Origin: Sipunculus nudus
Taxonomy: Eukaryota > Annelida > Sipuncula > Golfingiida > Sipunculidae
Length of the DNA stretch: 64,000 nucleotides
NCBI GenBank assembly: GCA_026874595.1
Contig: CM049321.1
Location: 6,942,979-7,006,978 of the forward strand
Reading direction: 5' to 3'
Shown: in pieces, positions 1-64,000 of the stretch
How positions within the stretch are numbered: the first letter of the stretch is position 1
How the letters are laid out: each line of letters begins with the position of its first letter
Notes under the pieces: model-generated
Seen by the model: only the letters and a program-made list of their open reading frames with translations
Database searches by the model: none
Told to the model about the DNA's origin: nothing
Translations under genes and position numbers: made by a program

Positions 1-380
1 AGGGAAACTCTTCATATTGAAGTAACTGCACAGTGTACCAATAATTCACTACATTGCAGATCACGAGTAACAAGAGAGACACACTGTGACTTATAAATAA
101 AACTATTATGTAACAAATCACTTTGATAATTTATGTTAATGGCCTTGCAGTTAATGCCTTAAAACGACAACAGACCAGCCAACATGATGATTTAGGATAG
201 GTCTTATGTATTGTTTCCTATAAAAAAAATAAAAATTGGACAAATACAGCTTGTGACGCTCAGATGAATTTGTATTACATATAATGCGTGCATTAATCAT
301 TGATGTTAAGATCTGGTGAAAACTATTTGATAAGGAACCTTGAACAAAGGATAACATGACTTCCACAGTGCTAAAAATTA
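1..380. other. Non-coding, no recognised feature
   Basis: AT-rich sequence. I see no domain-bearing reading frame, splice-bounded exon or clear repeat. Confidence 0.5.
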
Positions 381-1380
381 TGCTTTCTGCCCATAGTCCT
401 TAGAAAACAGGTTACAGGGACCTTATATTGGCTTCCAACGATTTTACCAGTTACCCCATAGATACTAAGTTAGAAGGTTCTACGTCCCACTGCTACCATT
501 TGTGCCAATCTGACTAATAGAGAGCTTAAATCATGTTCGTTTACAAAGTTCGCATAATATAGGTCACTTAAACAATATTTTTCAGGCATTCAAGGAATTT
601 TTTTTACTAGAACTTAACCGGAAGTGTTCAACTGTAACCAATAATGCAAATCTGCCCAGTAGGGTGCTAAAAACATGTCCTTTCAAATATGTATTCAGAA
701 TGTAGGTCACAATGACTTAATATCAGATTTCCATGAGGATTTGCTTAAGACCTCCCTAGATGTACAGTTAGGAGTATCTTGGGCTAAAAGTTACGGGTTT
801 TGTCCTGTGAACGGCCGAACTGCTTGATTTGAAAGTCTGAAAAAAGAGAGAAAAATAAAAATGTGCTAAGAGTGTGCAGACCTCCGCCAAGGTCAGCAGC
901 TCATTCCCCATATGGCTTCGCCAGAAATGCAATATTTGCCTTATTAAGTTCCTGGACCCAGATGGTTATCCTTTTTAAGGACCTCCGTGGGTGTCAAATT
1001 GGAGCATTCTAGGTGCAACAGTAGTTTTGTGCGCTATCTGACTGATTTGGTTCTAAAAATCATGTTTTGACTCGTAACTTCCAAAATGTGGGCCACCATG
1101 ACCTAATTTCAGGGTTCCCTGCAGATTTTCCGAGCACTTCGCCAGACGTAAAGTACAAAGATTCTAGGGCTAACTGATACAATGTGGCCCCTCTGACTGA
1201 TTGGCTGCTCAAAAGCATGTTTTCGCCGGCCCGTAGTGCACAAATATAGGACAACAGGACCTAATTCCAGGTTTCAAGGAAACTTGCCTAGGGCCTCCCT
1301 TCATGTACAGTAAGAAGATACTAGATGCAACAGTAGAGGTGTGTGCCCTGTCTCATTGTCTGGGTGCTTAAAATCCTGCG
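380..1380 (-). repeat. Divergent tandem repeat, inverted relative of the 60-64 kb array
   Basis: About four diverged units are marked by recurring blocks such as TAGGTCAC near 555 and 700, and CCTAATTCCAGG or similar near 1095 and 1258. Read on the minus strand they follow the order of the 337-bp units at 60438-64000: a TGTTAAC-like head, CCTAGA, a GTCTCCATGGAAACC-like block, then AATTAGGTC. Divergence is high, so these are old copies in the opposite orientation. No coding role is evident. Confidence 0.6.
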
Positions 1381-2705
1381 CAAAGGTTATTTCCGATATT
1401 GCTGCAGTACTACATGATTATTTATATAAAACATGTACTGACATGATCAATTAACATGATCGAATAAGCAGTCCCAATTAAAGCCATATATTTCATACAA
1501 TTATAGGTTGTTATAACCTCTGGGCCACAACAACTGGGCAAAGATTATTACCGATATTGCTGTAGTCATCTGGCATTGGGCAACCATACTCACCGACTAT
1601 TGCAACATATAAAGCATGTACTCATGATTACTTACATAAAACATGAACTGACATAACAAATAAAAAGGTGATCAACTAAAATGAAATTATAAGATTATAG
1701 CCTGTAAACCCTTCAAATTAAGTTATGTGGTTGCTTCCAGTTTGCGTTCTGTAGAGCAGGTGCCCGCATGCCCTAGCACGCATTTTCTATTTTTAAACAA
1801 GGTAGCCATTTGACATGTACGTCTTAGTCAGACACCCTGATGGGAGGATTTAGGATTAGCAGCCGTAGAAGATCGTTGGGTTCTTTTAGATGACGGCCCT
1901 CTTTCGTTTACTATGCCATGCCCCGTCCAAAACTATGCCCTTCCTATAGCATTGTAAGCAGAGTTGAAGTGGGTACATTTGGATTAAATATCAATCCATT
2001 TACAGAAAGTATTCAAATAATCATTTGATATGTACGCCCTGTTTTATCCAGGGTCACAGGTGAAATGAGATTTTTATGAAATAAGCACTCAAACAAAGAT
2101 GTAAAAAATCCCTGTGAATCTTATTCTGACCTGCAAATATTCCGGAAATTGAAAACTTAATTATAATAGAGGACATCAAAATTATCCAGATACAAATATA
2201 TACGCAATTAAAAAAAATATTCCAAACACCAACGTGAGTTTGTTCCTTTTCTTGTTTTCATCAGAGAATTAAGCGCAGTTTGGTGATCGAGTATCAATGA
2301 AGTATCGATATTCGTGGGGGATGAGTTATGTTCGGAGAAATCTATTATACAAATGAAGTATGCACATGGTGGACTATAAAATTTTACGAAGGCAGATACC
2401 CCGGTTTTACCGGGTTTTTTTCGCCGTTTCTATGCATTTGCTTGTGCCCTCTAGACGTCTATTAAATTACTAATGAAAGAACCAGGTGGAAGACTCAATA
2501 ATTCAGAAGTCATGGACTGTTGATATTACAAAGCACACATATGAGGCTTGTCGAATTGTTCCTTGTTAACTAAGCTATTACGACTGAAAACTCTCAACAT
2601 ATAAGGGAATACGAAATATAACAAAATGTTTGAATATCTAAGTTTTGTAAACAAGCATCCGCTGTTAATTAAAAAATCAAAGGTCTTATCTTATTTCTTT
2701 TCCTA

Positions 2706-2742
<37 letters not shown>

Positions 2743-4739
2743 TATGATCGGAGCCTTCTTTAATATACAGTTTATATATTCAGAGGGAGGTAAATCCTAA
2801 TGTATCTAAAGGTCTTAAAATCACATCCGATCCGAAATAATATTTAGTAAATATAATTTTCACAAGGCCAGCTACGGTTATAATTAAGTTAAAATGATTT
2901 TTTAATGTCGTACACGTTGACAAAAATGAATTCTTCCTTGTTAATCTTGTGATAGCGAAACTGGGAGGGTCGGCGTTCACACATTACTCCAAACAATTTT
3001 TTTATTATTTATCTAGAATAATCATCCTGGTTGACGCTTAAGAAAATGATTCTGAACTTATAACATGTTCCACAATAATTTAATAATAATTCAGAACATT
3101 AGATTTGAGTAAAAGATAACACATTGAGCGCCCTGGGCTGAGGAAATGTGTAAGATATGTATAATGAATTGGGTTAAATAGAAGTGGGAAGGTTGATACA
3201 TTCTGTAGTTTTAAGGATATATCTTGATGCGTTTAGATGAGGCAAATAATCCGATGATTCTATGAACATATTTGCTCCCTCAAGTCAAAGTTGTGATTCG
3301 ACTGAAATCATACTCGAAAATAAGAACAGAAGTAACACTATTAATCCAAAAGAATTAATCATTTAACTTAATATGAAAACTAATAACGTAAGGCATTCAA
3401 AAAATATTTTTTAAATGCAACTGATGTAAGAACTTTTATTTACACTATAAAAACTCTGCCTAGGATTTCTATGTGAATTTCAAAGACAATTATTCTTCTG
3501 TTATTGAAAGTCAGCAAAATTAACTTGCTCATAAGGGCTCACTTTAAGCTAAGACACAAGTCGAGGATGATGATAAGCAAATGCCAATTTACAGTGACTA
3601 ATGAAAGCCAGACTTATGCTATCATTAATCTTTAATACATTCATCTATATAAAACATTTATGCCTACGCTGACAAACGTTGTGAAGTTACCAAGAATAAC
3701 AGTACATTACAAGAATACAATTTATGTGTGATGCCATGCAAACAGTGCACTGTCTCCAAGGAATGTAAAATCATTCTCCTGTGTGAAATGTTTAATGGGA
3801 TTTAACTTGTTTCGCTATAAAACTGACAGATAAAATATGTGGTCCGTTTAAAAGGTAGTATGTGTTATTAACATATTGATTAACACTTCCCTTTATCTAT
3901 CTAGAAAGCATAAAACAAATGTACAAAATCGTTCAGTCTAGGTACAGCAGGGATATTAGGATCATTAACCTAGGTACTGTAAGATTAAACAAAAGTGCTT
4001 CAAAAGAGGAGCCACACAACTGTTTCAGGGTTAAAAAATACATAATTTATTCAACCAGTATGTAGGCGAATGCCCTCTGGATTCTACATGAGAAATAAAT
4101 TTAAATATACAAAAGGTAGCTAATCTGTTTGTTACCGGCCTTCAAAGACGATGTGAACCAGTAACTTGCAATTAAACCTGCCCCGTGCATGGTAAAGGAC
4201 ACTTTATGCGTATAGATGTTCTGCTGTTTTAATGCTATCATTGACATAGTTATGAGTGTCGGTACTAGATGTCTCCGCAAGTTCTGAACAAACGTGGCTG
4301 ATAAAACCAGATATGTATTCGTAATTTGAAGAACAAAGGTTAGGGTTTGTGTAATGTAAGTTAGTAGTCTGACATCTTTTGTCTCAGTGTACTACAAATC
4401 ATAGATTTAGCGTGTAGGCTGAAGAATAAAGGCCAACGTGAACACATTTCGGATTTCATATGTTATTTAAAAATTAGCATTTAAGATTTTAGGCCAAACG
4501 TTTGTAGGCCAAACAACGTTTCGTTCCCGGTGAACTGCGACATAAAGACCGACAGACATGGACAAAAATTCATGGCTATAGCTTATATATTGTTTTCTTT
4601 CACCTAACTTTAATCATAATACTTCTTATACATGAACAATATTTCCAAGTTCTCCTTTCTGACCGCATGAATGGGTACTCCTATACTTATTAGCCATACT
4701 CATTAACATTAAAAACAATATGATTTTCAGTTGGAATAA
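1381..4739. other. AT-rich non-coding stretch
   Basis: No exon with domain similarity was found on either strand. A (TA)n tract sits at about 2708-2740. The only open frames are short and of biased composition. It may be intergenic or intronic sequence of a gene outside the window. Confidence 0.45.
2708..2740. repeat. (TA)n microsatellite
   Basis: An uninterrupted run of TA dinucleotides of about 33 bp. Confidence 0.95.
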
Positions 4740-5480
4740 ATAGAAATGTGTAGCTAAGCTGACTGTAAGTCATCCAAGCTTTAGAGATCATCCTTTGTCT
4801 TTCGTCCATCAGGCCGTCCGGCCGTCTAGCAGTCTGTCCGTCTGTTAACAGAGCACACATTGTGCCTAGAAATAGTCCTAGAAACTTCTATCTGTACATT
4901 CAGGCAGGCCCTACGCAAATCTCTTTGGAAACCTAAATTAAAGTCACGTTGCCCTATATTCTGCAAGCTACGGAACAAAGACATAATTTTGAGCACCAAA
5001 ACAGACACAAATTGTATCCATTTCCTTGGAATCCTCTATCATATCAATCAGGGAAGTCTTCCATGGAAACCTGCATTAAGTTATGGTGGCAAAACACATA
5101 ATTCTGAGCACCCATACTGCCCGGGGCCATGCATTAACACAAGGCACAAACTGTAACTGTGAATTTAGAACCTTCTACTGTTAAATACTGGGAGCTCTTT
5201 GGTAAGTCTCCTTTGAATCTTGAAATTAAGTCACTGTGACATATTCTGTGAGCTATAGGAAAAAAGCATGATTTCAATACTATGAAAGTCAAATGGGCAC
5301 AAATCATACGGTTTGAACTAGAGCTTCTGACTTAAAAAAACTCCATCAACTCGCGATTTCCAACATTTTGTGAGGTATAAGTGTAAGCTTATTTTTTAGT
5401 CACAAGTGGCCACATTCTTAACTAAAAGTAATAGACAACTAAAATAAGGTCACTGTTACTGTTCGTGGGCTTTTTTTTTC
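4740..5480 (+). repeat. Divergent copies of the 337-bp repeat family
   Basis: It begins with a head like that at 60438 (AGCTAAGCTGACTGTAAGTC), followed by a run rich in GTCCGTC-like motifs near 4805-4845. Internal blocks such as TTAAAGTCAC, ATTCTGCAAGC and CTGTGAGCTATAGG then recur near 4940, 5075, 5220 and 5435. It has the same orientation as the right-hand array but is much more diverged. Short frames here are not supported as genes. Confidence 0.6.
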
Positions 5481-5798
5481 ACAGAACATGATTTTAGTAC
5501 CTTATCAGTCTTACATCCTAACATCAGCTACTAACAGAAAAACATCAAACGACGTGTGAAGTAAAACTCTTTATTAAACTCTCGTTCACATATCTTTCCT
5601 TGAATTTCAGGGACCGTTGTTCTAAATATAGGCCATTTGCAATCAATTTGATATACAGGCTGTGAGAATGATGCGGTCAATAACCCTGTCCCAATATTCT
5701 TTCTTCCATTTTCCTAAATCCACGTTCGTTTTACTCCATAGGATTCCCGTTTGGTTCATTGTATTGTGCATAGAAGAAGAAAGAATCACCCAAATACC

Positions 5799-5910
5799 CA
5801 GTTTTTATGGGTATCCGTTCAAGGTGTTTTCACACGTAACGATATATTTTCCATCAGTTTTTATGGGTATCCGTTCAAGGTGTTTTCACACGTAACGATA
5901 TATTTTCTAT
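5799..5910. repeat. Recent 56-bp tandem duplication
   Basis: Two adjacent 56-bp units (5799-5854 and 5855-5910) are nearly identical, differing mainly at the last bases. The copied block contains GGGTATCCGTTCAAGG and CACACGTAACGATATATTTT. The similarity implies a recent duplication or slippage event. Confidence 0.9.
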
Positions 5911-6609
5911 AGGTTTGGAATTTATATCTTTCAACTGAAGTTTGTAAACGTTTAAGTCATATATTAATTTATACATTCAATATGTCGAACAACTTAATCT
6001 GACACTATTTGATTACAAGTGCACGTTGAATTGACATCTGTTTCATCCCTCTATCAATCTGTCATTTTTCTAGCCTTATTATCTGCGTAATTTTTTACAT
6101 GAGATAGGTGTTACCAGATTATGCATTGTCTTCCAAACAAATACTTTTTTTTAAGTTTAATATGACTGTATTTGTTTTCAGAAGCTTTCTCGTCGGTCGG
6201 AAACATGGGATGCAGGATATGCTGATAAAGGTGTCACATGTATTTGAAAATGAAATGGAAAAATGCAGCGAGTTTATGTATATATTTGAACGCAAGTATT
6301 ATATGTTTACATTTGTAGTTTTTCGAAAACCGTTTAATATTGATTTTCGTTCTTTAGAGGACCCAAAATAATGTGCATCCAGTTTAAAATTTTTAACTAA
6401 CGGTATGCTCGCCAGTTTATTATTGTTATTACAGCTCTTGGCCTTATACCAGGCATGGTAGCAAAACTGAAAACCTTGCTAAACAAGACCGCAGTGCATA
6501 ATTTATGTCAAAGGAACAGAATAACTTCCTATGATAATCTCACTAGAAGGTGGTTTATTCCCTTGAGCAATTTTATCAGTACAGTTGTTATTTTATTGCA
6601 CAACATTTT

Positions 6610-7125
6610 TACATTTAACCATACATTTGTATGAGCAACGAACGTTTATACAGAAATGTTGCTTACATGTAAGCATTATGCTAAGACCAAATGTTAATGA
6701 GGCGTATTTCCAACATACTTACAACAACTTTATGCAACAATGAAGACCCGTAATAAAAAAAGACGATAAAGAACGTTTGCTTTCACCTTCAAGGTCCGTA
6801 CATTAAACCATACATTTATATGAGCAAAGAACGTTCTAACAGAACCGTTGCTAATTCGTTAACATTATACTAAGTGCAAACTGACCAAAACGACTTAATG
6901 AAACATTACAAACACGTAATAAAAACGGCGGCAACGAACATTTGATTTAACGTTCAAAGTCTGTAAATAAAACCATACATTTTTGCGTGCACAGATCTTT
7001 TTAACAGAAATGTTGCTTACACGTTTGCGTTGTACTAAAAGCAAACGTTTATGAGACGTATTCTTAACATAAGTAAAACGACTCGATGAAACGTTGCAAA
7101 CACATAATAAAAACATCAGGATTTT
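6610..7125. repeat. Three-copy degenerate tandem repeat, about 165-190 bp unit
   Basis: The block ACCATACATTT opens units near 6617, 6807 and 6972. Each continues with GAACGTT, AACAGAAATGTTGCTTAC-like, a TAAGCAAA-like block and ACACGTAATAAAAA. Open frames through it on the minus strand follow from the repeat and are not credible genes. Confidence 0.65.
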
Positions 7126-7129
7126 ATAA

Positions 7130-7829
7130 GTATGTTCGACCATAGCTGTTTTCAGGGGCTAGAATAAGTTATCTATAACAATACGCACTATCCACAACAA
7201 GTGGAAATATATATGCTATAAACTTGATTTAGGATTTTTTTTTCAACTTTGCAATTGCAACTTCATTTGAAAATAGAATATTTAATTGCATTTGATTTCA
7301 ATTGACACTTTTGTATTTGAATAATAATGCGCCGAGTTGTATTAACATAGGGCCCTGGATGTTAAAGAACAGGGTTGGCACAATTGCATTCCATTTAATA
7401 TAAATATTTATATATTTGTATAAATATAAATATATATAGTATTATCAGTTAAGATTTTTTATTTTAATTTTAATTTTCCCAATGTTTTCATATTGTTATG
7501 TATTTGTAATATAAAATAATGATAGTGACATACTCCGGATAATTTTCACACATAATGAACTGTTTAGATACTATAAAATATTGTTTGATGGATGGTAATA
7601 CCAAATATAGGGGTCTTCACATCAACATTTGCCTACAAATTGACTTCGGGTCTGTTCGGGTGCTCCGAATAAATTAACGTGCAGATCCTGGTCACATCTT
7701 TCCTCCTGTTGTTAAATAAATCATTTAATTTAAAACAGGTAAATTGACAAATATAAATTTAAAAACAAAAACAGGCTTGATATTTTAAAACCGGTATAAA
7801 AGACTTACTTTTACCTTCATTTCAGTAAA
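7130..7829. other. AT-rich non-coding sequence
   Basis: Low-complexity TATAAATA and AATTG-rich stretches occur near 7255-7330 and 7390-7440. No coding exon was recognised. It would lie downstream of the minus-strand lectin gene if the tentative terminal exon at 7872-7900 is correct. Confidence 0.4.
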
Positions 7830-7835
7830 TTTATT
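7830..7835 (-). promoter_or_regulatory. Possible polyadenylation signal AATAAA
   Basis: On the minus strand an AATAAA hexamer lies about 40 bp after the stop of the tentative terminal exon of locus A. Such hexamers are common by chance in AT-rich DNA, so this is only suggestive. Confidence 0.2.
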
Positions 7836-7871
7836 AATCAAGATTTTAAGAAATATTTTCTGAAGCCCGCC

Positions 7872-7900
7872 TTAAACACAAATTTTTGCCTGCCTCGTGT
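7872..7900 (-). CDS. Tentative terminal exon of locus A
   Basis: The last well-supported exon of locus A ends at a phase-1 donor at 8358, so a further exon must exist. On the minus strand a pyrimidine-poor acceptor TTATTATAAG precedes 7900. Reading in phase 1 gives about nine codons (ACGAGGCAGGCA and so on) to a TAA at 7874-7872, with AATAAA shortly after. Phase and poly(A) position fit, but the exon is tiny and has no homologue to compare, so another terminal exon is quite possible. Confidence 0.22.
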
Positions 7901-10900
7901 CTTATAATAACAATAAAATATATGATAGACATAAACAAGAAATCGATGGCGAGTGTAGAAAAACAACAGTAACAGTAATAACAAATAAAGCATAACTTAT
8001 AAAAAAGAAATATTAATACTTAAATATTAGGGATGTAATATATAAAGGTGTTATAAAAACGTACAATCTATTTTGCATGGATGGTACAACTAGTGACAAC
8101 AACTAACAGGAGGGACTCTTCAATTTCAAATGATTACGTCTTCTAGGTGTAGGAGTCGGGGATACCGTGAAATGAACCGTCGAACTTGGACTGGCAATTA
8201 CAATTTTATCCCCTGGCCAAGCCTCGGATCGGACCAGGGTCGCCAGCGGCGAAAGCCGAGAATTTTACTAGTCGACTGTCCAGGCCCCACTTACGGAACT
8301 GTACTTAGCAAATACAACTCTAAACTTTTAGACATTTCCATTCAATTTTGCACTGACCTGTTTTTGATCTTGCGGTGGATTCACAAATTGCATTGTAATC
8401 GAAGTGACAACGCGAGTTCCCCCATTGGAACCCAAGGGTTAACGTATTGATTGCTGCGCAATACGAATTTTTAGCAATAAAGAATGGTTGCCCAGGAAAC
8501 CAATTGCTGTAACCCATTTGTTTCCCTGTTGAGGTCCAGTGCCAGGTCAGTGTCTCCGGATTATATGACAGAGCGAGCCAGTAGTATTTCATATTCCCTA
8601 TAAGAAACATTATTACATTTTGTTATTAATTTGCTTCTATTGTTATTCCTTACATCGCATTGAATCTTATTCAAAAGTACCTATTATCTTTATGAAAATG
8701 GAATCAGAATGATTTAAGGCATTATTTAGATCTTTGGTTTATAGAATTTGACAGTGGAACAATATTCTACGTTATGTGGACACATGACGGCTAACCTTTA
8801 TAAATGATATTTGTTTCATGAAAGATACTTCATGAGCTCTATCATACTTGTTCCTTAATTGTTTTGATAAATAAGATTAACACAGACTCCCTTAATTTTT
8901 ACAATGTGTGCCTGTTTCATTTTCTCTGTTCTCTGACAGCCAAGAGAATAAATTCCATTGAAATGCAAGCCGAGAGTCACTGAGAATAAGCCCATGGCCA
9001 GAGATTAGTTTATTTTGAAATGATAGATTTACCGTGTTTCTTAATGAAGTTTGCCACATGCTTCTGTTCTTCCGGTGTTTCTATGGAAACCAGGTAACCC
9101 TTTTTCTCCTGGCAATTTTTTTCTGCTGAAGTAAGGTTGACGGATCTCTGGATGCATAAGGTATAACAAATTGTTTCAATATAGGGGGTTTCCAGGTGCG
9201 CGCATATGCTATTATGCGTGCAAAATCGCTCATATGGTTTAAGAACTGGGGTGTTTCCATGTGTCTGTCAGCGCACATACATAAGTGCGTATATGCGTGA
9301 ACTGAGGGACTGGGGTAAAATGATTTCACTTCACCATCGCTTTTTGGAAGGCCTGCTCGATCCTTTGAATTAATATATGGAAACACGCCCTATTTTTACC
9401 AATAAACGCATATACGCGCACGTGGAAACACGCCCTTTTTTTTACGCATATACACTCATATGCATATACGCGCACATTGAAACACGCCTTAAGTCTGTTT
9501 AGAGAAAAAAACAGGGTCTTGTTTCCTGTATTGCATGGTCAAATCTAGCATGATTATATGATAAATATGTAGTATCAATAAGCCTTTTCCTGATGTATTA
9601 AACCAACACAAAAGGGAATAATCCCAAATTCCTAACCTTGTACAATGTATAACAGTATACCTATGTCCTGCAGCGAGGACAAAACCAGCGCTATTGTTTT
9701 TATTATTTAATGTCTATACAAGTGGCTCCCCAAACAAGTTCTGGCTCAATTAACATTTGGAGTTAACCGTCTCATCATCTGCTTCTGCAGGAATGACAGG
9801 CCAAGCCGCGTGACAATGTCATGATGTTGTGAAAAATTACAATTTTTACCATGACTTCCTGTATATATGAGGGTTGGCGTAATTGTAATGTGTTATTGTG
9901 ATTACCAGTAATTTATTACACTTTTTCAAGTAATTGAATTTAATTTGTAATTAAACAAAATTAAATTACAAGTAATTGTAATTGTAATTATTAAAATGGT
10001 AAAAATAAATGTAATTTCAATTACTTTTCAATTACTTTCCTAATTCCTGACAGAACACCGTACTTTATACCTCATTTCTCTGCACTATTTATCAATAACC
10101 TTGGGTGAGGATTGTAAACTATGATTATTGAATTAACAATACCCATGTATGTTAAAAGCATGGTTATTTGTATGCCTTATAAGTTATACTGGCATTTTTC
10201 TACCATAAATGAAACTTTATATGAACCATGCTTCTGTATATTATCATGTTTTATTAAGTAGCTGTAAGTAATTAAATACTTTTTCAAAAGTAATTGTAAT
10301 ACCATCATTACTTTGTAAAATGTAAGTAATTTGTAATTGGGATTTTTGGAAGTAATTGTAATTGTAATAATAACATTTCAATGTAATAGACCCCAACCCG
10401 AAATTCTGAATAATGGTAAAAATCCTAAATACCTTGACATGGTAATAGCACGAAGGAGTCTGGATACCATGGTTGTCCTCTGGTGGTACAAATATGTTGA
10501 CAAACCCTTCTGGACAGTCTGTAAATATAAGTTTACTTGCATCTAATTTTGAGTTTATAAATATGTAATAAGACATGCGTTTTGCAGTCAATTTCACATT
10601 GATTCTTCCAGACCTTTCAAATCTTTTATTGGCAGTTCTTTATCTCTCCACAACCACTTGAGATGTCCCCAAAGTCGTCCCTGGAGACATTTGCAAGACT
10701 GTGTTCCACTGGCATGTCGACTCTAGCGTCAGTAAAAATATTAATCCCGGCATAGCAGAGTTGCAGCACTGTTTTCCACTTGGTCTGTTTGATTAAATGA
10801 TGAGCGGGTGGTATTACTGGTGTTTGGAGTGTTACAAAACCTCTTACTGAATACTGAAAAAGTACCTTGCAAGTGCCTTTCAGCGGAAAACATGAGTTCC

Positions 10901-12939
10901 TGGGTCAGTTGTTTTGTGGTCTCGTTGCTTGCCCTGTACCTTGTGTGGAACCCGGGACCTAGTTGCCATTAGCGAAGAAGTAATTTCTTTTGGCAGCCCA
11001 GCTTTCAGAGTATTTACTAAAGTACTCTTCAATGGTTTATTCAAGTGAACGAAGGTAATGTAATGATCCTTGTTTTCTATGAGATGTCTAAAGGAGGACA
11101 TATATCAAGATAAAAACACCATTTAATTGATTACTCGGCTTTATCTTAAGTCAAACTTGCTCTTCATGGTATTGTACAATACCAATCTTGATATTGTACA
11201 ATATTGGCAGAATTCGTGATAGGATTTTTCCTCTGATGGGGAATAATGTGATGATTCTATACTCAAACCAGTCTGTTCATTTAAAGTGTTCCACGCTCAG
11301 AGAATCTGATAATGAATTTTGTTTAAGGGCATACGGAGTTAACTGCTGCATTGTGACCGCACAGCTGGTAAATAAATGTTTTGAAATTGGTATGAGTAGC
11401 CTGCCAGTTGTCCTGTCTGTTGGCAAATGCTTTCCGTCAATTTATTTGGGGGGAATTTCAGGACAGCCCAGAGTTCCAGGATACCCTCCTTGTAAGGTGG
11501 TCCATTTCTTTTGAATTGCCAGATATTTGTTTTGGAGTCTATTCAAGATGTGGCAGAAGATTACTTTCTACTTGGAAATCGCAGACCAGGTGATTTATAA
11601 ATGTATGCCTTATTCAAAAAGAACGAGTGACTGAATTTCCAGGTCATTTTCATCAAACATATGTATACAGTGAAACCTGTCTTAAGCGGACAGCCAAGGG
11701 ACTCATTCATTTTTTTTTAATAGTTAGGTGTCCTTATAATGCAGGTTGACCTTGGTTGATATCTGAGGTATTATAAATCAAGACAACGAATAGCTTCAAG
11801 AACGTGTTCATTGTATGATATCAGATTTCATGTACATGAACAACACTTTCACGCACAAATCATACATTAAATAGACATTTAAAACTGATTATTTTTTACG
11901 TTTAAGAACTGACACAACCCGTGTCTTACCACAGTGGCAAGTGCAAGTGCACGTACGCTCTTTTTCGCTGATTCACTCAGTCGAATAAGCTTGGCTTTCA
12001 TCGATAGCGTAAGATCCTGCCTAGGAGTACGCCCGTGCCACCTGGCGGCATTATCTAAAACTCTCCTGGTTCAGCTGTACCAATGCGATAATCTCAAAGA
12101 TAATGACGACGTTGATAATGCGAAGATTGTAATAGCTACGAACCTTGGAACATTCGTTTTTATGGGTGAATTTAGCATCTGCCTTAAATAAACTTTCTTT
12201 GATGACGGTTGTAAAGTTTGATTTGCTTTGATATTGAAGGCACCCGAGATTAAACCCCGACAAGCTTGTGCATGGCGGCACGATACAAACAACTACGGAG
12301 AGAGCGCGTTTGACACTTAGCAGATCAATTTGAGATATATTGAGCAAACACTAATTAATGAATATCAAACGGCCTGCTACAACAAAGTAGCTAAGTTTAC
12401 AGTTAGATACTGCGTGGTCAGATCAGTGACGCATGGGACATCGGCAGCCGTTTCATCAATTTAAAGTCCCACCGGTCGAGCGAATAATATGCAGCTTCGC
12501 AACGTGTGAATGACCAACCAGTGAAATAAAAGAGACACGATGTTTAACGCTTCACCCTTGCTGTGTTTATCTTATGAGCACATCACATAGTGAAATGAGC
12601 ACGTGCACACATTAAGGTAACAAATGGGGATTGCATACTTCCTTTGTGTTCCAGTCTCCGGAACAACAACAGCACGGGTGGCCTTTGATGTTACCCGGGG
12701 CGAGTGATCAGTGTCCGCTGGTGATGGCGTATTATGTCCGTATTTGTCAGGTTCATTTACTCTTAGAATGTTGGTCTGAGTTGAAATCTCCTGTGCGTTG
12801 TCCGCAGTAGTGAGGTGTCCGCCTAATAGAGGTTCCGCTTGTACATAACATATAGGGAATTTTTAAGGAACTTGACTATCTTGTCCGTTATAGCCAGTTG
12901 GCGCCTAAGCGAGGTGTCCGTTAGACCAGTTTTCACTGT

Positions 12940-13011
<72 letters not shown>

Positions 13012-14925
13012 GAATCGGAGTAGTTTTCTGGCTGTCTGTGATAACGTTCTGTGTAGATTTGAAGGTATTGCAGTTTGCTTGTCTAGGCTCGATTGTCCTC
13101 ACCTTCAATGTAAAGCTGCCTGTATGGCTGTAACATTCTTTCAAATAGCTTTATTGCAAATAACTTTCTGACCTTATATATAGCTTTATAGGCTTTTGAT
13201 TTTATCGGAAGTAGGCCGGCAATGGCTTAAATGATGATTACGTGTGCCGTTTTTGACCTTCAGAATCATCATTTTTTCATTCTAGTGAGTGCACCGATAG
13301 CGCATCCATGCAGTTTTTGGCCGATGTTTCTCATGGAAAATACTCTATGAATGACTAGCTTAAAAGACTTAGTGTAAAAATGTTTTAGCGGACGATTTCC
13401 GTTTCATGAGTCAGGTTAGTCCGTAGGGCCTTTCTCAGGACTAGAAAATTTCCTGTTCAGTCGTAGCAGCATCTGTCATGAGCAAACATGAACATAAAGC
13501 GAATGGTTTGGCTATTTAGGTTACTTCTAGGCAAATAGACACATGAGGCACCTGTCTTATTGAAATATTCCTTCCAGCAGATTATACAGGACCGCGTCCT
13601 CTCTCAAGTTGCTCTCTTCACGGAAGGGTTTTTCTATATGACGCAATATCGGTGCTTAGTCTAGAACGTTTGTCATCGACTAATGCTCTGTAGAAGACGT
13701 GTCAGCTGTGCCAACTGTGTTTTAAAATTATATCACATGATGTAGAAATTCGCCACTAATTTCAATGGTATTGACTCTTCTTTGTTTTAATTTGAAATAC
13801 CAAAAGCAATCAACTGGGAATGTAAGTGTTTTTCTAAGTTGTTGGGTAGTGATGTTGTCTCCGATTAAATATCAGACCGCTGTTTGCCTTGAACAGGTGG
13901 TTTCTATCGTATAGCAGAGTGGTCGAGTTTGAATAGCTTACCGACATCTTCATCCCTGTTAAGAGTTTTAAGGTGAGTGCAATGAAGACACGACCAGCAT
14001 CGCATTTTAAGCCTTGGGATCTTCTGCTATAGCTGTACAAGCCAGGGTGGTGTCAATGTGCTTCCTAGTAGAAGGTTTTACATTAAAGTCTCCGGCCCCT
14101 AGGCAGCCTCTTATCAAGACTGAGAAGCCCGTCTCTTCTGGACAGTGCATTACTTTGAATTTACCTTTTGTTTGACTTCTATTGCTTGCAATTTACTCCG
14201 AATTTTCAGTTGAAACACATGAACGCTCTACCCCACTGATTATATAATTTTTTAAAGAAATATGCTTTATAACATGTGTATTACTTGAAAACGATATACA
14301 TCAATTGACGCGGAATTTGCGTTCGTTCATCCCAAACGAAACTCCATCAAGTTTTTCGATGAGACCTCTGTCTTTAAAATTGAGAAAGCAGAATAAAGCA
14401 AAATATTAAAAAACAAGCTTCATTCATAAATCATAGATCTACACTGATATGCAAACGTCGTGCCACTGCAATTAATATAGCATGATACTCTACTTTCATA
14501 GACAGTTGGACAATTACTTCACTAAAGGCACAGTGAATGACTTGTTAACTAAGCCTTGGGTTTCCGTCTGGACAGGTGATCAGATGAGCAATTAATGACA
14601 TCATGGTCTGCTGTATTACCTGTTTTCTGCAATCACTTAATAATTACAGAAGCGGATCCGGGGGTGGGTGGGGTCCAGGGGGTCTGGACCCCTCCCTTTT
14701 CATCCGAAGCATTCTTTTTAAGATCTAGACCCCGCCCCCCTTTTCCGGACCTCGGAAACTTTTTTCAGGTTTTTCATTAATCCTTCTGGGTTGGACCCCC
14801 TTTTTCTAAATCCTGGATCCACCCCTGAATTACTTAATAAAGCTTTACCTTAGACTAAAACATGTTCAGGTAAACGTATATATATACTTTCTCTTTACAC
14901 CTGCCAAACCCACTTTCAAGATACG

Positions 14926-14973
<48 letters not shown>

Positions 14974-15076
14974 ACAAAGCCAAGTTTACCAGAAAGTTAT
15001 ATTTTCTCTTGAGGTTTATATTACGAATTATAAAAGATATATGATACATAAAATGTTATATAGCAACATTTGAATA

Positions 15077-15129
<53 letters not shown>

Positions 15130-15285
15130 CTTAGAATCTAACCACATTCACCTGATGATCGGGTCACATCCCGTGAATCAGACTGTTGTGAATTAACAGT
15201 GTTGTTTTTCTTCAGATTTATACCGCTCTGGCCTAGTCTGTAGGCCATAGAGCACTTTAAATCGGAGGGTAACACTACCTTCTAT

Positions 15286-15356
<71 letters not shown>

Positions 15357-16511
15357 CAACATATGGAAATGTGAGCATCTTAATATTATCAATTTATTTT
15401 TTATTCACAAGACATTTTCAAATTAGCTCAGTTACGTCATATATATTCACTTCTATCAAAACTACTCCCTGTAATATCTTTTGAAATATAGTTCCTAACG
15501 AAGTAACCATAAAGCTCATGTGGATAGGGGTCAAATAACGAGCAGAATATATGCCCCCGGCCGAAATCCTGAGTCCTGAAATTCTTCTAACAAAATGTTA
15601 CACCTGACCACAATAGCAGTCAATATTTATGTTTGAAATGTTTACGTCGATTGACAATGACACTCACCGAACATGTTTTCCTTATTTGTAATACGTGTGC
15701 TCATTGGTGCTTTCAGAATAAACCATTTCTTATTCTCCTGTTCAAGTGGTTTCAGTTCAGCTTTAATAAAAATGCAGATGCATGCTGATAATAATGATGC
15801 CTGATTTAGATGCTACATAAATATTTTATTCTGTTTTATTATGAGTGTATCTTCTGTCAAATGGTTCAACTAAAGCCTCGATTAACGATGTTTAAGAGAG
15901 ATATATGTTGCATAATGTATGTTAGTTTTTTACCGATCCTCTTCCTGTTCCATGGTCTAATTGTGTTGATTGAGGAGTTAAGAATTACCAGTTTTTCATT
16001 CTTACGGACGTTTCGTTTCTTTCCGCCTGTTGCAACTACAATCACATATACAGATGAATGAGACTGATGGTTTCACTTTTCACACAGAACTTCATCTACA
16101 CCCTGTGTTTTTGTTCATTTGATTTGCTGGGTTTGGTAAATAATAAGAGGGCTAATTTACACACGGTTGTCTCTTATGCGAACTGATTTGCTCATCAAGT
16201 TTAATGTCCCACAAAAATTTCTTGTTTATCAAGTCCTCAGGTTGGGAAATAAGCACAATGTTGCATTTTTTTCATGCCTTTCAGAAGTGTACGTATTCCA
16301 TATGATGCTGAATATCTGTGCATGCTCACCCACAACCTGGTGCCTATGCCAATCAAAGCCTAAAAAACTGACATTGCGTGTGTACAGAGCAACTTATGCT
16401 ACGTCTTACCGCATTATACAAATGAAAATCAATACAAATCCATATCTTTACACACAGGCGCACACATATATATGCCCTGTGTACAGAGGTGCCCGTAAGG
16501 AGAGGTTCCAC

Positions 16512-16561
<50 letters not shown>

Positions 16562-17496
16562 TATATAATTATTTATCAATTTGCATTCTAAACGCATATT
16601 GTCTAGTCAATTATCTTTTTTCATTTTTATTATACGAGTATTTTTTTTTTAATTACACAAATTCCCGCATCTATGGGCCGATCAATTCAAATATCATTAT
16701 CAAGAGGTTGTGTTTGAATAGTATTTTGCAAAAAGATCTACATATAAGTTGAAATATCATCGAACAACTGATATGAAAATAAAATAACACCTGGTTGGTT
16801 TTGAATTAGGCCTTATTATATTGGATAACAATAGATTGAATGAAATGAAAGTTTTCGCTTATACATTACTTTTCATTTTAACAAATGTTGTGGTTTCAAA
16901 TGCACTTTCTGTGGACCAGTTGCTTGCAAGTCCAAGCACGCATTCACTGGTTTTACCCAGTGTTGCCACCTGGCATGATGTTTTGGTATTGCAATGCGCA
17001 AGGCATCCCAATATGCGAGCCATGGGGATCCCGGTCCCGAGAGATTGTTGCGTTTTTGTTGAAATCATCTTCCTTCCGTTTTGAACTTGATACCAGTTGT
17101 CAAATGACAACGACGCATAAGTCTCTAAAACATAGTTTATTTTTTTCTTGTTGTAAATGTTGCTAATAAGAGCAATAAATTTCATATATTGGATAACATA
17201 TCGACATACGTCATGTTTTACAGCTTGTATATACAATTATGAAGAGTATGTTCTTAAACAATAACGCTCAGTTTACTGAAAGAAACGCAATACAGATCTG
17301 TAAATACACTAAACGTAAAATTAAAAAAATTAAAGATGCTATCCATTTAACTTTTTAACGGACAATTCTTGAGAAAAATATAAGGTATCTTTCCTAAATT
17401 GTTCTTATTTCCCTCCGGTGTGTTTTTACCTGTATTGACTCTAAACAAGTAGAATGAGAGCATTTGTAGATGATATATAATCAGTCTCTGCCTCAT
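7872..17496 (-). CDS. Locus A: secreted PAN/apple-CTLD protein, whole gene span
   Basis: Span of a multi-exon minus-strand gene. Recognised exons in transcript order are 17496-17430, 17124-16870, 15760-15668, 10518-10433, 9147-9033 and 8597-8358, plus a doubtful terminal exon at 7900-7872. They encode about 285 residues: signal peptide (1-23), PAN/apple-like domain (23-108), variable linker (108-139) and a long-form C-type lectin-like domain (139-286). All exons join in frame and have canonical GT-AG borders. The CTLD keeps its four core cysteines and the extra N-terminal pair of the long form, but the usual EPN/QPD and WND calcium/sugar motifs are replaced by GQP and WGN, so calcium-dependent sugar binding is doubtful. 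Likely an extracellular recognition protein. This is the least damaged of three family members here. Confidence 0.72.
8205..8293 (-). repeat. Old tRNA-derived SINE-like fragment
   Basis: The stretch shares AAAGCCGAG, TTTTAC and GACTGTC-AGGCCC blocks with the better preserved copy at 51165-51305, in the same orientation. The tRNA-like head reads on the minus strand. It lies just downstream of the last CTLD exon of locus A, inside its final intron. Confidence 0.45.
8358..8597 (-). CDS. Locus A exon 6: C-terminal part of C-type lectin domain
   Basis: A 240-bp exon, phase 1 in and phase 1 out, with acceptor TTCTTATAG and donor CAGGTCAGTG. It encodes [18 protein letters not shown] at the start of the CTLD long loop, then [22 protein letters not shown] and NAICES. 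These match the WIGL core, the W-x-W strand, the loop proline, and the last three core cysteines of the CTLD fold. The EPN or QPD triplet expected at the primary calcium site reads GQP, and WND reads WGN, so calcium-dependent sugar binding is probably lost or altered. The tail (TARSKTG) runs into the next intron. Homologous damaged exons are at 40689-40903 and 52740-52868. Confidence 0.85.
9033..9147 (-). CDS. Locus A exon 5: N-terminal helices of C-type lectin domain
   Basis: A 115-bp exon entering in phase 0 and leaving in phase 1 (donor ACGGTAAAT). It encodes [20 protein letters not shown] followed by [16 protein letters not shown], the two alpha helices of a CTLD with the first core cysteine and the glutamate of helix 2. 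The tryptophan usually found before the first helix is leucine here, while both paralogues keep tryptophan (NWTSA). Exon length is identical to the locus C homologue at 52216-52330. Confidence 0.85.
9184..9489. mobile_element. Palindromic MITE-like element
   Basis: The ends are inverted repeats: the left end reads GGGTTTCCAGGTGCGCGCAT and the right end contains GCATATACGCGCACATTGAA followed by ACACGCC. A second copy of the right end occurs at about 9390-9434 (GCATATACGCGCACGTGGAA), so the right terminus looks duplicated. No transposase frame is present. It sits in the intron between exons 5 and 4 of locus A. Confidence 0.6.
9860..10380. repeat. AATTGTAATTAC-type low-complexity repeat flanking an exon
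   Basis: Repeated TAATTGTAATTG and ATTACAATTAC words occur at about 9880-10030 and 10255-10370. They look like one AT-rich dispersed repeat family. No coding function is evident; it is intronic in locus A. Confidence 0.5.
10433..10518 (-). CDS. Locus A exon 4: CTLD N-terminal strand with extra cysteine pair
   Basis: An 86-bp exon with acceptor TATTTACAG and donor AAGGTATTT, phase 1 in and phase 0 out. It encodes [20 protein letters not shown] then TPSCYYHVK. The Cys-Pro-x-Gly and Cys-Tyr pair is typical of the first beta strands of long-form C-type lectin domains. The homologues at 38190-38275 (86 bp, stop inside) and 48074-48151 (78 bp, frameshifted) confirm the exon borders. Confidence 0.85.
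10620..11660. other. Intron 3 sequence of locus A
   Basis: No further exon or named repeat was recognised here on either strand. Several short frames exist but none has domain features or matched splice sites. Confidence 0.4.
11668..12938. mobile_element. Terminal-inverted-repeat DNA element, non-autonomous
   Basis: The left end CAGTGAAACCTGTCTTAAGC is mirrored at the right end, which on the minus strand reads CAGTGAAAACTGGTCTAACG followed by GACACC. The left end follows a TA. The terminal CAGTG resembles Tc1/mariner-type ends, which target TA, but a flanking TA is not clear on the right. Internal GTGTCCGC words recur at about 12710, 12810 and 12920. No transposase was recognised in the 1.27 kb. 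It is inside intron 3 of locus A. Confidence 0.55.
12943..13006. repeat. (TA)n microsatellite
   Basis: A run of about 64 bp of TA repeats directly after the right end of the 11668-12938 element. Confidence 0.95.
13010..14640. other. Intron 3 sequence of locus A, nothing recognised
   Basis: No exon with family similarity, no clear repeat and no RNA gene was recognised. Confidence 0.4.
14651..14827. repeat. GC-rich dispersed repeat with inverted ends
   Basis: The left end GCGGATCCGGGGGTGGGT and the right end ATCCTGGATCCACCCCTG are imperfect inverted repeats. The interior alternates GGGTCCAGG and GGACCCC-type blocks. This is the pattern of a short non-autonomous element; the base composition is very unlike the AT-rich surroundings. 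Confidence 0.6.
14926..14971. repeat. (TA)n microsatellite
   Basis: A TA run of about 46 bp within intron 3 of locus A. Confidence 0.95.
15077..15128. repeat. (TA)n microsatellite
   Basis: A TA run of about 52 bp to the left of the repeat segment at 15199-15283. Confidence 0.95.
15199..15283 (-). repeat. (TA)n-flanked repeat, one-armed copy
   Basis: It contains GTGTTGTTTTTCTTCAGA, CCGCTCTGGCCTAGTCTGTA and GGAGGGTAACACTACCTTCT. The same sequence occurs in inverse orientation at 58221-58332. Both copies are bordered by long (TA)n tracts, which suggests that the element targets or carries them. Confidence 0.75.
15283..15353. repeat. (TA)n microsatellite
   Basis: A TA run of about 70 bp, interrupted once, directly adjoining the preceding repeat. 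Confidence 0.95.
15668..15760 (-). CDS. Locus A exon 3: linker between PAN and CTLD
   Basis: A 93-bp phase 1-1 exon with acceptor TTTATTAAAG and donor TTCGGTGAGTG. It encodes a hydrophilic segment ([20 protein letters not shown], then [10 protein letters not shown]). Homology to the locus C exon at 47773-47868 is seen in the shared end (GAAAAC, TTCG, then GTGAGTGT) and the shared ILK/ILN position; the rest has diverged. It has no recognised domain and probably acts as a spacer. Confidence 0.7.
16518..16556. repeat. (TA)n microsatellite
   Basis: A TA run of about 39 bp within intron 2 of locus A. Confidence 0.95.
16870..17124 (-). CDS. Locus A exon 2: PAN/apple-like domain
   Basis: A 255-bp phase 1-1 exon with acceptor ATGTTTTAG and donor AAAAGTAATG. 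It encodes about 85 residues: [17 protein letters not shown], then [20 protein letters not shown], then [11 protein letters not shown]. The spacing of cysteines (C-x3-C-x5-C and a later C) with a CQVATL-like strand is that of PAN/apple modules, which bind proteins or sugars in secreted proteins. The locus C homologue (47234-47488) has exactly the same length. Confidence 0.75.
17430..17496 (-). CDS. Locus A exon 1: start codon and signal peptide
   Basis: A 67-bp exon from ATG at 17496 to the donor ACAGGTAAAA. It encodes [18 protein letters not shown] plus RVNT: a basic start and a hydrophobic stretch, compatible with a signal peptide though a weak one. A second in-frame ATG is codon 12. It ends in phase 1 as required by the PAN exon, and its length equals the locus B homologue at 36278-36344. 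The position and phase make it the best candidate, but it is not proved. Confidence 0.6.
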
Positions 17497-19046
17497 TGTT
17501 GCAAACTTTATTATCAGCAAGTAATTCCTTGCCAGCGGTCGTGTCCATTAAACTGAGACCTCTACACCGTCCCTTAAACAACCAGACAGCAGAAAATTAT
17601 AATGAGATCATAAATTATGCAGAGCTGTGTATTTTTTTACACTTTTTACGCCTTTTACTTTTGATTTATACCAAGATTTATATTTAGAGATGAAATGGCA
17701 GGTTTATAAAGAAAAAAATATTTAAGCCGCTATGCGATTTGGAACTATAGTCCATGTAACTTGTTATGTGGGATCTTGATACACTGACCTCATAACATTG
17801 TGTTCGTGTCAGGACAACCACACAGAAAAGACCGATACATTCAGAATGTTTCCTCTACTTTTCGGAGCATTATTGGCGGAAAGTTCTATTCACTATTCAC
17901 TCTTTTACATGTATAATTAAGGCACTCAACTGTTTTTTTTTCCTTATTTAAAATAGAACGACCAACAGAAAAACAAAATTGAATCCCCTTAGTTTAGCCT
18001 TATAAAAAGCCTATTTATTACCTGCAGCAATTTACCATGTATTTGGTTTGCCTCACAAGCCTGATATGAAAAGCCTAAGTCCTCAGAGAAGACACTGGGT
18101 GGACTATTCTCTCTGGCTGTTCAAGTATTCAAACATATTTATATCTGTTGTCATTGCTGACACAATCAAACACATAAATAATGTGAACAGGACATTAAAA
18201 CTTCAGCCTGAATCGCTTTTTTTCAACAAGTCAAACATATAAATGATAACCTATATGCAGAGACGCTTTTAACAATCATAGATATTTCTAACATGTCTGA
18301 CATCGTCTGGCTACAGACGCATGAACAATGTGTCGCTGACATATACCATACAGTTTAATATCGATTGTCATTATCTTCTCCACAAAAGCTGAAGGTTACT
18401 TCAATGTGTCTTTAAAATAAATTTTCCATTTACAACTATACAAGGAGTTCAGGGACAGTACGCGGGGACTATTTGAAGCACCAATATTCGCCTCCACATA
18501 AAACACAATTGGATTAGATGGCCAAACCTATTCTAAACATAATCTTTTTTTATTGTTAGTTCATGTCTGTTCTAGTATGCAGAGGCGCCACTTCCTTTGG
18601 CAAAGTGGGGGTCTTCGATTTCCCCTCCACTTCCCACAATTCACACACTGGCCCTTGTAAAGGGGAACACCATATTTAATACCCCTCCTCTTTCCTCAAT
18701 ATAGTGTTATAATGGTAATCTATTATTTGATCCGGAATCTATTTTGGACGGGGGTGGGGGGGGGGGGGGGCTATTTTCAAGGAAGCGCGATAAGCATGAG
18801 TATTTATCATCCCTGGACACTGAGGGTGGGAGAGGTATTCCTCGTGCGGAGACGAATAAAATGTATATAAGAATTATTGCAGCAATGTGTGTATAACAAT
18901 AACAAAGAAGTATTGCTCCGAACACACAGAACGTAAAAACCCTTATCCTAACGTTTCTAATCTGTCTACATGTATACACTGGGTGGATAATTCTCTCTGG
19001 CTGTTCAAGGGATCAAACAAAATTTATATCTGTTTTCATTGCTATC

Positions 19047-19060
<14 letters not shown>
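17497..19060. other. Intergenic sequence upstream of locus A
   Basis: It would contain the promoter of locus A, but no clear TATA or initiator element is distinguishable in AT-rich DNA. It holds a 66-bp sequence (18093-18158) repeated at 18977-19043, and a poly-G run near 18750-18770. No gene was recognised. Confidence 0.4.

Positions 19061-19061
<1 letters not shown>

Positions 19062-19120
<59 letters not shown>
19062..19120. repeat. (TA)n microsatellite
   Basis: A TA run of about 59 bp preceded by CTAT repeats. Confidence 0.95.
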
Positions 19121-19123
<3 letters not shown>

Positions 19124-19138
19124 TTATGGGGTGATATA

Positions 19139-19260
19139 AAAGCGGACCGAACTGTCTTGCTAGTGAAGCTTGCTTTTCTAGAGAAGCGGTTGTAACGCCG
19201 GACTTGCGCCCCACCGAAATTGGTTCGAATCCCTGATCGGCCAAATATTTCCCCTGAGCA
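19139..19260 (+). repeat. tRNA-derived SINE-like head, copy 1
   Basis: An A-box-like GAAGCGGTTGTAACGCC at about 19183-19199 is followed by a perfect B-box GGTTCGAATCC at 19222-19232. The flanking TAGTGAAGCTTGCTTTTCT is shared with copy 2. The anticodon region does not look like a functional tRNA, so I call it a SINE head and not a tRNA gene. Confidence 0.65.
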
Positions 19261-19418
19261 ATTTGTCTTCGTAACAAAATGGGGGTTCCTCCAACGTGAC
19301 GGTAAACTTTGTGGCCCAGGGAATAAGCTCACCAGTGTTTGACTCTGGGATAATTAGTTTTTTTTCTGATAGCAGAACGCTCTTAAGAGGGGGTGTGTTA
19401 CGGGTTGTCACGAAAGCG

Positions 19419-19560
19419 GACGAACTGTTTAGCTAGTGAAGCTTGCTTTTCTGCCGAAGCGGTTGGAACGCTGGACATGTGTGCTACCGACATGGGTTCG
19501 AATCCCGGATCGGCCCAATTTTTTTTCTCCTGAACAATTTGTCTTCGTAACAAAATGGTT
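19419..19560 (+). repeat. tRNA-derived SINE-like head, copy 2
   Basis: It contains A-box-like GCCGAAGCGGTTGGAACGC near 19453 and B-box GGGTTCGAATCCC at 19494-19505, about 40 bp apart. The following segment CAATTTGTCTTCGTAACAAA is also present after copy 1. Together they form a direct pair 280 bp apart. Confidence 0.7.
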
Positions 19561-20165
19561 TTGCAACCATGAAATAATTATAACAATATTTCAAGTTATT
19601 ACAATAGGGATGATGTGAAACAGCCCATTTGCAACCCCTAATGTAACAATTGTTACAATAGGCTACATTATTACAAAAGGGGCGGAACAGACCTTTTATA
19701 GGAGAAAAAACTGTGGTCATTTATTCCTGGTGACGTCAGAGTAATAACATGGCAATTGATCTTTACAGTATGAAGCAGCGCCATTCCATGGTGCTTACCC
19801 CTTTTCTTAACCGGGTTAATCTTGCCCTAGTACGGATATTAAAACAAACTTGGCGCTTGATTTTCCTGTAACATCTGATCAGAAGACCAAATAGGGCGTA
19901 TGGGGATTATATTCCCCGTCAACTTTCGGCAAGGGGAGATTATCAAATGTAATCACCCCCCACCCACCCCCCGACTATTCCATTTATAATATTTATATAT
20001 TGCAAAAGAAATATATTAATAAATAGAACTATAGGCTTTGGTTCTATGAATTAACTATGAAAATTTATATTTAAACCCAGTTGGAATTTACTTATCCTGG
20101 AAACATAATACTTTTTTTTTCTAAAATCTTATAACTAAATCTTATAACTATGAAATGTGATTAAG

Positions 20166-20169
<4 letters not shown>

Positions 20170-20213
<44 letters not shown>
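20170..20213. repeat. (TA)n microsatellite
   Basis: A TA run of about 44 bp. Confidence 0.95.
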
Positions 20214-20217
<4 letters not shown>

Positions 20218-20256
20218 TTGAAATGTGTCTTACAAACACTAAAAAGTTTTTACATG

Positions 20257-20300
20257 TGCGTGTGTGTGTGTGTGTGTGTGTGTTTTGTGCGTGTGTGTAA
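20257..20300. repeat. (TG)n microsatellite
   Basis: TG dinucleotides with one TTTTG interruption. Confidence 0.9.
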
Positions 20301-21609
20301 AGGTGTGCGTATCTGCATGCAAGCCCCACCCCCTCCCCCGGATGAAACATTGACGCCATTGATATTTCAGGTCAACCTGTCGCGTTTCGTCCAGAAATTT
20401 TACATAGTCTGGATATTGTTCACAGATTAAAGTGCAGAAAATAAATAAATGTTTTTTTTTCTTTGGCATGATGGGGGAAGACAATATTAAGAGAAATTTC
20501 TTTAAAAAATGAATTTATTTACCGAACCATAATTCCCTCAAGAACCTCTCGGGATCCTCAAGGAAGAGCGACATGGGGGGGGGGGGGGGGGGGGCAGAAA
20601 GGTGTCACAACGGGTATATATATGAGTATAATTAATTACATGACCTGTCATACCAGCAGCTAGCGCTAGTTCACGGACTGAAGAGCTTATGTAACAGGAA
20701 CTTAGTGGCTGGAACAGTCCAGCACCCCCTGTGTCACTTGTACCAGAGAGATCGTCAGTTTGTTGTCAGTTTTTGAATAAACGCACCCGAGTGTAAACAT
20801 GCTGCTATAAGAATATACAAGTACAGTTATTCATTTTTTAATTGACAGCACAACTTATGTAGTGGTGACAGGGAACGTTTTGCTGATCAATACTCTGATG
20901 TTGGAATTTCATTTGGGATATTTATAAACAACCATATCATGATTGGAGTGTTTTGTTAACCATCTAATCATAATACGCGTAATTTTCGGCGAACTATTAC
21001 AAAAGCTCCAAGATAATGGTCCACCATCGGAAAGCGGAATGGGGGGGGGGGCATAGGCTATAAACAAATTATATTAATAACTAGGATAATTAGAATAACA
21101 TAATGTTGTTGTGTTTTTACAAAATTTCATGACTTTATTTTATTTTAATTTGTATTCTTAGCTTTAAGAGTTTGTCTTTGTCTTTTGTCAATTAAAGTAA
21201 TCTGAAAGGATGATTTATTGCACAAAAAAATGAGAGGGTGGTTGTTATATATGCCCCATATTATATTCGGAAGGCGGTAGCCCCTCTGCCCCCTGAATCC
21301 TACACCACTGGATTGGATATTCAAGCAATTAACTTTTAATTATTAGATATTTACAGTTAATTTTCTATTAACACTGATCAATTCTTTAATGGACTCTGTC
21401 ATTTTAAGAGATTTAATATTCGTGTTCACGAACGCAGGTAAACGCAGACAGTAGGTTATAGAATCATTAAAGCTTTCTTGAATTGATTGCCAAGGACTGT
21501 TGGGTCTCCCAACATAGCAGCTTAAGCTGAATTTACCGGACGAGAGGTATGCGATATGCGGAGTGCGGCAGCCGAACGCAGTAGGCGGAATGCGATATAA
21601 AGTCGGATT

Positions 21610-21795
21610 TGGCATTTACTTGGCGGGCGGTAAAACACTGCGACATTGGCCCGACGATGTCAACAAATCCTTCAGAGCGCTCACCCCGTGTTGGAGACGA
21701 CCGTGAAAATTTTACCGCCCCCCGGCTGAGATTTGAACTCATGACCTTCCAGCTTTGGGTCCTGTGCTTTATTTCTAGTCCACAGGGGCCGGTTA
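21610..21795 (-). repeat. Possible tRNA-derived SINE fragment
   Basis: On the minus strand GTCATGAGTTCAAATCTCAG (about 21728-21747) resembles a tRNA B-box arm, with GTGGACTAGAAATAAAGC some 40 bp before it as an A-box-like region. The rest is GC-rich compared with the surroundings. It is weaker than the 19-kb copies. Confidence 0.4.
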
Positions 21796-21799
21796 TTTG

Positions 21800-23880
21800 A
21801 TATAAACGACTTCAATCATTTTATTTGAAACTATACTATGATTAAATTGTTTAATAAATTGCATTGATGGATTCAGGGAAAAAATGAAAATTAGCAGCAA
21901 ATGTACACAACATCATTTTTTTATTTCAAAACTTGCCTCTTGGTTTATAATGTACTATCAGTTAGGAGGAGATTTACCTTTTTCTGTGAGTTTTACTTCG
22001 TCTGTCATGCCTTACCAGAGAAACAGGTTTTACCGGTTTTAGTGGTCAGTTATTTGCTAAGATCAGGAAAAACACTGCGTAAATCGGAATGTGGACCCCA
22101 CCTGACCAGTATGTTAAATCTCCCGCATTATTAGCAAATGATAAATAACAACACAACTTTTACTTGGGTGAGCATTCGTGTCATGTATATTTTTATGGAA
22201 TAAAGTCTTTAAAGACAGGCAAAGTTAATGGGGATTAGTTTGTTATTTCATGGCTACTGCTTGTCCTGTGAGTTGTTTACCTTATTAATCAGACCTATTG
22301 GCCACCACCTACATAACAGGTGGTCAAATGTGCAGCAAGCAAGCAGAACAGATCGGGCCTCACTGAATGCTATAAAATATGACTTATACGGAACTTAGTT
22401 CCTTCTTTGTGAGGTTTATAGGGGTATTAATGAAAAAATAAAACATTTGTTGATAAAACACTATCTTCAAAGGTAAACACTTCCGCCAGGAGGGCATGCG
22501 TTCTGTCCCGTTCGTGTGTTTGTGTGTTTGTGTGTGCATTTGTGTGTATTTGTTCGAGCAAAAAATGAACAGAACTCATGAAAATACATATCGGTTTATT
22601 ATTGCGTACATCCGGCTGTTGATATCGCCAGGGTATCATGTTCAGCGCCATCTATCGAACTTAAACTTTAATTGGTCCTCAAGTGCACAATGATAAACCG
22701 AAAATACGCTCCTTATTGACAAATGAAGCTGTCAAAACTGGTCTTATTCTTTCATCGTCTCGCAAAAGGTTATGCATATAAGATATATAAATATGGCGCT
22801 GCGAAGGATCTTTCGATAAGTTGTATCAAATTCCCAATGACACGAGAGAATATTGTAAAATTATCCCTATTTTGAACCGTCAGTCAAAATATATATTCCT
22901 CCAATTAGATTTACCAATTATTTTAGCCAATATATTGATTGAATAAAATCATCATCTCAGACGCAAGTAAACAACATTTTAAAGTATCAGTAAGACCAGT
23001 GAGTAACAGTTCGATTTCATAATAACTCTGTAGCTCATTGTGTTTTACATTCACTGTAATGTATTATTAAGATGAAAGATAATCCACATTAGCAAGATAA
23101 TCCATATACTAAGTTCACACGACTGTTAGACCCACACTGATATTTATATCATTCTTCCTGAAAACGTGTCAAGATTTCCATTTACGCACTGACCAGTAAA
23201 AGTCATGTTTATTTTGGATACCACGAGATTGTCCAACTCCAGTTGAAAGATCAGCTCCGGTCAGAAGTAATATCCGGTTTTTAGCAAAGTCATCAAATGA
23301 ACGCGCGATGACTTCCGGTGTTAATTCGGCTGAATGGAAGCTAAAAAAAAATCTAATTCTTAACAAAGCTAAATTGCCGAACAGGCTTAAGACCTAATAT
23401 AGCCATTATATCAAATGTTGATTGGCGTTAGTACGGCCCGCATTACAGTGAATGTCATCTTCTATGTCAAACTTTTTTAGGTTTACAACAAGTTGTAATC
23501 TGTATAACATAAACCAATATTTTTATGAACAATTTTAAACCGGCCTCGCTGTATTGAAGCTTTTAACTATCGGGTGCACTTTTAATATGCCCCTTTGCAA
23601 GTTTAAATGGAATTGGCGTTTTTTTTACTACAATTAGCAAAAGTTTGTTGAAATTTAATCAACTTTGTCAGTTCTGAACAAGTGTGTTTTTGTCATCCAC
23701 ATTTATCATTTTAACACAAATTTTATACAGTATTGTTCATATCCTGTTTATTCACAACATGCATTCAGGGTCTATAATAAAAAAGAAAAAAAAAAAAACA
23801 AGACGTGTTTAAACATAATAAATTTATCATTCTATATAACATCTTTGATGCATCTCGTATTTCATTGTAGAACATATAAC
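21800..23880. other. Intergenic, nothing recognised
   Basis: No domain-bearing frame or strong repeat was seen, apart from a short TG-rich stretch near 22510-22550. Confidence 0.4.
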
Positions 23881-23884
23881 ACCA

Positions 23885-24620
23885 TTGGACCATCCTTATA
23901 TCTACCGATTTTCCCGGCCCATTTTACCCCGGCCGACAAAAATCGGTAGGATCGGTATATGTTAAGGATTTAAAAAAAACTCCAGCAGGTAAAATAGGCT
24001 GCACGGATCTTTGAGCATGTCAAGGAGTTTCCGGAATTTTATCCGGCCGGAAATGTGAATACGGAACCAAACAAAAATTGCCCATTTTGCATCCTGGGTT
24101 TCCTTCATTTTTCTTATTTATGACACCAATAATTATCCTGGAGAGGAAATCAGAAGTGACCAAAATGACCAGAGAGATTTTGTGATCTGCAGGAAAAAAT
24201 CGGTAGGTGTGGGCACCCACCGGCCGGGATATTTGTATTTTTTCCGGCCGGTTTAAATAAAATCGGCCGAGAAAAAATAATAAAAATTTCTGATTTCGTG
24301 GCCAGAATTGTTGATAGGAAACTGGCCTCCCATGCATCTACCTATTTTTCATTTAAAATGTCAAGGTTTGTCCAATTGACTTTTAGCCGGCCGACAATTT
24401 CTGTAGATGGGATAACGGGACCGATAAAAATTCGGCGTATTAACATCGAGGTGTCCTTCTTTCATACTTCTTGAAATCAACCGCAAGAAGAAAGCAGAAG
24501 TGACCAAAATATTCGAAAAAAAGAAAGATAAGATCGCTAGGTGTGGGGGAATGCGCCTGCCGGCAAGACTTGTAGTTTTTTTTCCGTCCGCTTGAAAAAT
24601 CATTAGTTAAAAATGGGAAG
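23885..24620. repeat. GGCCGG-rich tandem repeat, two units
   Basis: Two units about 345 bp apart share GCAGAAGTGACCAAAAT-like sequence (near 24150 and 24494), an upstream GATCGCTAGGTGTGGG or ATCGGTAGGTGTGGG-like block and CCGGC-rich stretches. The left edge carries an inverted pair, CTACCGATTTT near 23902 and AAAATCGGTAG near 23938. No protein domain was recognised. Confidence 0.6.
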
Positions 24621-25219
24621 TCAGAGTGCCAATGCTAGATATTTTCCAACCTCACTTTAAAGGTTTATCAGGAGCAAGAACTACGATAAACAATCTTTCA
24701 TCTTGAAGTTCATGCCACGTTCCAATATAAATTACAGATTATTTAAAACAAAGATTTTTTTTATTCACAATCAACCAGGGCTAATGGGGCTGATTAATAC
24801 AAACAGTTTATGTCCGCACAGACGTGGCACACGTTTGCGCTTATCGTTTGTTGCCTCATCAATCAATGTTACCACACAGAATGTTGTATCTCCTGACTTT
24901 CCAACTCATTTTCATTCAAATTCCTCACGCCTGGATAGACCAGTTTAGCAGAGTACATATGGCGTATGTATGTTTTGCGTGCTTCGGGGTGAGAACTGAT
25001 TCAATACAAAACAGAATCGTATTTAAACTTTTCGAACAGAAGTAGCGTGGCGAGATCTTGCATTACAGAAGTTTAAGTCGTTTATTCACCTCTGTATTCT
25101 ATCGGAAAAACATAGCAGATTGTTGGTGCCCATAAACGGATTGCACTTTTTTTCAGTCTAAAGCAGTTTGACATTGTTTCTTTATTCTTGGAGCAACCTG
25201 ATTTCATTGGAATACTAGA
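24621..25219. other. Upstream region of the SUEL-Ig gene
   Basis: About 600 bp before the start codon. There is no obvious TATA box at a convincing distance. A pyrimidine-rich TTTTTTTCAG at about 25147-25156 could be the acceptor of an untranslated exon, but nothing confirms this. Confidence 0.3.
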
Positions 25220-25274
25220 ATGTCGATCAAGATGAAACAGTTGATCTTAGCCGTCCAATTCCTTCATGCCTTAG
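25220..25274 (+). CDS. SUEL-Ig exon 1: signal peptide
   Basis: From ATG at 25220 to donor TTAGGTAAGC. It encodes MSIKMKQLILAVQFLHAL: a basic start then a hydrophobic core ending in small residues, a good signal peptide. A second ATG is codon 5. It ends in phase 1. Confidence 0.8.
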
Positions 25275-26932
25275 GTAAGCTGTGTTCATTTTGTATCACA
25301 CGCACACACGTATATATTTATGCACATATATATATGTGTGTGTGTGTGTGTGTAACTTGGTTATTTGTTGTTTATATATTTGGACTCAACACCAGTTAAT
25401 TCTGTGAGTGGGCTTCCTATTCGTACACATAACCATCGATTTTTTTTCCCGGTAGTAAATGACTAGTATCAAAATGATCGGCGGTGAACCATGCCAAATC
25501 TTGCCAAATGTTTACTTGCACATGGGAAATTAGGTCGCCATGAGCTCATTTTAAATAACACGCTTATTTACAATACCCCTCAAGAATTCTAGTGTCAGAC
25601 AAATGAACAAATCTAACAGCACAGCCACAACTAACCCGTGCGTTACTTGTTTTCGTTTGCTATCCCGAATCCGTGTTCGAATTAATTTCAAATTAAAAAG
25701 CCGTCCAATATGTGGACGCAAACCCTGCGCGGAAGTATTCAAAGTAAGTTGGTACCAAGAAATGTTAACTAAACCTGGGTGATTCCTTGGAATTTTTAAA
25801 TGAAAATATTTAAAAAAAGATCCTGGATATCGGGAATTGTTTTCCTTGACAACAATAATAATAATTATTATAATAATAATAAAATTAATAACTGAATGTT
25901 ATTATCATATATGACATGAAAGAAATATTATTTTTTTTCGGATGCCAGTAAAAAGCATTTTGTCTGGAACCAAAAAAAAACATGAGGGAACATTTGTAAG
26001 GGCACACGTCTAATTAGGTCAAATAGGTAACTGTTGTTATAAGAGCAAATAGAGTGTTTCTCTTGCTGTTCAAACCCGAACTCCAATTTGTCATATTCAA
26101 TATTACTATTTACTTTTTTGCGGATAATAAATAATATTGTGAAGCATATACAAAAGGTGGTTTAGAGTTTATAAACATATCAATAAAATGAAAATAAAGT
26201 TCCATAAAGGTATTGTGAGTACAAGTGCATGAAAAGACAGCTCCTGATAAAATAGCCCTTTGCCGGGGTATTCCAGGCATGTACTTGTGTTTAGGTTATC
26301 TCTTCCCTCTCTAAGATACCATTAGCTCAGATTGGAGGTTGGCTGTATTTTGATATTTTTATTAATAAGGTTAAGTTTTAATGCTCCGAGGAATTTTACT
26401 GTACTTTAATTTCATTTCTCAGATTATGGTCACGAAACTGGTATTTTCATGATAGCGGGGAGGTCGTGATATGTTATTGGTCCTTTTTGTGGTGGTCATG
26501 ATATCGGGGTTGTCTTGAAAGTTGGGTGGTTATGATTTCGGGATAATTGTGATAGTGAGAATGTCGTGATATCGGGGTGGTCGAGAAAGCGATCTGCTCG
26601 TGATAAAGTGGTGGTCTTGGCAGAGTGATGGCCAAGTTACTGGGACATCGTGGTGGTCGCGAAATTCGAGAGTTCATTAAATCATGTTCGTCATGATAGC
26701 TAATGCCCTTGATGCCGGGTAGGTTGTGACAGCCACACATTTGTTATATCGGAGTGGCCATCATATTGGGGAGATCATGTTATCGGGGTGGTCACTCATG
26801 ATACTGAGGCAGTCGTAATAGGGGATTGAGTTGAGTGTTGTGATAATGGTATGGGCATGAAAGCGGGGTTGTCATGGCAACGGGTGGTCAACACTGTGAG
26901 GTAGGTGTTCAGTGTGATATCACTGATTACTA

Positions 26933-26968
<36 letters not shown>

Positions 26969-27402
26969 ATTTTTTTACAGGTAACATTTGCACGCTTACG
27001 ACAGATTGCGATGAAACAAGTAACCATAACATGACTCTTAACGTCAGAAGTGGTAAGCTGGTACCTGTTAATTTGTTAATTTTTTGAGAACTCCATTGAG
27101 AAGTTCATGCTTTCACTACCTACTTTTTCTCGATTATTTGTCGTTTTAGAAGGATAAAACAAAGATAATGAAACCATGTTCGATAACATTTGAAGAGGGA
27201 TAAGACACATGGGCCATATAATTTGGACTTATAATTTGGTGTGGATCGGGTAGGATTGTTTGTTTTGGCTCTTGTTGAAGGCTTCAGGCCAGTGGCGTCA
27301 ATTTATCTTCAAAGGTGTGTGTGTGGGGGGGGGGATATCTTGCAATGGGAGGGTATAAACAGTTATGACAAGTATTTTTATGACGGACGCATACACACAC
27401 AC

Positions 27403-27443
<41 letters not shown>

Positions 27444-28302
27444 CCTTTTATATACATTATATTCTATTTGTGACACATTTCAAATATAACACAAATTAGT
27501 ATAAGGTTTTGAAAAATTAGGTGTTATGTTTTCCGTTTAGATTACTTCTAAACCAGGTGTAGATATATTATATTTCATGGTAAACTCCTCTGTACTGGTT
27601 CTCATTGGTTAGACATACTGCTTAACTTTATTTGAAAAAAAACCGCGAAATCAACCCTCTGTTTACTCAGTTCATTTTTATATTAGTTGATAAGCGCCTA
27701 TATATTTTTTGCTAACTAAACTACGCATTTGTACATCTGCAGATTTTCCAATCCGGTTTCGGACTACATGACAGGGCAGTATCACACACTTCCCCTCATT
27801 TTATATTCTGGCATCAACCAGGCCCGGTGACTTCTTCACCTGTGGTGCACCTGTAGCGTAAACATCCCAGATACTGGCACTCGGATGTGAGTGAAACACG
27901 GCCATGGGGCACGGCCATCCCATTAAGCCTGCAGCGCCTCGGCTAAATGAACTCAGTTCTGTTTGTAACTATGTGCACATGGTTGGTTACATACTGTGAC
28001 ATCGATACTAAACTTGTCTGATATTAAACAAGAAATCTGCATTCTTATAAATACAAACCTCCATACATTTATTCGGCCCATATTCCAAGGTTCAATCGTG
28101 CATATGTTACTCCAGATTTGTGACTATTCCATGATGGCGTTCCTTGGTCTAGACGATGCCCGAATCCACACCTTAAACTTATCTGTTCTTCATTGATCAA
28201 TTACCGAAACCGCCTGAAAATTTCACGAGATTCCGTTGGTGACTGCGTGCAGTTGCGTCAATTTTCTTCCAGGGTGCGGGAATTGAATTTATATATATAT
28301 AA

Positions 28303-28341
<39 letters not shown>

Positions 28342-31300
28342 TATATCTATATATATAATATATATATATATGTCTGTATATAAACATACCAATTGTAATC
28401 ATATTTCAAATAATTATAATATTGTAATAGAAAATAAGTTTTTGTAATTCAAAGCAAGGTTTAGATATAACATTTTTCAGTAAATGGATTCAATGTCTTT
28501 AATTCTATTTATTAATATATTTCATTTGCAAGATTATAATATTATTCTCTGAAAAGTTGGGGGGGGATGATTACATTGGCCACCCCACCCCACCCCCTTG
28601 CCAAAAACTGGGGGGGGGGGGGGTATATATACCTCCACCCCCATCCCCCCTATATTGACGCCCCTGAATGCTTGAGTTATGCCGTGAACAAATACACACA
28701 CACGAACAGGGATTTGCTGTAAGGTTTATTCACAATTATAACTCGATTCCCGGCAACAAAAAAAAATTATAAGTCACCTGCCGTCTGCTGGAGCGATCTT
28801 GCTGTAAGGGATTGCTCGCGAATTTAAGCCTGTAGTTTTTCAAGTTTTCTAAGAGTAAAGTACTGCAAAACAACAGATGGTTTGGTTAAGAGCGGTCGCG
28901 CAAGCTGGCGACTAATGGGGAGACCAATTTACTGCATCTGTTGACATCTGGCGGAATCAGTTATATCAAATTTCTCTAAACCCACTACAGGTTGTTCATG
29001 GCCCTTTTACCCAGCTGAGCCCTCAGGACATGACAAAAAAGACCGACTCCTCATTTGTTTAAATAATTGTTTAACTAAAGTTGTTGTATTTTGTTTTGGT
29101 AAATCATTCTATCTACAAGAGAAACCTATCAGAGGTAACGGTTATTCAACTGACATGTATTTACTTTTTATATTAAATGAGATTGTAAAACATGATAAAA
29201 AATAGTGGGCTCCCCACAGAGAGAGAGAGAGGGGGGGGGGGGGGACACCACTACCACACTATGGGGAAATTTTTAAAATGTTAAGACAAATATGAAGAAT
29301 TCTGGGGCACTTCCTTGGTATGTATAAATTTAACAATTGACTAAGGAGAAAGCATATCTATGGTCCACTTTATCCACACATTTAACTCTGCACTTGAAAT
29401 TCCTGTGTGTGTGTGGGGGGGGGGGGGCTTGCCTTCCTGAGCGAATGGCTCTGAACGATCATGCTCTTTGAGGTGTATTCTTAAACGTTTTCTAACATTG
29501 GCGTAAATGTAGTGTCTATGATTTCCAGGTAAAACAATTACTGAGGTTTACTGTGAGGACGACAGAGTAAACCTGTTTTGCCCGGCCGATCAAGTCATCC
29601 TGATTGTTGATGCATTATACGGACGTCAGGACCGGTGTTTCTGTTCACATCCAGCAATGGGGACAACGGACTGTTCGGCTCCGGACGCTACACCAGTTAT
29701 CACACAGAGGTGTGAACGCCTGGCTTCCACTTGTAGCTTTGTATTACAGAACGGCATGTTTAAAAAAGACCCCTGCCCTGGTACCTACAAATATCTGCGC
29801 TTGAGCTATGTGTGTGCGGACCCAGGTCAGTACGTGATCTGTCTAAATACATAACTATCATCATACCGATAATCGACTTGCCTCGATTATGTAAGGGACA
29901 GTTCTTATACAACAGACTGGTTTGGTTGAGGCAGCAGGCAGTGATCAATAACTGCTTCAAGGCAAACTTTGATCCTCTTCTTCCTAAAGCAAGAAATTTT
30001 AGCGTCCTCTCGGACGATTGGACCCCCCAGAACCGAGCGTCCATGTAGACTTCGAGCCTCAGGGAACTTACCCTTGCGTTTCTGAAAGTCCTGATATATA
30101 TCTTCCTTAACTTAAATTAATTTCTTAACTTCTTATACCTGATTTCGTGAGTTAATATGTTTGTATTTAAATGTTTGTTTTAACATTGTTAAAATAACTT
30201 TTATTTTCATGTATCTTGAAAAGCTATTAATATTGAAGGTCAACATGGATAAGCAGGAGGCATAATTGTGTGAAAAAGTTTCTTTTATCACAATAGAACC
30301 TGGCTGTGATCGCAACTCAACACAAACACCGGAACCGGAATCAAATACAACCTTCAAAGCGACGACGGTATCCACGAGTCCGAGCGGTGTAACACAGACA
30401 GGTCCGGTAACACTGCTTCGTCCTTTTATTTTGTTATGAGCTACAATAATATCGAAAATAACATTGTTAAATGCCCAAAGTAACCTTTCAATGACAGATA
30501 TCTTTATACAGAGGTGTCGGTAATAGACAACTCCCCGTTCAGAGAGATTTACTGTAAATCAAGAGATCTCATCCAACTTTTTTTTCCATTTCCGGACTTT
30601 TTTTCACACACACGCAAGTATATACAAAGGTAATATGTCGGACATGTAAAATATCGTCGTCTGGTCACGTATTTCAGACTGACAACGTAGACTTTGTTTA
30701 CTCACACGATGGGCCACAATTTCCCGGGAAACATTTGTATTTTGCGTATATGAACAAATAGCCTAAGATATGGCAAATATTATTGCTAATGTTTATGAAT
30801 CACTAATGCAACATGGTCACAAGGCAATACATATCATAAAAAAATGATCAGCATATATTTACCTGTTTCATTATTCAGAATCATTTACGGAATTCAGAAA
30901 GAGACTGAAGGACCAGGATGTAATTGAAGGTGACCCTGTGCAGTTTGTTGTGGAGCTGACGGGACCCGTTGCTATGGTGACGTGGAGGAAGGATGATTAT
31001 CAAATTAAGCAAACTGACCGTATACAAACTAGTTATAGCTGCGCAATCTATAGATTGATCATAACGGAGACCCGCTTGGACGATACTGGGGTGTACTCCT
31101 GTGCACTGCCTGGCGGTGAAAAGACCTCTGGCAAGCTGATCGTCCACAGTGAGCGGGATACAATATATTATATGGGAGTTAAAGGGTTTTCCTGTCTTAA
31201 AGGGGGCAAATCAGTTACCTGACCTTTATAAACAAAAGGTAATCCCTTGGATATTATACAAACTAGACCAGAAAACGGTTATCACCATATGCAGGCAGCT

Positions 31301-31590
31301 TGTTTTGTTTATGTCATCCTGATTATAATATATTGGGGCCGGCCAAAATAAAACAAGTTCAACAAGGGCATCTGGTAGCAAGTCAGATAACCCAGATCTT
31401 TGCAAATGGCGTTTTGCTACAAGTGACCTTTTAACCTCCGCATATATATGCAACCTACCACCTTAGGTAACATGTTGTTCCCGTTTGTCATCATTGCCTT
31501 GTATACTAACATGTTGTTGATAAATAAGTTCATACATCCTTCAAGGAGGCCTTATAAGAACTTTTCACAACTAGAATTACTCTTAGATCA

Positions 31591-31668
<78 letters not shown>

Positions 31669-32501
31669 GCCAGACATGTCATATATTCTTTTTCAAAAGG
31701 TCGGGGAAGGGGAACCTTTAACAGTTAGGGAACGAATGCACACATTAATGCCGTAACTGTTGCTTGACACCTTCACAAACTTTCATTTAACTCGGAGGAG
31801 CACCAGCAACTACTTTCTGTTGATTCACGTTCCTGTGAATCAGGAGCTTGAGTGGAAGCGGGACGCCAAGATAATGTTTGAAAGTTATATTCAAGGCGTT
31901 TTGAGCGGATAACGGCATGTTTTGGGCAAAAAGGCACTGAAAATAAGGAAAACTAATTTGATTTAAGATAAGCTTTAATGACGGCTGGGGGTTGGGGTCC
32001 TCCTGTGCTTATAATATCGACACCGCCCCCCCCCCCCCCCGCCCATAAAAAATCGTGTCAGTGCTCGTTGAACGTAAATTTGTAAATTTGATACAATATC
32101 GCGAAATTCATGTTTTCTGTAAAAATGTAAAGGTATTGTCTCGTGTTTGTTTATTGGATTTATATCTTGTATCATATGTGTAGTGTCACATGTGCTGTAT
32201 TTAATATTTATAATTGTGTAAGCTGTTGCATTTAATAATAATAATAATAATGATCATAAATAATAATAATAAAAATGATAATGATAAATATAGATAGCTA
32301 TTTCTTTTGACAGGGGAAACGAAGGAAAAAGAAAAACCAGATGCTTCCACAGAAACAACTGCTGAAGCAGCCCGAGCAGAGGTGTTTGGTTCTGTGGGGA
32401 TCAGCATGATGATATTGTTTGGTGTATTCATCATCAGCCTGGACTTAATGACCATCAAAGCAGAATTCGCCAGACTTAAACGGAATTTGACGTGCCGTTA
32501 A
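25220..32501 (+). CDS. SUEL lectin - Ig domain type I membrane protein, whole gene span
   Basis: Six exons (25220-25274, 26981-27052, 29529-29825, 30297-30401, 30879-31148, 32314-32501) give a single 987-base frame, 328 residues plus stop, with all introns in phase 1. Order: signal peptide (about 1-19), short segment (19-43), SUEL/galactose-rhamnose binding lectin domain (43-142), Thr/Ser/Pro-rich stalk (142-177), Ig-like domain (177-267), acidic juxtamembrane segment (268-290), transmembrane helix (about 291-309) and a 19-residue basic tail. The predicted role is cell-surface carbohydrate recognition. The tail is too short for a classical ITAM or ITIM, so signalling would need partners or the protein acts as an adhesion receptor. 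The lectin identification is firm; the cellular role is inference. It is not related to the CTLD loci on either side. Confidence 0.85.
26426..26890. repeat. Degenerate GT-rich minisatellite in intron 1
   Basis: About 465 bp built from variants of an 18-20 bp word such as GTGATATCGGGGTGGTC. Units are heavily diverged but keep GGTGGTC and TGATA cores. Strand asymmetry is strong (G and T on plus). Confidence 0.75.
26937..26962. repeat. (TA)n microsatellite
   Basis: A TA run ending 18 bp before the exon 2 acceptor, next to its polypyrimidine tract. Confidence 0.9.
26981..27052 (+). CDS. SUEL-Ig exon 2: short N-terminal segment
   Basis: A 72-bp phase 1-1 exon, acceptor TTTTTTACAG and donor AGTGGTAAGC. 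It encodes NICTLTTDCDETSNHNMTLN plus VRS, with two cysteines and a possible N-glycosylation site (NMT). No domain is recognised. The small symmetric exon could be skipped without a frameshift. Confidence 0.7.
27053..29528. other. Intron 2 of the SUEL-Ig gene
   Basis: Contains (TA)n near 27416-27436 and 28290-28335, several poly-G runs (27325-27334, 28610-28622, 29231-29244, 29418-29427) and a foldback-like GC-rich patch at 28560-28660. No additional exon was recognised. Confidence 0.5.
29529..29825 (+). CDS. SUEL-Ig exon 3: SUEL / rhamnose-binding lectin domain
   Basis: A 297-bp phase 1-1 exon holding one complete SUEL (Gal_Lectin) domain. It shows the family signatures in order: VYCEDDRVNLFCPADQVILI, ALYGR, DCSAPDATPVITQRCE, CSFVLQNGMF, then DPCPGTYKYLRLSYVC. 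The YGR and DPC motifs, and the KYL strand that carries the sugar-binding pocket in known rhamnose-binding lectins, are intact. Nine cysteines are present against eight in the usual domain, because of an extra Cys in RCFCS. Binding to L-rhamnose or D-galactose-type sugars is the family function. Confidence 0.92.
30297..30401 (+). CDS. SUEL-Ig exon 4: Thr/Ser/Pro-rich stalk
   Basis: A 105-bp phase 1-1 exon, acceptor CACAATAG and donor ACAGGTCCGG. It encodes EPGCDRNSTQTPEPESNTTF, then KATTVSTSPSGVTQT: a mucin-like stalk with two N-glycosylation sites (NST, NTT) and many O-glycosylation candidates. The donor GTCCGG is weak; a stronger GTAACA lies six bases downstream but would break the frame. 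Confidence 0.7.
30402..30878. other. Intron 4 of the SUEL-Ig gene
   Basis: A 477-bp intron without a recognised repeat or extra exon. Confidence 0.6.
30879..31148 (+). CDS. SUEL-Ig exon 5: Ig-like domain lacking the B-strand cysteine
   Basis: A 270-bp phase 1-1 exon, acceptor TTATTCAG and donor CACAGTGAGC. It encodes EGDPVQFVVELTGPVAMVTW, RKDDYQIKQTDRI, CAIYRLIITETRLDDTGVYS then CALPGG and KLIVHS. The W of strand C, the D-x-G-x-Y-x-C signature of strand F and the closing G strand are typical of an I-set/V-set Ig domain. Where strand B should have Cys the sequence reads VQFVVEL, and a cysteine is found on the strand E side (SCAIY) instead. If the exon is not spliced the frame continues to a stop at 31222. 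Confidence 0.85.
31149..32313. other. Intron 5 of the SUEL-Ig gene
   Basis: Includes a (TA)n-(GA)n compound microsatellite (31594-31664), a poly-C run at about 32022-32041 and AAT-rich simple repeats near 32235-32285. No extra exon was recognised. Confidence 0.5.
31594..31664. repeat. Compound (TA)n-(GA)n microsatellite
   Basis: About 37 bp of TA followed by about 34 bp of GA. Confidence 0.95.
32314..32501 (+). CDS. SUEL-Ig exon 6: transmembrane helix and cytoplasmic tail
   Basis: Terminal exon, acceptor TTTTGACAG, to TAA at 32499. It encodes an acidic Glu/Thr/Ala-rich stretch, then a hydrophobic segment (FGSVGISMMILFGVFIISL) that is one transmembrane helix, then a tail DLMTIKAEFARLKRNLTCR rich in basic residues, in line with a type I orientation. 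No tyrosine-based motif is present. Confidence 0.82.
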
Positions 32502-32680
32502 GCTGAACCAAGGTCGTCGCATACTTCTAAATTTGTACTCCTAGCATTTATACTAGGGAAAACGGCTAAACCGGCTTGGTCATGGATTATGCTTAACCGT
32601 GTACCAAGACATACAGAGTTTGTGTAAATAGAATGCACTTTATAACCGGAAAAAAGACATAAAATGTAAAATTTACAAGG

Positions 32681-32686
32681 ATTAAA
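32681..32686 (+). promoter_or_regulatory. Possible polyadenylation signal ATTAAA
   Basis: The common variant hexamer ATTAAA lies 180 bp after the stop codon of the SUEL-Ig gene. No canonical AATAAA was noticed nearer. Confidence 0.3.
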
Positions 32687-32689
32687 ATG

Positions 32690-33890
32690 TTATGAAAAAC
32701 ACTAGAAGAACATCTGTGAGACTGACAAGACAGGAAAAGTTGTAAAAGTATCTTTACGTTATTGCGGCAAAGCATATTCATGGGGGTTCTTCGTCATGGC
32801 CGGTATTACACACTTTTGAATCGTTTGGGAGATTGGCATTGTCAGTTGATCGTACAATAGCTTACTAATTAGGCCATCTGTGGACCAGGAATTATTACTT
32901 CTGAATTTAAATGTCCTAATTAAACACCTGCAGTTTTGATATTTAAACGTGGCATATTAACATTTTCAAATAGGAGACGAAAAATATCGGCCTACCAATA
33001 TAAATATTGATGAAACAGTACTAAAGTGACTTTCGATGGCTCTGACACAAAACCATAAGACAATCGACAGCCTTGTCAAAACAGACGACAGCCATGGTAA
33101 TTGAACGAATTTGATACTTTTGTCGGGAGGGTTGATGAAAAAAGTGATGTCTCTGTACGTTTGTTCACAGAGTCCAAGAACAACTATTTGTATATGCACG
33201 AGGCGACGAGCCACCTTTCACTGGTTCCGGTGGTCGAGGCTAAACCATGAAGTGTCTATGCAGGGCTCAAACAGAACAATGCTTGCCCTACATATTCGCC
33301 ACTTCTACTTTTCGTGGATCATTTTTACAAATGAGGACTATATTCTCTGCACATAATGTTGCTAATAGGTGCTCTTACCCCTATCCCTAAAAAAATCATA
33401 TATTTGTGGAAAAATTATATTTTGTGTGTTTTTCATGTTCACCATTTCAAGAACTGAAGCGAATTTGATTTTGTATTTTTCTTTGCAATTATGTAAATAG
33501 CCATGTATAATATCTTAACAGATAATTAAAACAAAAACATAAATAAAAAAATTTTTAGTGTGGTCTAACACAGAAAGTGCAGAAGAATTCATCTCTGACC
33601 GTCAGGGATTGGTCACAGCGGAATGTGCCATGTGGGGAAAGATGCTAGGTGAAAATCAGGACCATATTTAATGCCATATGGCCCTGGCGTTATATTCTTC
33701 TTTAAATGCGGTGCCCTGAGCAGAAAATTAGAAATGACTTAAATATAGTTATAAAAGCATATCTTTTTATTATTCGTTCCTGAAATTTTAATGCTGACAG
33801 TGTCATAAATTCTAGGCCATGTTGTGGTCTAGATTTGTTAATATACCTGTAGCCATGGACAGTGATTGATGATTAGTGTCCGGACACGAG
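32690..33890. other. Intergenic, nothing recognised
   Basis: No domain-bearing frame or strong repeat seen. Confidence 0.4.
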
Positions 33891-33904
33891 TCCACTTTTT
33901 TAGG

Positions 33905-34010
33905 GACTCGCATCTGGACTCGAGGGTCCTGGACTCGGACTTGGACTCGAGCGTTCTGGACTCGGACTTGGACTCGAGCGTCCTGGAATCGGACTTGGAC
34001 TCGAACCCGG
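33905..34010 (+). repeat. 27-bp minisatellite with coding-like periodicity
   Basis: Units of 27 bp (CTGGACTCGGACTTGGACTC plus GAGCGTT) repeat about three to four times at 33931-34010, with partial units before. Each unit reads as nine residues of Asp/Ser/Leu on the plus strand. Related GACTTGGACT words recur at 34208-34270 after a gap. No start or splice context supports a real protein. Confidence 0.7.
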
Positions 34011-35500
34011 AGGAAGGGACTCGACAAATGAGGCCGAGTCCAGCAGAGGGTAAGCCCTTTCACATACCGTATCATATTATATTATATTATATACGTGCGC
34101 AACCAACTAACAGAATATTACAAATAGACTGTATATACTAAGCTATAGGTGTAATAAACCTTAGAGTAAAAGGCATGAATGAACTTTATATATACATGTA
34201 TATATAGTCCGAGGATGTAGACTTGGACTCGAACCTCAAAGACTTGGACTTTGACTTCCACTTGCACTTAGACGGGGATGTTCTAAATTCACCAACATCA
34301 CTGCCAATAGCTGACGTAACCAGAGAGTTTGAACTGTCACGCACTTTAACATTTGTCTCACAAATCAAACAGCCTCGTGTTTCTTATGGAAACGTGAATA
34401 GTGATACCTGTATTTTTGGTGGAGAAATAAGCTCAGTTTACACAGAATCTATATTAATGTACATAAAGTAATAAACGTTATGTGATCACAAAATTGGATT
34501 TTGAGTACGTTTGCTTCCACTGCGTGACCCGAAATACGAAAAGGTAACCAGCCTGTGCTGTCATAACCGATCTGAGAGGTAAACGGTCGTCTTACTCTGT
34601 TTTCCAAGCATGCGTGGATGAGCCATGGTCGGATGTTAAATCAATCAAGAAAAAATAACCTGGTGTCACCATTCCTGTTGTGTATACAAATACGTTCATC
34701 GTCTGTGTCAATTGACAAGCATAGAAGCGAAGGAATAGCAGGGCTAGCAATTATAATGATGGATCGGAATATAAAAGAGAACAGCACCAGAGGATCGGAA
34801 CTTCTCTACGCCACTCAGACATGTTTCCCCTTACAATTATATAAATAATATGTCTATGTATGTATGTATGTATCTGATGTCCGTGAGAAGCACATTACAT
34901 TGGACGGTCCCACCCGGCTAATTGACAATGTTAATTTTATTTGTCGAGTCTGTGGAGGTTTAACTTGTGCATTCTAATGCATTCCACTGCACATTTCGGG
35001 ACCTATAAGAACATATCTTTACGGTTGGGGATAATGTGGTGAGATTTGGGCACTTTTAATTGTCCGTGATATCCAATATAATTAGCATAAAATTATAAAT
35101 TTTTAGAATGAAAAGTGAGTTAAGTGAAATAGCTTGGTGAGTTAAAAGTTCTACTGGCCTGAGGTCATTGGCGCTGGACACAATTATTTCATCAGTGAGC
35201 GATATAAAAAGCATCATTACTGACTGAAAGTTAAGTCGGCGCTGGAGCCAATCACAGCTAGATCTCCGAAAAATCCGGCCCGCACTGGCTCCTTCAGCAA
35301 CGATTAAGTTTGACAGATTGAGTCGGTGCTTATCTAAATATCGATCGAAGGAACAAATCTGTATGATCGATTTTAATTAGAGTGTATTTTATTTTTTCAT
35401 CCAATAAAATTTAACTTTAGTAAAACATAAATTTATCTAAGGCAATACTCCCTTCAAAAAAGCTGTATCTGCGCTGTGAATTTCGTTAAAAAAAATTTAA
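34011..35500. other. Intergenic, second patch of GACTTGGACT repeat
   Basis: Apart from the 34208-34270 patch of GGACTTGGACT-like words and a TATG simple repeat near 34857-34873, nothing was recognised. Confidence 0.4.
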
Positions 35501-35514
35501 TGAAACTTATACAA

Positions 35515-36185
35515 CAAAACTTAAATGCAATTTGTTACACCAACTTTGACCGACGTATGTCTTATTTAAAATTGAATTTAAAGAGATATGTAAAACATTT
35601 GCTATTTACTTGAAAACATTGATAGAACTAAACGCCAGTGTTTTGTATACCATATAGTTTATGGGATATTTTGGAAAATACAAAAAGTATAAAAAATGTA
35701 AAAGATAATAAAGAGATGCACGTCTGAGAACCAGGTGAGCTTAATAGGAAAATGATGCTGTTTAATAATAAAGTCTTTAAGATAAAAGAGAGGCGACATT
35801 CCCGTTTTCATGATGATCTGACAGGTCTGTCAGTGCATTTTTTATTACAGTACCTCAAATAAAATGCTATTTATTTAGTTGGACTAACCTTAATCGACGT
35901 ATGTCATATTTATAAACGGGTTTATCTGGCCTCACTTGTTCTTAAAAGACGATGATAGCATTTGCCATAACAGTGGTAGAGCTTGACATAGGTGTTTTGA
36001 ATACCCTATTAATTCTGGGCTATACTAAAACATGAAGAGTGGCAAAAAATGGATAAAATGTATCAAAGGGATGTATGTTTGCGTACTAGATGAACGATAT
36101 GGAAAAATGATTTTGTTTATTATTAGTCTTTAAGATAATAGAAATGTTAGGGTCCGTGGTCAGACAAGTCTATCAGTGTACAGGC
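35515..36185. repeat. Tandem duplication upstream of locus B, shared with locus C flank
   Basis: Two diverged units of about 345 bp (35515-35855 and 35860-36185) share CGACGTATGTC-TATTTA, a GTTTTG-ATACC block, AAGATAAT, AAAATGAT and GTCTTTAAGATAA. A single related segment lies at about 45160-45390 upstream of locus C (for example TTGATCGACATATATACGTT and CACTTGTTTCTAAAGAC). Shared 5-prime flank indicates that loci B and C derive from a duplication that included upstream DNA. Confidence 0.6.
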
Positions 36186-36277
36186 ATTCTGAAAAAAATC
36201 CTAATCCGACTCTGCCGGCAGTGTTATATCCCAAATACAACTGTCACCAACTGCAACACTAGATGTGTTCTGAAAAT

Positions 36278-36344
36278 ATGTCTATCATTTTCACAAAGCA
36301 CATTCCGGATACGCTTTTATTTTTTATGCTTAGACTCTTTGCAG
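36278..36344 (+). pseudogene. Locus B exon 1: signal-peptide exon, intact
   Basis: A 67-bp exon from ATG at 36278 to donor GCAGGTAAGA. It encodes MSIIFTKHIPDTLLFFMLRL plus FA: a plausible hydrophobic leader ending in phase 1. The length is the same as locus A exon 1. It is the only exon of locus B without a lesion. Confidence 0.6.
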
Positions 36345-36459
36345 GTAAGAATAAAGCACAAGCGTGTATAAAAATGCTGACATTTTTCTAAGTTTAGCAT
36401 GATGGCTTACCTTTTTAACATCTTGTCATATCCGTAACAGCTAGGCCTGCGTTTCAGAC

Positions 36460-36460
<1 letters not shown>

Positions 36461-36522
<62 letters not shown>
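36461..36522. repeat. (TA)n microsatellite
   Basis: A TA run of about 62 bp in intron 1 of locus B. Confidence 0.95.
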
Positions 36523-36524
<2 letters not shown>

Positions 36525-36613
36525 GAAAGAGATTTGATTCAGCGGTCACGGCAACTAAATGTAATATGTGCAAAAGTTTTTCAATAAAATTATAACTATT
36601 TAATATCTCTTAG

Positions 36614-36853
36614 TGGCAAATGTATTGCTACCGTTTGACACCTGGTATCGAATGCAGATCGAAAGTAGGATGCTGTCAATCAAAACAAATCGATTTCACA
36701 TGACAGGGCTCCCCATGACACGCACTGTGCGATGTAAACGCCTCCTGTCACCTGGCAGCGCTAGATACAAGCAGTGATTATATGCTTGGACTCTCTAGCA
36801 ACTGGTCCATAAAAGAAACAACTGGAGTGATCACTTTTGAAAAGATAAGACGC
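36614..36853 (+). pseudogene. Locus B exon 2: broken PAN exon
   Basis: It opens like the locus C PAN exon (LLPFDTWYRMQI, then RMLSIKTNRFHMTGLPM) and then loses about 17 bp over the first cysteine cluster, shifting the frame into stops. The end lacks the expected GT donor after AAGATAAGAC. Nucleotide identity to 47234-47488 is still high, so the decay is fairly recent. Confidence 0.85.
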
Positions 36854-37421
36854 TTGTAGGTTATTTCTACTTAACCATCGTATTAAGCAAACATTCAAAA
36901 CACACACACGTACACACACAAACATTCATTCTATATGACTTAAGTTATTACAGACACGTAAGAATGTCATAATGAACAATCGGGCACACCTGATTTCCAT
37001 ATACCCACCACAATGCAAGAAAAAGAGAAAGCAATCATATGGTCTGAGAAACGCACAACTTAAGTCACCATTCCCAAAAAGATGAAGATTTAGGATCTAA
37101 ACAAATATTTGCTCTAGATAGATTCGTCAAGCAGTCTTACTTTGCTTCTAATTGATAATATGCTGTTGGGATGCATGGGATGTATATAGATTTGAATGTT
37201 ACCATTGTTTCTCGACAAAATCATGGAAAACATTGTTAATATAAATGACAAAAATACAACATGACAAAAAGGAACACATCTTATTTATTTCGAATACAGA
37301 TTGACAGAATTTATAACAGGCATAAATAGGACATATTGAAACGATTTTCTCTCGGTGTCTTGTTTTACTGTTAGGAAATCATGTATCCTTAAAATAAGTA
37401 TACATAAATATTGATTAACAG

Positions 37422-37500
37422 TTAGACAGATACGAAAAGAACATCACAATGGAGAACCGATCACTCTAAATGTAAGCACAACAATAGTTTGCATAACTAG
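37422..37500 (+). pseudogene. Locus B exon 3: linker remnant
   Basis: After acceptor GATTAACAG the sequence shares AGA-ACGAAAAG-ACATCA, AATGGAGAACCGATCACTCT and AAATGTAAGCACAACAA-like positions with the locus C linker at 47773. Similarity fades near 37490 and a stop follows. Confidence 0.7.
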
Positions 37501-37509
37501 TTAAACATT

Positions 37510-38189
37510 ACATGTAGTATAAATTAGTATATATGTTACTGTATGCTTATTCTAATACGGCTAGGATTTTTTTATGGTTCAAATTCAATCAATCCAAACT
37601 CCTTTTTTTCATTGCTTGTTTGCCTTGTTGCCTTTTCATGTATCTATTTGTTTGATATTTTTTACTTCTTTATCGATACTGGTGCTTTGATTTTTGTTTT
37701 CTTTTGGTAACACGGGGCTATTGTACGTGTTTCCCTAAGCAGGTGATCGAGGAAGCAATGACATAATCTCAAGGGTTGTCGGACCATAATTCTGTTATGT
37801 AAGTAAAAAGAAACTAAATTTGTATTTTATGTTTGATGGAATTCGCGACGTGAAGGCATACTGCTTGTTACTATGACTTAACTTGGAAAATTTAAGTATA
37901 TGATGCAATTGAAACGTGTTATTATGTAACACCTTTGATATATTCAAATATGAATTTGTAATACGTATATAGGCCCCTCGGACAACTGCTCTCGCACAGA
38001 AGACTTTCTGTAAACTCATTGTCGAGCCATATGAATATTCATCACACCCCTCCTGAAATGACAAGAATACTTAATTGTTTGTTTACACAAAGCTCAGACA
38101 GGAAACTCTCTAAACAAACATGATAATTTTTAATAATTCTAATTTTATGTCGGAACCTTAAGGCTGAATTCAGATAATTATACTTGCAG
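37510..38189. other. Intron 3 of locus B
   Basis: AT-rich sequence without a recognised feature. Confidence 0.4.
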
Positions 38190-38275
38190 AATGTCCAAAA
38201 GCGTTCGATGACTAATTTGAAGCATCCGAATATTGTAATGGAAGACAGGTCCCATCATGTTATCTTCATGTCATG
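38190..38275 (+). pseudogene. Locus B exon 4: CTLD start with in-frame stop
   Basis: An 86-bp block, the same length as locus A exon 4, with acceptor CTTGCAG and donor ATGGTATCA. It begins ECPKAFDD, then TAA, and later reads VPSCYLHVM, which lines up with TPSCYYHVK of locus A. Confidence 0.85.
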
Positions 38276-39809
38276 GTATCAATAGTCTTTGACATCATTC
38301 AAAATCCACTTAATATATATGGACAGGACCCGCCTTTCCCCACATGATTTTTTAAAATTTTTACTTTCTGGTTTTGATGTGTTTTTTCTGAGACCTATAA
38401 ATAAGAAATGTAATCCGCGGTACGCTCTTTACATTGTGACTCTTTTTACTGTTTTCAAAAGCTTTGATTTTGCCTGTTTTCGCTTGTTTATGCACGAGAT
38501 GTCAAGTCGAAATGTTTGATTAATTCGATTGCATCCGATGTGGAAGTTACCTTTTGCTATGCGCACTGATTACTTCAGCTTAAAAGCTGATCTTAATAGG
38601 CTGATGTTCAGTGGCACCTACATCATGTATACCTGGCGAGATATAAAAAAATCGATATGAAAAAGGGAAGAAATGAAGAGCTACATTTTCATCAGTGTTT
38701 TTTCATAGCTAGTGTTTTAAGCAAACATATATACATGCTCTGTTTTTTATGCATATTGAAGGTAGGTGAATTATAATCATGCGGCACCCTTACGCCGTTG
38801 TATAGTGAATGCTGTTGATATGCAAGTTGCATCAAACGGATCATTGTTTGCAACAACCAATTATGTTAAAATGATAAACATCATGATGCACAACGTAGTT
38901 ACTGTTGTTGGTTATGAGTAATAAGTTAGGAACGTGGGTGCTATCGCTAACTTAGGCAATGTTTACTTGATTATTGGGTTGGTTCGTTCTTTCAATATCC
39001 CTGAAAGGTTTGGTGTCTTTCTGTAAGTTCTAATGTATTTCCAGAAATTCCCCGTTTTGCTCCGAATCAGCAACAATTACTAAATATCCCGGACCATTGC
39101 TAGCAGATGGTACTGCGTATTGTTTACAAATTAAGAAGGGAGATGTGTTCTTTAAATCTTGCGAATTCAATAATTCGATGCATGGTTGAGGGAATAGTCC
39201 ATAGGAGCATTAGCCGCTTCATAACTTACCTCTGAATCGTAATAAGTTCCCCCCCCCCTGCACTTGTTTTAAACATATTTTCCTGTGTGAGACCCAACAC
39301 CATACTGAATTCCAGCTTCTAAAAGGACACATTATTTCAAACAACACATTATTTTTTTCTAAATTGTACTGAACCAGGGAATAAAATGTCTTGTAATATT
39401 GACAGGTAATAAAATAATTTCTTGTGAGATTGTCGGGAGAAGTATGTTTAGATTTAAATTATTTCATATCAATCAAGCCAAGAAATAAATTATCTGAAAT
39501 AGTACTGAAAAGCGAATAGTATGGTTTGGTCATTTCAGGTAGTTAACAAAAGCATTTTGTTCATAAGCCATATTTCTCCAGCAAAACATTTCATATACCT
39601 TATTAACTTCCTTTTGTGGTATAAGGTAACCGAAAGTTTATTAGTGCGACCCCAGCTATGTATTCAAAGAATCTAAAGTTGAAATTACAATAATAAATTA
39701 CTGGTATTGAAATTTTAATCCCAGGTCAGGGCTTATGGGTTAATTCTTCTTTATCTTCAATTCTTCTGATGGGTTAACAACCAAAACAAAGGTATAATAA
39801 TAACGTATC

Positions 39810-39813
<4 letters not shown>

Positions 39814-39853
<40 letters not shown>
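39814..39853. repeat. (TA)n microsatellite
   Basis: A TA run of about 40 bp in intron 4 of locus B. Confidence 0.95.
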
Positions 39854-39854
<1 letters not shown>

Positions 39855-39952
39855 CATATAATATCCTATAATTATTCATATTAAGCTGATATTGCCGCCA
39901 CCGTTTTTCACAACCAGCTGTACTATTATTTTTTTCACATTTATTTAAAAAG

Positions 39953-40067
39953 GAAACCCATAACTGGACATCGGCTGAAAAGTTATGCAAACAAAAGAAC
40001 GGATACATCATGGCTATAGAATGAGCAGAAGAACAGGCACATGTGACAAGATTTATCAAGAACCATC
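39953..40067 (+). pseudogene. Locus B exon 5: CTLD helix exon, stop and lost donor
   Basis: A 115-bp block identical in length to its homologues. It reads ETHNWTSAEKLCKQKNGYIM, AIE, TGA stop, then AEEQAHVTRFIKNH. The base pair after the expected phase-1 end is AT instead of GT. Confidence 0.88.
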
Positions 40068-40688
40068 ATCACACAGCCTCCATATGTAAATTCATTATTC
40101 TATCGTTTTATATATACACTAAGTATGTGATAGCGTTACCTTTCCAAGTCTACATCTCAATAAGTTTGTATAGTTATAAGTTTTAGTGCTGGCCTAAGAG
40201 TTGGAGGTATGATGATCCTACATTGGTCAAGTAACCAATTTACATAAACAATGTACATAATTACATCAAATATCTCATAAATAAGGCCGTTTTTCTTTAC
40301 TTTTATAGAGACAGGTCGATCAGCGTGTCAGTTTTTATTTATTGATGTCACTTTCTCAAATCAGGGGGTCCATACTTTAAAACCCCGATATATAAATTTG
40401 AATCCACAACATTATGAGAAGCAGAGGTGTTTTATGTTACAATAGAGAAGCCGGTGGTCCTTGCAAATGCTTCTTAATTCAGGTAGCATTAATCACCTCT
40501 GAAAGCTTTGAAAATTAACTCTCTAAAGAAAATTAACCACCTATGAATAAAATGGAACTGAACTCCTTATAGCATATGTGCATCTTTAAATCTTTAATTT
40601 ATAGATAAGGTGCAGGTCAATTTTAAAGTTACATAACAAATACCTCTTTGGTATTGATATGGTTTATTATTGATTTTAACAGTTCAGC

Positions 40689-40903
40689 TGAATTACCACT
40701 GGATGTCTATGACTTACAATCCGCTAACAATGATACGGGGAATCCAGTAGAGTATACAGTTTAGATGACCGGACAACCAGTCTTTGATCGACCAAAGGCG
40801 TATTGCGCAGCCATCGCTCCTCTGTTTTCGTACTCATGGGTAAACTGGCCTTGCCACCTATCATACAGAACTGTCTGTGAATCACCCCTAAAAGCAAGCA
40901 AAG
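40689..40903 (+). pseudogene. Locus B exon 6: CTLD C-terminal exon, frameshifted
   Basis: A 215-bp block against 240 in locus A. It begins NYHWMSMTYNPLTM, loses the frame over the W-x-W strand, and resumes in another frame with MTGQPVFDRPKAYCAAIAPL, SYSWVNWPCHLSYRTVCESP. The acceptor AG before the expected first base is replaced by GC; the donor AAAGGTAAATG is intact. Confidence 0.88.
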
Positions 40904-40909
40904 GTAAAT

Positions 40910-41700
40910 GACTATAAATTTATATACAACTACTCACTGCATGCTGGCTATATAGAATTTACAAAAACATTGTCATTATTAGCTGAACAGCTCCGGATTC
41001 TTACATATTCGAATTTAATCAGTAAGAAACTTGTCATATATTAAATATTCATAACTACTACTGTCGCGTCCTTTTTCTGAATAGACACCCACCACGCGCT
41101 CTTGTATGAATGAGAAACAACAATATTAAACACGTGTGTGTATATTTATATGCTCTCTTAACCATGACTATTCCTCGCGTAGTTGTTTACCCAAGAGTAA
41201 ATACATAAAGAACACACCTGTCTACATAATATAGCAAATTGACCGACTATCTTGGTTCAATATATTAAATATTCAAACAGAGATTTTTTTTCACACGCGT
41301 ATCCACAACATGTTTCCACACATCAGTGCACGCATCACCCTTGCACTAAAATTATCTTACCTGGCCGTAATCCCGACACTTGACTTTCTATCGAACACAG
41401 TTAAGTAACCCTGATATATAACATCTCCACGTAAATGCCATGACATCATTTTCTCTTCTCCTTTTCCCTAATTTGACTGTCGCCCACCACTTGAATAAAA
41501 GAACCAGTATTAGTAGCGTGAGAACAAAGGGACAAAGCATCTGCAATTATATGATGAACCCGCATTACTGTGAACCGCATCAACCCGTGTCCACGTGAAG
41601 GAGTCAATCACAATCCCGCCGCAGTACGAAGCAGCTATCCCGTGTAAACTAGGAAAATTACGGTATGAATTACCAACACGTGTATAAGAGCCAGGTCCTG
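40910..41700. other. Intergenic between locus B and a retrotransposon remnant
   Basis: No coding or repeat feature recognised. Confidence 0.4.
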
Positions 41701-41711
41701 CCTATGTTATA

Positions 41712-43520
41712 GTGACTGAGCTTCTTGTTGGCAGCATCGTAATACACGTATCCAACAAGAATGTGCCGTTTACGGTGATCAATCCAAACAATGGGACAGT
41801 CAGAGTGGTAAAAATACCACTCATTGCCCAGTTTAGAGAGATTGATCAAGTTATTTCACTACCCGATGAAAGCATAACTGATACCAGTTATCCTGAGCTA
41901 CCTGAACACTTAAAGTCGTTAATTGACAATTTGTCTTGTGACTTTATTTGTGAGTCAATTCGTGACCAAATGAGTTACCTGAAAGCAGTCATGAACGGTT
42001 GATTAGGTCCTACGAGGTCTTCAGTTGAGGCAATGTCTACTGTGCATAGATGATGTGATTTGGACAAATCATTGGCCATGCAAGCATCAGAGCATCCGAT
42101 CACTGTGTGGGAAAGATTTCTGGAGGCAAACACGGGAGCGTGATATATTAAGGGCGCTTTGTATGAGCTGACTGCGTAAGGTGTTGCGCAAAATCTGTAA
42201 AATCTGTTGCAGAGTGGCCGGTGCCCCGTAACATAACGAAAGTTTTCACGGATTTGCAGCTTACTATCGTCTCCACTTGTACAGATTTTTCAAAGTTACT
42301 GCGCCGATGATCGCTTTGACTAAAGCGAGCCCAAGACAAAAATACTTTCTATGGATAAAAAATTTAGTAAGTCACTCGAATTGAAAAAAAAAACACTTTT
42401 AGAATCACCGTGATGTTAGAGTATCCTGCTGAAGATGCATGACCAGATTATTTTGGATATTAACGAAAGTGGTTAAAGGACAAAAACGACATGGACAAGA
42501 AGGTGTTATCGCCTATGGCTACAGGATCCTTAATCTATAGTGCCACAAAACGTGAACTTTTGGCAGCATTAAACATTTCAGACATTTGTGTGGACGAATC
42601 TTCATTCTACTGACTGACTATGCTTACTGAAAAGTTGTTACGTCCGCACAGCAGAATGGATGCTAGCTCGATGGCTGACTATTTGAGACATGTATTTATG
42701 TGAAACTAAAACAATAAACATGCTTTGTCAAGGATGCCTTGCCCACAGTTTTGGAGAAAGGACTGTGTAATACCAGTGTCAGCAATCTACATAAGGAGTC
42801 AAACAAATAGCAACAACAAAGAAAAAAACGCAGTGTAAAGCTCAAAGGACAGAATCAATCATTGGCCGTGTAAGCAACCAAATAATGACCGCCATGTGGA
42901 GCCAGTGGAAAGCTTAAGTAGTACTGACACATCTACATGCTCCGTATAGTGATCAAAGAGAAGATGTCCTGTCAAACTAATCTATTAACGGTGCAAGTTA
43001 CTGGAGGTTGACAAAAGAAGGACCTGTACATATCGTCCCCAAAATGATGCCATAGTGGAGCGTGCGAAAGGAATTTTGCTACAGATGCTGTCTTGTTTCA
43101 TGAATGAATATAAAAGAACTAGAACGATATGTTAACCTACATGATGTCGGGGTTTCTGGCGACCGCTCATGACAGCACAAGATGCTCATCAAATCTGATG
43201 TTCCTGGGTAGGGAAAAGACTTGTTCATGGATAGACTCCCAAGAAACCAAATAAATTATTGTCTTCACCGACATTACCTTGTAAATGGAGCCAACAGCCA
43301 ACTTCTATGGCATGATGTGCCTCCAGAAGGCAGCCGTGCACCAGAAACGCAATTAATACTTTAATTTTTGGTGTGGTATCATTACTGCCCGAAGGGCAAC
43401 CAGAAACGGGGTGGAGGCTGGACGGGCCCGTATCTTGTAGTAGACGAGGTGAAAGATGATAACCACGAACACAACAGGACCCAGAAAAAATTGTCTTTAT
43501 AGACCCGTTATAGTCTCATA
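41712..43520 (+). mobile_element. Ty3/Gypsy retrotransposon pol remnant
   Basis: Decayed pol fragments in the standard order. The protease-RT spacer is open at 41712-42002 and includes a PELPEHLKSLIDNL segment. Then come the RT catalytic region (CIDDVI at about 42036), the RT connection with WPVPRN and AAYYRL-like motifs (42210-42320), RNase H motifs with TKRELLAAL-like sequence (about 42545-42575), and the integrase core end (about 43030-43095) with its C-terminal WTGPYLVV-like motif at 43400-43445. Most of the RT fingers and palm are deleted, and many stops and frameshifts are present. It cannot be active. Confidence 0.82.
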
Positions 43521-45140
43521 TCGGAGACCCACCGGTAACGTTCGGTTGAGCCGGGGAGGAATGGTCAGGCGAACGTTGGGAGTAAGTCACAAGGAGATCA
43601 CCCGATGGACCCGGATAGCCGGGAGATGACCACCAAAGTGATCCTTGTTGAGAGGATAATGTTTGGGATACGAGTAGCCTGGATCATCTGCATAATGAGG
43701 TTCCCTCCCCAATAGGAAATCGATCATGATGCGGAAGATAAAGCAGATACACGACCGACGGAAGGAGAAATCGGGCGACAGACTAATTTTTGTAAGATAA
43801 TGTGTAACAGAGCAAACAGTAATTGGATAGGGGAATTTGGCAACTAGGCTTACACGACGTAACCGCTGAGAGTGATTTTTTTTTGTCGTTAAGTATAGCC
43901 TAGTTTGATGTAATATGATATAGAAAGTACCACCAAATGAGCAGAGACACAAGGTTCAGCCAGGAATTTCCTTTAGTCTTCCGTTTGACAGTAAGTTCAT
44001 TTCGGCCTAAGGTGAATGGTAATTTCAGTGTATGTAATAAATAAATATTTAATATCGTTTCTTATTTGATAATGTCAGTTAACTTGCGATTTGGGGACCC
44101 TGATAAAATATTTTAATGTGATAGCCAATGATTAAATATTTTATAAGTATAATGCCACCGCTTATGTCTAATGCAATTTAAATTGTGTACCCATGTCAAC
44201 CGTTGACGGTTGAATCTGGGAGGGAAGGAATGTAGCAACCCCCCTTGGGAACGCTGTCCTTTTTGCAAATGTATGCATATTTGGCTACATAGATTAATAA
44301 ACATGAATATAACCCCCCCCCCCCCTTGGGTACTCTCTCCTAGAACATGACTGTAGAATACAAAGACACAATACTACGACTGTAACCTTAGGGATATTCC
44401 ACCTTGCATCATGTGATTAGTGTTTTACGAGACACAGGTATTTCACGAGCTTTATCTTTTAGACATGAGGTATTGCACATATATGTATAAATTTAAATAG
44501 CATGCGTTCATATAAGGTTCTGTGTGGGAAATATTCCTCAGTGTGCAAACTCTCTCATTGAAAACATTCTCCCACGAAAAAGTTTGCTGTCATCTGCTGC
44601 CAAATTCAAGGGTTAGGCCTAACCGGCAGGATGTATTGATAATTTTATCAACAGAAAGAATAACAAAACAAGGCACCCATTCGACTATGGTGTTCGCCTG
44701 AAGTGGCCTATTAGCATAGCGGAGTCAAATCGTGGGATCTAGAAAAATAAGTATTTTGTTAATAAAGGAAGTGTAGTAAATGTGATGTCTACCAGACGAC
44801 AGTGGCCAGAATCAACCGGATCACGACTTGGGCGGTTGATTGTTGATCAGCATTCAGATAATTCTTTCGTTGACGACGTGGCATAGTTTAAGCGGCGACA
44901 GCGGCGCTGCTTATCAAAGTGTAGACGCTCAACTAGTTTGGTACAAATCCATAATATGCAATGCTGGCGAAAAGAAGCTAAGGAAAGTCATTCAAGACAA
45001 ATCACAACAAATAGGCGACTTTCGTTTCAAACCATCGGCGTTTTTACAAATTAGAAATTAATTTCCATAAGTACAATTATCGATCGTCTAGTTATTTTAA
45101 ATCAACATGATTAAATGATATATCAAAAACATGTAAAAGC
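43521..45140. other. Possible LTR-derived and intergenic sequence
   Basis: GGGGAGGAATGGTC at about 43552 and GGGAGGGAAGGAATGTAGCA at about 44218 resemble the pol-LTR junction seen in many Gypsy elements, so part of an LTR may lie here. No paired LTR was found upstream of 41712. A poly-C run is at 44312-44326. No gene was recognised. Confidence 0.35.
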
Positions 45141-45159
45141 AGCCATTAACAACGTATTT

Positions 45160-45390
45160 CATATATTGTTTACCCATTATATTATGGCAACTTTGATCGA
45201 CATATATACGTTAGGTTAATTGGTTTTACCCCTCGTCACTTGTTTCTAAAGACTGATGAAAGAAGCTAATTGCCCCATACAATTGTTCATGTAAAAGCGG
45301 GAGTGGGTTATTTATATATCGTATCAATCATGAGCCGCTCAGAAACATCTCAATAACAGGAAAACAACAAATACATATGCATGAAAACGA
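45160..45390. repeat. Single copy of the locus B upstream repeat
   Basis: It aligns in patches with the duplicated units at 35515-36185: TTGATCGACATATATACGTT, GTTTTACCCCTCGTCACTTG and AAAGACTGATGA. It lies 200 bp before the start codon of locus C, as expected if the 5-prime flank was co-duplicated. Confidence 0.5.
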
Positions 45391-45589
45391 AACAAATCTG
45401 CTATATGATTAATTGATTTTTATAGCAGTCATTTAGATGAAAGGAAATCGAGTCGAACTAAGGATATGATGTGGTCTTAATGGCCACGTATTGGCTTTGA
45501 GGATGAGTAGGCATAGTAAGTATACATAACACAAGGGCGGTCACAAGGTGAGCAACGTTAACAGACACTTCAAGAAATTACCAACAAAA

Positions 45590-45653
45590 ATGTACCAAGT
45601 ATACAGTTTACCTATACTGTCGATAGTCCTGTTTGGACTTGGGCACTTAACAG
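45590..45653 (+). CDS. Locus C exon 1: signal peptide
   Basis: From ATG at 45590 (context ACAAAAATG) to donor ACAGGTAAGA. It encodes MYQVYSLPILSIVLFGLGHL plus T, a textbook signal peptide. It ends in phase 1 like its paralogues. Confidence 0.82.
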
Positions 45654-47233
45654 GTAAGACTCGAAAAGGAAGAGCTGTATCGGGTTCTTTTTGACTGAAA
45701 CATTAACAAAATCTTATTGTGAAAGAATTGCAGATACTTATTCTTATTTCCGGGAATTGAGCGCCTATGTGTAATCGTTTTTTTCTGTACTGTGTATTGT
45801 TAAGGTCATCCATAGAACCACAAAAAGTAAATAAAAATACAAATTGTTTACTTCTGATGAATGTTTATTATGTACACTTTACATAAGAATTCGCGAATAC
45901 TAGTCACATATGATCTATTGAGCATTCATAACCAGTAGAAATGTATGGATATCGATACAGTCCCTTTCAGGGAGATCCACTGTGTATAACTTAATATTAA
46001 AATCCGCTGACCCAAGAAGCCCCCAAAAAGGCAGATCATCAAATTTCCGACTAACCGTTTTGTAGTTATATTTTTTCTTTTATAAACATTTCCGATCTTA
46101 TGTCGGCTATGCTTTCTTTATGTCCATATAATTAAAGTACTAGTACAAACCTTTTTTTATGTCAGTGAGGATGCAATCTTAATTAAAATACTTAAATCTA
46201 CTGAGAAAGGATATTATTTAATAGATTTTTTAAAATAGAAAAAACAATTGTTTTACATTTCGTTTCTTCATCTCATATTAGGATAAATACTGTTTTCATA
46301 TCTGATCAGTATAATAATTTCATGTTCTTCTAATGTGAACAAAGAAATAAATTATTCAGCAAAAGACATACAAATAGTACGATTTGACCTGGCACTATTT
46401 AATTTTAGCTTTAAGAAGCAATTTACATGGACACATGGTGTATTTATCTTTGCTTTTATATTAGATCCTTAACCACATGTCACTTCGACATGATTTGCTT
46501 CTATACAAATATCATAATAAAATACACAGAACAAAAGTTATCTTCAACGGCACGAAGAAATATGTTTAGTGCATGGTTAATACAGAGTGAAATCGCCAAG
46601 TGTGGGCACCGTTTAAGTGCATCCATCATTGTCAGATCACGAACTGCCATTTCTAGATATATTTTCCGAACAAATATATTGATTTTGCTCACATTTTTCA
46701 TATTAAACGTTAAATGCAATAAAAGCTATAGCAAATAAAACGAATAATTAACCAAGAGCTATACTGAAGCAAATTAAAGGTAGATTTGCGGGTTTTGTCA
46801 GCTATCCCAGACATTGATTTACATCCATTACATAAATTAAAATGAAAGTACCGAAAGATTGTTTGATTATTGAGAGAAAACGATGACCGTCCTATTGTTC
46901 TTGTGATCCGATCATGATTTCATTAACCTGACATTCTTACGACCGGTACCATAAACCGCCACTAAAGGCATTGTCGACAAACATGTGGATTATTTTTACC
47001 CGAACAAATCTGCATATTCTCTATTTATTTGTGTTTGGTTTTCCTTCAGGTATGGAAAGAGAAGAAAAAAATCATATATTTTAGCAGTTTAAGTCTGACA
47101 TGGATTACCAGTTTGGAATCTTTTGAAGGAGATACCAAATTAAGCAAGCATGTGTCCGCAATACTTAATGTGATACTCTCTGTATATATGTGTCCATTTA
47201 TCCAAAACGTGGTTCAATTAAAATTTATTTCAG
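45654..47233. other. Intron 1 of locus C
   Basis: AT-rich, no exon or named repeat recognised. Short frames around 46427-46738 have no support. Confidence 0.45.
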
Positions 47234-47488
47234 CGGCTAATGCATTGCTACCGTTTGACACTTGTTATCGGATTGAAAACGGAAGGAGAATGTTATCCAC
47301 AAGAATTAAGCGATTCCATGTGACGGGGCTCCCTATGACATGCACGTTCGGTTGCCTGGCACTTTGCAATGTCAACACATCATGTCACCTGGCAACACTA
47401 GGTACAGGCAGTGAATGCGTACTTGGTCTTACCAGTGACTGGTCATCAGAGCGCGCACCTGAAGCCATCACGTTTCAAAAGACTAAAG
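47234..47488 (+). CDS. Locus C exon 2: PAN/apple-like domain
   Basis: A 255-bp phase 1-1 exon, acceptor ATTTATTTCAG and donor AAAGGTATGA. It encodes AANALLPFDTCYRIENGRRM, then TCTFGCLALCNVNTSCHLAT, then GSECVLGLTSDWSSE. Against locus A it has two extra cysteines (DTCYR and MTCTF), which could form an additional disulfide. The frame is fully open. Confidence 0.82.
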
Positions 47489-47772
47489 GTATGACAGATT
47501 ATTAAAATTTTATACCAGTTAAATTATGCTAGTTTCGTATACACATGTTTATTTAGTATTAACAAATCTGGATTCAGTTTTTAGATAACATACTACATAT
47601 TTTTGTCTTACTGAAATCGAGCGTGGAAGTGTTTTTTTTCTTGAACGTCGATGTGAAACACAATTTGCACATCTAATTAAGAAAGAACTTTATGTCCTTT
47701 TTTTTAAAATTTAAGCAAGTTATTTATAGCATATATGTTTGCTTTTCAAATTATATACGGCATTTGTTACAG

Positions 47773-47868
47773 AAGTTGGAGAGAAACGAAAAGTACATCA
47801 GAGTGAACAACGGGTCATTCTAAATACAACAAAGAAAGCAGAAATTCCGGAAAACAGGACTACATTCG
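47773..47868 (+). CDS. Locus C exon 3: linker
   Basis: A 96-bp phase 1-1 exon, acceptor TTGTTACAG and donor TTCGGTGAGT. It encodes the hydrophilic stretch EVGEKRKVHQSEQRVILNTT then KKAEIPENRTTF, with N-glycosylation sites NTT and NRT. It has no recognised domain. Confidence 0.72.
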
Positions 47869-48073
47869 GTGAGTGTTATTAGGAACCCTCGATGTCAAAA
47901 AGCCAAGGTTTTCATAACCTTTATCCCAGCTGTTAGACTAGTTTATTGGGTAGTTGAATTAATGTTTCAGAAAGTCAAAGCAGGAAACAATATTAGCAGT
48001 CACGGTCCTTCATGAAGTATATTTAAAAATATTACACCTGACTCCATACTTACAAATGATTTCATTCTTGCAG

Positions 48074-48151
48074 AATGCCCGAAAGGGTTTGCTGAAATGT
48101 TTGAACCACCGAACGATGGCACAGATTCCATCATGCTATCTTTACATCAAG
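48074..48151 (+). pseudogene. Locus C exon 4: CTLD start, frameshifted
   Basis: A 78-bp exon against 86 in both paralogues. It begins ECPKGFAEMFEPPNDGTD; the homologous end PSCYLYIK is present but in another frame. Acceptor TTCTTGCAG and donor CAAGGTATGT are intact. The missing bases lie between the GATGGC and CCATCATGC positions. Confidence 0.82.
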
Positions 48152-49109
48152 GTATGTATTATCTAATACTATTCCAGCATTACTCCTGTAATAAGAAATC
48201 ATGTAAGATCCCAGCAAGTATCACATTTACATCGGAACACCAGATTAACAAAGCTTATCAAAATTGACACAAGAGTATATATGATATGTCTAAAATATCA
48301 ACTTAGGCATGTAAAGGAATTGTATATATGTTCTATGTATATTTTACGATAACTGATTAAACTGTTTCCAAATGAAAATATTGAAAAAATGAAAGTCTAC
48401 TTCGACAAATATGCCGCACAATGAGGGTGGATAGAAAAACAAATAAAATACATACCAAATTTAAGATACAGATAAAATATATTTCACCTTAGAAAAATGT
48501 ATATAAACAAAAAAATGATAATAAGTGCTTAAAAGCAAGCATCGGTATTTTTGCGCAACATATAATTCATAAGTGCTAACATAGCCGTCTTAAATAAGTT
48601 GGGAAAATGCACGCCAAAATGCGTAGTCCAGTGTGTGAGGCGCTTGACTTTTGCACGGTTAAGTTACAGTTCTATGTCAGCTAAATCCCCAAAAACAGCG
48701 TTTCTCTATAAAACTTCATCCGGAATCAGCTTGTGTATCGTTTCTGATCATGTTGATTGATTATCCAATGAATTCGTTTCGTTCATCGCGCGATGAGAGC
48801 CTCAACATCCTTAGATTCTGCTTCAGCAGAATGTTTTGTATCTTAGATTATATATAGTATGAACTTATTTTATTGTACTTGGATTGTTAACAAGGCCTAC
48901 AGGTCCAATGCAAACCTGTGCAATGGGACACACAGGTATATTGCTTCCATGATAACATTATTTGAAATGTACCTGCTTACTTTTCAAGTACATTTGTGAC
49001 ATATTCATGTACAATGAAAGTACTGTCATTTTGAACCTGAGTACAAGCACCAATAACACAAGCGTCACTGCTGAAACGCTAGCTTGGATCCACACAACAC
49101 AAAATATTG

Positions 49110-49460
49110 TAAGTTGCGCCATCATTCTTGTGTATGAGACAGCCATCGAAGATGTATAAACATGGAAAATTCCAGGCAGTGACATCGATCACTTAGTTGT
49201 GATTTGTGCACAGATGCATCATACCTAAAAACAATTGTAGGTGGCTCCGAAAGTCATGTTTACAACGAATCTATTCGAGATGTATGGACAGCCAAATTCC
49301 AGGCTGACATGTCGAACCACTCCTGAGAAATAAGAAGTGACAAAATCACTCTGCAAAAAAATAGTTTGGTATGGACCCCCAGTCTTGTGTACACGAAGCT
49401 ATCCGAGATGCATAGACATGCACACTTTCAGACTGATACATCAAACTTCTCAGTCAGGTG
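49110..49460. repeat. Three-copy tandem repeat, about 129-bp unit, in intron 4 of locus C
   Basis: Anchors GATGTATAAACATGG, GATGTATGGACAGCC and GATGCATAGACATGC occur near 49150, 49277 and 49408, each followed by TTCCAGGC-like sequence and a TGACAT or TGATAC-like block. Divergence is moderate. Confidence 0.6.
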
Positions 49461-50229
49461 CACTCAGATGACCAAGCTCAACTGAGGCAGACAGTTGCCC
49501 CCAAGTGAACCGAAACTATTGTGCAGGTGCAACAACTGCACTGAGTGAACTCACCACCTGTACCTGGCTGCACTGATTCCACTCCTGACCTATTGTTTAA
49601 TCTGATACAGTCTGTCATAGCTATAAATAGATGCCGACTGAAACTTAACCTGTCACCTAATTTGTAATAGTTGCCAGTCTGCCAAGACATTTATAGACAC
49701 AAACAAAATCTTCCACATACTGAAAAACTTTGGAAACAATACTTTTTTCAATCTGACCTATTCATAAGTGTTTTTTTATCAAAAATATTTAGAATAATAA
49801 CAGATGCCAATAAAATAAAATCAAAATAAAGATATATGTTATCCATGGATTTATCTTGCACATAAGTTTGATATGGACACAAATTACTTATGTTGCCCGT
49901 ACAGCTCTGCTTATATAACGAAAGAGCTTAGTATGTTACAACGTTAAATCATGAAGCTTTGTTTACCGAAGTATGTCACAGTCCTTTCATTGATAAATGT
50001 CCAATATTTTAGCCAAAAATCATTTGAGTAAACTTTACTCTAACAATGATTTTTTTGTAATGTTAAAGATTTTGAAACAACGGTTTTGCAAGCCCTCAGT
50101 TATATATAGGTTTACTTATACAATTGAGAGAACAATTAACTAAGATAACTCTTGTGAAAAAATAAACTATTCGGCTTTACAGTTTCATCATGAAACATTT
50201 TATATGTAGAAGTCGAAAGTGGTTAAAAT

Positions 50230-51070
50230 TATGAGGTTTGTGCCAATAAAAAATAGGCCGATAAAGGTAGCGCCACAAAAAACCTGTTTCAAATATGAGT
50301 AATATAACCAACATATGCAAGAATCTTTGTGATGCTAGCTCCTGTCGTTTCTCAGATTGTCACGTTAGTATGCTTACATGGTCAAATGACTAAGTTCAAT
50401 TTCCTGTAACCCAACTAAAAGTCATCAAACCTAAAGCATTTGAGGAAACTTGATAGAGCTAATCTCTGGGACCATTTCTATTCAATATTAAACATTTTTC
50501 TCAATCATTTTGGAAAGAAGGTATTCAAAGTTTTTTAGCTGTCTTCCCAGAAAATGTATTTGATGTCGGTTGCACCACAAAAAGCGACATGTGACTGATG
50601 TTTGCATAAAATTTGCTTATGCTAGCTTCTGCTGTTCCTGAGAAATTATGGCTAAATGTACTGATGACAAAAGACCCAGTTGGCTCCACCACTTCAAAAT
50701 CAAATATGACTTATGTGACCAACATCTGCATAACATTTACTGATGATAGCTCCAGCCGATTCTGAGAATGTATTTAAGCATGCTTTTCTGGCCAAATAAA
50801 TAAGTTCAGCTTCCGGTAACTCTACCAAAATTCACAGACCTGAAACCATTTAATCAAACTTGAGAAAAATTGTTTCGGGGATTATTTTATTTTTAATATT
50901 GAACAATTTAGCTGAACAGATTCAAAGAAAATTTTTTAAGTTTTTTAGCCCTTCCCTATAAAATATAAGTCAAGGCAGAAAGAAAAAAAAATCTCAATCC
51001 GAAAGAATTTATAGGATGACTGATTTTTTGCATAACATTGTGTGATGCTAGCTCCTGCCGATTTTGAGAT
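50230..51070. repeat. Diverged tandem repeat with GCTAGCTCCTGCCGATT motif
   Basis: Variants of GATGCTAGCTCCTGCCGATT occur near 50330, 50616, 50742 and 51042, with shared blocks such as TAAGTTCA-CTTCC, TCAAACTTGA and GTTTTTTAGC. These look like four partial units of one dispersed repeat. Confidence 0.6.
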
Positions 51071-51164
51071 TGAATGGGGTAACGTACAGACGACGGCCGA
51101 CTGGCGACTCCAGACCATCGCATAAGCTCACCTGTTTGCTAACTAGTTCCAATAAGCCATACGT

Positions 51165-51305
51165 GCTTCTCTCCATGGCGTCGGGTAGGAGGAAACCCGG
51201 AGCACCCGGAGAAATTCACCGGCCCTGGACGGACAAATGCAATCCGCTCTCATAGCCAGGCCGGGGATCAAAGCCGAGCGTTTTACCCCTGGACTGTCAA
51301 GGCCC
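51165..51305 (-). repeat. tRNA-derived SINE-like element
   Basis: On the minus strand a tRNA-like head (GACAGTCCAGGGGTAAAACG, then CTTTGATCCCCGGCC as a B-box region) is followed by a body containing CTCCGGGTGCTCCGGGTTTC. The GC-rich sequence is unlike its AT-rich surroundings. A diverged partner lies at 8205-8293. It is inside intron 4 of locus C. Confidence 0.65.
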
Positions 51306-51309
51306 GCGA

Positions 51310-52215
51310 CTGTCATATGCAGCTCTATTAATGCAGCTTAGCCAGGATGAAATGGTGGCCCCATGAAGCTGGCCATGTTAAATTAAGGGGTTTCATAGAG
51401 GCTGTTAACGGGTGCCCCGATCAGCCTACCTGTTCTGATTTTTCACCAGAAGTGTAAAGACTTTCTACAAACAACCTAAATGAAGTACTACAGTATCTGG
51501 CACTTTATCTTGCCACTTTATCTTTTAAATCAGACATGTCTGGTTGAACAGTTTAGCTGCCTTGCTTGCCTCCTGTACACTGTATATGTTTCACAGGTAA
51601 AGAGTACCGTTGGAAGTACAAAAACACAATAGAACTTCAGCTTTTTTGTGAGGCTAATCCCCGAAGCTCCCATCAGTTACTGCCTAGACCTTTGGAGGCA
51701 GAGTCTGGTTGTGCTATTTTTCAGTGAATTTCAGCATCTTAATTCATCAATATTCAAAGATACAACATTGCGGATTCTGGTATGATGAAAATTTTCTTCC
51801 CCAGTAGTTTCTCCTACCACAATTGTACACGGGTCTTCCTTAAACAGATATAAGGCCAAACAAAGGTTGGGTTTTCAAGCACTTTTTACGGAAATCAGTG
51901 CGCGAGGGCGATTTTTATACATTTTTATGTATACTGTCATATGATCAGGGGAAAGCATGGTAATAACAGAATTGTTTTGCTAAACATGTAAAAGCACTAC
52001 ATAACACAGGAAATCTGATCAAAAAATGTTTTATTTAATCTTCTTGAAAGAAATGTCCGAGCGGCTGGAGCTCAAAATGGATAAGTTTCTATTGAAAAAT
52101 CAAAATCATTTTTTTTATTCGGGGGGGGGGTTAAAATTGACGCGCTCGGGGCCTGAGAACCATACTTTTATTTTTGTTGGCCTAGTCAATCATTTATTTC
52201 ATTTTCTCTGAGTAG
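51310..52215. other. Distal intron 4 of locus C
   Basis: Nothing coding recognised. A poly-G run is at about 52122-52131. Confidence 0.4.
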
Positions 52216-52330
52216 AAACCACAGAACTGGACATCAGCTGATAAAGAATGCAAGGAGAATGGCGGATTTCTCATCACTATAGAATCTGAGGACGAGCAAA
52301 AGCACATAGCAACATCCTTCAAGCAACCAT
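52216..52330 (+). pseudogene. Locus C exon 5: CTLD helix exon, intact in itself
   Basis: A 115-bp exon entering in phase 0 and leaving in phase 1, with acceptor TGAGTAG and donor CCATGTGACT. In the family frame it reads KPQNWTSADKECKENGGFLI, TIESEDEQKHIATSFKQP. It is open, but the upstream frameshift means it would be read out of frame. Confidence 0.8.
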
Positions 52331-52739
52331 GTGACTTCATTATTTTATTTGTGCAAAATACGTTTAAAGTGTCTATATCTTTATATTTTTGTGTTTGTAA
52401 TGAAACACAGATCAGATGTTTCATTTATCGTAACACAAAAAAAGGAATTAAGAACATATTTCTCTTTTGAATGTTCCAAAGTATAGTGGAATGCCCTCAG
52501 TGTTCAATGAGGTGTATGATACTAAAAAAATTATTAATAGGATCAAATTGTCATGTTATAAAATGAAGGATGTTGGCCCTTTCTTTTAAAATGAGAAATT
52601 ATACTCACGGACATCGTACTGAATTCTAAACCTTGCATGTGAGGTAAGATAAAGGTAAGATTAAAATGCAAAAATGTGCATAAACAAGTATAAACAATAT
52701 TCCCTTTATCTTGATTTTATATAATGGTGTTTTTAATAG

Positions 52740-52868
52740 GGAATTACTTCTGGCTTTCTCTGGCATACTGCGCAGTCCTCAACCCCCTTCTCATGTACAA
52801 CTGGGGAAACTCGCGTTGTCACTTTAAATTTGGTACAATTTTTGAATCGCCTGGAAGGCGGAACACAG
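52740..52868 (+). pseudogene. Locus C exon 6: CTLD C-terminal exon with 111-bp deletion
   Basis: A 129-bp phase 1-1 exon; locus A has 240. It reads [42 protein letters not shown]. The segment between SLSY-like and SYC-like positions, including the W-x-W strand and the calcium-site loop, is missing as exactly 37 codons. The last core cysteine (ICES in locus A) is Phe here (IFES). The fold is very probably not viable. Confidence 0.85.
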
Positions 52869-54980
52869 GTGAATGTAAATAAATAATTGCCATACGTTTA
52901 TTACACACCAGTGATATATAGGATTTTAGGTAAATTTAACGGTATCATTATTAGTACTGTTATTATGCCGTTGAAAACTAGTTATTTATTTGCAAGATAT
53001 TGCATGAAGTATATATTCAAGGTATCTATTCCAAAATTTAATTTACATTTTAAACCTCAATTCGATATTTTGTGTCTATGGCCTTGGACATGAAATATGA
53101 TAAGTACAGGGTTCAGAGACTGCACACTTTATAACGCTTACTGACGAAGTAATTAAATAAAACTAATTATTGTATAAAACATAAATATATACTGTCTGTT
53201 CGGTTATATGTTTTATAAATTGTTTTCCTCATATTTCGGTCTGCATAAGCCTGATAAGACCTCTCAGGACTACGTTTGTGGGCCATCTTTTAGAGAAGGC
53301 GTCAGGTAGTCGACATATTTTACCCGCTTGATACTTTCACCCATGAGACATTTCTTATCGTGTCTGTTTCACTTGTGTATTTGAAGTAAAAATGTTAGGG
53401 TGATTTCATTTTATAATGTGTGAAAAATATTTTAAAATATACAAACAAATATCAATGTTTATTATTCATGTTAATTATACATATGTTTTATGAATTTAAA
53501 TTAATAATTAACGTATATGTCTGCCTTTGAAAATCAGTCTTTAAAAGTGTTTCTTTGAAATTAACCTTCTACAAATATGTTGGTTAAAAATGACTTTTGA
53601 TTTTACACTACATTAGCACGATTTTATGGAACATGTTCATTCCTTAGCCAGTTTGGTTGACTAACATTTATGAATGGATAAAGTTATGTTATTTTAACTA
53701 GAATTTATTTTTGCAAAAGATATGAGGGAACACATAAGTGCTTGGCATGGTCTTCTGGATTATTCTTAGCTTCGGCACTGACAGTTTACTACTTGACAGG
53801 AAACACTTTTTTCAATAATACCTATAACAAAGTTTCTGTATGAATTTTAACGCGATGGTAATAAACGTGAATTTAGCATTTTTATCATCTAATTTAATTT
53901 ATACGTTTTTCCTGTAGCATTTTATCCTTGACGTGGTACTGTCATAATTTTAAGAAAACGCATAAAAGATATTATGATATGAACACAACAGGAGTAGATT
54001 TTGTAATTATAATTTTGATGAGTTTGGTTTGCTTTGATCCTGCAGATTCTATTCTTCAAGGAATCTTTACTGCAATTGATGAAATAATAATTTCACAAAT
54101 CGACTGTATAGTTACAAATAGTTATATATATATATGTGTGTGTATATATATTGTACATATGTTTGCAAGTATGTTTTTCAGTTAGTAGAGCACATAGCAT
54201 AAATGACAGGGGCACCTTTATTGCATGGCAATGGGATACTTTCTCATTTTTTACAGATGTACACTCATGGTGTAGAAATATAAAATATGAGAAATAAATA
54301 TCTCTTTGAAGAGTGTCATGTCATTTAGACCGGAACCAAACTTTATTATATTTTCCTATATTATATTCACTCTCATAGAGAGACTAAAAATGTTATTTTT
54401 TTACATTGTATTACAACATTTCAAAAGTAGCATTTTATTACAAAGCTACTGCAAAAAAATATGATTTAGTGTTTATTCACTTGACCGCTACACACCGTGT
54501 TTATTCGATGTGTTAAAGCTCTTTGCGGGTAATATTACTTCTTTGTTATCACCTCACTAAAAGAGGATCTATGGTAACATAGACAATGCAGCTCAGCGGT
54601 ACAGACATGTGACATTCTAAATTTTTATACCCATGATAGCAAACTGAGAAACCGTTTTGCGATCTAGAGCAAAGATGGGGAAATCTTTAAAATATATTAA
54701 TTACAATTCTATGTCCGAGCAAGCATATATGTGTCTGATTCAATTATGAATACATGGATCTGGATGGATCCATTAGTTTGTATAATAATAGAAAGCATCT
54801 TGTATTTGCTGGTCCCGTGAAATGCATTAGTACCAAATAAGGAATATATAACTAATAATTGACCCGATATACATTCTGAAGGAAAATATTCAGATGTTGC
54901 TGAAAACATAGATTATGTTAACTTTACAAATTTAGTTATAGTTTCAACACGAATTCCCAGGCCTGCCCCTTGATAAAGGC
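52869..54980. other. AT-rich intergenic sequence
   Basis: No domain-bearing frame, RNA gene or clear repeat recognised; a terminal exon of locus C could be hidden here but I cannot identify it. Confidence 0.4.
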
Positions 54981-54989
54981 TGCCCTTAC

Positions 54990-55194
54990 TAAGTGACGGC
55001 CGGGTAGCCTTTGCTTTAACGTGGTAAGGTAGAGATGGTGTAGTTTTTGATGGCGTTCTCATTGTGTCAGCACCCAGGTACACAACTAAACACAAGGCAG
55101 TTGCTACACAGTAAAGAATATATCTACAAAAGTTACAGAATTTAAAACCACCTACCAGCCTGTTACACCTTACAACAGCAGTAATATAGTCCAC
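54990..55194 (-). CDS. Candidate first exon of a membrane protein
   Basis: From ATG at 55194 on the minus strand an open frame runs through a basic start, a cysteine-rich hydrophobic segment (FCRYILYCVATALCLVVYLG) and a Thr/Pro/Lys-rich stretch to a donor-like CTTAGTAAGG at 54990-54985, leaving phase 1. The layout fits a signal-anchor exon of a type II membrane protein such as a Golgi enzyme, but no downstream exon was found within the window, so this is a weak call. Confidence 0.22.
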
Positions 55195-55280
55195 ATTAAC
55201 TTGCCCTAATTGTACAAAAAACTTCTGTTATGCACAGAGATCAGTTAACAATGTCTAGACGTCCTAAACAAGCAATATTG

Positions 55281-55480
55281 GACCCCGGCTGGCGGCACTT
55301 GACCCCAACTGGCGGCACTGGACACCAACTGGCGGCACTGGAACCCAACTGGCGGCACTGGATCCCGACTGGTGGATCTGGTCCCCGACAGACGGCAATG
55401 GTCCCCGAATGGCGGAACTGGACCCCGACTGGCGGCACTAGTCCCTGACTGGCGTGACTGGTCCCCGACTGGCGGCTGGC
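55281..55480. repeat. Ten-copy 20-bp minisatellite
   Basis: Ten consecutive units of exactly 20 bp, consensus GACCCCGACTGGCGGCACTG, start at 55281, 55301 and so on to 55461. Units differ by one to five bases and the length never varies. GC-rich against an AT-rich background. Frames on both strands are by-products. Confidence 0.95.
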
Positions 55481-56036
55481 TGGCTTCTGAACAGCGAATA
55501 ATGAAATCTTGAATCTATGTTTGCGACCCTTTTAAATACCTTTCTACCATGAAGGTTCATCCATATTAATTAATCTTATTAATAAGCCTTGGATCCACTT
55601 TCTCCTGAGACACATCTATATTCATGAGCAGGTTGAATAACGAATAGGCTGGGGAATTACGTAACACCGTGTGACCTCTATTGAATACCACTTTTTCTCA
55701 CGCCAAAATGACCCTAGCCAGCGCATTGACTATCCTCACAAATAAAAAATGTACAGACCAAGCTGCCATAATTAAGCAAAATAGGGCAAATCTTCCCTAT
55801 GACACGATTCACTTCGTGATACAGTACCCCGCCCCCTCCCTTTTTTAATGTGTTTTTTAATGAGTAATGTGTTTTCTACACACCGTTGGCCTGAATTAAA
55901 CCTAGAATACCTTTGAGTCGCATACCGCTTTAATATCTAACGGCTTACAACTCTACTAAAAAATCACTACCATAAATTAACTTTCCCTTTACAGACTGGA
56001 TTTCGAACTGGTACTCTTGCAACATCAGAGCCCATC
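55481..56036. other. Intergenic, nothing recognised
   Basis: No feature recognised; a pyrimidine-rich run CCCCGCCCCCTCCCTTTTTT is near 55827. Confidence 0.4.
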
Positions 56037-57190
56037 TCAACACTCATTTAGAAGTCGTAATGCAACGTAAGGGTTTGTAATCCGTCTGCAACACTGATTT
56101 AGAAGTCGTAATGCAACGTAAGGGTTTGTGATCCGTCTGGACCGTAAATTTCCTGCAAGCCAACTAAATATCAATATTTTGATCGCCAAACATTGACAAA
56201 CATTCACGCTCGACCGTCGAGTAGAGTTTCTCTCTCTACAATAGTTTCCATCTCGCGTACGCGACGTGATGTAATACCCCGCCATGCTCTTGCAGCAGCA
56301 TAATACCTACCCCCAATGCATCACACCGTACGATAAACTGCCTATCAAAATCCGGCAGTCTTAGGATGGGAAGGTTCGATAGACTCGCTTCGAAGTCGGA
56401 TACGCGTTTTATTGTGGAGCCCCCTAATTAACCGATTTGTTTGATCCTTACACGTAATATCCGTCAGTTGCACGGCTATTTCCGAATAATTTGGGTAAAA
56501 CTTGCGGTAATAACCTGTAAGCCCTATGAGCCTTAAGCGCTTTCTTTGGAGTAGGCCCATCAGTTGCCTGTATTTTCTTCAGTACCGCTAGATCAGTTGC
56601 TATGAAACCCGTACCATTGACCTATGTCTCCTGACCCCTTACACCACACGAATGTCTCGGACGATTTCGCGGCGAGACTTGCGTCCTGCCACCAACTTAA
56701 GACTTCTGTGAGTGCATGGAGATGATCCTCCCACGAAACGGTGTGGATTAAGTTGTCGTCGATGTAAGTTACGACATTTGGGTGTATCGGTCCGATCAGG
56801 CCTGCTGCTACACGATAAAACGGGACTAATGACAGTTCCCCTAAGTGAGCGGTCCCAAGATAACCTATTGATATTGTTCGATAACACGTCACACATCTTC
56901 CAAAATTGTCCTGATACATTCCCTTTCAGAAAAAAAGTATTCGCTCATACGTATGTTCTATACCCTGATTTCCTGCCGTCATGGTCTAATGGCCCAACGT
57001 CACGTGATCTTGTAGAGTAGTTGTTAACCCAGACTTCCCTATATCTTTCGTAACGTATCGCGCACTAAATAGCTATTCTTAACGAGAAACCGGGCACGAC
57101 CCGCATCTGCGTTTGCTGCCTCTTTCCAGTACGCAGCCAAGGATATGTCGTCTCTCTGCGCCTGGTCGATCTTCGGGGGTCGGCTTAAGC
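56037..57190 (-). mobile_element. Second Ty3/Gypsy pol remnant, minus strand
   Basis: Fragments on the minus strand: at 57180-57065 a segment (KIDQAQRDDISLAAYWKEAA) of the type found just before the integrase zinc finger; at about 56790-56600 the RT palm with VVTYIDDNLI and WEDHLHALTEVL; at 56560-56430 the RT connection with GLTGYYRKFYPNYSEIAVQL; at about 56310-56037 RNase H-like sequence with a duplicated 51-bp stretch. Stops and frameshifts are abundant. It is not a copy of the 41.7-kb element. Confidence 0.75.
56040..56141. repeat. 51-bp tandem duplication in the Gypsy remnant
   Basis: GAAGTCGTAATGCAACGTAA and GGGTTTGT-ATCCGTCTG occur twice, 51 bp apart, with two or three differences. Being a multiple of three, it would not itself break a frame. 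Confidence 0.85.
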
Positions 57191-58150
57191 ATGTGCGCAT
57201 CTTCTAGCTCATTGTAAGTGCTCCTGTCAAGTTGGCACAATGCTAATAACATTTCCTACGTTTAAATCGTTCAAGGAGGCCTCTATCATGACGGCTTTCG
57301 TTTTCCCCCACGTAAACCTGACATTCTACATTAACAACAACTATCGGGTGCTCTTCATGAAAACCATTCATCTTTACGAAGTTGACCCGCTAACCGGTAT
57401 ACTGTTGGGCAGTAACAAACCTCACTCTCACTTCGACACGGGTACACCCGGTGCAACATTCCGACAGAGTAAAATTCCGACACCCATTAACAATGTCCCG
57501 ACAAGTTGACAATGCAAACTCATTTTCCCGAGCTATTCTTCCAACCGAGCTAGACTCGGTGTATGTACAATGGCATGTGCTGCGGCATTCCGACCTTGAC
57601 CTACATTGGACCTTTTACTCGGCTTTCTACAGTCCGCTATCACGTGACCTAACCCGCCACATCAAAAACATTGCAAACATGTCTATGTTGCGAGAGCTGT
57701 TAATAAGAAAACAGTGACGTCACAAAGATCGTTCTTCATCAGCTGGAATTGCCAAATGTCTGTTCTCCAGTGATAACTTTATTGTAAAATGTTTTGCAAT
57801 TTTTTATGATTGGTCTCATCCCAAATCAGTGCAAGGTAAGAACCCATCATTAACTCGGCAGTCGGTCGAAAAGCGCTAACGATACTTTGTATAAAATATA
57901 TCCAGAAAACATGCCGACACGGGGGCGGGTACAGACTATACTGGTTCCGTTTAGGAGAGTTGCCCAATTTATGCAAATTATGTGAGTGTTTACATTGCAG
58001 ACGAAAACTTGATAGGTTTCTAGCTTTATTCTGCTCATGATTATTCATTTAATGAATATGCGATTAAGGTCACATGCTAAAATTTTTTTTAATGTTCAAC
58101 ATCACAAACGGAACGTGTAATAAAGTTTCAGTTCTATACACAATAAACCA
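57191..58150. other. Intergenic, possibly old transposon sequence
   Basis: No domain was recognised. Its base composition is less AT-rich than average up to about 57700, so it may hold further element-derived sequence. Confidence 0.35.
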
Positions 58151-58163
58151 GCATGACTATTCT

Positions 58164-58166
<3 letters not shown>

Positions 58167-58220
<54 letters not shown>
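58167..58220. repeat. (TA)n microsatellite
   Basis: A TA run of about 54 bp, left border of the foldback element. Confidence 0.95.
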
Positions 58221-58224
<4 letters not shown>

Positions 58225-58328
58225 GGTAGTGTTACCCTCCGATATAAAGTGCTCTATGGCCTACAGACTAGGCCAGAGCGGTATAACTCTGAAAAAAAAA
58301 CAACACTAAGTGTTGTTTTTCTTCAGAG

Positions 58329-58332
<4 letters not shown>
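58221..58332 (+). repeat. (TA)n-flanked foldback element
   Basis: A body shared in inverse orientation with 15199-15283 is followed by a near-perfect hairpin at 58282-58332: ATAACTCTGAAAAAAAAACA on the left arm is answered by TGTTGTTTTTCTTCAGAGTT on the right. Both sides are bordered by (TA)n. Confidence 0.8.

Positions 58333-58388
<56 letters not shown>
58333..58388. repeat. (TA)n microsatellite
   Basis: A TA run of about 56 bp, right border of the foldback element. Confidence 0.95.
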
Positions 58389-58389
<1 letters not shown>

Positions 58390-58391
<2 letters not shown>

Positions 58392-60437
58392 CATTACCCA
58401 CCAAATATGTGATACATATAACAAGACCAAGTTTACTCATTCACTACTGCAAAGTAATGATGCCTTATTTTCGTTCATCAGCATCCGTACCACACACAAA
58501 TATATATACATAAACATACATTTACTTATAAACAGGTGTTAGATACTTGGAGACGGAAGCCTAGTCTGATGTGCATTTGAAATGGAAAAGTATACACTAT
58601 AGCAGGATAACATATATTTACACAACAATATCATTGCAGTTATGGCCCATTAAACGATGAACATTCAGGAGGGAGTAGGTTGCCATCACATTAGCTCTAT
58701 CGCAACATGCGCCATCAAACTTTTCACAGTCTACGTAAAGGACATTCTTATCTCGTAATGAACACATGCAAAGCAAAATATGTTTCCAAATAGCACATTT
58801 ATTATAGAATATTTGAGCACATTATGGCTTTTCATGCAGGGAGTTTGAGTTCTACCGTAGAGATCGTATGGTAGATAGGCGGCTCGATCGTCCAAACCTA
58901 ATCAAAAGAATACAACATGGCAAGCGGTAAGGTTTCTGTTTAAATGTTTGAATGTTTATTCCTCTATCCTATGTTAGTCAATAGTGCGCTGTGATTAAAG
59001 CTATTCTTTTATTATTACATATAACTTTATTACATAATAGAATTAAAACTCGCTTATAAAAATACTTATTGTCAAATAAACCTACATTATAGTTTAATGT
59101 CAATATGTTGTATGGCTAATTGTTTCTACTAATTGATAGATGGTTTTAATGTAGCTTAAGGTTTCAGCATATGGCATGTGAAGAAGATATGCATGAGATA
59201 ATTGGTATCACCTTTTGTCACATAACATTAGTTTGTACACACAGGAACGCTACAGCTTTCTCTCGCTGAGAGTCAACATAGTGTTCACACAACTGAAGAT
59301 CTCCTAGCTTTTAACCCACACCATACAACCATTGCACCGACTCAACAATTAAAAGCGTTGACCAGTTGACCAAGAGCACTAGTTCGCAATATAATTTATT
59401 TATTGGAGTAGCTAACGGAGTTATATTTCAGCTTGAATGCAGTTAATACAGTATTATTTATTTTTATACAGGGTACCCTTACGCTTAATGGTCATAAAAT
59501 TGAAAAAAAAAATAACTAAAAAATGGAAGGTTTGGCTTCAGGAGAATTTGATGGATCGTTAATATATAAATCTGGATCTAGCATTAGTAAATTATGGCCA
59601 TTATTGTATATCGATAGTCCACTCTCCCATAATGTTTCTTACATTCCAGCTATATTTGTTTAATATTTAGTGGTCATGAAAGGCAACCATGCATGCTAAT
59701 GACGTAGTCATACTGGACACCAAGGGCAGTAATGATCAGTTATGAAAACGTCATACTAAAAAAAAATAAAACGGTTTTCTTTGAGTTCATATATATATTG
59801 AGAAAATAAGTAGAAAAAATAAAAAGATAACAGATATTGTTTACAACTGCGTGATACTAAATTTTATCTGCCGTCAGCGTTGTGCGGCGAAATGAAACAA
59901 ACGCGCCATGTGATAAAATACCAGACTCATGGTAGTGGTTTTTGTTTGACGGGGGTATAGATGGCGGCCTTTGAAGGGTATGTTACTTTCGGTTTCCCGT
60001 TTCTTCTCCCGTCTAGTTCAATTGGCGGACATCGGGTTGTTGTTTTTTGTTCATTGGTTGATCTCCGCGTGATATCAGAGGCATTTGCGGTTAGATCGTT
60101 GGTTCCGCATTGAACAAAAATGAGCGTTTTACCTTAATGTCTAGTTCTAATCTAAGAAACGTGAAGAGCGGCGGATCTGTGACCCGAGCACATGTTGAAC
60201 TCGACCACTTGTGAAATTAAATATCAGTCATACACGTGTTTTGTTTTCATGATCAGGGTTTAAGACATCGTAGCGATCTTGTCAGCCTTCATAAATCCTC
60301 TGATACGGCCTTGTCTCGTTTGATTGTACACTGGTCTCCGGCTCTAGCCTTGTCCCGTCTCCGCCTTGCTCGTTGGTTGCTTATTTGTATTCGGGAAGAT
60401 ATTAGTGACATAATGTTCAATACTCAATTTTGTTCCT
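58390..60437. other. Intergenic, nothing recognised
   Basis: AT-rich, with no recognised exon, RNA gene or repeat. Confidence 0.4.
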
Positions 60438-63400
60438 TTTTAGCTCAGCTGACTGAAAGTCATCTGAGCTATAGCGATCACTCTTTGTCCGTCGTCCGTC
60501 TGTCCGTCTGTCCGTCTGTCCGTCCGTTAACCAGGCACAAATCGTAACCGCTGGACCTAGAACCTTGTAACTTGGAATTCTGAGAGGTCCATAAAAAATC
60601 TCCTTGGAAACCAGAAATTAGGTCTCTGTTACCCATATCCTTCGAGCTATGTGGCCCCAAAGTACCCCCCAGAAAAGTAAAAAATTCCATACAAAAACTT
60701 CAATATCTCATTAACTACTTGACTGATAGTCATGATTTTTGGCATACATATTGATCATGAGATGTTACATCACTTCCTGCAGACTGGTGGCGCCACCTGT
60801 ATTTTTCGATTTTTTACGAATTTTTTTCTCTATTTTTGAGACCTTTAAAAATGTGAACATCTGTTAACAAGGCACAAATCATAAAGACTGGACCTAGAAT
60901 CTTCGTTCTTGACACACAGGGAGACCCATGATAAGTCTCCATGGAAACCAGAAATTAGGTCTCTGTTACCCATATCCTTTGAGCTATGGGGCCCCAAAGT
61001 ACCCCCCAGAATAGTAAAAAATTTCATACAAAAACTTCAATATTTCAATAACTACTTGACTGATGGTCATGATTTGTGTCATACATATTGATCATGAGAT
61101 GTTCCATCACTTCCTGCAGACTTGTGGCGCCACCTGTATTTTTCGATTTTTTACGAATTTTTTTCTCTATTTTTGAGACCTTTCAAAATGTAAACATCTG
61201 TTAACAAGGCACAAATCGTAATGACTTGACCTAGAATCTTCATTCTTGACACACTGAGGGACCTATGAAAAGTCTCCATGGAAACCAGAAATTAGGTCTC
61301 TGTTACCCATATTCTTCGAGCTATGGAGCCCCAAAGTACCCCCAAGAAAAGTAAAACAATTCATACAAAAACTTCAATATCTCATTAACTACTTGACTGA
61401 TGGTCATGATTTGTGGCATAACTATTGATCATGAGATGTGTCATCACTTCCTGCAGACTGGTGGTGCCACCTTTATTGTTCGATTTTTTACGATTTTTTC
61501 CTCTATTTTTGAGACCTTTAAGGATGCTGTCATCTGTTAGCATGGCACAAATCGTAACGACTGGACCTAGAATCTTCATTCTTGACACACTGAGAGGTCC
61601 ATGAAAAATATCCTTGGAAACCAGAAATTAGGTCTCTGTTAACCATATACTTCGAGCTATGGGGCCCCAAAGTACCCCCCCCCCAGAGTAGTCAAAAATT
61701 TCATACAAAAACTTCAATATCTCAATAACTACATCACTGATGGTCATGATTTTTGGCATACATATTGATTATGAAATGTTCCATCAGTTCCTGCAGACTT
61801 GTGGCGCCACCTGTATTGTTTGATTTTTTACGATTTTTTCCTCTGTTTTTGAGACCTTTAAGGATGCTGTCATCTGTTAACGTGGCACAAATCATAACGA
61901 CTAGACCTAGAATCTTCATTCACCTCACACTGAGAGACCTATGAAAAGTCTCCATGGAAACCAAAATTAGGTCTCTGTTACCCATTTTCTTCGAGCTATG
62001 GAGCCCTGAAGTACCCCCAACAAAAGTAAAAAATTTCATACAAAAACTTCAATATCTCATTAACTACTTGAATGATGGTCATGATTTGTGGCATAACTAT
62101 TGATCATGAGATGTGTCATCTGTTCGTGCAGACTGGTGGCACCACCTGTATCGTTCGATTTTTTACGATTTTTTCCTCTATTTTTGAGACCTTTAAGGAT
62201 GCTCTCATCTGTTAGCATGGCACAAATCGTAACGACTTGACCTAAAATCTTCATTCTCAACACACTAGAAGGCCTATGAAAAGTCTCCATGGAAACCAGA
62301 AATTAGGTCTCTGTTACCCATATCCTTTGAGCTATGGGGCCCCAAAGTACCCCCCCAGAGTAGTAAAAAATTTCATACATAAACTTCAATATCTCAATAA
62401 CTACATCACTGATGTTCATGATTTTTGGCATACATATTGATTATGAGATGTTCCATCAGTTCCTGCAGACTGGTGGCGCCACCTATATTGTTTGATTTTT
62501 TTTACGATTTCTTCCTCTAATTTTGAGACCTTTAAGGATGCTGTCATCTGTTAGCATGGCACAAATCGTAACGACTGGACCTAGAATCTTCATTCTCAAT
62601 ACACTGAGAGACCTATGAAAAGTCTCCATGGAAACCAGGAATTAGGTCTCTGTTACCCATTTCCTTTGAGCTATGGGGCCCCAAAGTACCCCTCAGAGTA
62701 GTCAAAAATTTCATACAAAAACTTCAATATCTCAATAACTACATCACTGATGGTCATGATTTGTGGCATAACTATTGATCAAGAGGTGTTCCATCAGTTC
62801 CTGCAGACTGGTGGCACAACCTATATTTGTTCGGGGTTTTTTTTACGAATGTTTTATCTATTTTTGAGACCTTTAAAGATATGAACATCTGTTAACAGGG
62901 CACAAATCATAAAAACTGGACCTAGAATCTTCATTCTTGACACACAGGGAGACCAATGAAAATTCTCCATGGAAACCTGAAATTAGGTCTCTGTTACCCA
63001 TATTCTTTAGGCTGTATGGCTCCAAAATACCCCCCAGAATAATGGAAAATTTGATACAAAAAGTGCAGTATCTCTATAACTACAACACTGATGGTCATGA
63101 TTTTTGCATACATATTGATCATGAGCTGTTCCATCAGTTTCTGCAGAGAGGGTGCGCCACCTCTATTTTTTTCAAATTTTTACGAATTTGTTTTTCTCTT
63201 TTTTCGAGACCTTTGAAGATGTGGTTATCTATCAAGAGGGTACAAATTGCAACAACTGGACGTAGAAACTTCATTCTTGTCATGCAAGGAGGCCCATGAA
63301 GAGTGCCTGTGGAAACTTGAAATTAGGTCTCTGTTACCCATATCCTTCAAGCTATAGGACTCTGAAGTATCCCTCAGAATAATGGACAATTTGATACAAA

Positions 63401-64000
63401 AGCTGAAGTATCTGAACAACTAATATGGAGATCATCATGATTCTTTGCATGGATATTGACCATTAAGTGTTTTTAGCTCAGCTGACTGTAAGTCATCTGA
63501 AGTATCCTTCAGAATAATGGACAATTTGATACAAAAGCTCAAGTATCTAAACAACTATTGCAGTGATCACCATGATTCTTTGCATGGATATTGATCATGG
63601 AATGTGTCATCAGTTTCTGCAGTATGGTGGCGCCACCTGTATTTTTTTTATTTTTACGAATTTTTTTCTCTATTTTTGAGACCTCATAAGATGCGGTCAT
63701 CTGTTAACATGGCACAAAACGTAACAACTGGACCTAGAATCTTCTCTCTTGACATGCTGAGAGGCCCATGAAAAGTTTCCTTAAAAACTTGAAATAAGGT
63801 CTCTGTTACCCATAACCTCTGAGCTATGGGGCTCCGAAGTACCCCCCAGAATAATGGAAAATTTGATACAAAAGCTCAAGTATCTGAACAATTATTTTAT
63901 TGATCACCATGATTCCTTGCATGGATATTGATCATGAAATGTTTCATCAGTTTCTGCATTCTGGTGGCGCCACCTGTATTTTTTCAATTTTTAGCTCAGC
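60438..64000 (+). repeat. Tandem array of ten units of about 337 bp
   Basis: A head TTTTAGCTCAGCTGACTGAA and a GTCCGTC-rich run open the array. The block GGTCTCTGTTACCCA-like then recurs at 60621, 60958, 61295, 61631, 61970, 62306, 62645, 62986, 63326 and 63798, giving spacings of 336-341 bp and one of 472. Each unit contains AGGCACAAATCGTAA-like, CTAGAATCTTCATTCTTGAC, GTCTCCATGGAAACC, GGGGCCCCAAAGTACCCCC and TGGTGGCGCCACCTGTATTT. Units near the left and middle are very similar; the last three are more diverged. The array runs off the right edge, where a new head begins. Open frames in it are periodic by-products. Confidence 0.92.

What the first reader, a model, noticed from the sequence alone, without database searches (positions are those of the whole stretch)
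7872..52868. Three-member PAN/apple plus C-type lectin gene family with conserved exon structure
Loci A, B and C share the same six exons with matching lengths (67/67/64, 255, 93-96, 86, 115, 240) and identical phases. One locus is inverted relative to the other two. A secreted PAN domain joined through a variable linker to a long-form CTLD with altered calcium motifs is an uncommon architecture and could be a clade-specific recognition family. Novelty is inferred and not checked.
Basis: partly seen in the sequence, partly recalled or inferred. Interest (0 to 1): 0.72.

Follow-up and report, generated by a model that had tools for sequence, protein, structure and literature searches.

The report
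One lectin-like gene, three dead copies
In this animal genome one apparently intact gene for a probably secreted lectin-like protein lies beside broken relatives of itself, so the supposed three-gene family is an ordinary case of gene duplication and decay.

Summary
The homologous six-exon loci are real, but a three-member gene family is not. Locus A (minus strand, 17496-8358) is open through all six exons (865 nt, 288 aa): a short leader exon, an 84-residue cysteine-rich domain, a basic linker and a long-form C-type lectin-like domain (Pfam Lectin_C, E 6e-15) with altered calcium/sugar motifs. Loci B and C share exon order and ancestral phases but are disabled. B has 17-nt and 16-nt deletions and three in-frame stops. 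C has an 8-nt frameshift, lacks 108 nt of the lectin long-loop exon and has lost a core cysteine. Several reported exon lengths therefore fail (C: 78 not 86, 129 not 240; B: 221 not 240). A fourth relic of exon 2 lies near 1.8 kb. The "PAN/apple" label rests only on a cysteine pattern whose family meaning I recalled; Pfam, PDB sequence search and structure comparison do not support it. dN/dS between A and C is about 0.3, so the family was constrained during its history. CTLD plus PAN/CW proteins are already in print for nematodes. The best reading is birth-and-death evolution of a lectin-like gene. The species and any copies outside the window remain unknown.

The parts
17430..17496 (-). Locus A exon 1: start codon and hydrophobic leader, 67 nt
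16870..17124 (-). Locus A exon 2: cysteine-rich domain, PAN-like by cysteine pattern only, 255 nt
15934..16035 (-). Locus A exon 3: basic linker, 102 nt (93 nt if a second AG 9 nt downstream is used)
10433..10518 (-). Locus A exon 4: N-terminal part of the long-form CTLD (first cysteine pair), 86 nt
9033..9147 (-). Locus A exon 5: CTLD, 115 nt
8358..8597 (-). Locus A exon 6: rest of CTLD, 240 nt to a GT donor; if unspliced, a stop follows about 12 codons later
36278..36344 (+). Locus B exon 1, leader, 67 nt
36614..36851 (+). Locus B exon 2, pseudogene: 17-nt deletion shifts the frame; GC instead of GT at the expected donor
37422..37471 (+). Locus B exon 3 remnant, 50 nt alignable
38190..38275 (+). 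Locus B exon 4, in-frame TAA at 38213
39953..40067 (+). Locus B exon 5, in-frame TGA at 40022
40683..40903 (+). Locus B exon 6, 221 nt: 16-nt deletion, TAG at 40761 in the ancestral frame, 3-nt gap shared with C
46983..47049 (+). Locus C exon 1, leader, 67 nt
47234..47488 (+). Locus C exon 2, open, 255 nt
47773..47868 (+). Locus C exon 3 linker, open, 96 nt
48074..48151 (+). Locus C exon 4, 78 nt: 8-nt deletion shifts the frame and loses the second cysteine
52216..52330 (+). Locus C exon 5, 115 nt, open only in the ancestral frame
52740..52868 (+). Locus C exon 6, 129 nt: lacks 108 nt (best read as 6 + 102, in frame) plus the 3-nt gap shared with B; last CTLD cysteine codon is Phe (52841)
1726..1914 (-). 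Relic D: decayed fourth copy of exon 2 with an in-frame stop

Best explanation
This is an old local cluster of duplicated genes for a probably secreted two-domain lectin-like protein: leader, cysteine-rich domain, basic linker, long-form CTLD. Only locus A is still intact in this window; B, C and fragment D are pseudogenes at different stages of decay (birth-and-death evolution). The likely mode of action of A is inferred: the leader sends the protein out of the cell, the N-terminal disulfide-rich domain makes protein contacts or oligomers, and the CTLD binds its ligand without the canonical calcium-site-2 chemistry, because the EPN/QPD and WND positions read QPF and WGN. Shown here: exon anatomy, open frame, CTLD homology, lesions and past constraint. 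Inferred: one transcript, secretion, ligand type, and that A is expressed.
For: A is open through six exons, with AG/GT borders and compatible phases. Pfam Lectin_C 56.3 bits against a cut-off of 22.6. The 60 best PDB matches shown, of 139 at E up to 0.1, are headed by CTLDs: lithostathine E 2.2e-11; the bivalve lectin codakine E 5.9e-9. Six cysteines at long-form CTLD positions are present in A. In a substitution-only neutral simulation of the A frame, 0 of 1000 frames stay open at 0.2 substitutions per site, while A-C dS is about 1. dN/dS A-C is 0.29 over 149 codons, bootstrap 0.15-0.47, 0 of 996 usable replicates at 1 or above, 4 failed. B and C carry multi-base deletions and B several stops, which single-base sequencing errors do not explain. 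Similarity between loci lies in the exons.
Against: No transcript data. The leader of A is only weakly hydrophobic (best 9-residue mean 1.59, against 2.33 in B and 2.56 in C). A GT follows exon 6 in all three loci, so a seventh exon may exist and was not found. Crude lineage counts, synonymous to non-synonymous, in exons 2, 4, 5 and 6 were A 24:57, B 27:55, C 31:38; that alignment misplaced the edge of the C deletion, and with exon 6 recounted on its 27 shared codons they are A 26:52, B 27:48, C 24:33. Either way A does not look the most constrained, although sites where all three differ are not counted. The low dN/dS is pairwise and cannot by itself prove that A is constrained today.
Confidence: 0.8

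Rival explanations
1. Three functional members, with the lesions being assembly or sequencing errors or bypassed by unseen splicing.
For: Exons 1-3 of C are open and exon 2 shows low pairwise dN/dS.
Against: B has a 17-nt and a 16-nt deletion and three in-frame stops; C has an 8-nt deletion, lacks 108 nt in exon 6 and has lost a core cysteine. Several lesions per locus are not typical of sequencing error.
Confidence: 0.05
2. C survives as a truncated, secreted protein made only of the cysteine-rich domain and linker, its CTLD lost; A is the full-length form.
For: C exons 1, 2 and 3 are open with AG/GT borders, and in the crude counts C has the highest synonymous share (31:38; 24:33 after the recount).
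Against: The frame ends soon after the exon 4 frameshift. No expression data. Part of the signal may predate the decay.
Confidence: 0.15
3. Exon 2 and the CTLD exons are separate genes that merely lie next to each other.
For: The exon 3 to exon 4 intron of A is 5.4 kb; no transcript was seen.
Against: The same order, strand and ancestral phases occur in 3 of 3 loci, with a shared linker exon 3 between them.
Confidence: 0.05

Closest known systems
Nematode CTLD proteins with CW/PAN-3 domains (class IV in PMC5297725)
   Same: A PAN-type cysteine domain combined with a CTLD in one protein; 16 tabulated in C. elegans, 0 in the other six nematodes of that table (seen: passages and table 2).
   Different: The exon-2 domain here is not recognised as PAN by Pfam, and no sequence relation to the nematode proteins was tested.
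Expanded CTL and CTLD-containing protein repertoires of bivalves (PMC10140915, PMC12842671)
   Same: CTLDs with variable EPN/QPD and WND motifs, and bivalve-specific multidomain architectures (seen: found passages only).
   Different: 'Apple' has 0 occurrences in either main text. 'Pan' at a word start has 2 in PMC10140915 (shown as 'pan-genome' and 'Panel') and 1 in PMC12842671 (not among the passages shown). So this architecture was not seen described there; supplements were not searched.
Lithostathine (Reg) and codakine CTLDs
   Same: Among the closest solved CTLDs by sequence; lithostathine also lacks EPN at the aligned position.
   Different: Only the CTLD aligns. Codakine has an EPN motif according to PMC12842671; A reads QPF.

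Membership tests
C-type lectin-like domain (PF00059) | Profile match above the curated cut-off | tested here: met
   56.3 bits, cut-off 22.6, residues 173-281 of the A model
C-type lectin-like domain (PF00059) | Six cysteines of the long form (positions recalled) | tested here: met
   Six in A; C has lost two, by frameshift and by Cys-to-Phe.
Ca-dependent C-type lectin | EPN or QPD plus WND calcium-site-2 motifs | tested here: not met
   A reads QPF and WGN at these positions (alignment). Motif meaning from PMC12842671 passages, where variant motifs are also listed for bivalve lectins.
Ca-dependent C-type lectin | Measured calcium-dependent sugar binding | not testable with these tools
   needs protein
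PAN/apple domain | Profile match to a PAN family in Pfam | tested here: not met
   0 families at E up to 10 for the exon-2 proteins of A and C; HMMER's filters drop most matches above about 0.1
PAN/apple domain | Cysteine pattern C-x3-C-x5-C-x(6-16)-C-x-[LIVMF] (recalled) | tested here: met
   A and C match; 2 (A) and 32 (C) of 20000 residue permutations match; 3 of 233 window stop-to-stop frames of 60 aa or more match, two being A and C exon 2; 0 of 228 in the reversed window
PAN/apple domain | PAN fold (sheet with one helix, recalled) | tested here: inconclusive
   AF2 models: A exon 2 with 2 rows, pLDDT 38.5; C exon 2 with 5 rows, pLDDT 53.7, all strand; no confident match
Intact multigene family in this window | Two or more members with open frames | tested here: not met
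   1 of 3 six-exon loci open

The most novel reading that the evidence does not exclude
Exon 2 encodes a small secreted cysteine-rich domain that is not PAN and is not in Pfam, fused to a calcium-independent CTLD, forming a clade-specific recognition protein.
Probability: 0.25. Interest if true: 0.4.

Novelty: new member of a known kind. Interest (0 to 1): 0.2.

Why it matters
It corrects an over-count: a gene list would score three lectins where one is intact. It also offers a small example of birth-and-death in an animal lectin cluster, with an exon-2 domain that Pfam does not recognise.

Tried and rejected

Relatives elsewhere: genome contigs and viral-contig scans with the 2-row exon-2 alignment gave 32 and 35 pattern matches but no relative. 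The CTLD was not scanned there. The own-genome search was asked 12 times and never answered, so family size outside the window is unknown. Rfam: 0 matches.

Literature: 8 answered searches. 'PAN domain' + 'C-type lectin' + 'mollusc' together: 0 papers. Passages or sections of 8 papers were seen, none whole; the rest as listings only. Leech paper PMC7191736 has PAN-domain passages and 0 'C-type lectin'. Rotifer paper PMC8878817: no 'PAN' or 'apple'. PMC7588048, PMC9334734 and PMC3269628 showed no PAN-CTLD protein in the passages found.

A seventh exon: all three loci have GT after exon 6, but no downstream block matched between loci. A plus-strand frame with a signal-like start antisense to A exon 2 (16788-17084) is taken as chance, untested. 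The lineage counts were redone for exon 6 because the automatic alignment misplaced about seven codons of C.

Full report
What is there. Six-frame and tblastn comparison and locus-to-locus blastn recover three co-linear loci: A on the minus strand (17496-8358), B on the plus strand (36278-40903) and C on the plus strand (46983-52868). In same-orientation blastn at E below 0.05 the hits between these loci are exons, plus one AT repeat and one 17-bp match; not every exon pair reaches that level (A-B only exon 2), the rest being seen by tblastn. Exon borders were set by hand at AG/GT sites. Exon 1, a leader of 67 nt, came from a scan for ATG-to-GT frames. Among 48 stop-free 67-nt candidates in the whole window, those of B (38/67) and A (35/67) are the best matches to C after C itself; the next is 31/67.

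Locus A. The six exons give 67+255+102+86+115+240 = 865 nt without a stop, 288 aa. Pfam finds one family above its cut-off, Lectin_C, E 6.3e-15. The closest solved proteins are lithostathine (E 2.2e-11) and other CTLDs, including codakine. Exon 4 carries an extra N-terminal cysteine pair, as in long-form CTLDs (recalled). Bivalve CTLs with non-canonical motifs are listed in PMC12842671 (passages seen).

Loci B and C are broken. B: 17-nt deletion in exon 2 with GC at the expected donor, TAA at 38213 in exon 4, TGA at 40022 in exon 5, 16-nt deletion and TAG at 40761 in exon 6, exon 3 alignable over 50 nt only. C: 8-nt deletion in exon 4 (78 nt instead of 86), which shifts the frame into stops; 108 nt missing from exon 6 (129 nt instead of 240, the other 3 nt being a gap shared with B), best read as 6 + 102 nt: 17 of 21 bases of the C head match A near the exon start, against 6 of 21 beside the tail. 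This removes the stretch between the WIGL-like motif and the last part of the domain; the last CTLD cysteine is Phe. A further relic D of exon 2 with an in-frame stop lies at 1914-1726 (-): tblastn E 7e-07, blastn E 2e-04 against A, none against B or C, profile E 2.9e-05 for its stop-free part, against a best of 0.49 in the reversed window. So the window holds one intact gene and three dead copies, one of them a fragment.

Constraint. Between A and C, dN/dS is 0.30 for exon 2 (84 codons; bootstrap 0.13-0.56; 1 of 998 usable replicates at 1 or above, 2 failed) and 0.29 for 149 codons of exons 2, 5 and the tail of 6 (0.15-0.47; 0 of 996, 4 failed), with dS near 1. Codons missing in C were left out, and exons 1, 3 and 4 were not used. 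Estimates with B were noisier (0.15-0.59 for exon 2 pieces; some failed or gave no dS). A substitution-only neutral simulation keeps the A frame open in 123, 31, 0 and 0 of 1000 runs at 0.05, 0.1, 0.2 and 0.45 substitutions per site. The family was therefore coding through most of its history, and A was until at least recently. Against this, crude lineage-specific counts (synonymous to non-synonymous, exons 2, 4, 5, 6) of A 24:57, B 27:55, C 31:38, or A 26:52, B 27:48, C 24:33 with exon 6 realigned, do not show stronger constraint in A than in the broken copies.

Is exon 2 PAN/apple? Only the cysteine spacing says so (the family motif is recalled, not from a call). It occurs in A and C and in few residue permutations (2 and 32 of 20000). 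Pfam gives nothing at E up to 10. PDB profile searches list no PAN protein. AlphaFold models of exon 2 of A (2 rows) and of C (5 rows) have pLDDT 38.5 and 53.7, too low to judge; comparison of the second gave no confident match. I therefore call it PAN-like by motif only.

One gene or two? The order leader, cysteine-rich exon, linker, three CTLD exons, on one strand with the same ancestral phases, recurs in 3 of 3 loci, and the linker exon is itself shared. That makes one transcript likely; RNA was not available.

How it probably works (inferred): a secreted protein in which the small disulfide-rich domain makes protein contacts and the CTLD binds a ligand without canonical calcium chemistry, in immunity or extracellular matrix. 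The cluster evolves by birth and death.

Comparison with what is known. Proteins with CTLD plus CW (PAN-3) are tabulated in nematodes (16 in C. elegans; PMC5297725, passages and table 2). Bivalves have expanded CTLD repertoires with unique multidomain forms (PMC10140915, passages). The species of the window was not established: the own-genome search did not complete (12 tries), and exon-2 scans of the prokaryote and viral collections found no relative.

Verdict. Observation partly confirmed; interpretation partly supported; ordinary, interest 0.2.

Noticed in passing
29522-29851 (+) and 30848-31219 (+): An intact-looking SUEL (rhamnose-binding) lectin exon (Pfam E 1.2e-19) and an I-set Ig exon (E 1.4e-12) lie between loci A and B, possibly another lectin gene.
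   Followed up: partly
60526-63422: Tandem array of a 337-bp unit, 8.6 copies, 85% matches.
   Followed up: no
56596-56925 (-): Weak reverse-transcriptase fragment (RVT_1, E 7e-4, below Pfam's cut-off).
   Followed up: no
1726-1914 (-): Fourth, decayed copy of the cysteine-rich exon with an in-frame stop; the CTLD profile had no hit beside it.
   Followed up: yes
55279-55476: 20-bp tandem repeat, 9.9 copies, 79% matches, open in more than one frame.
   Followed up: no
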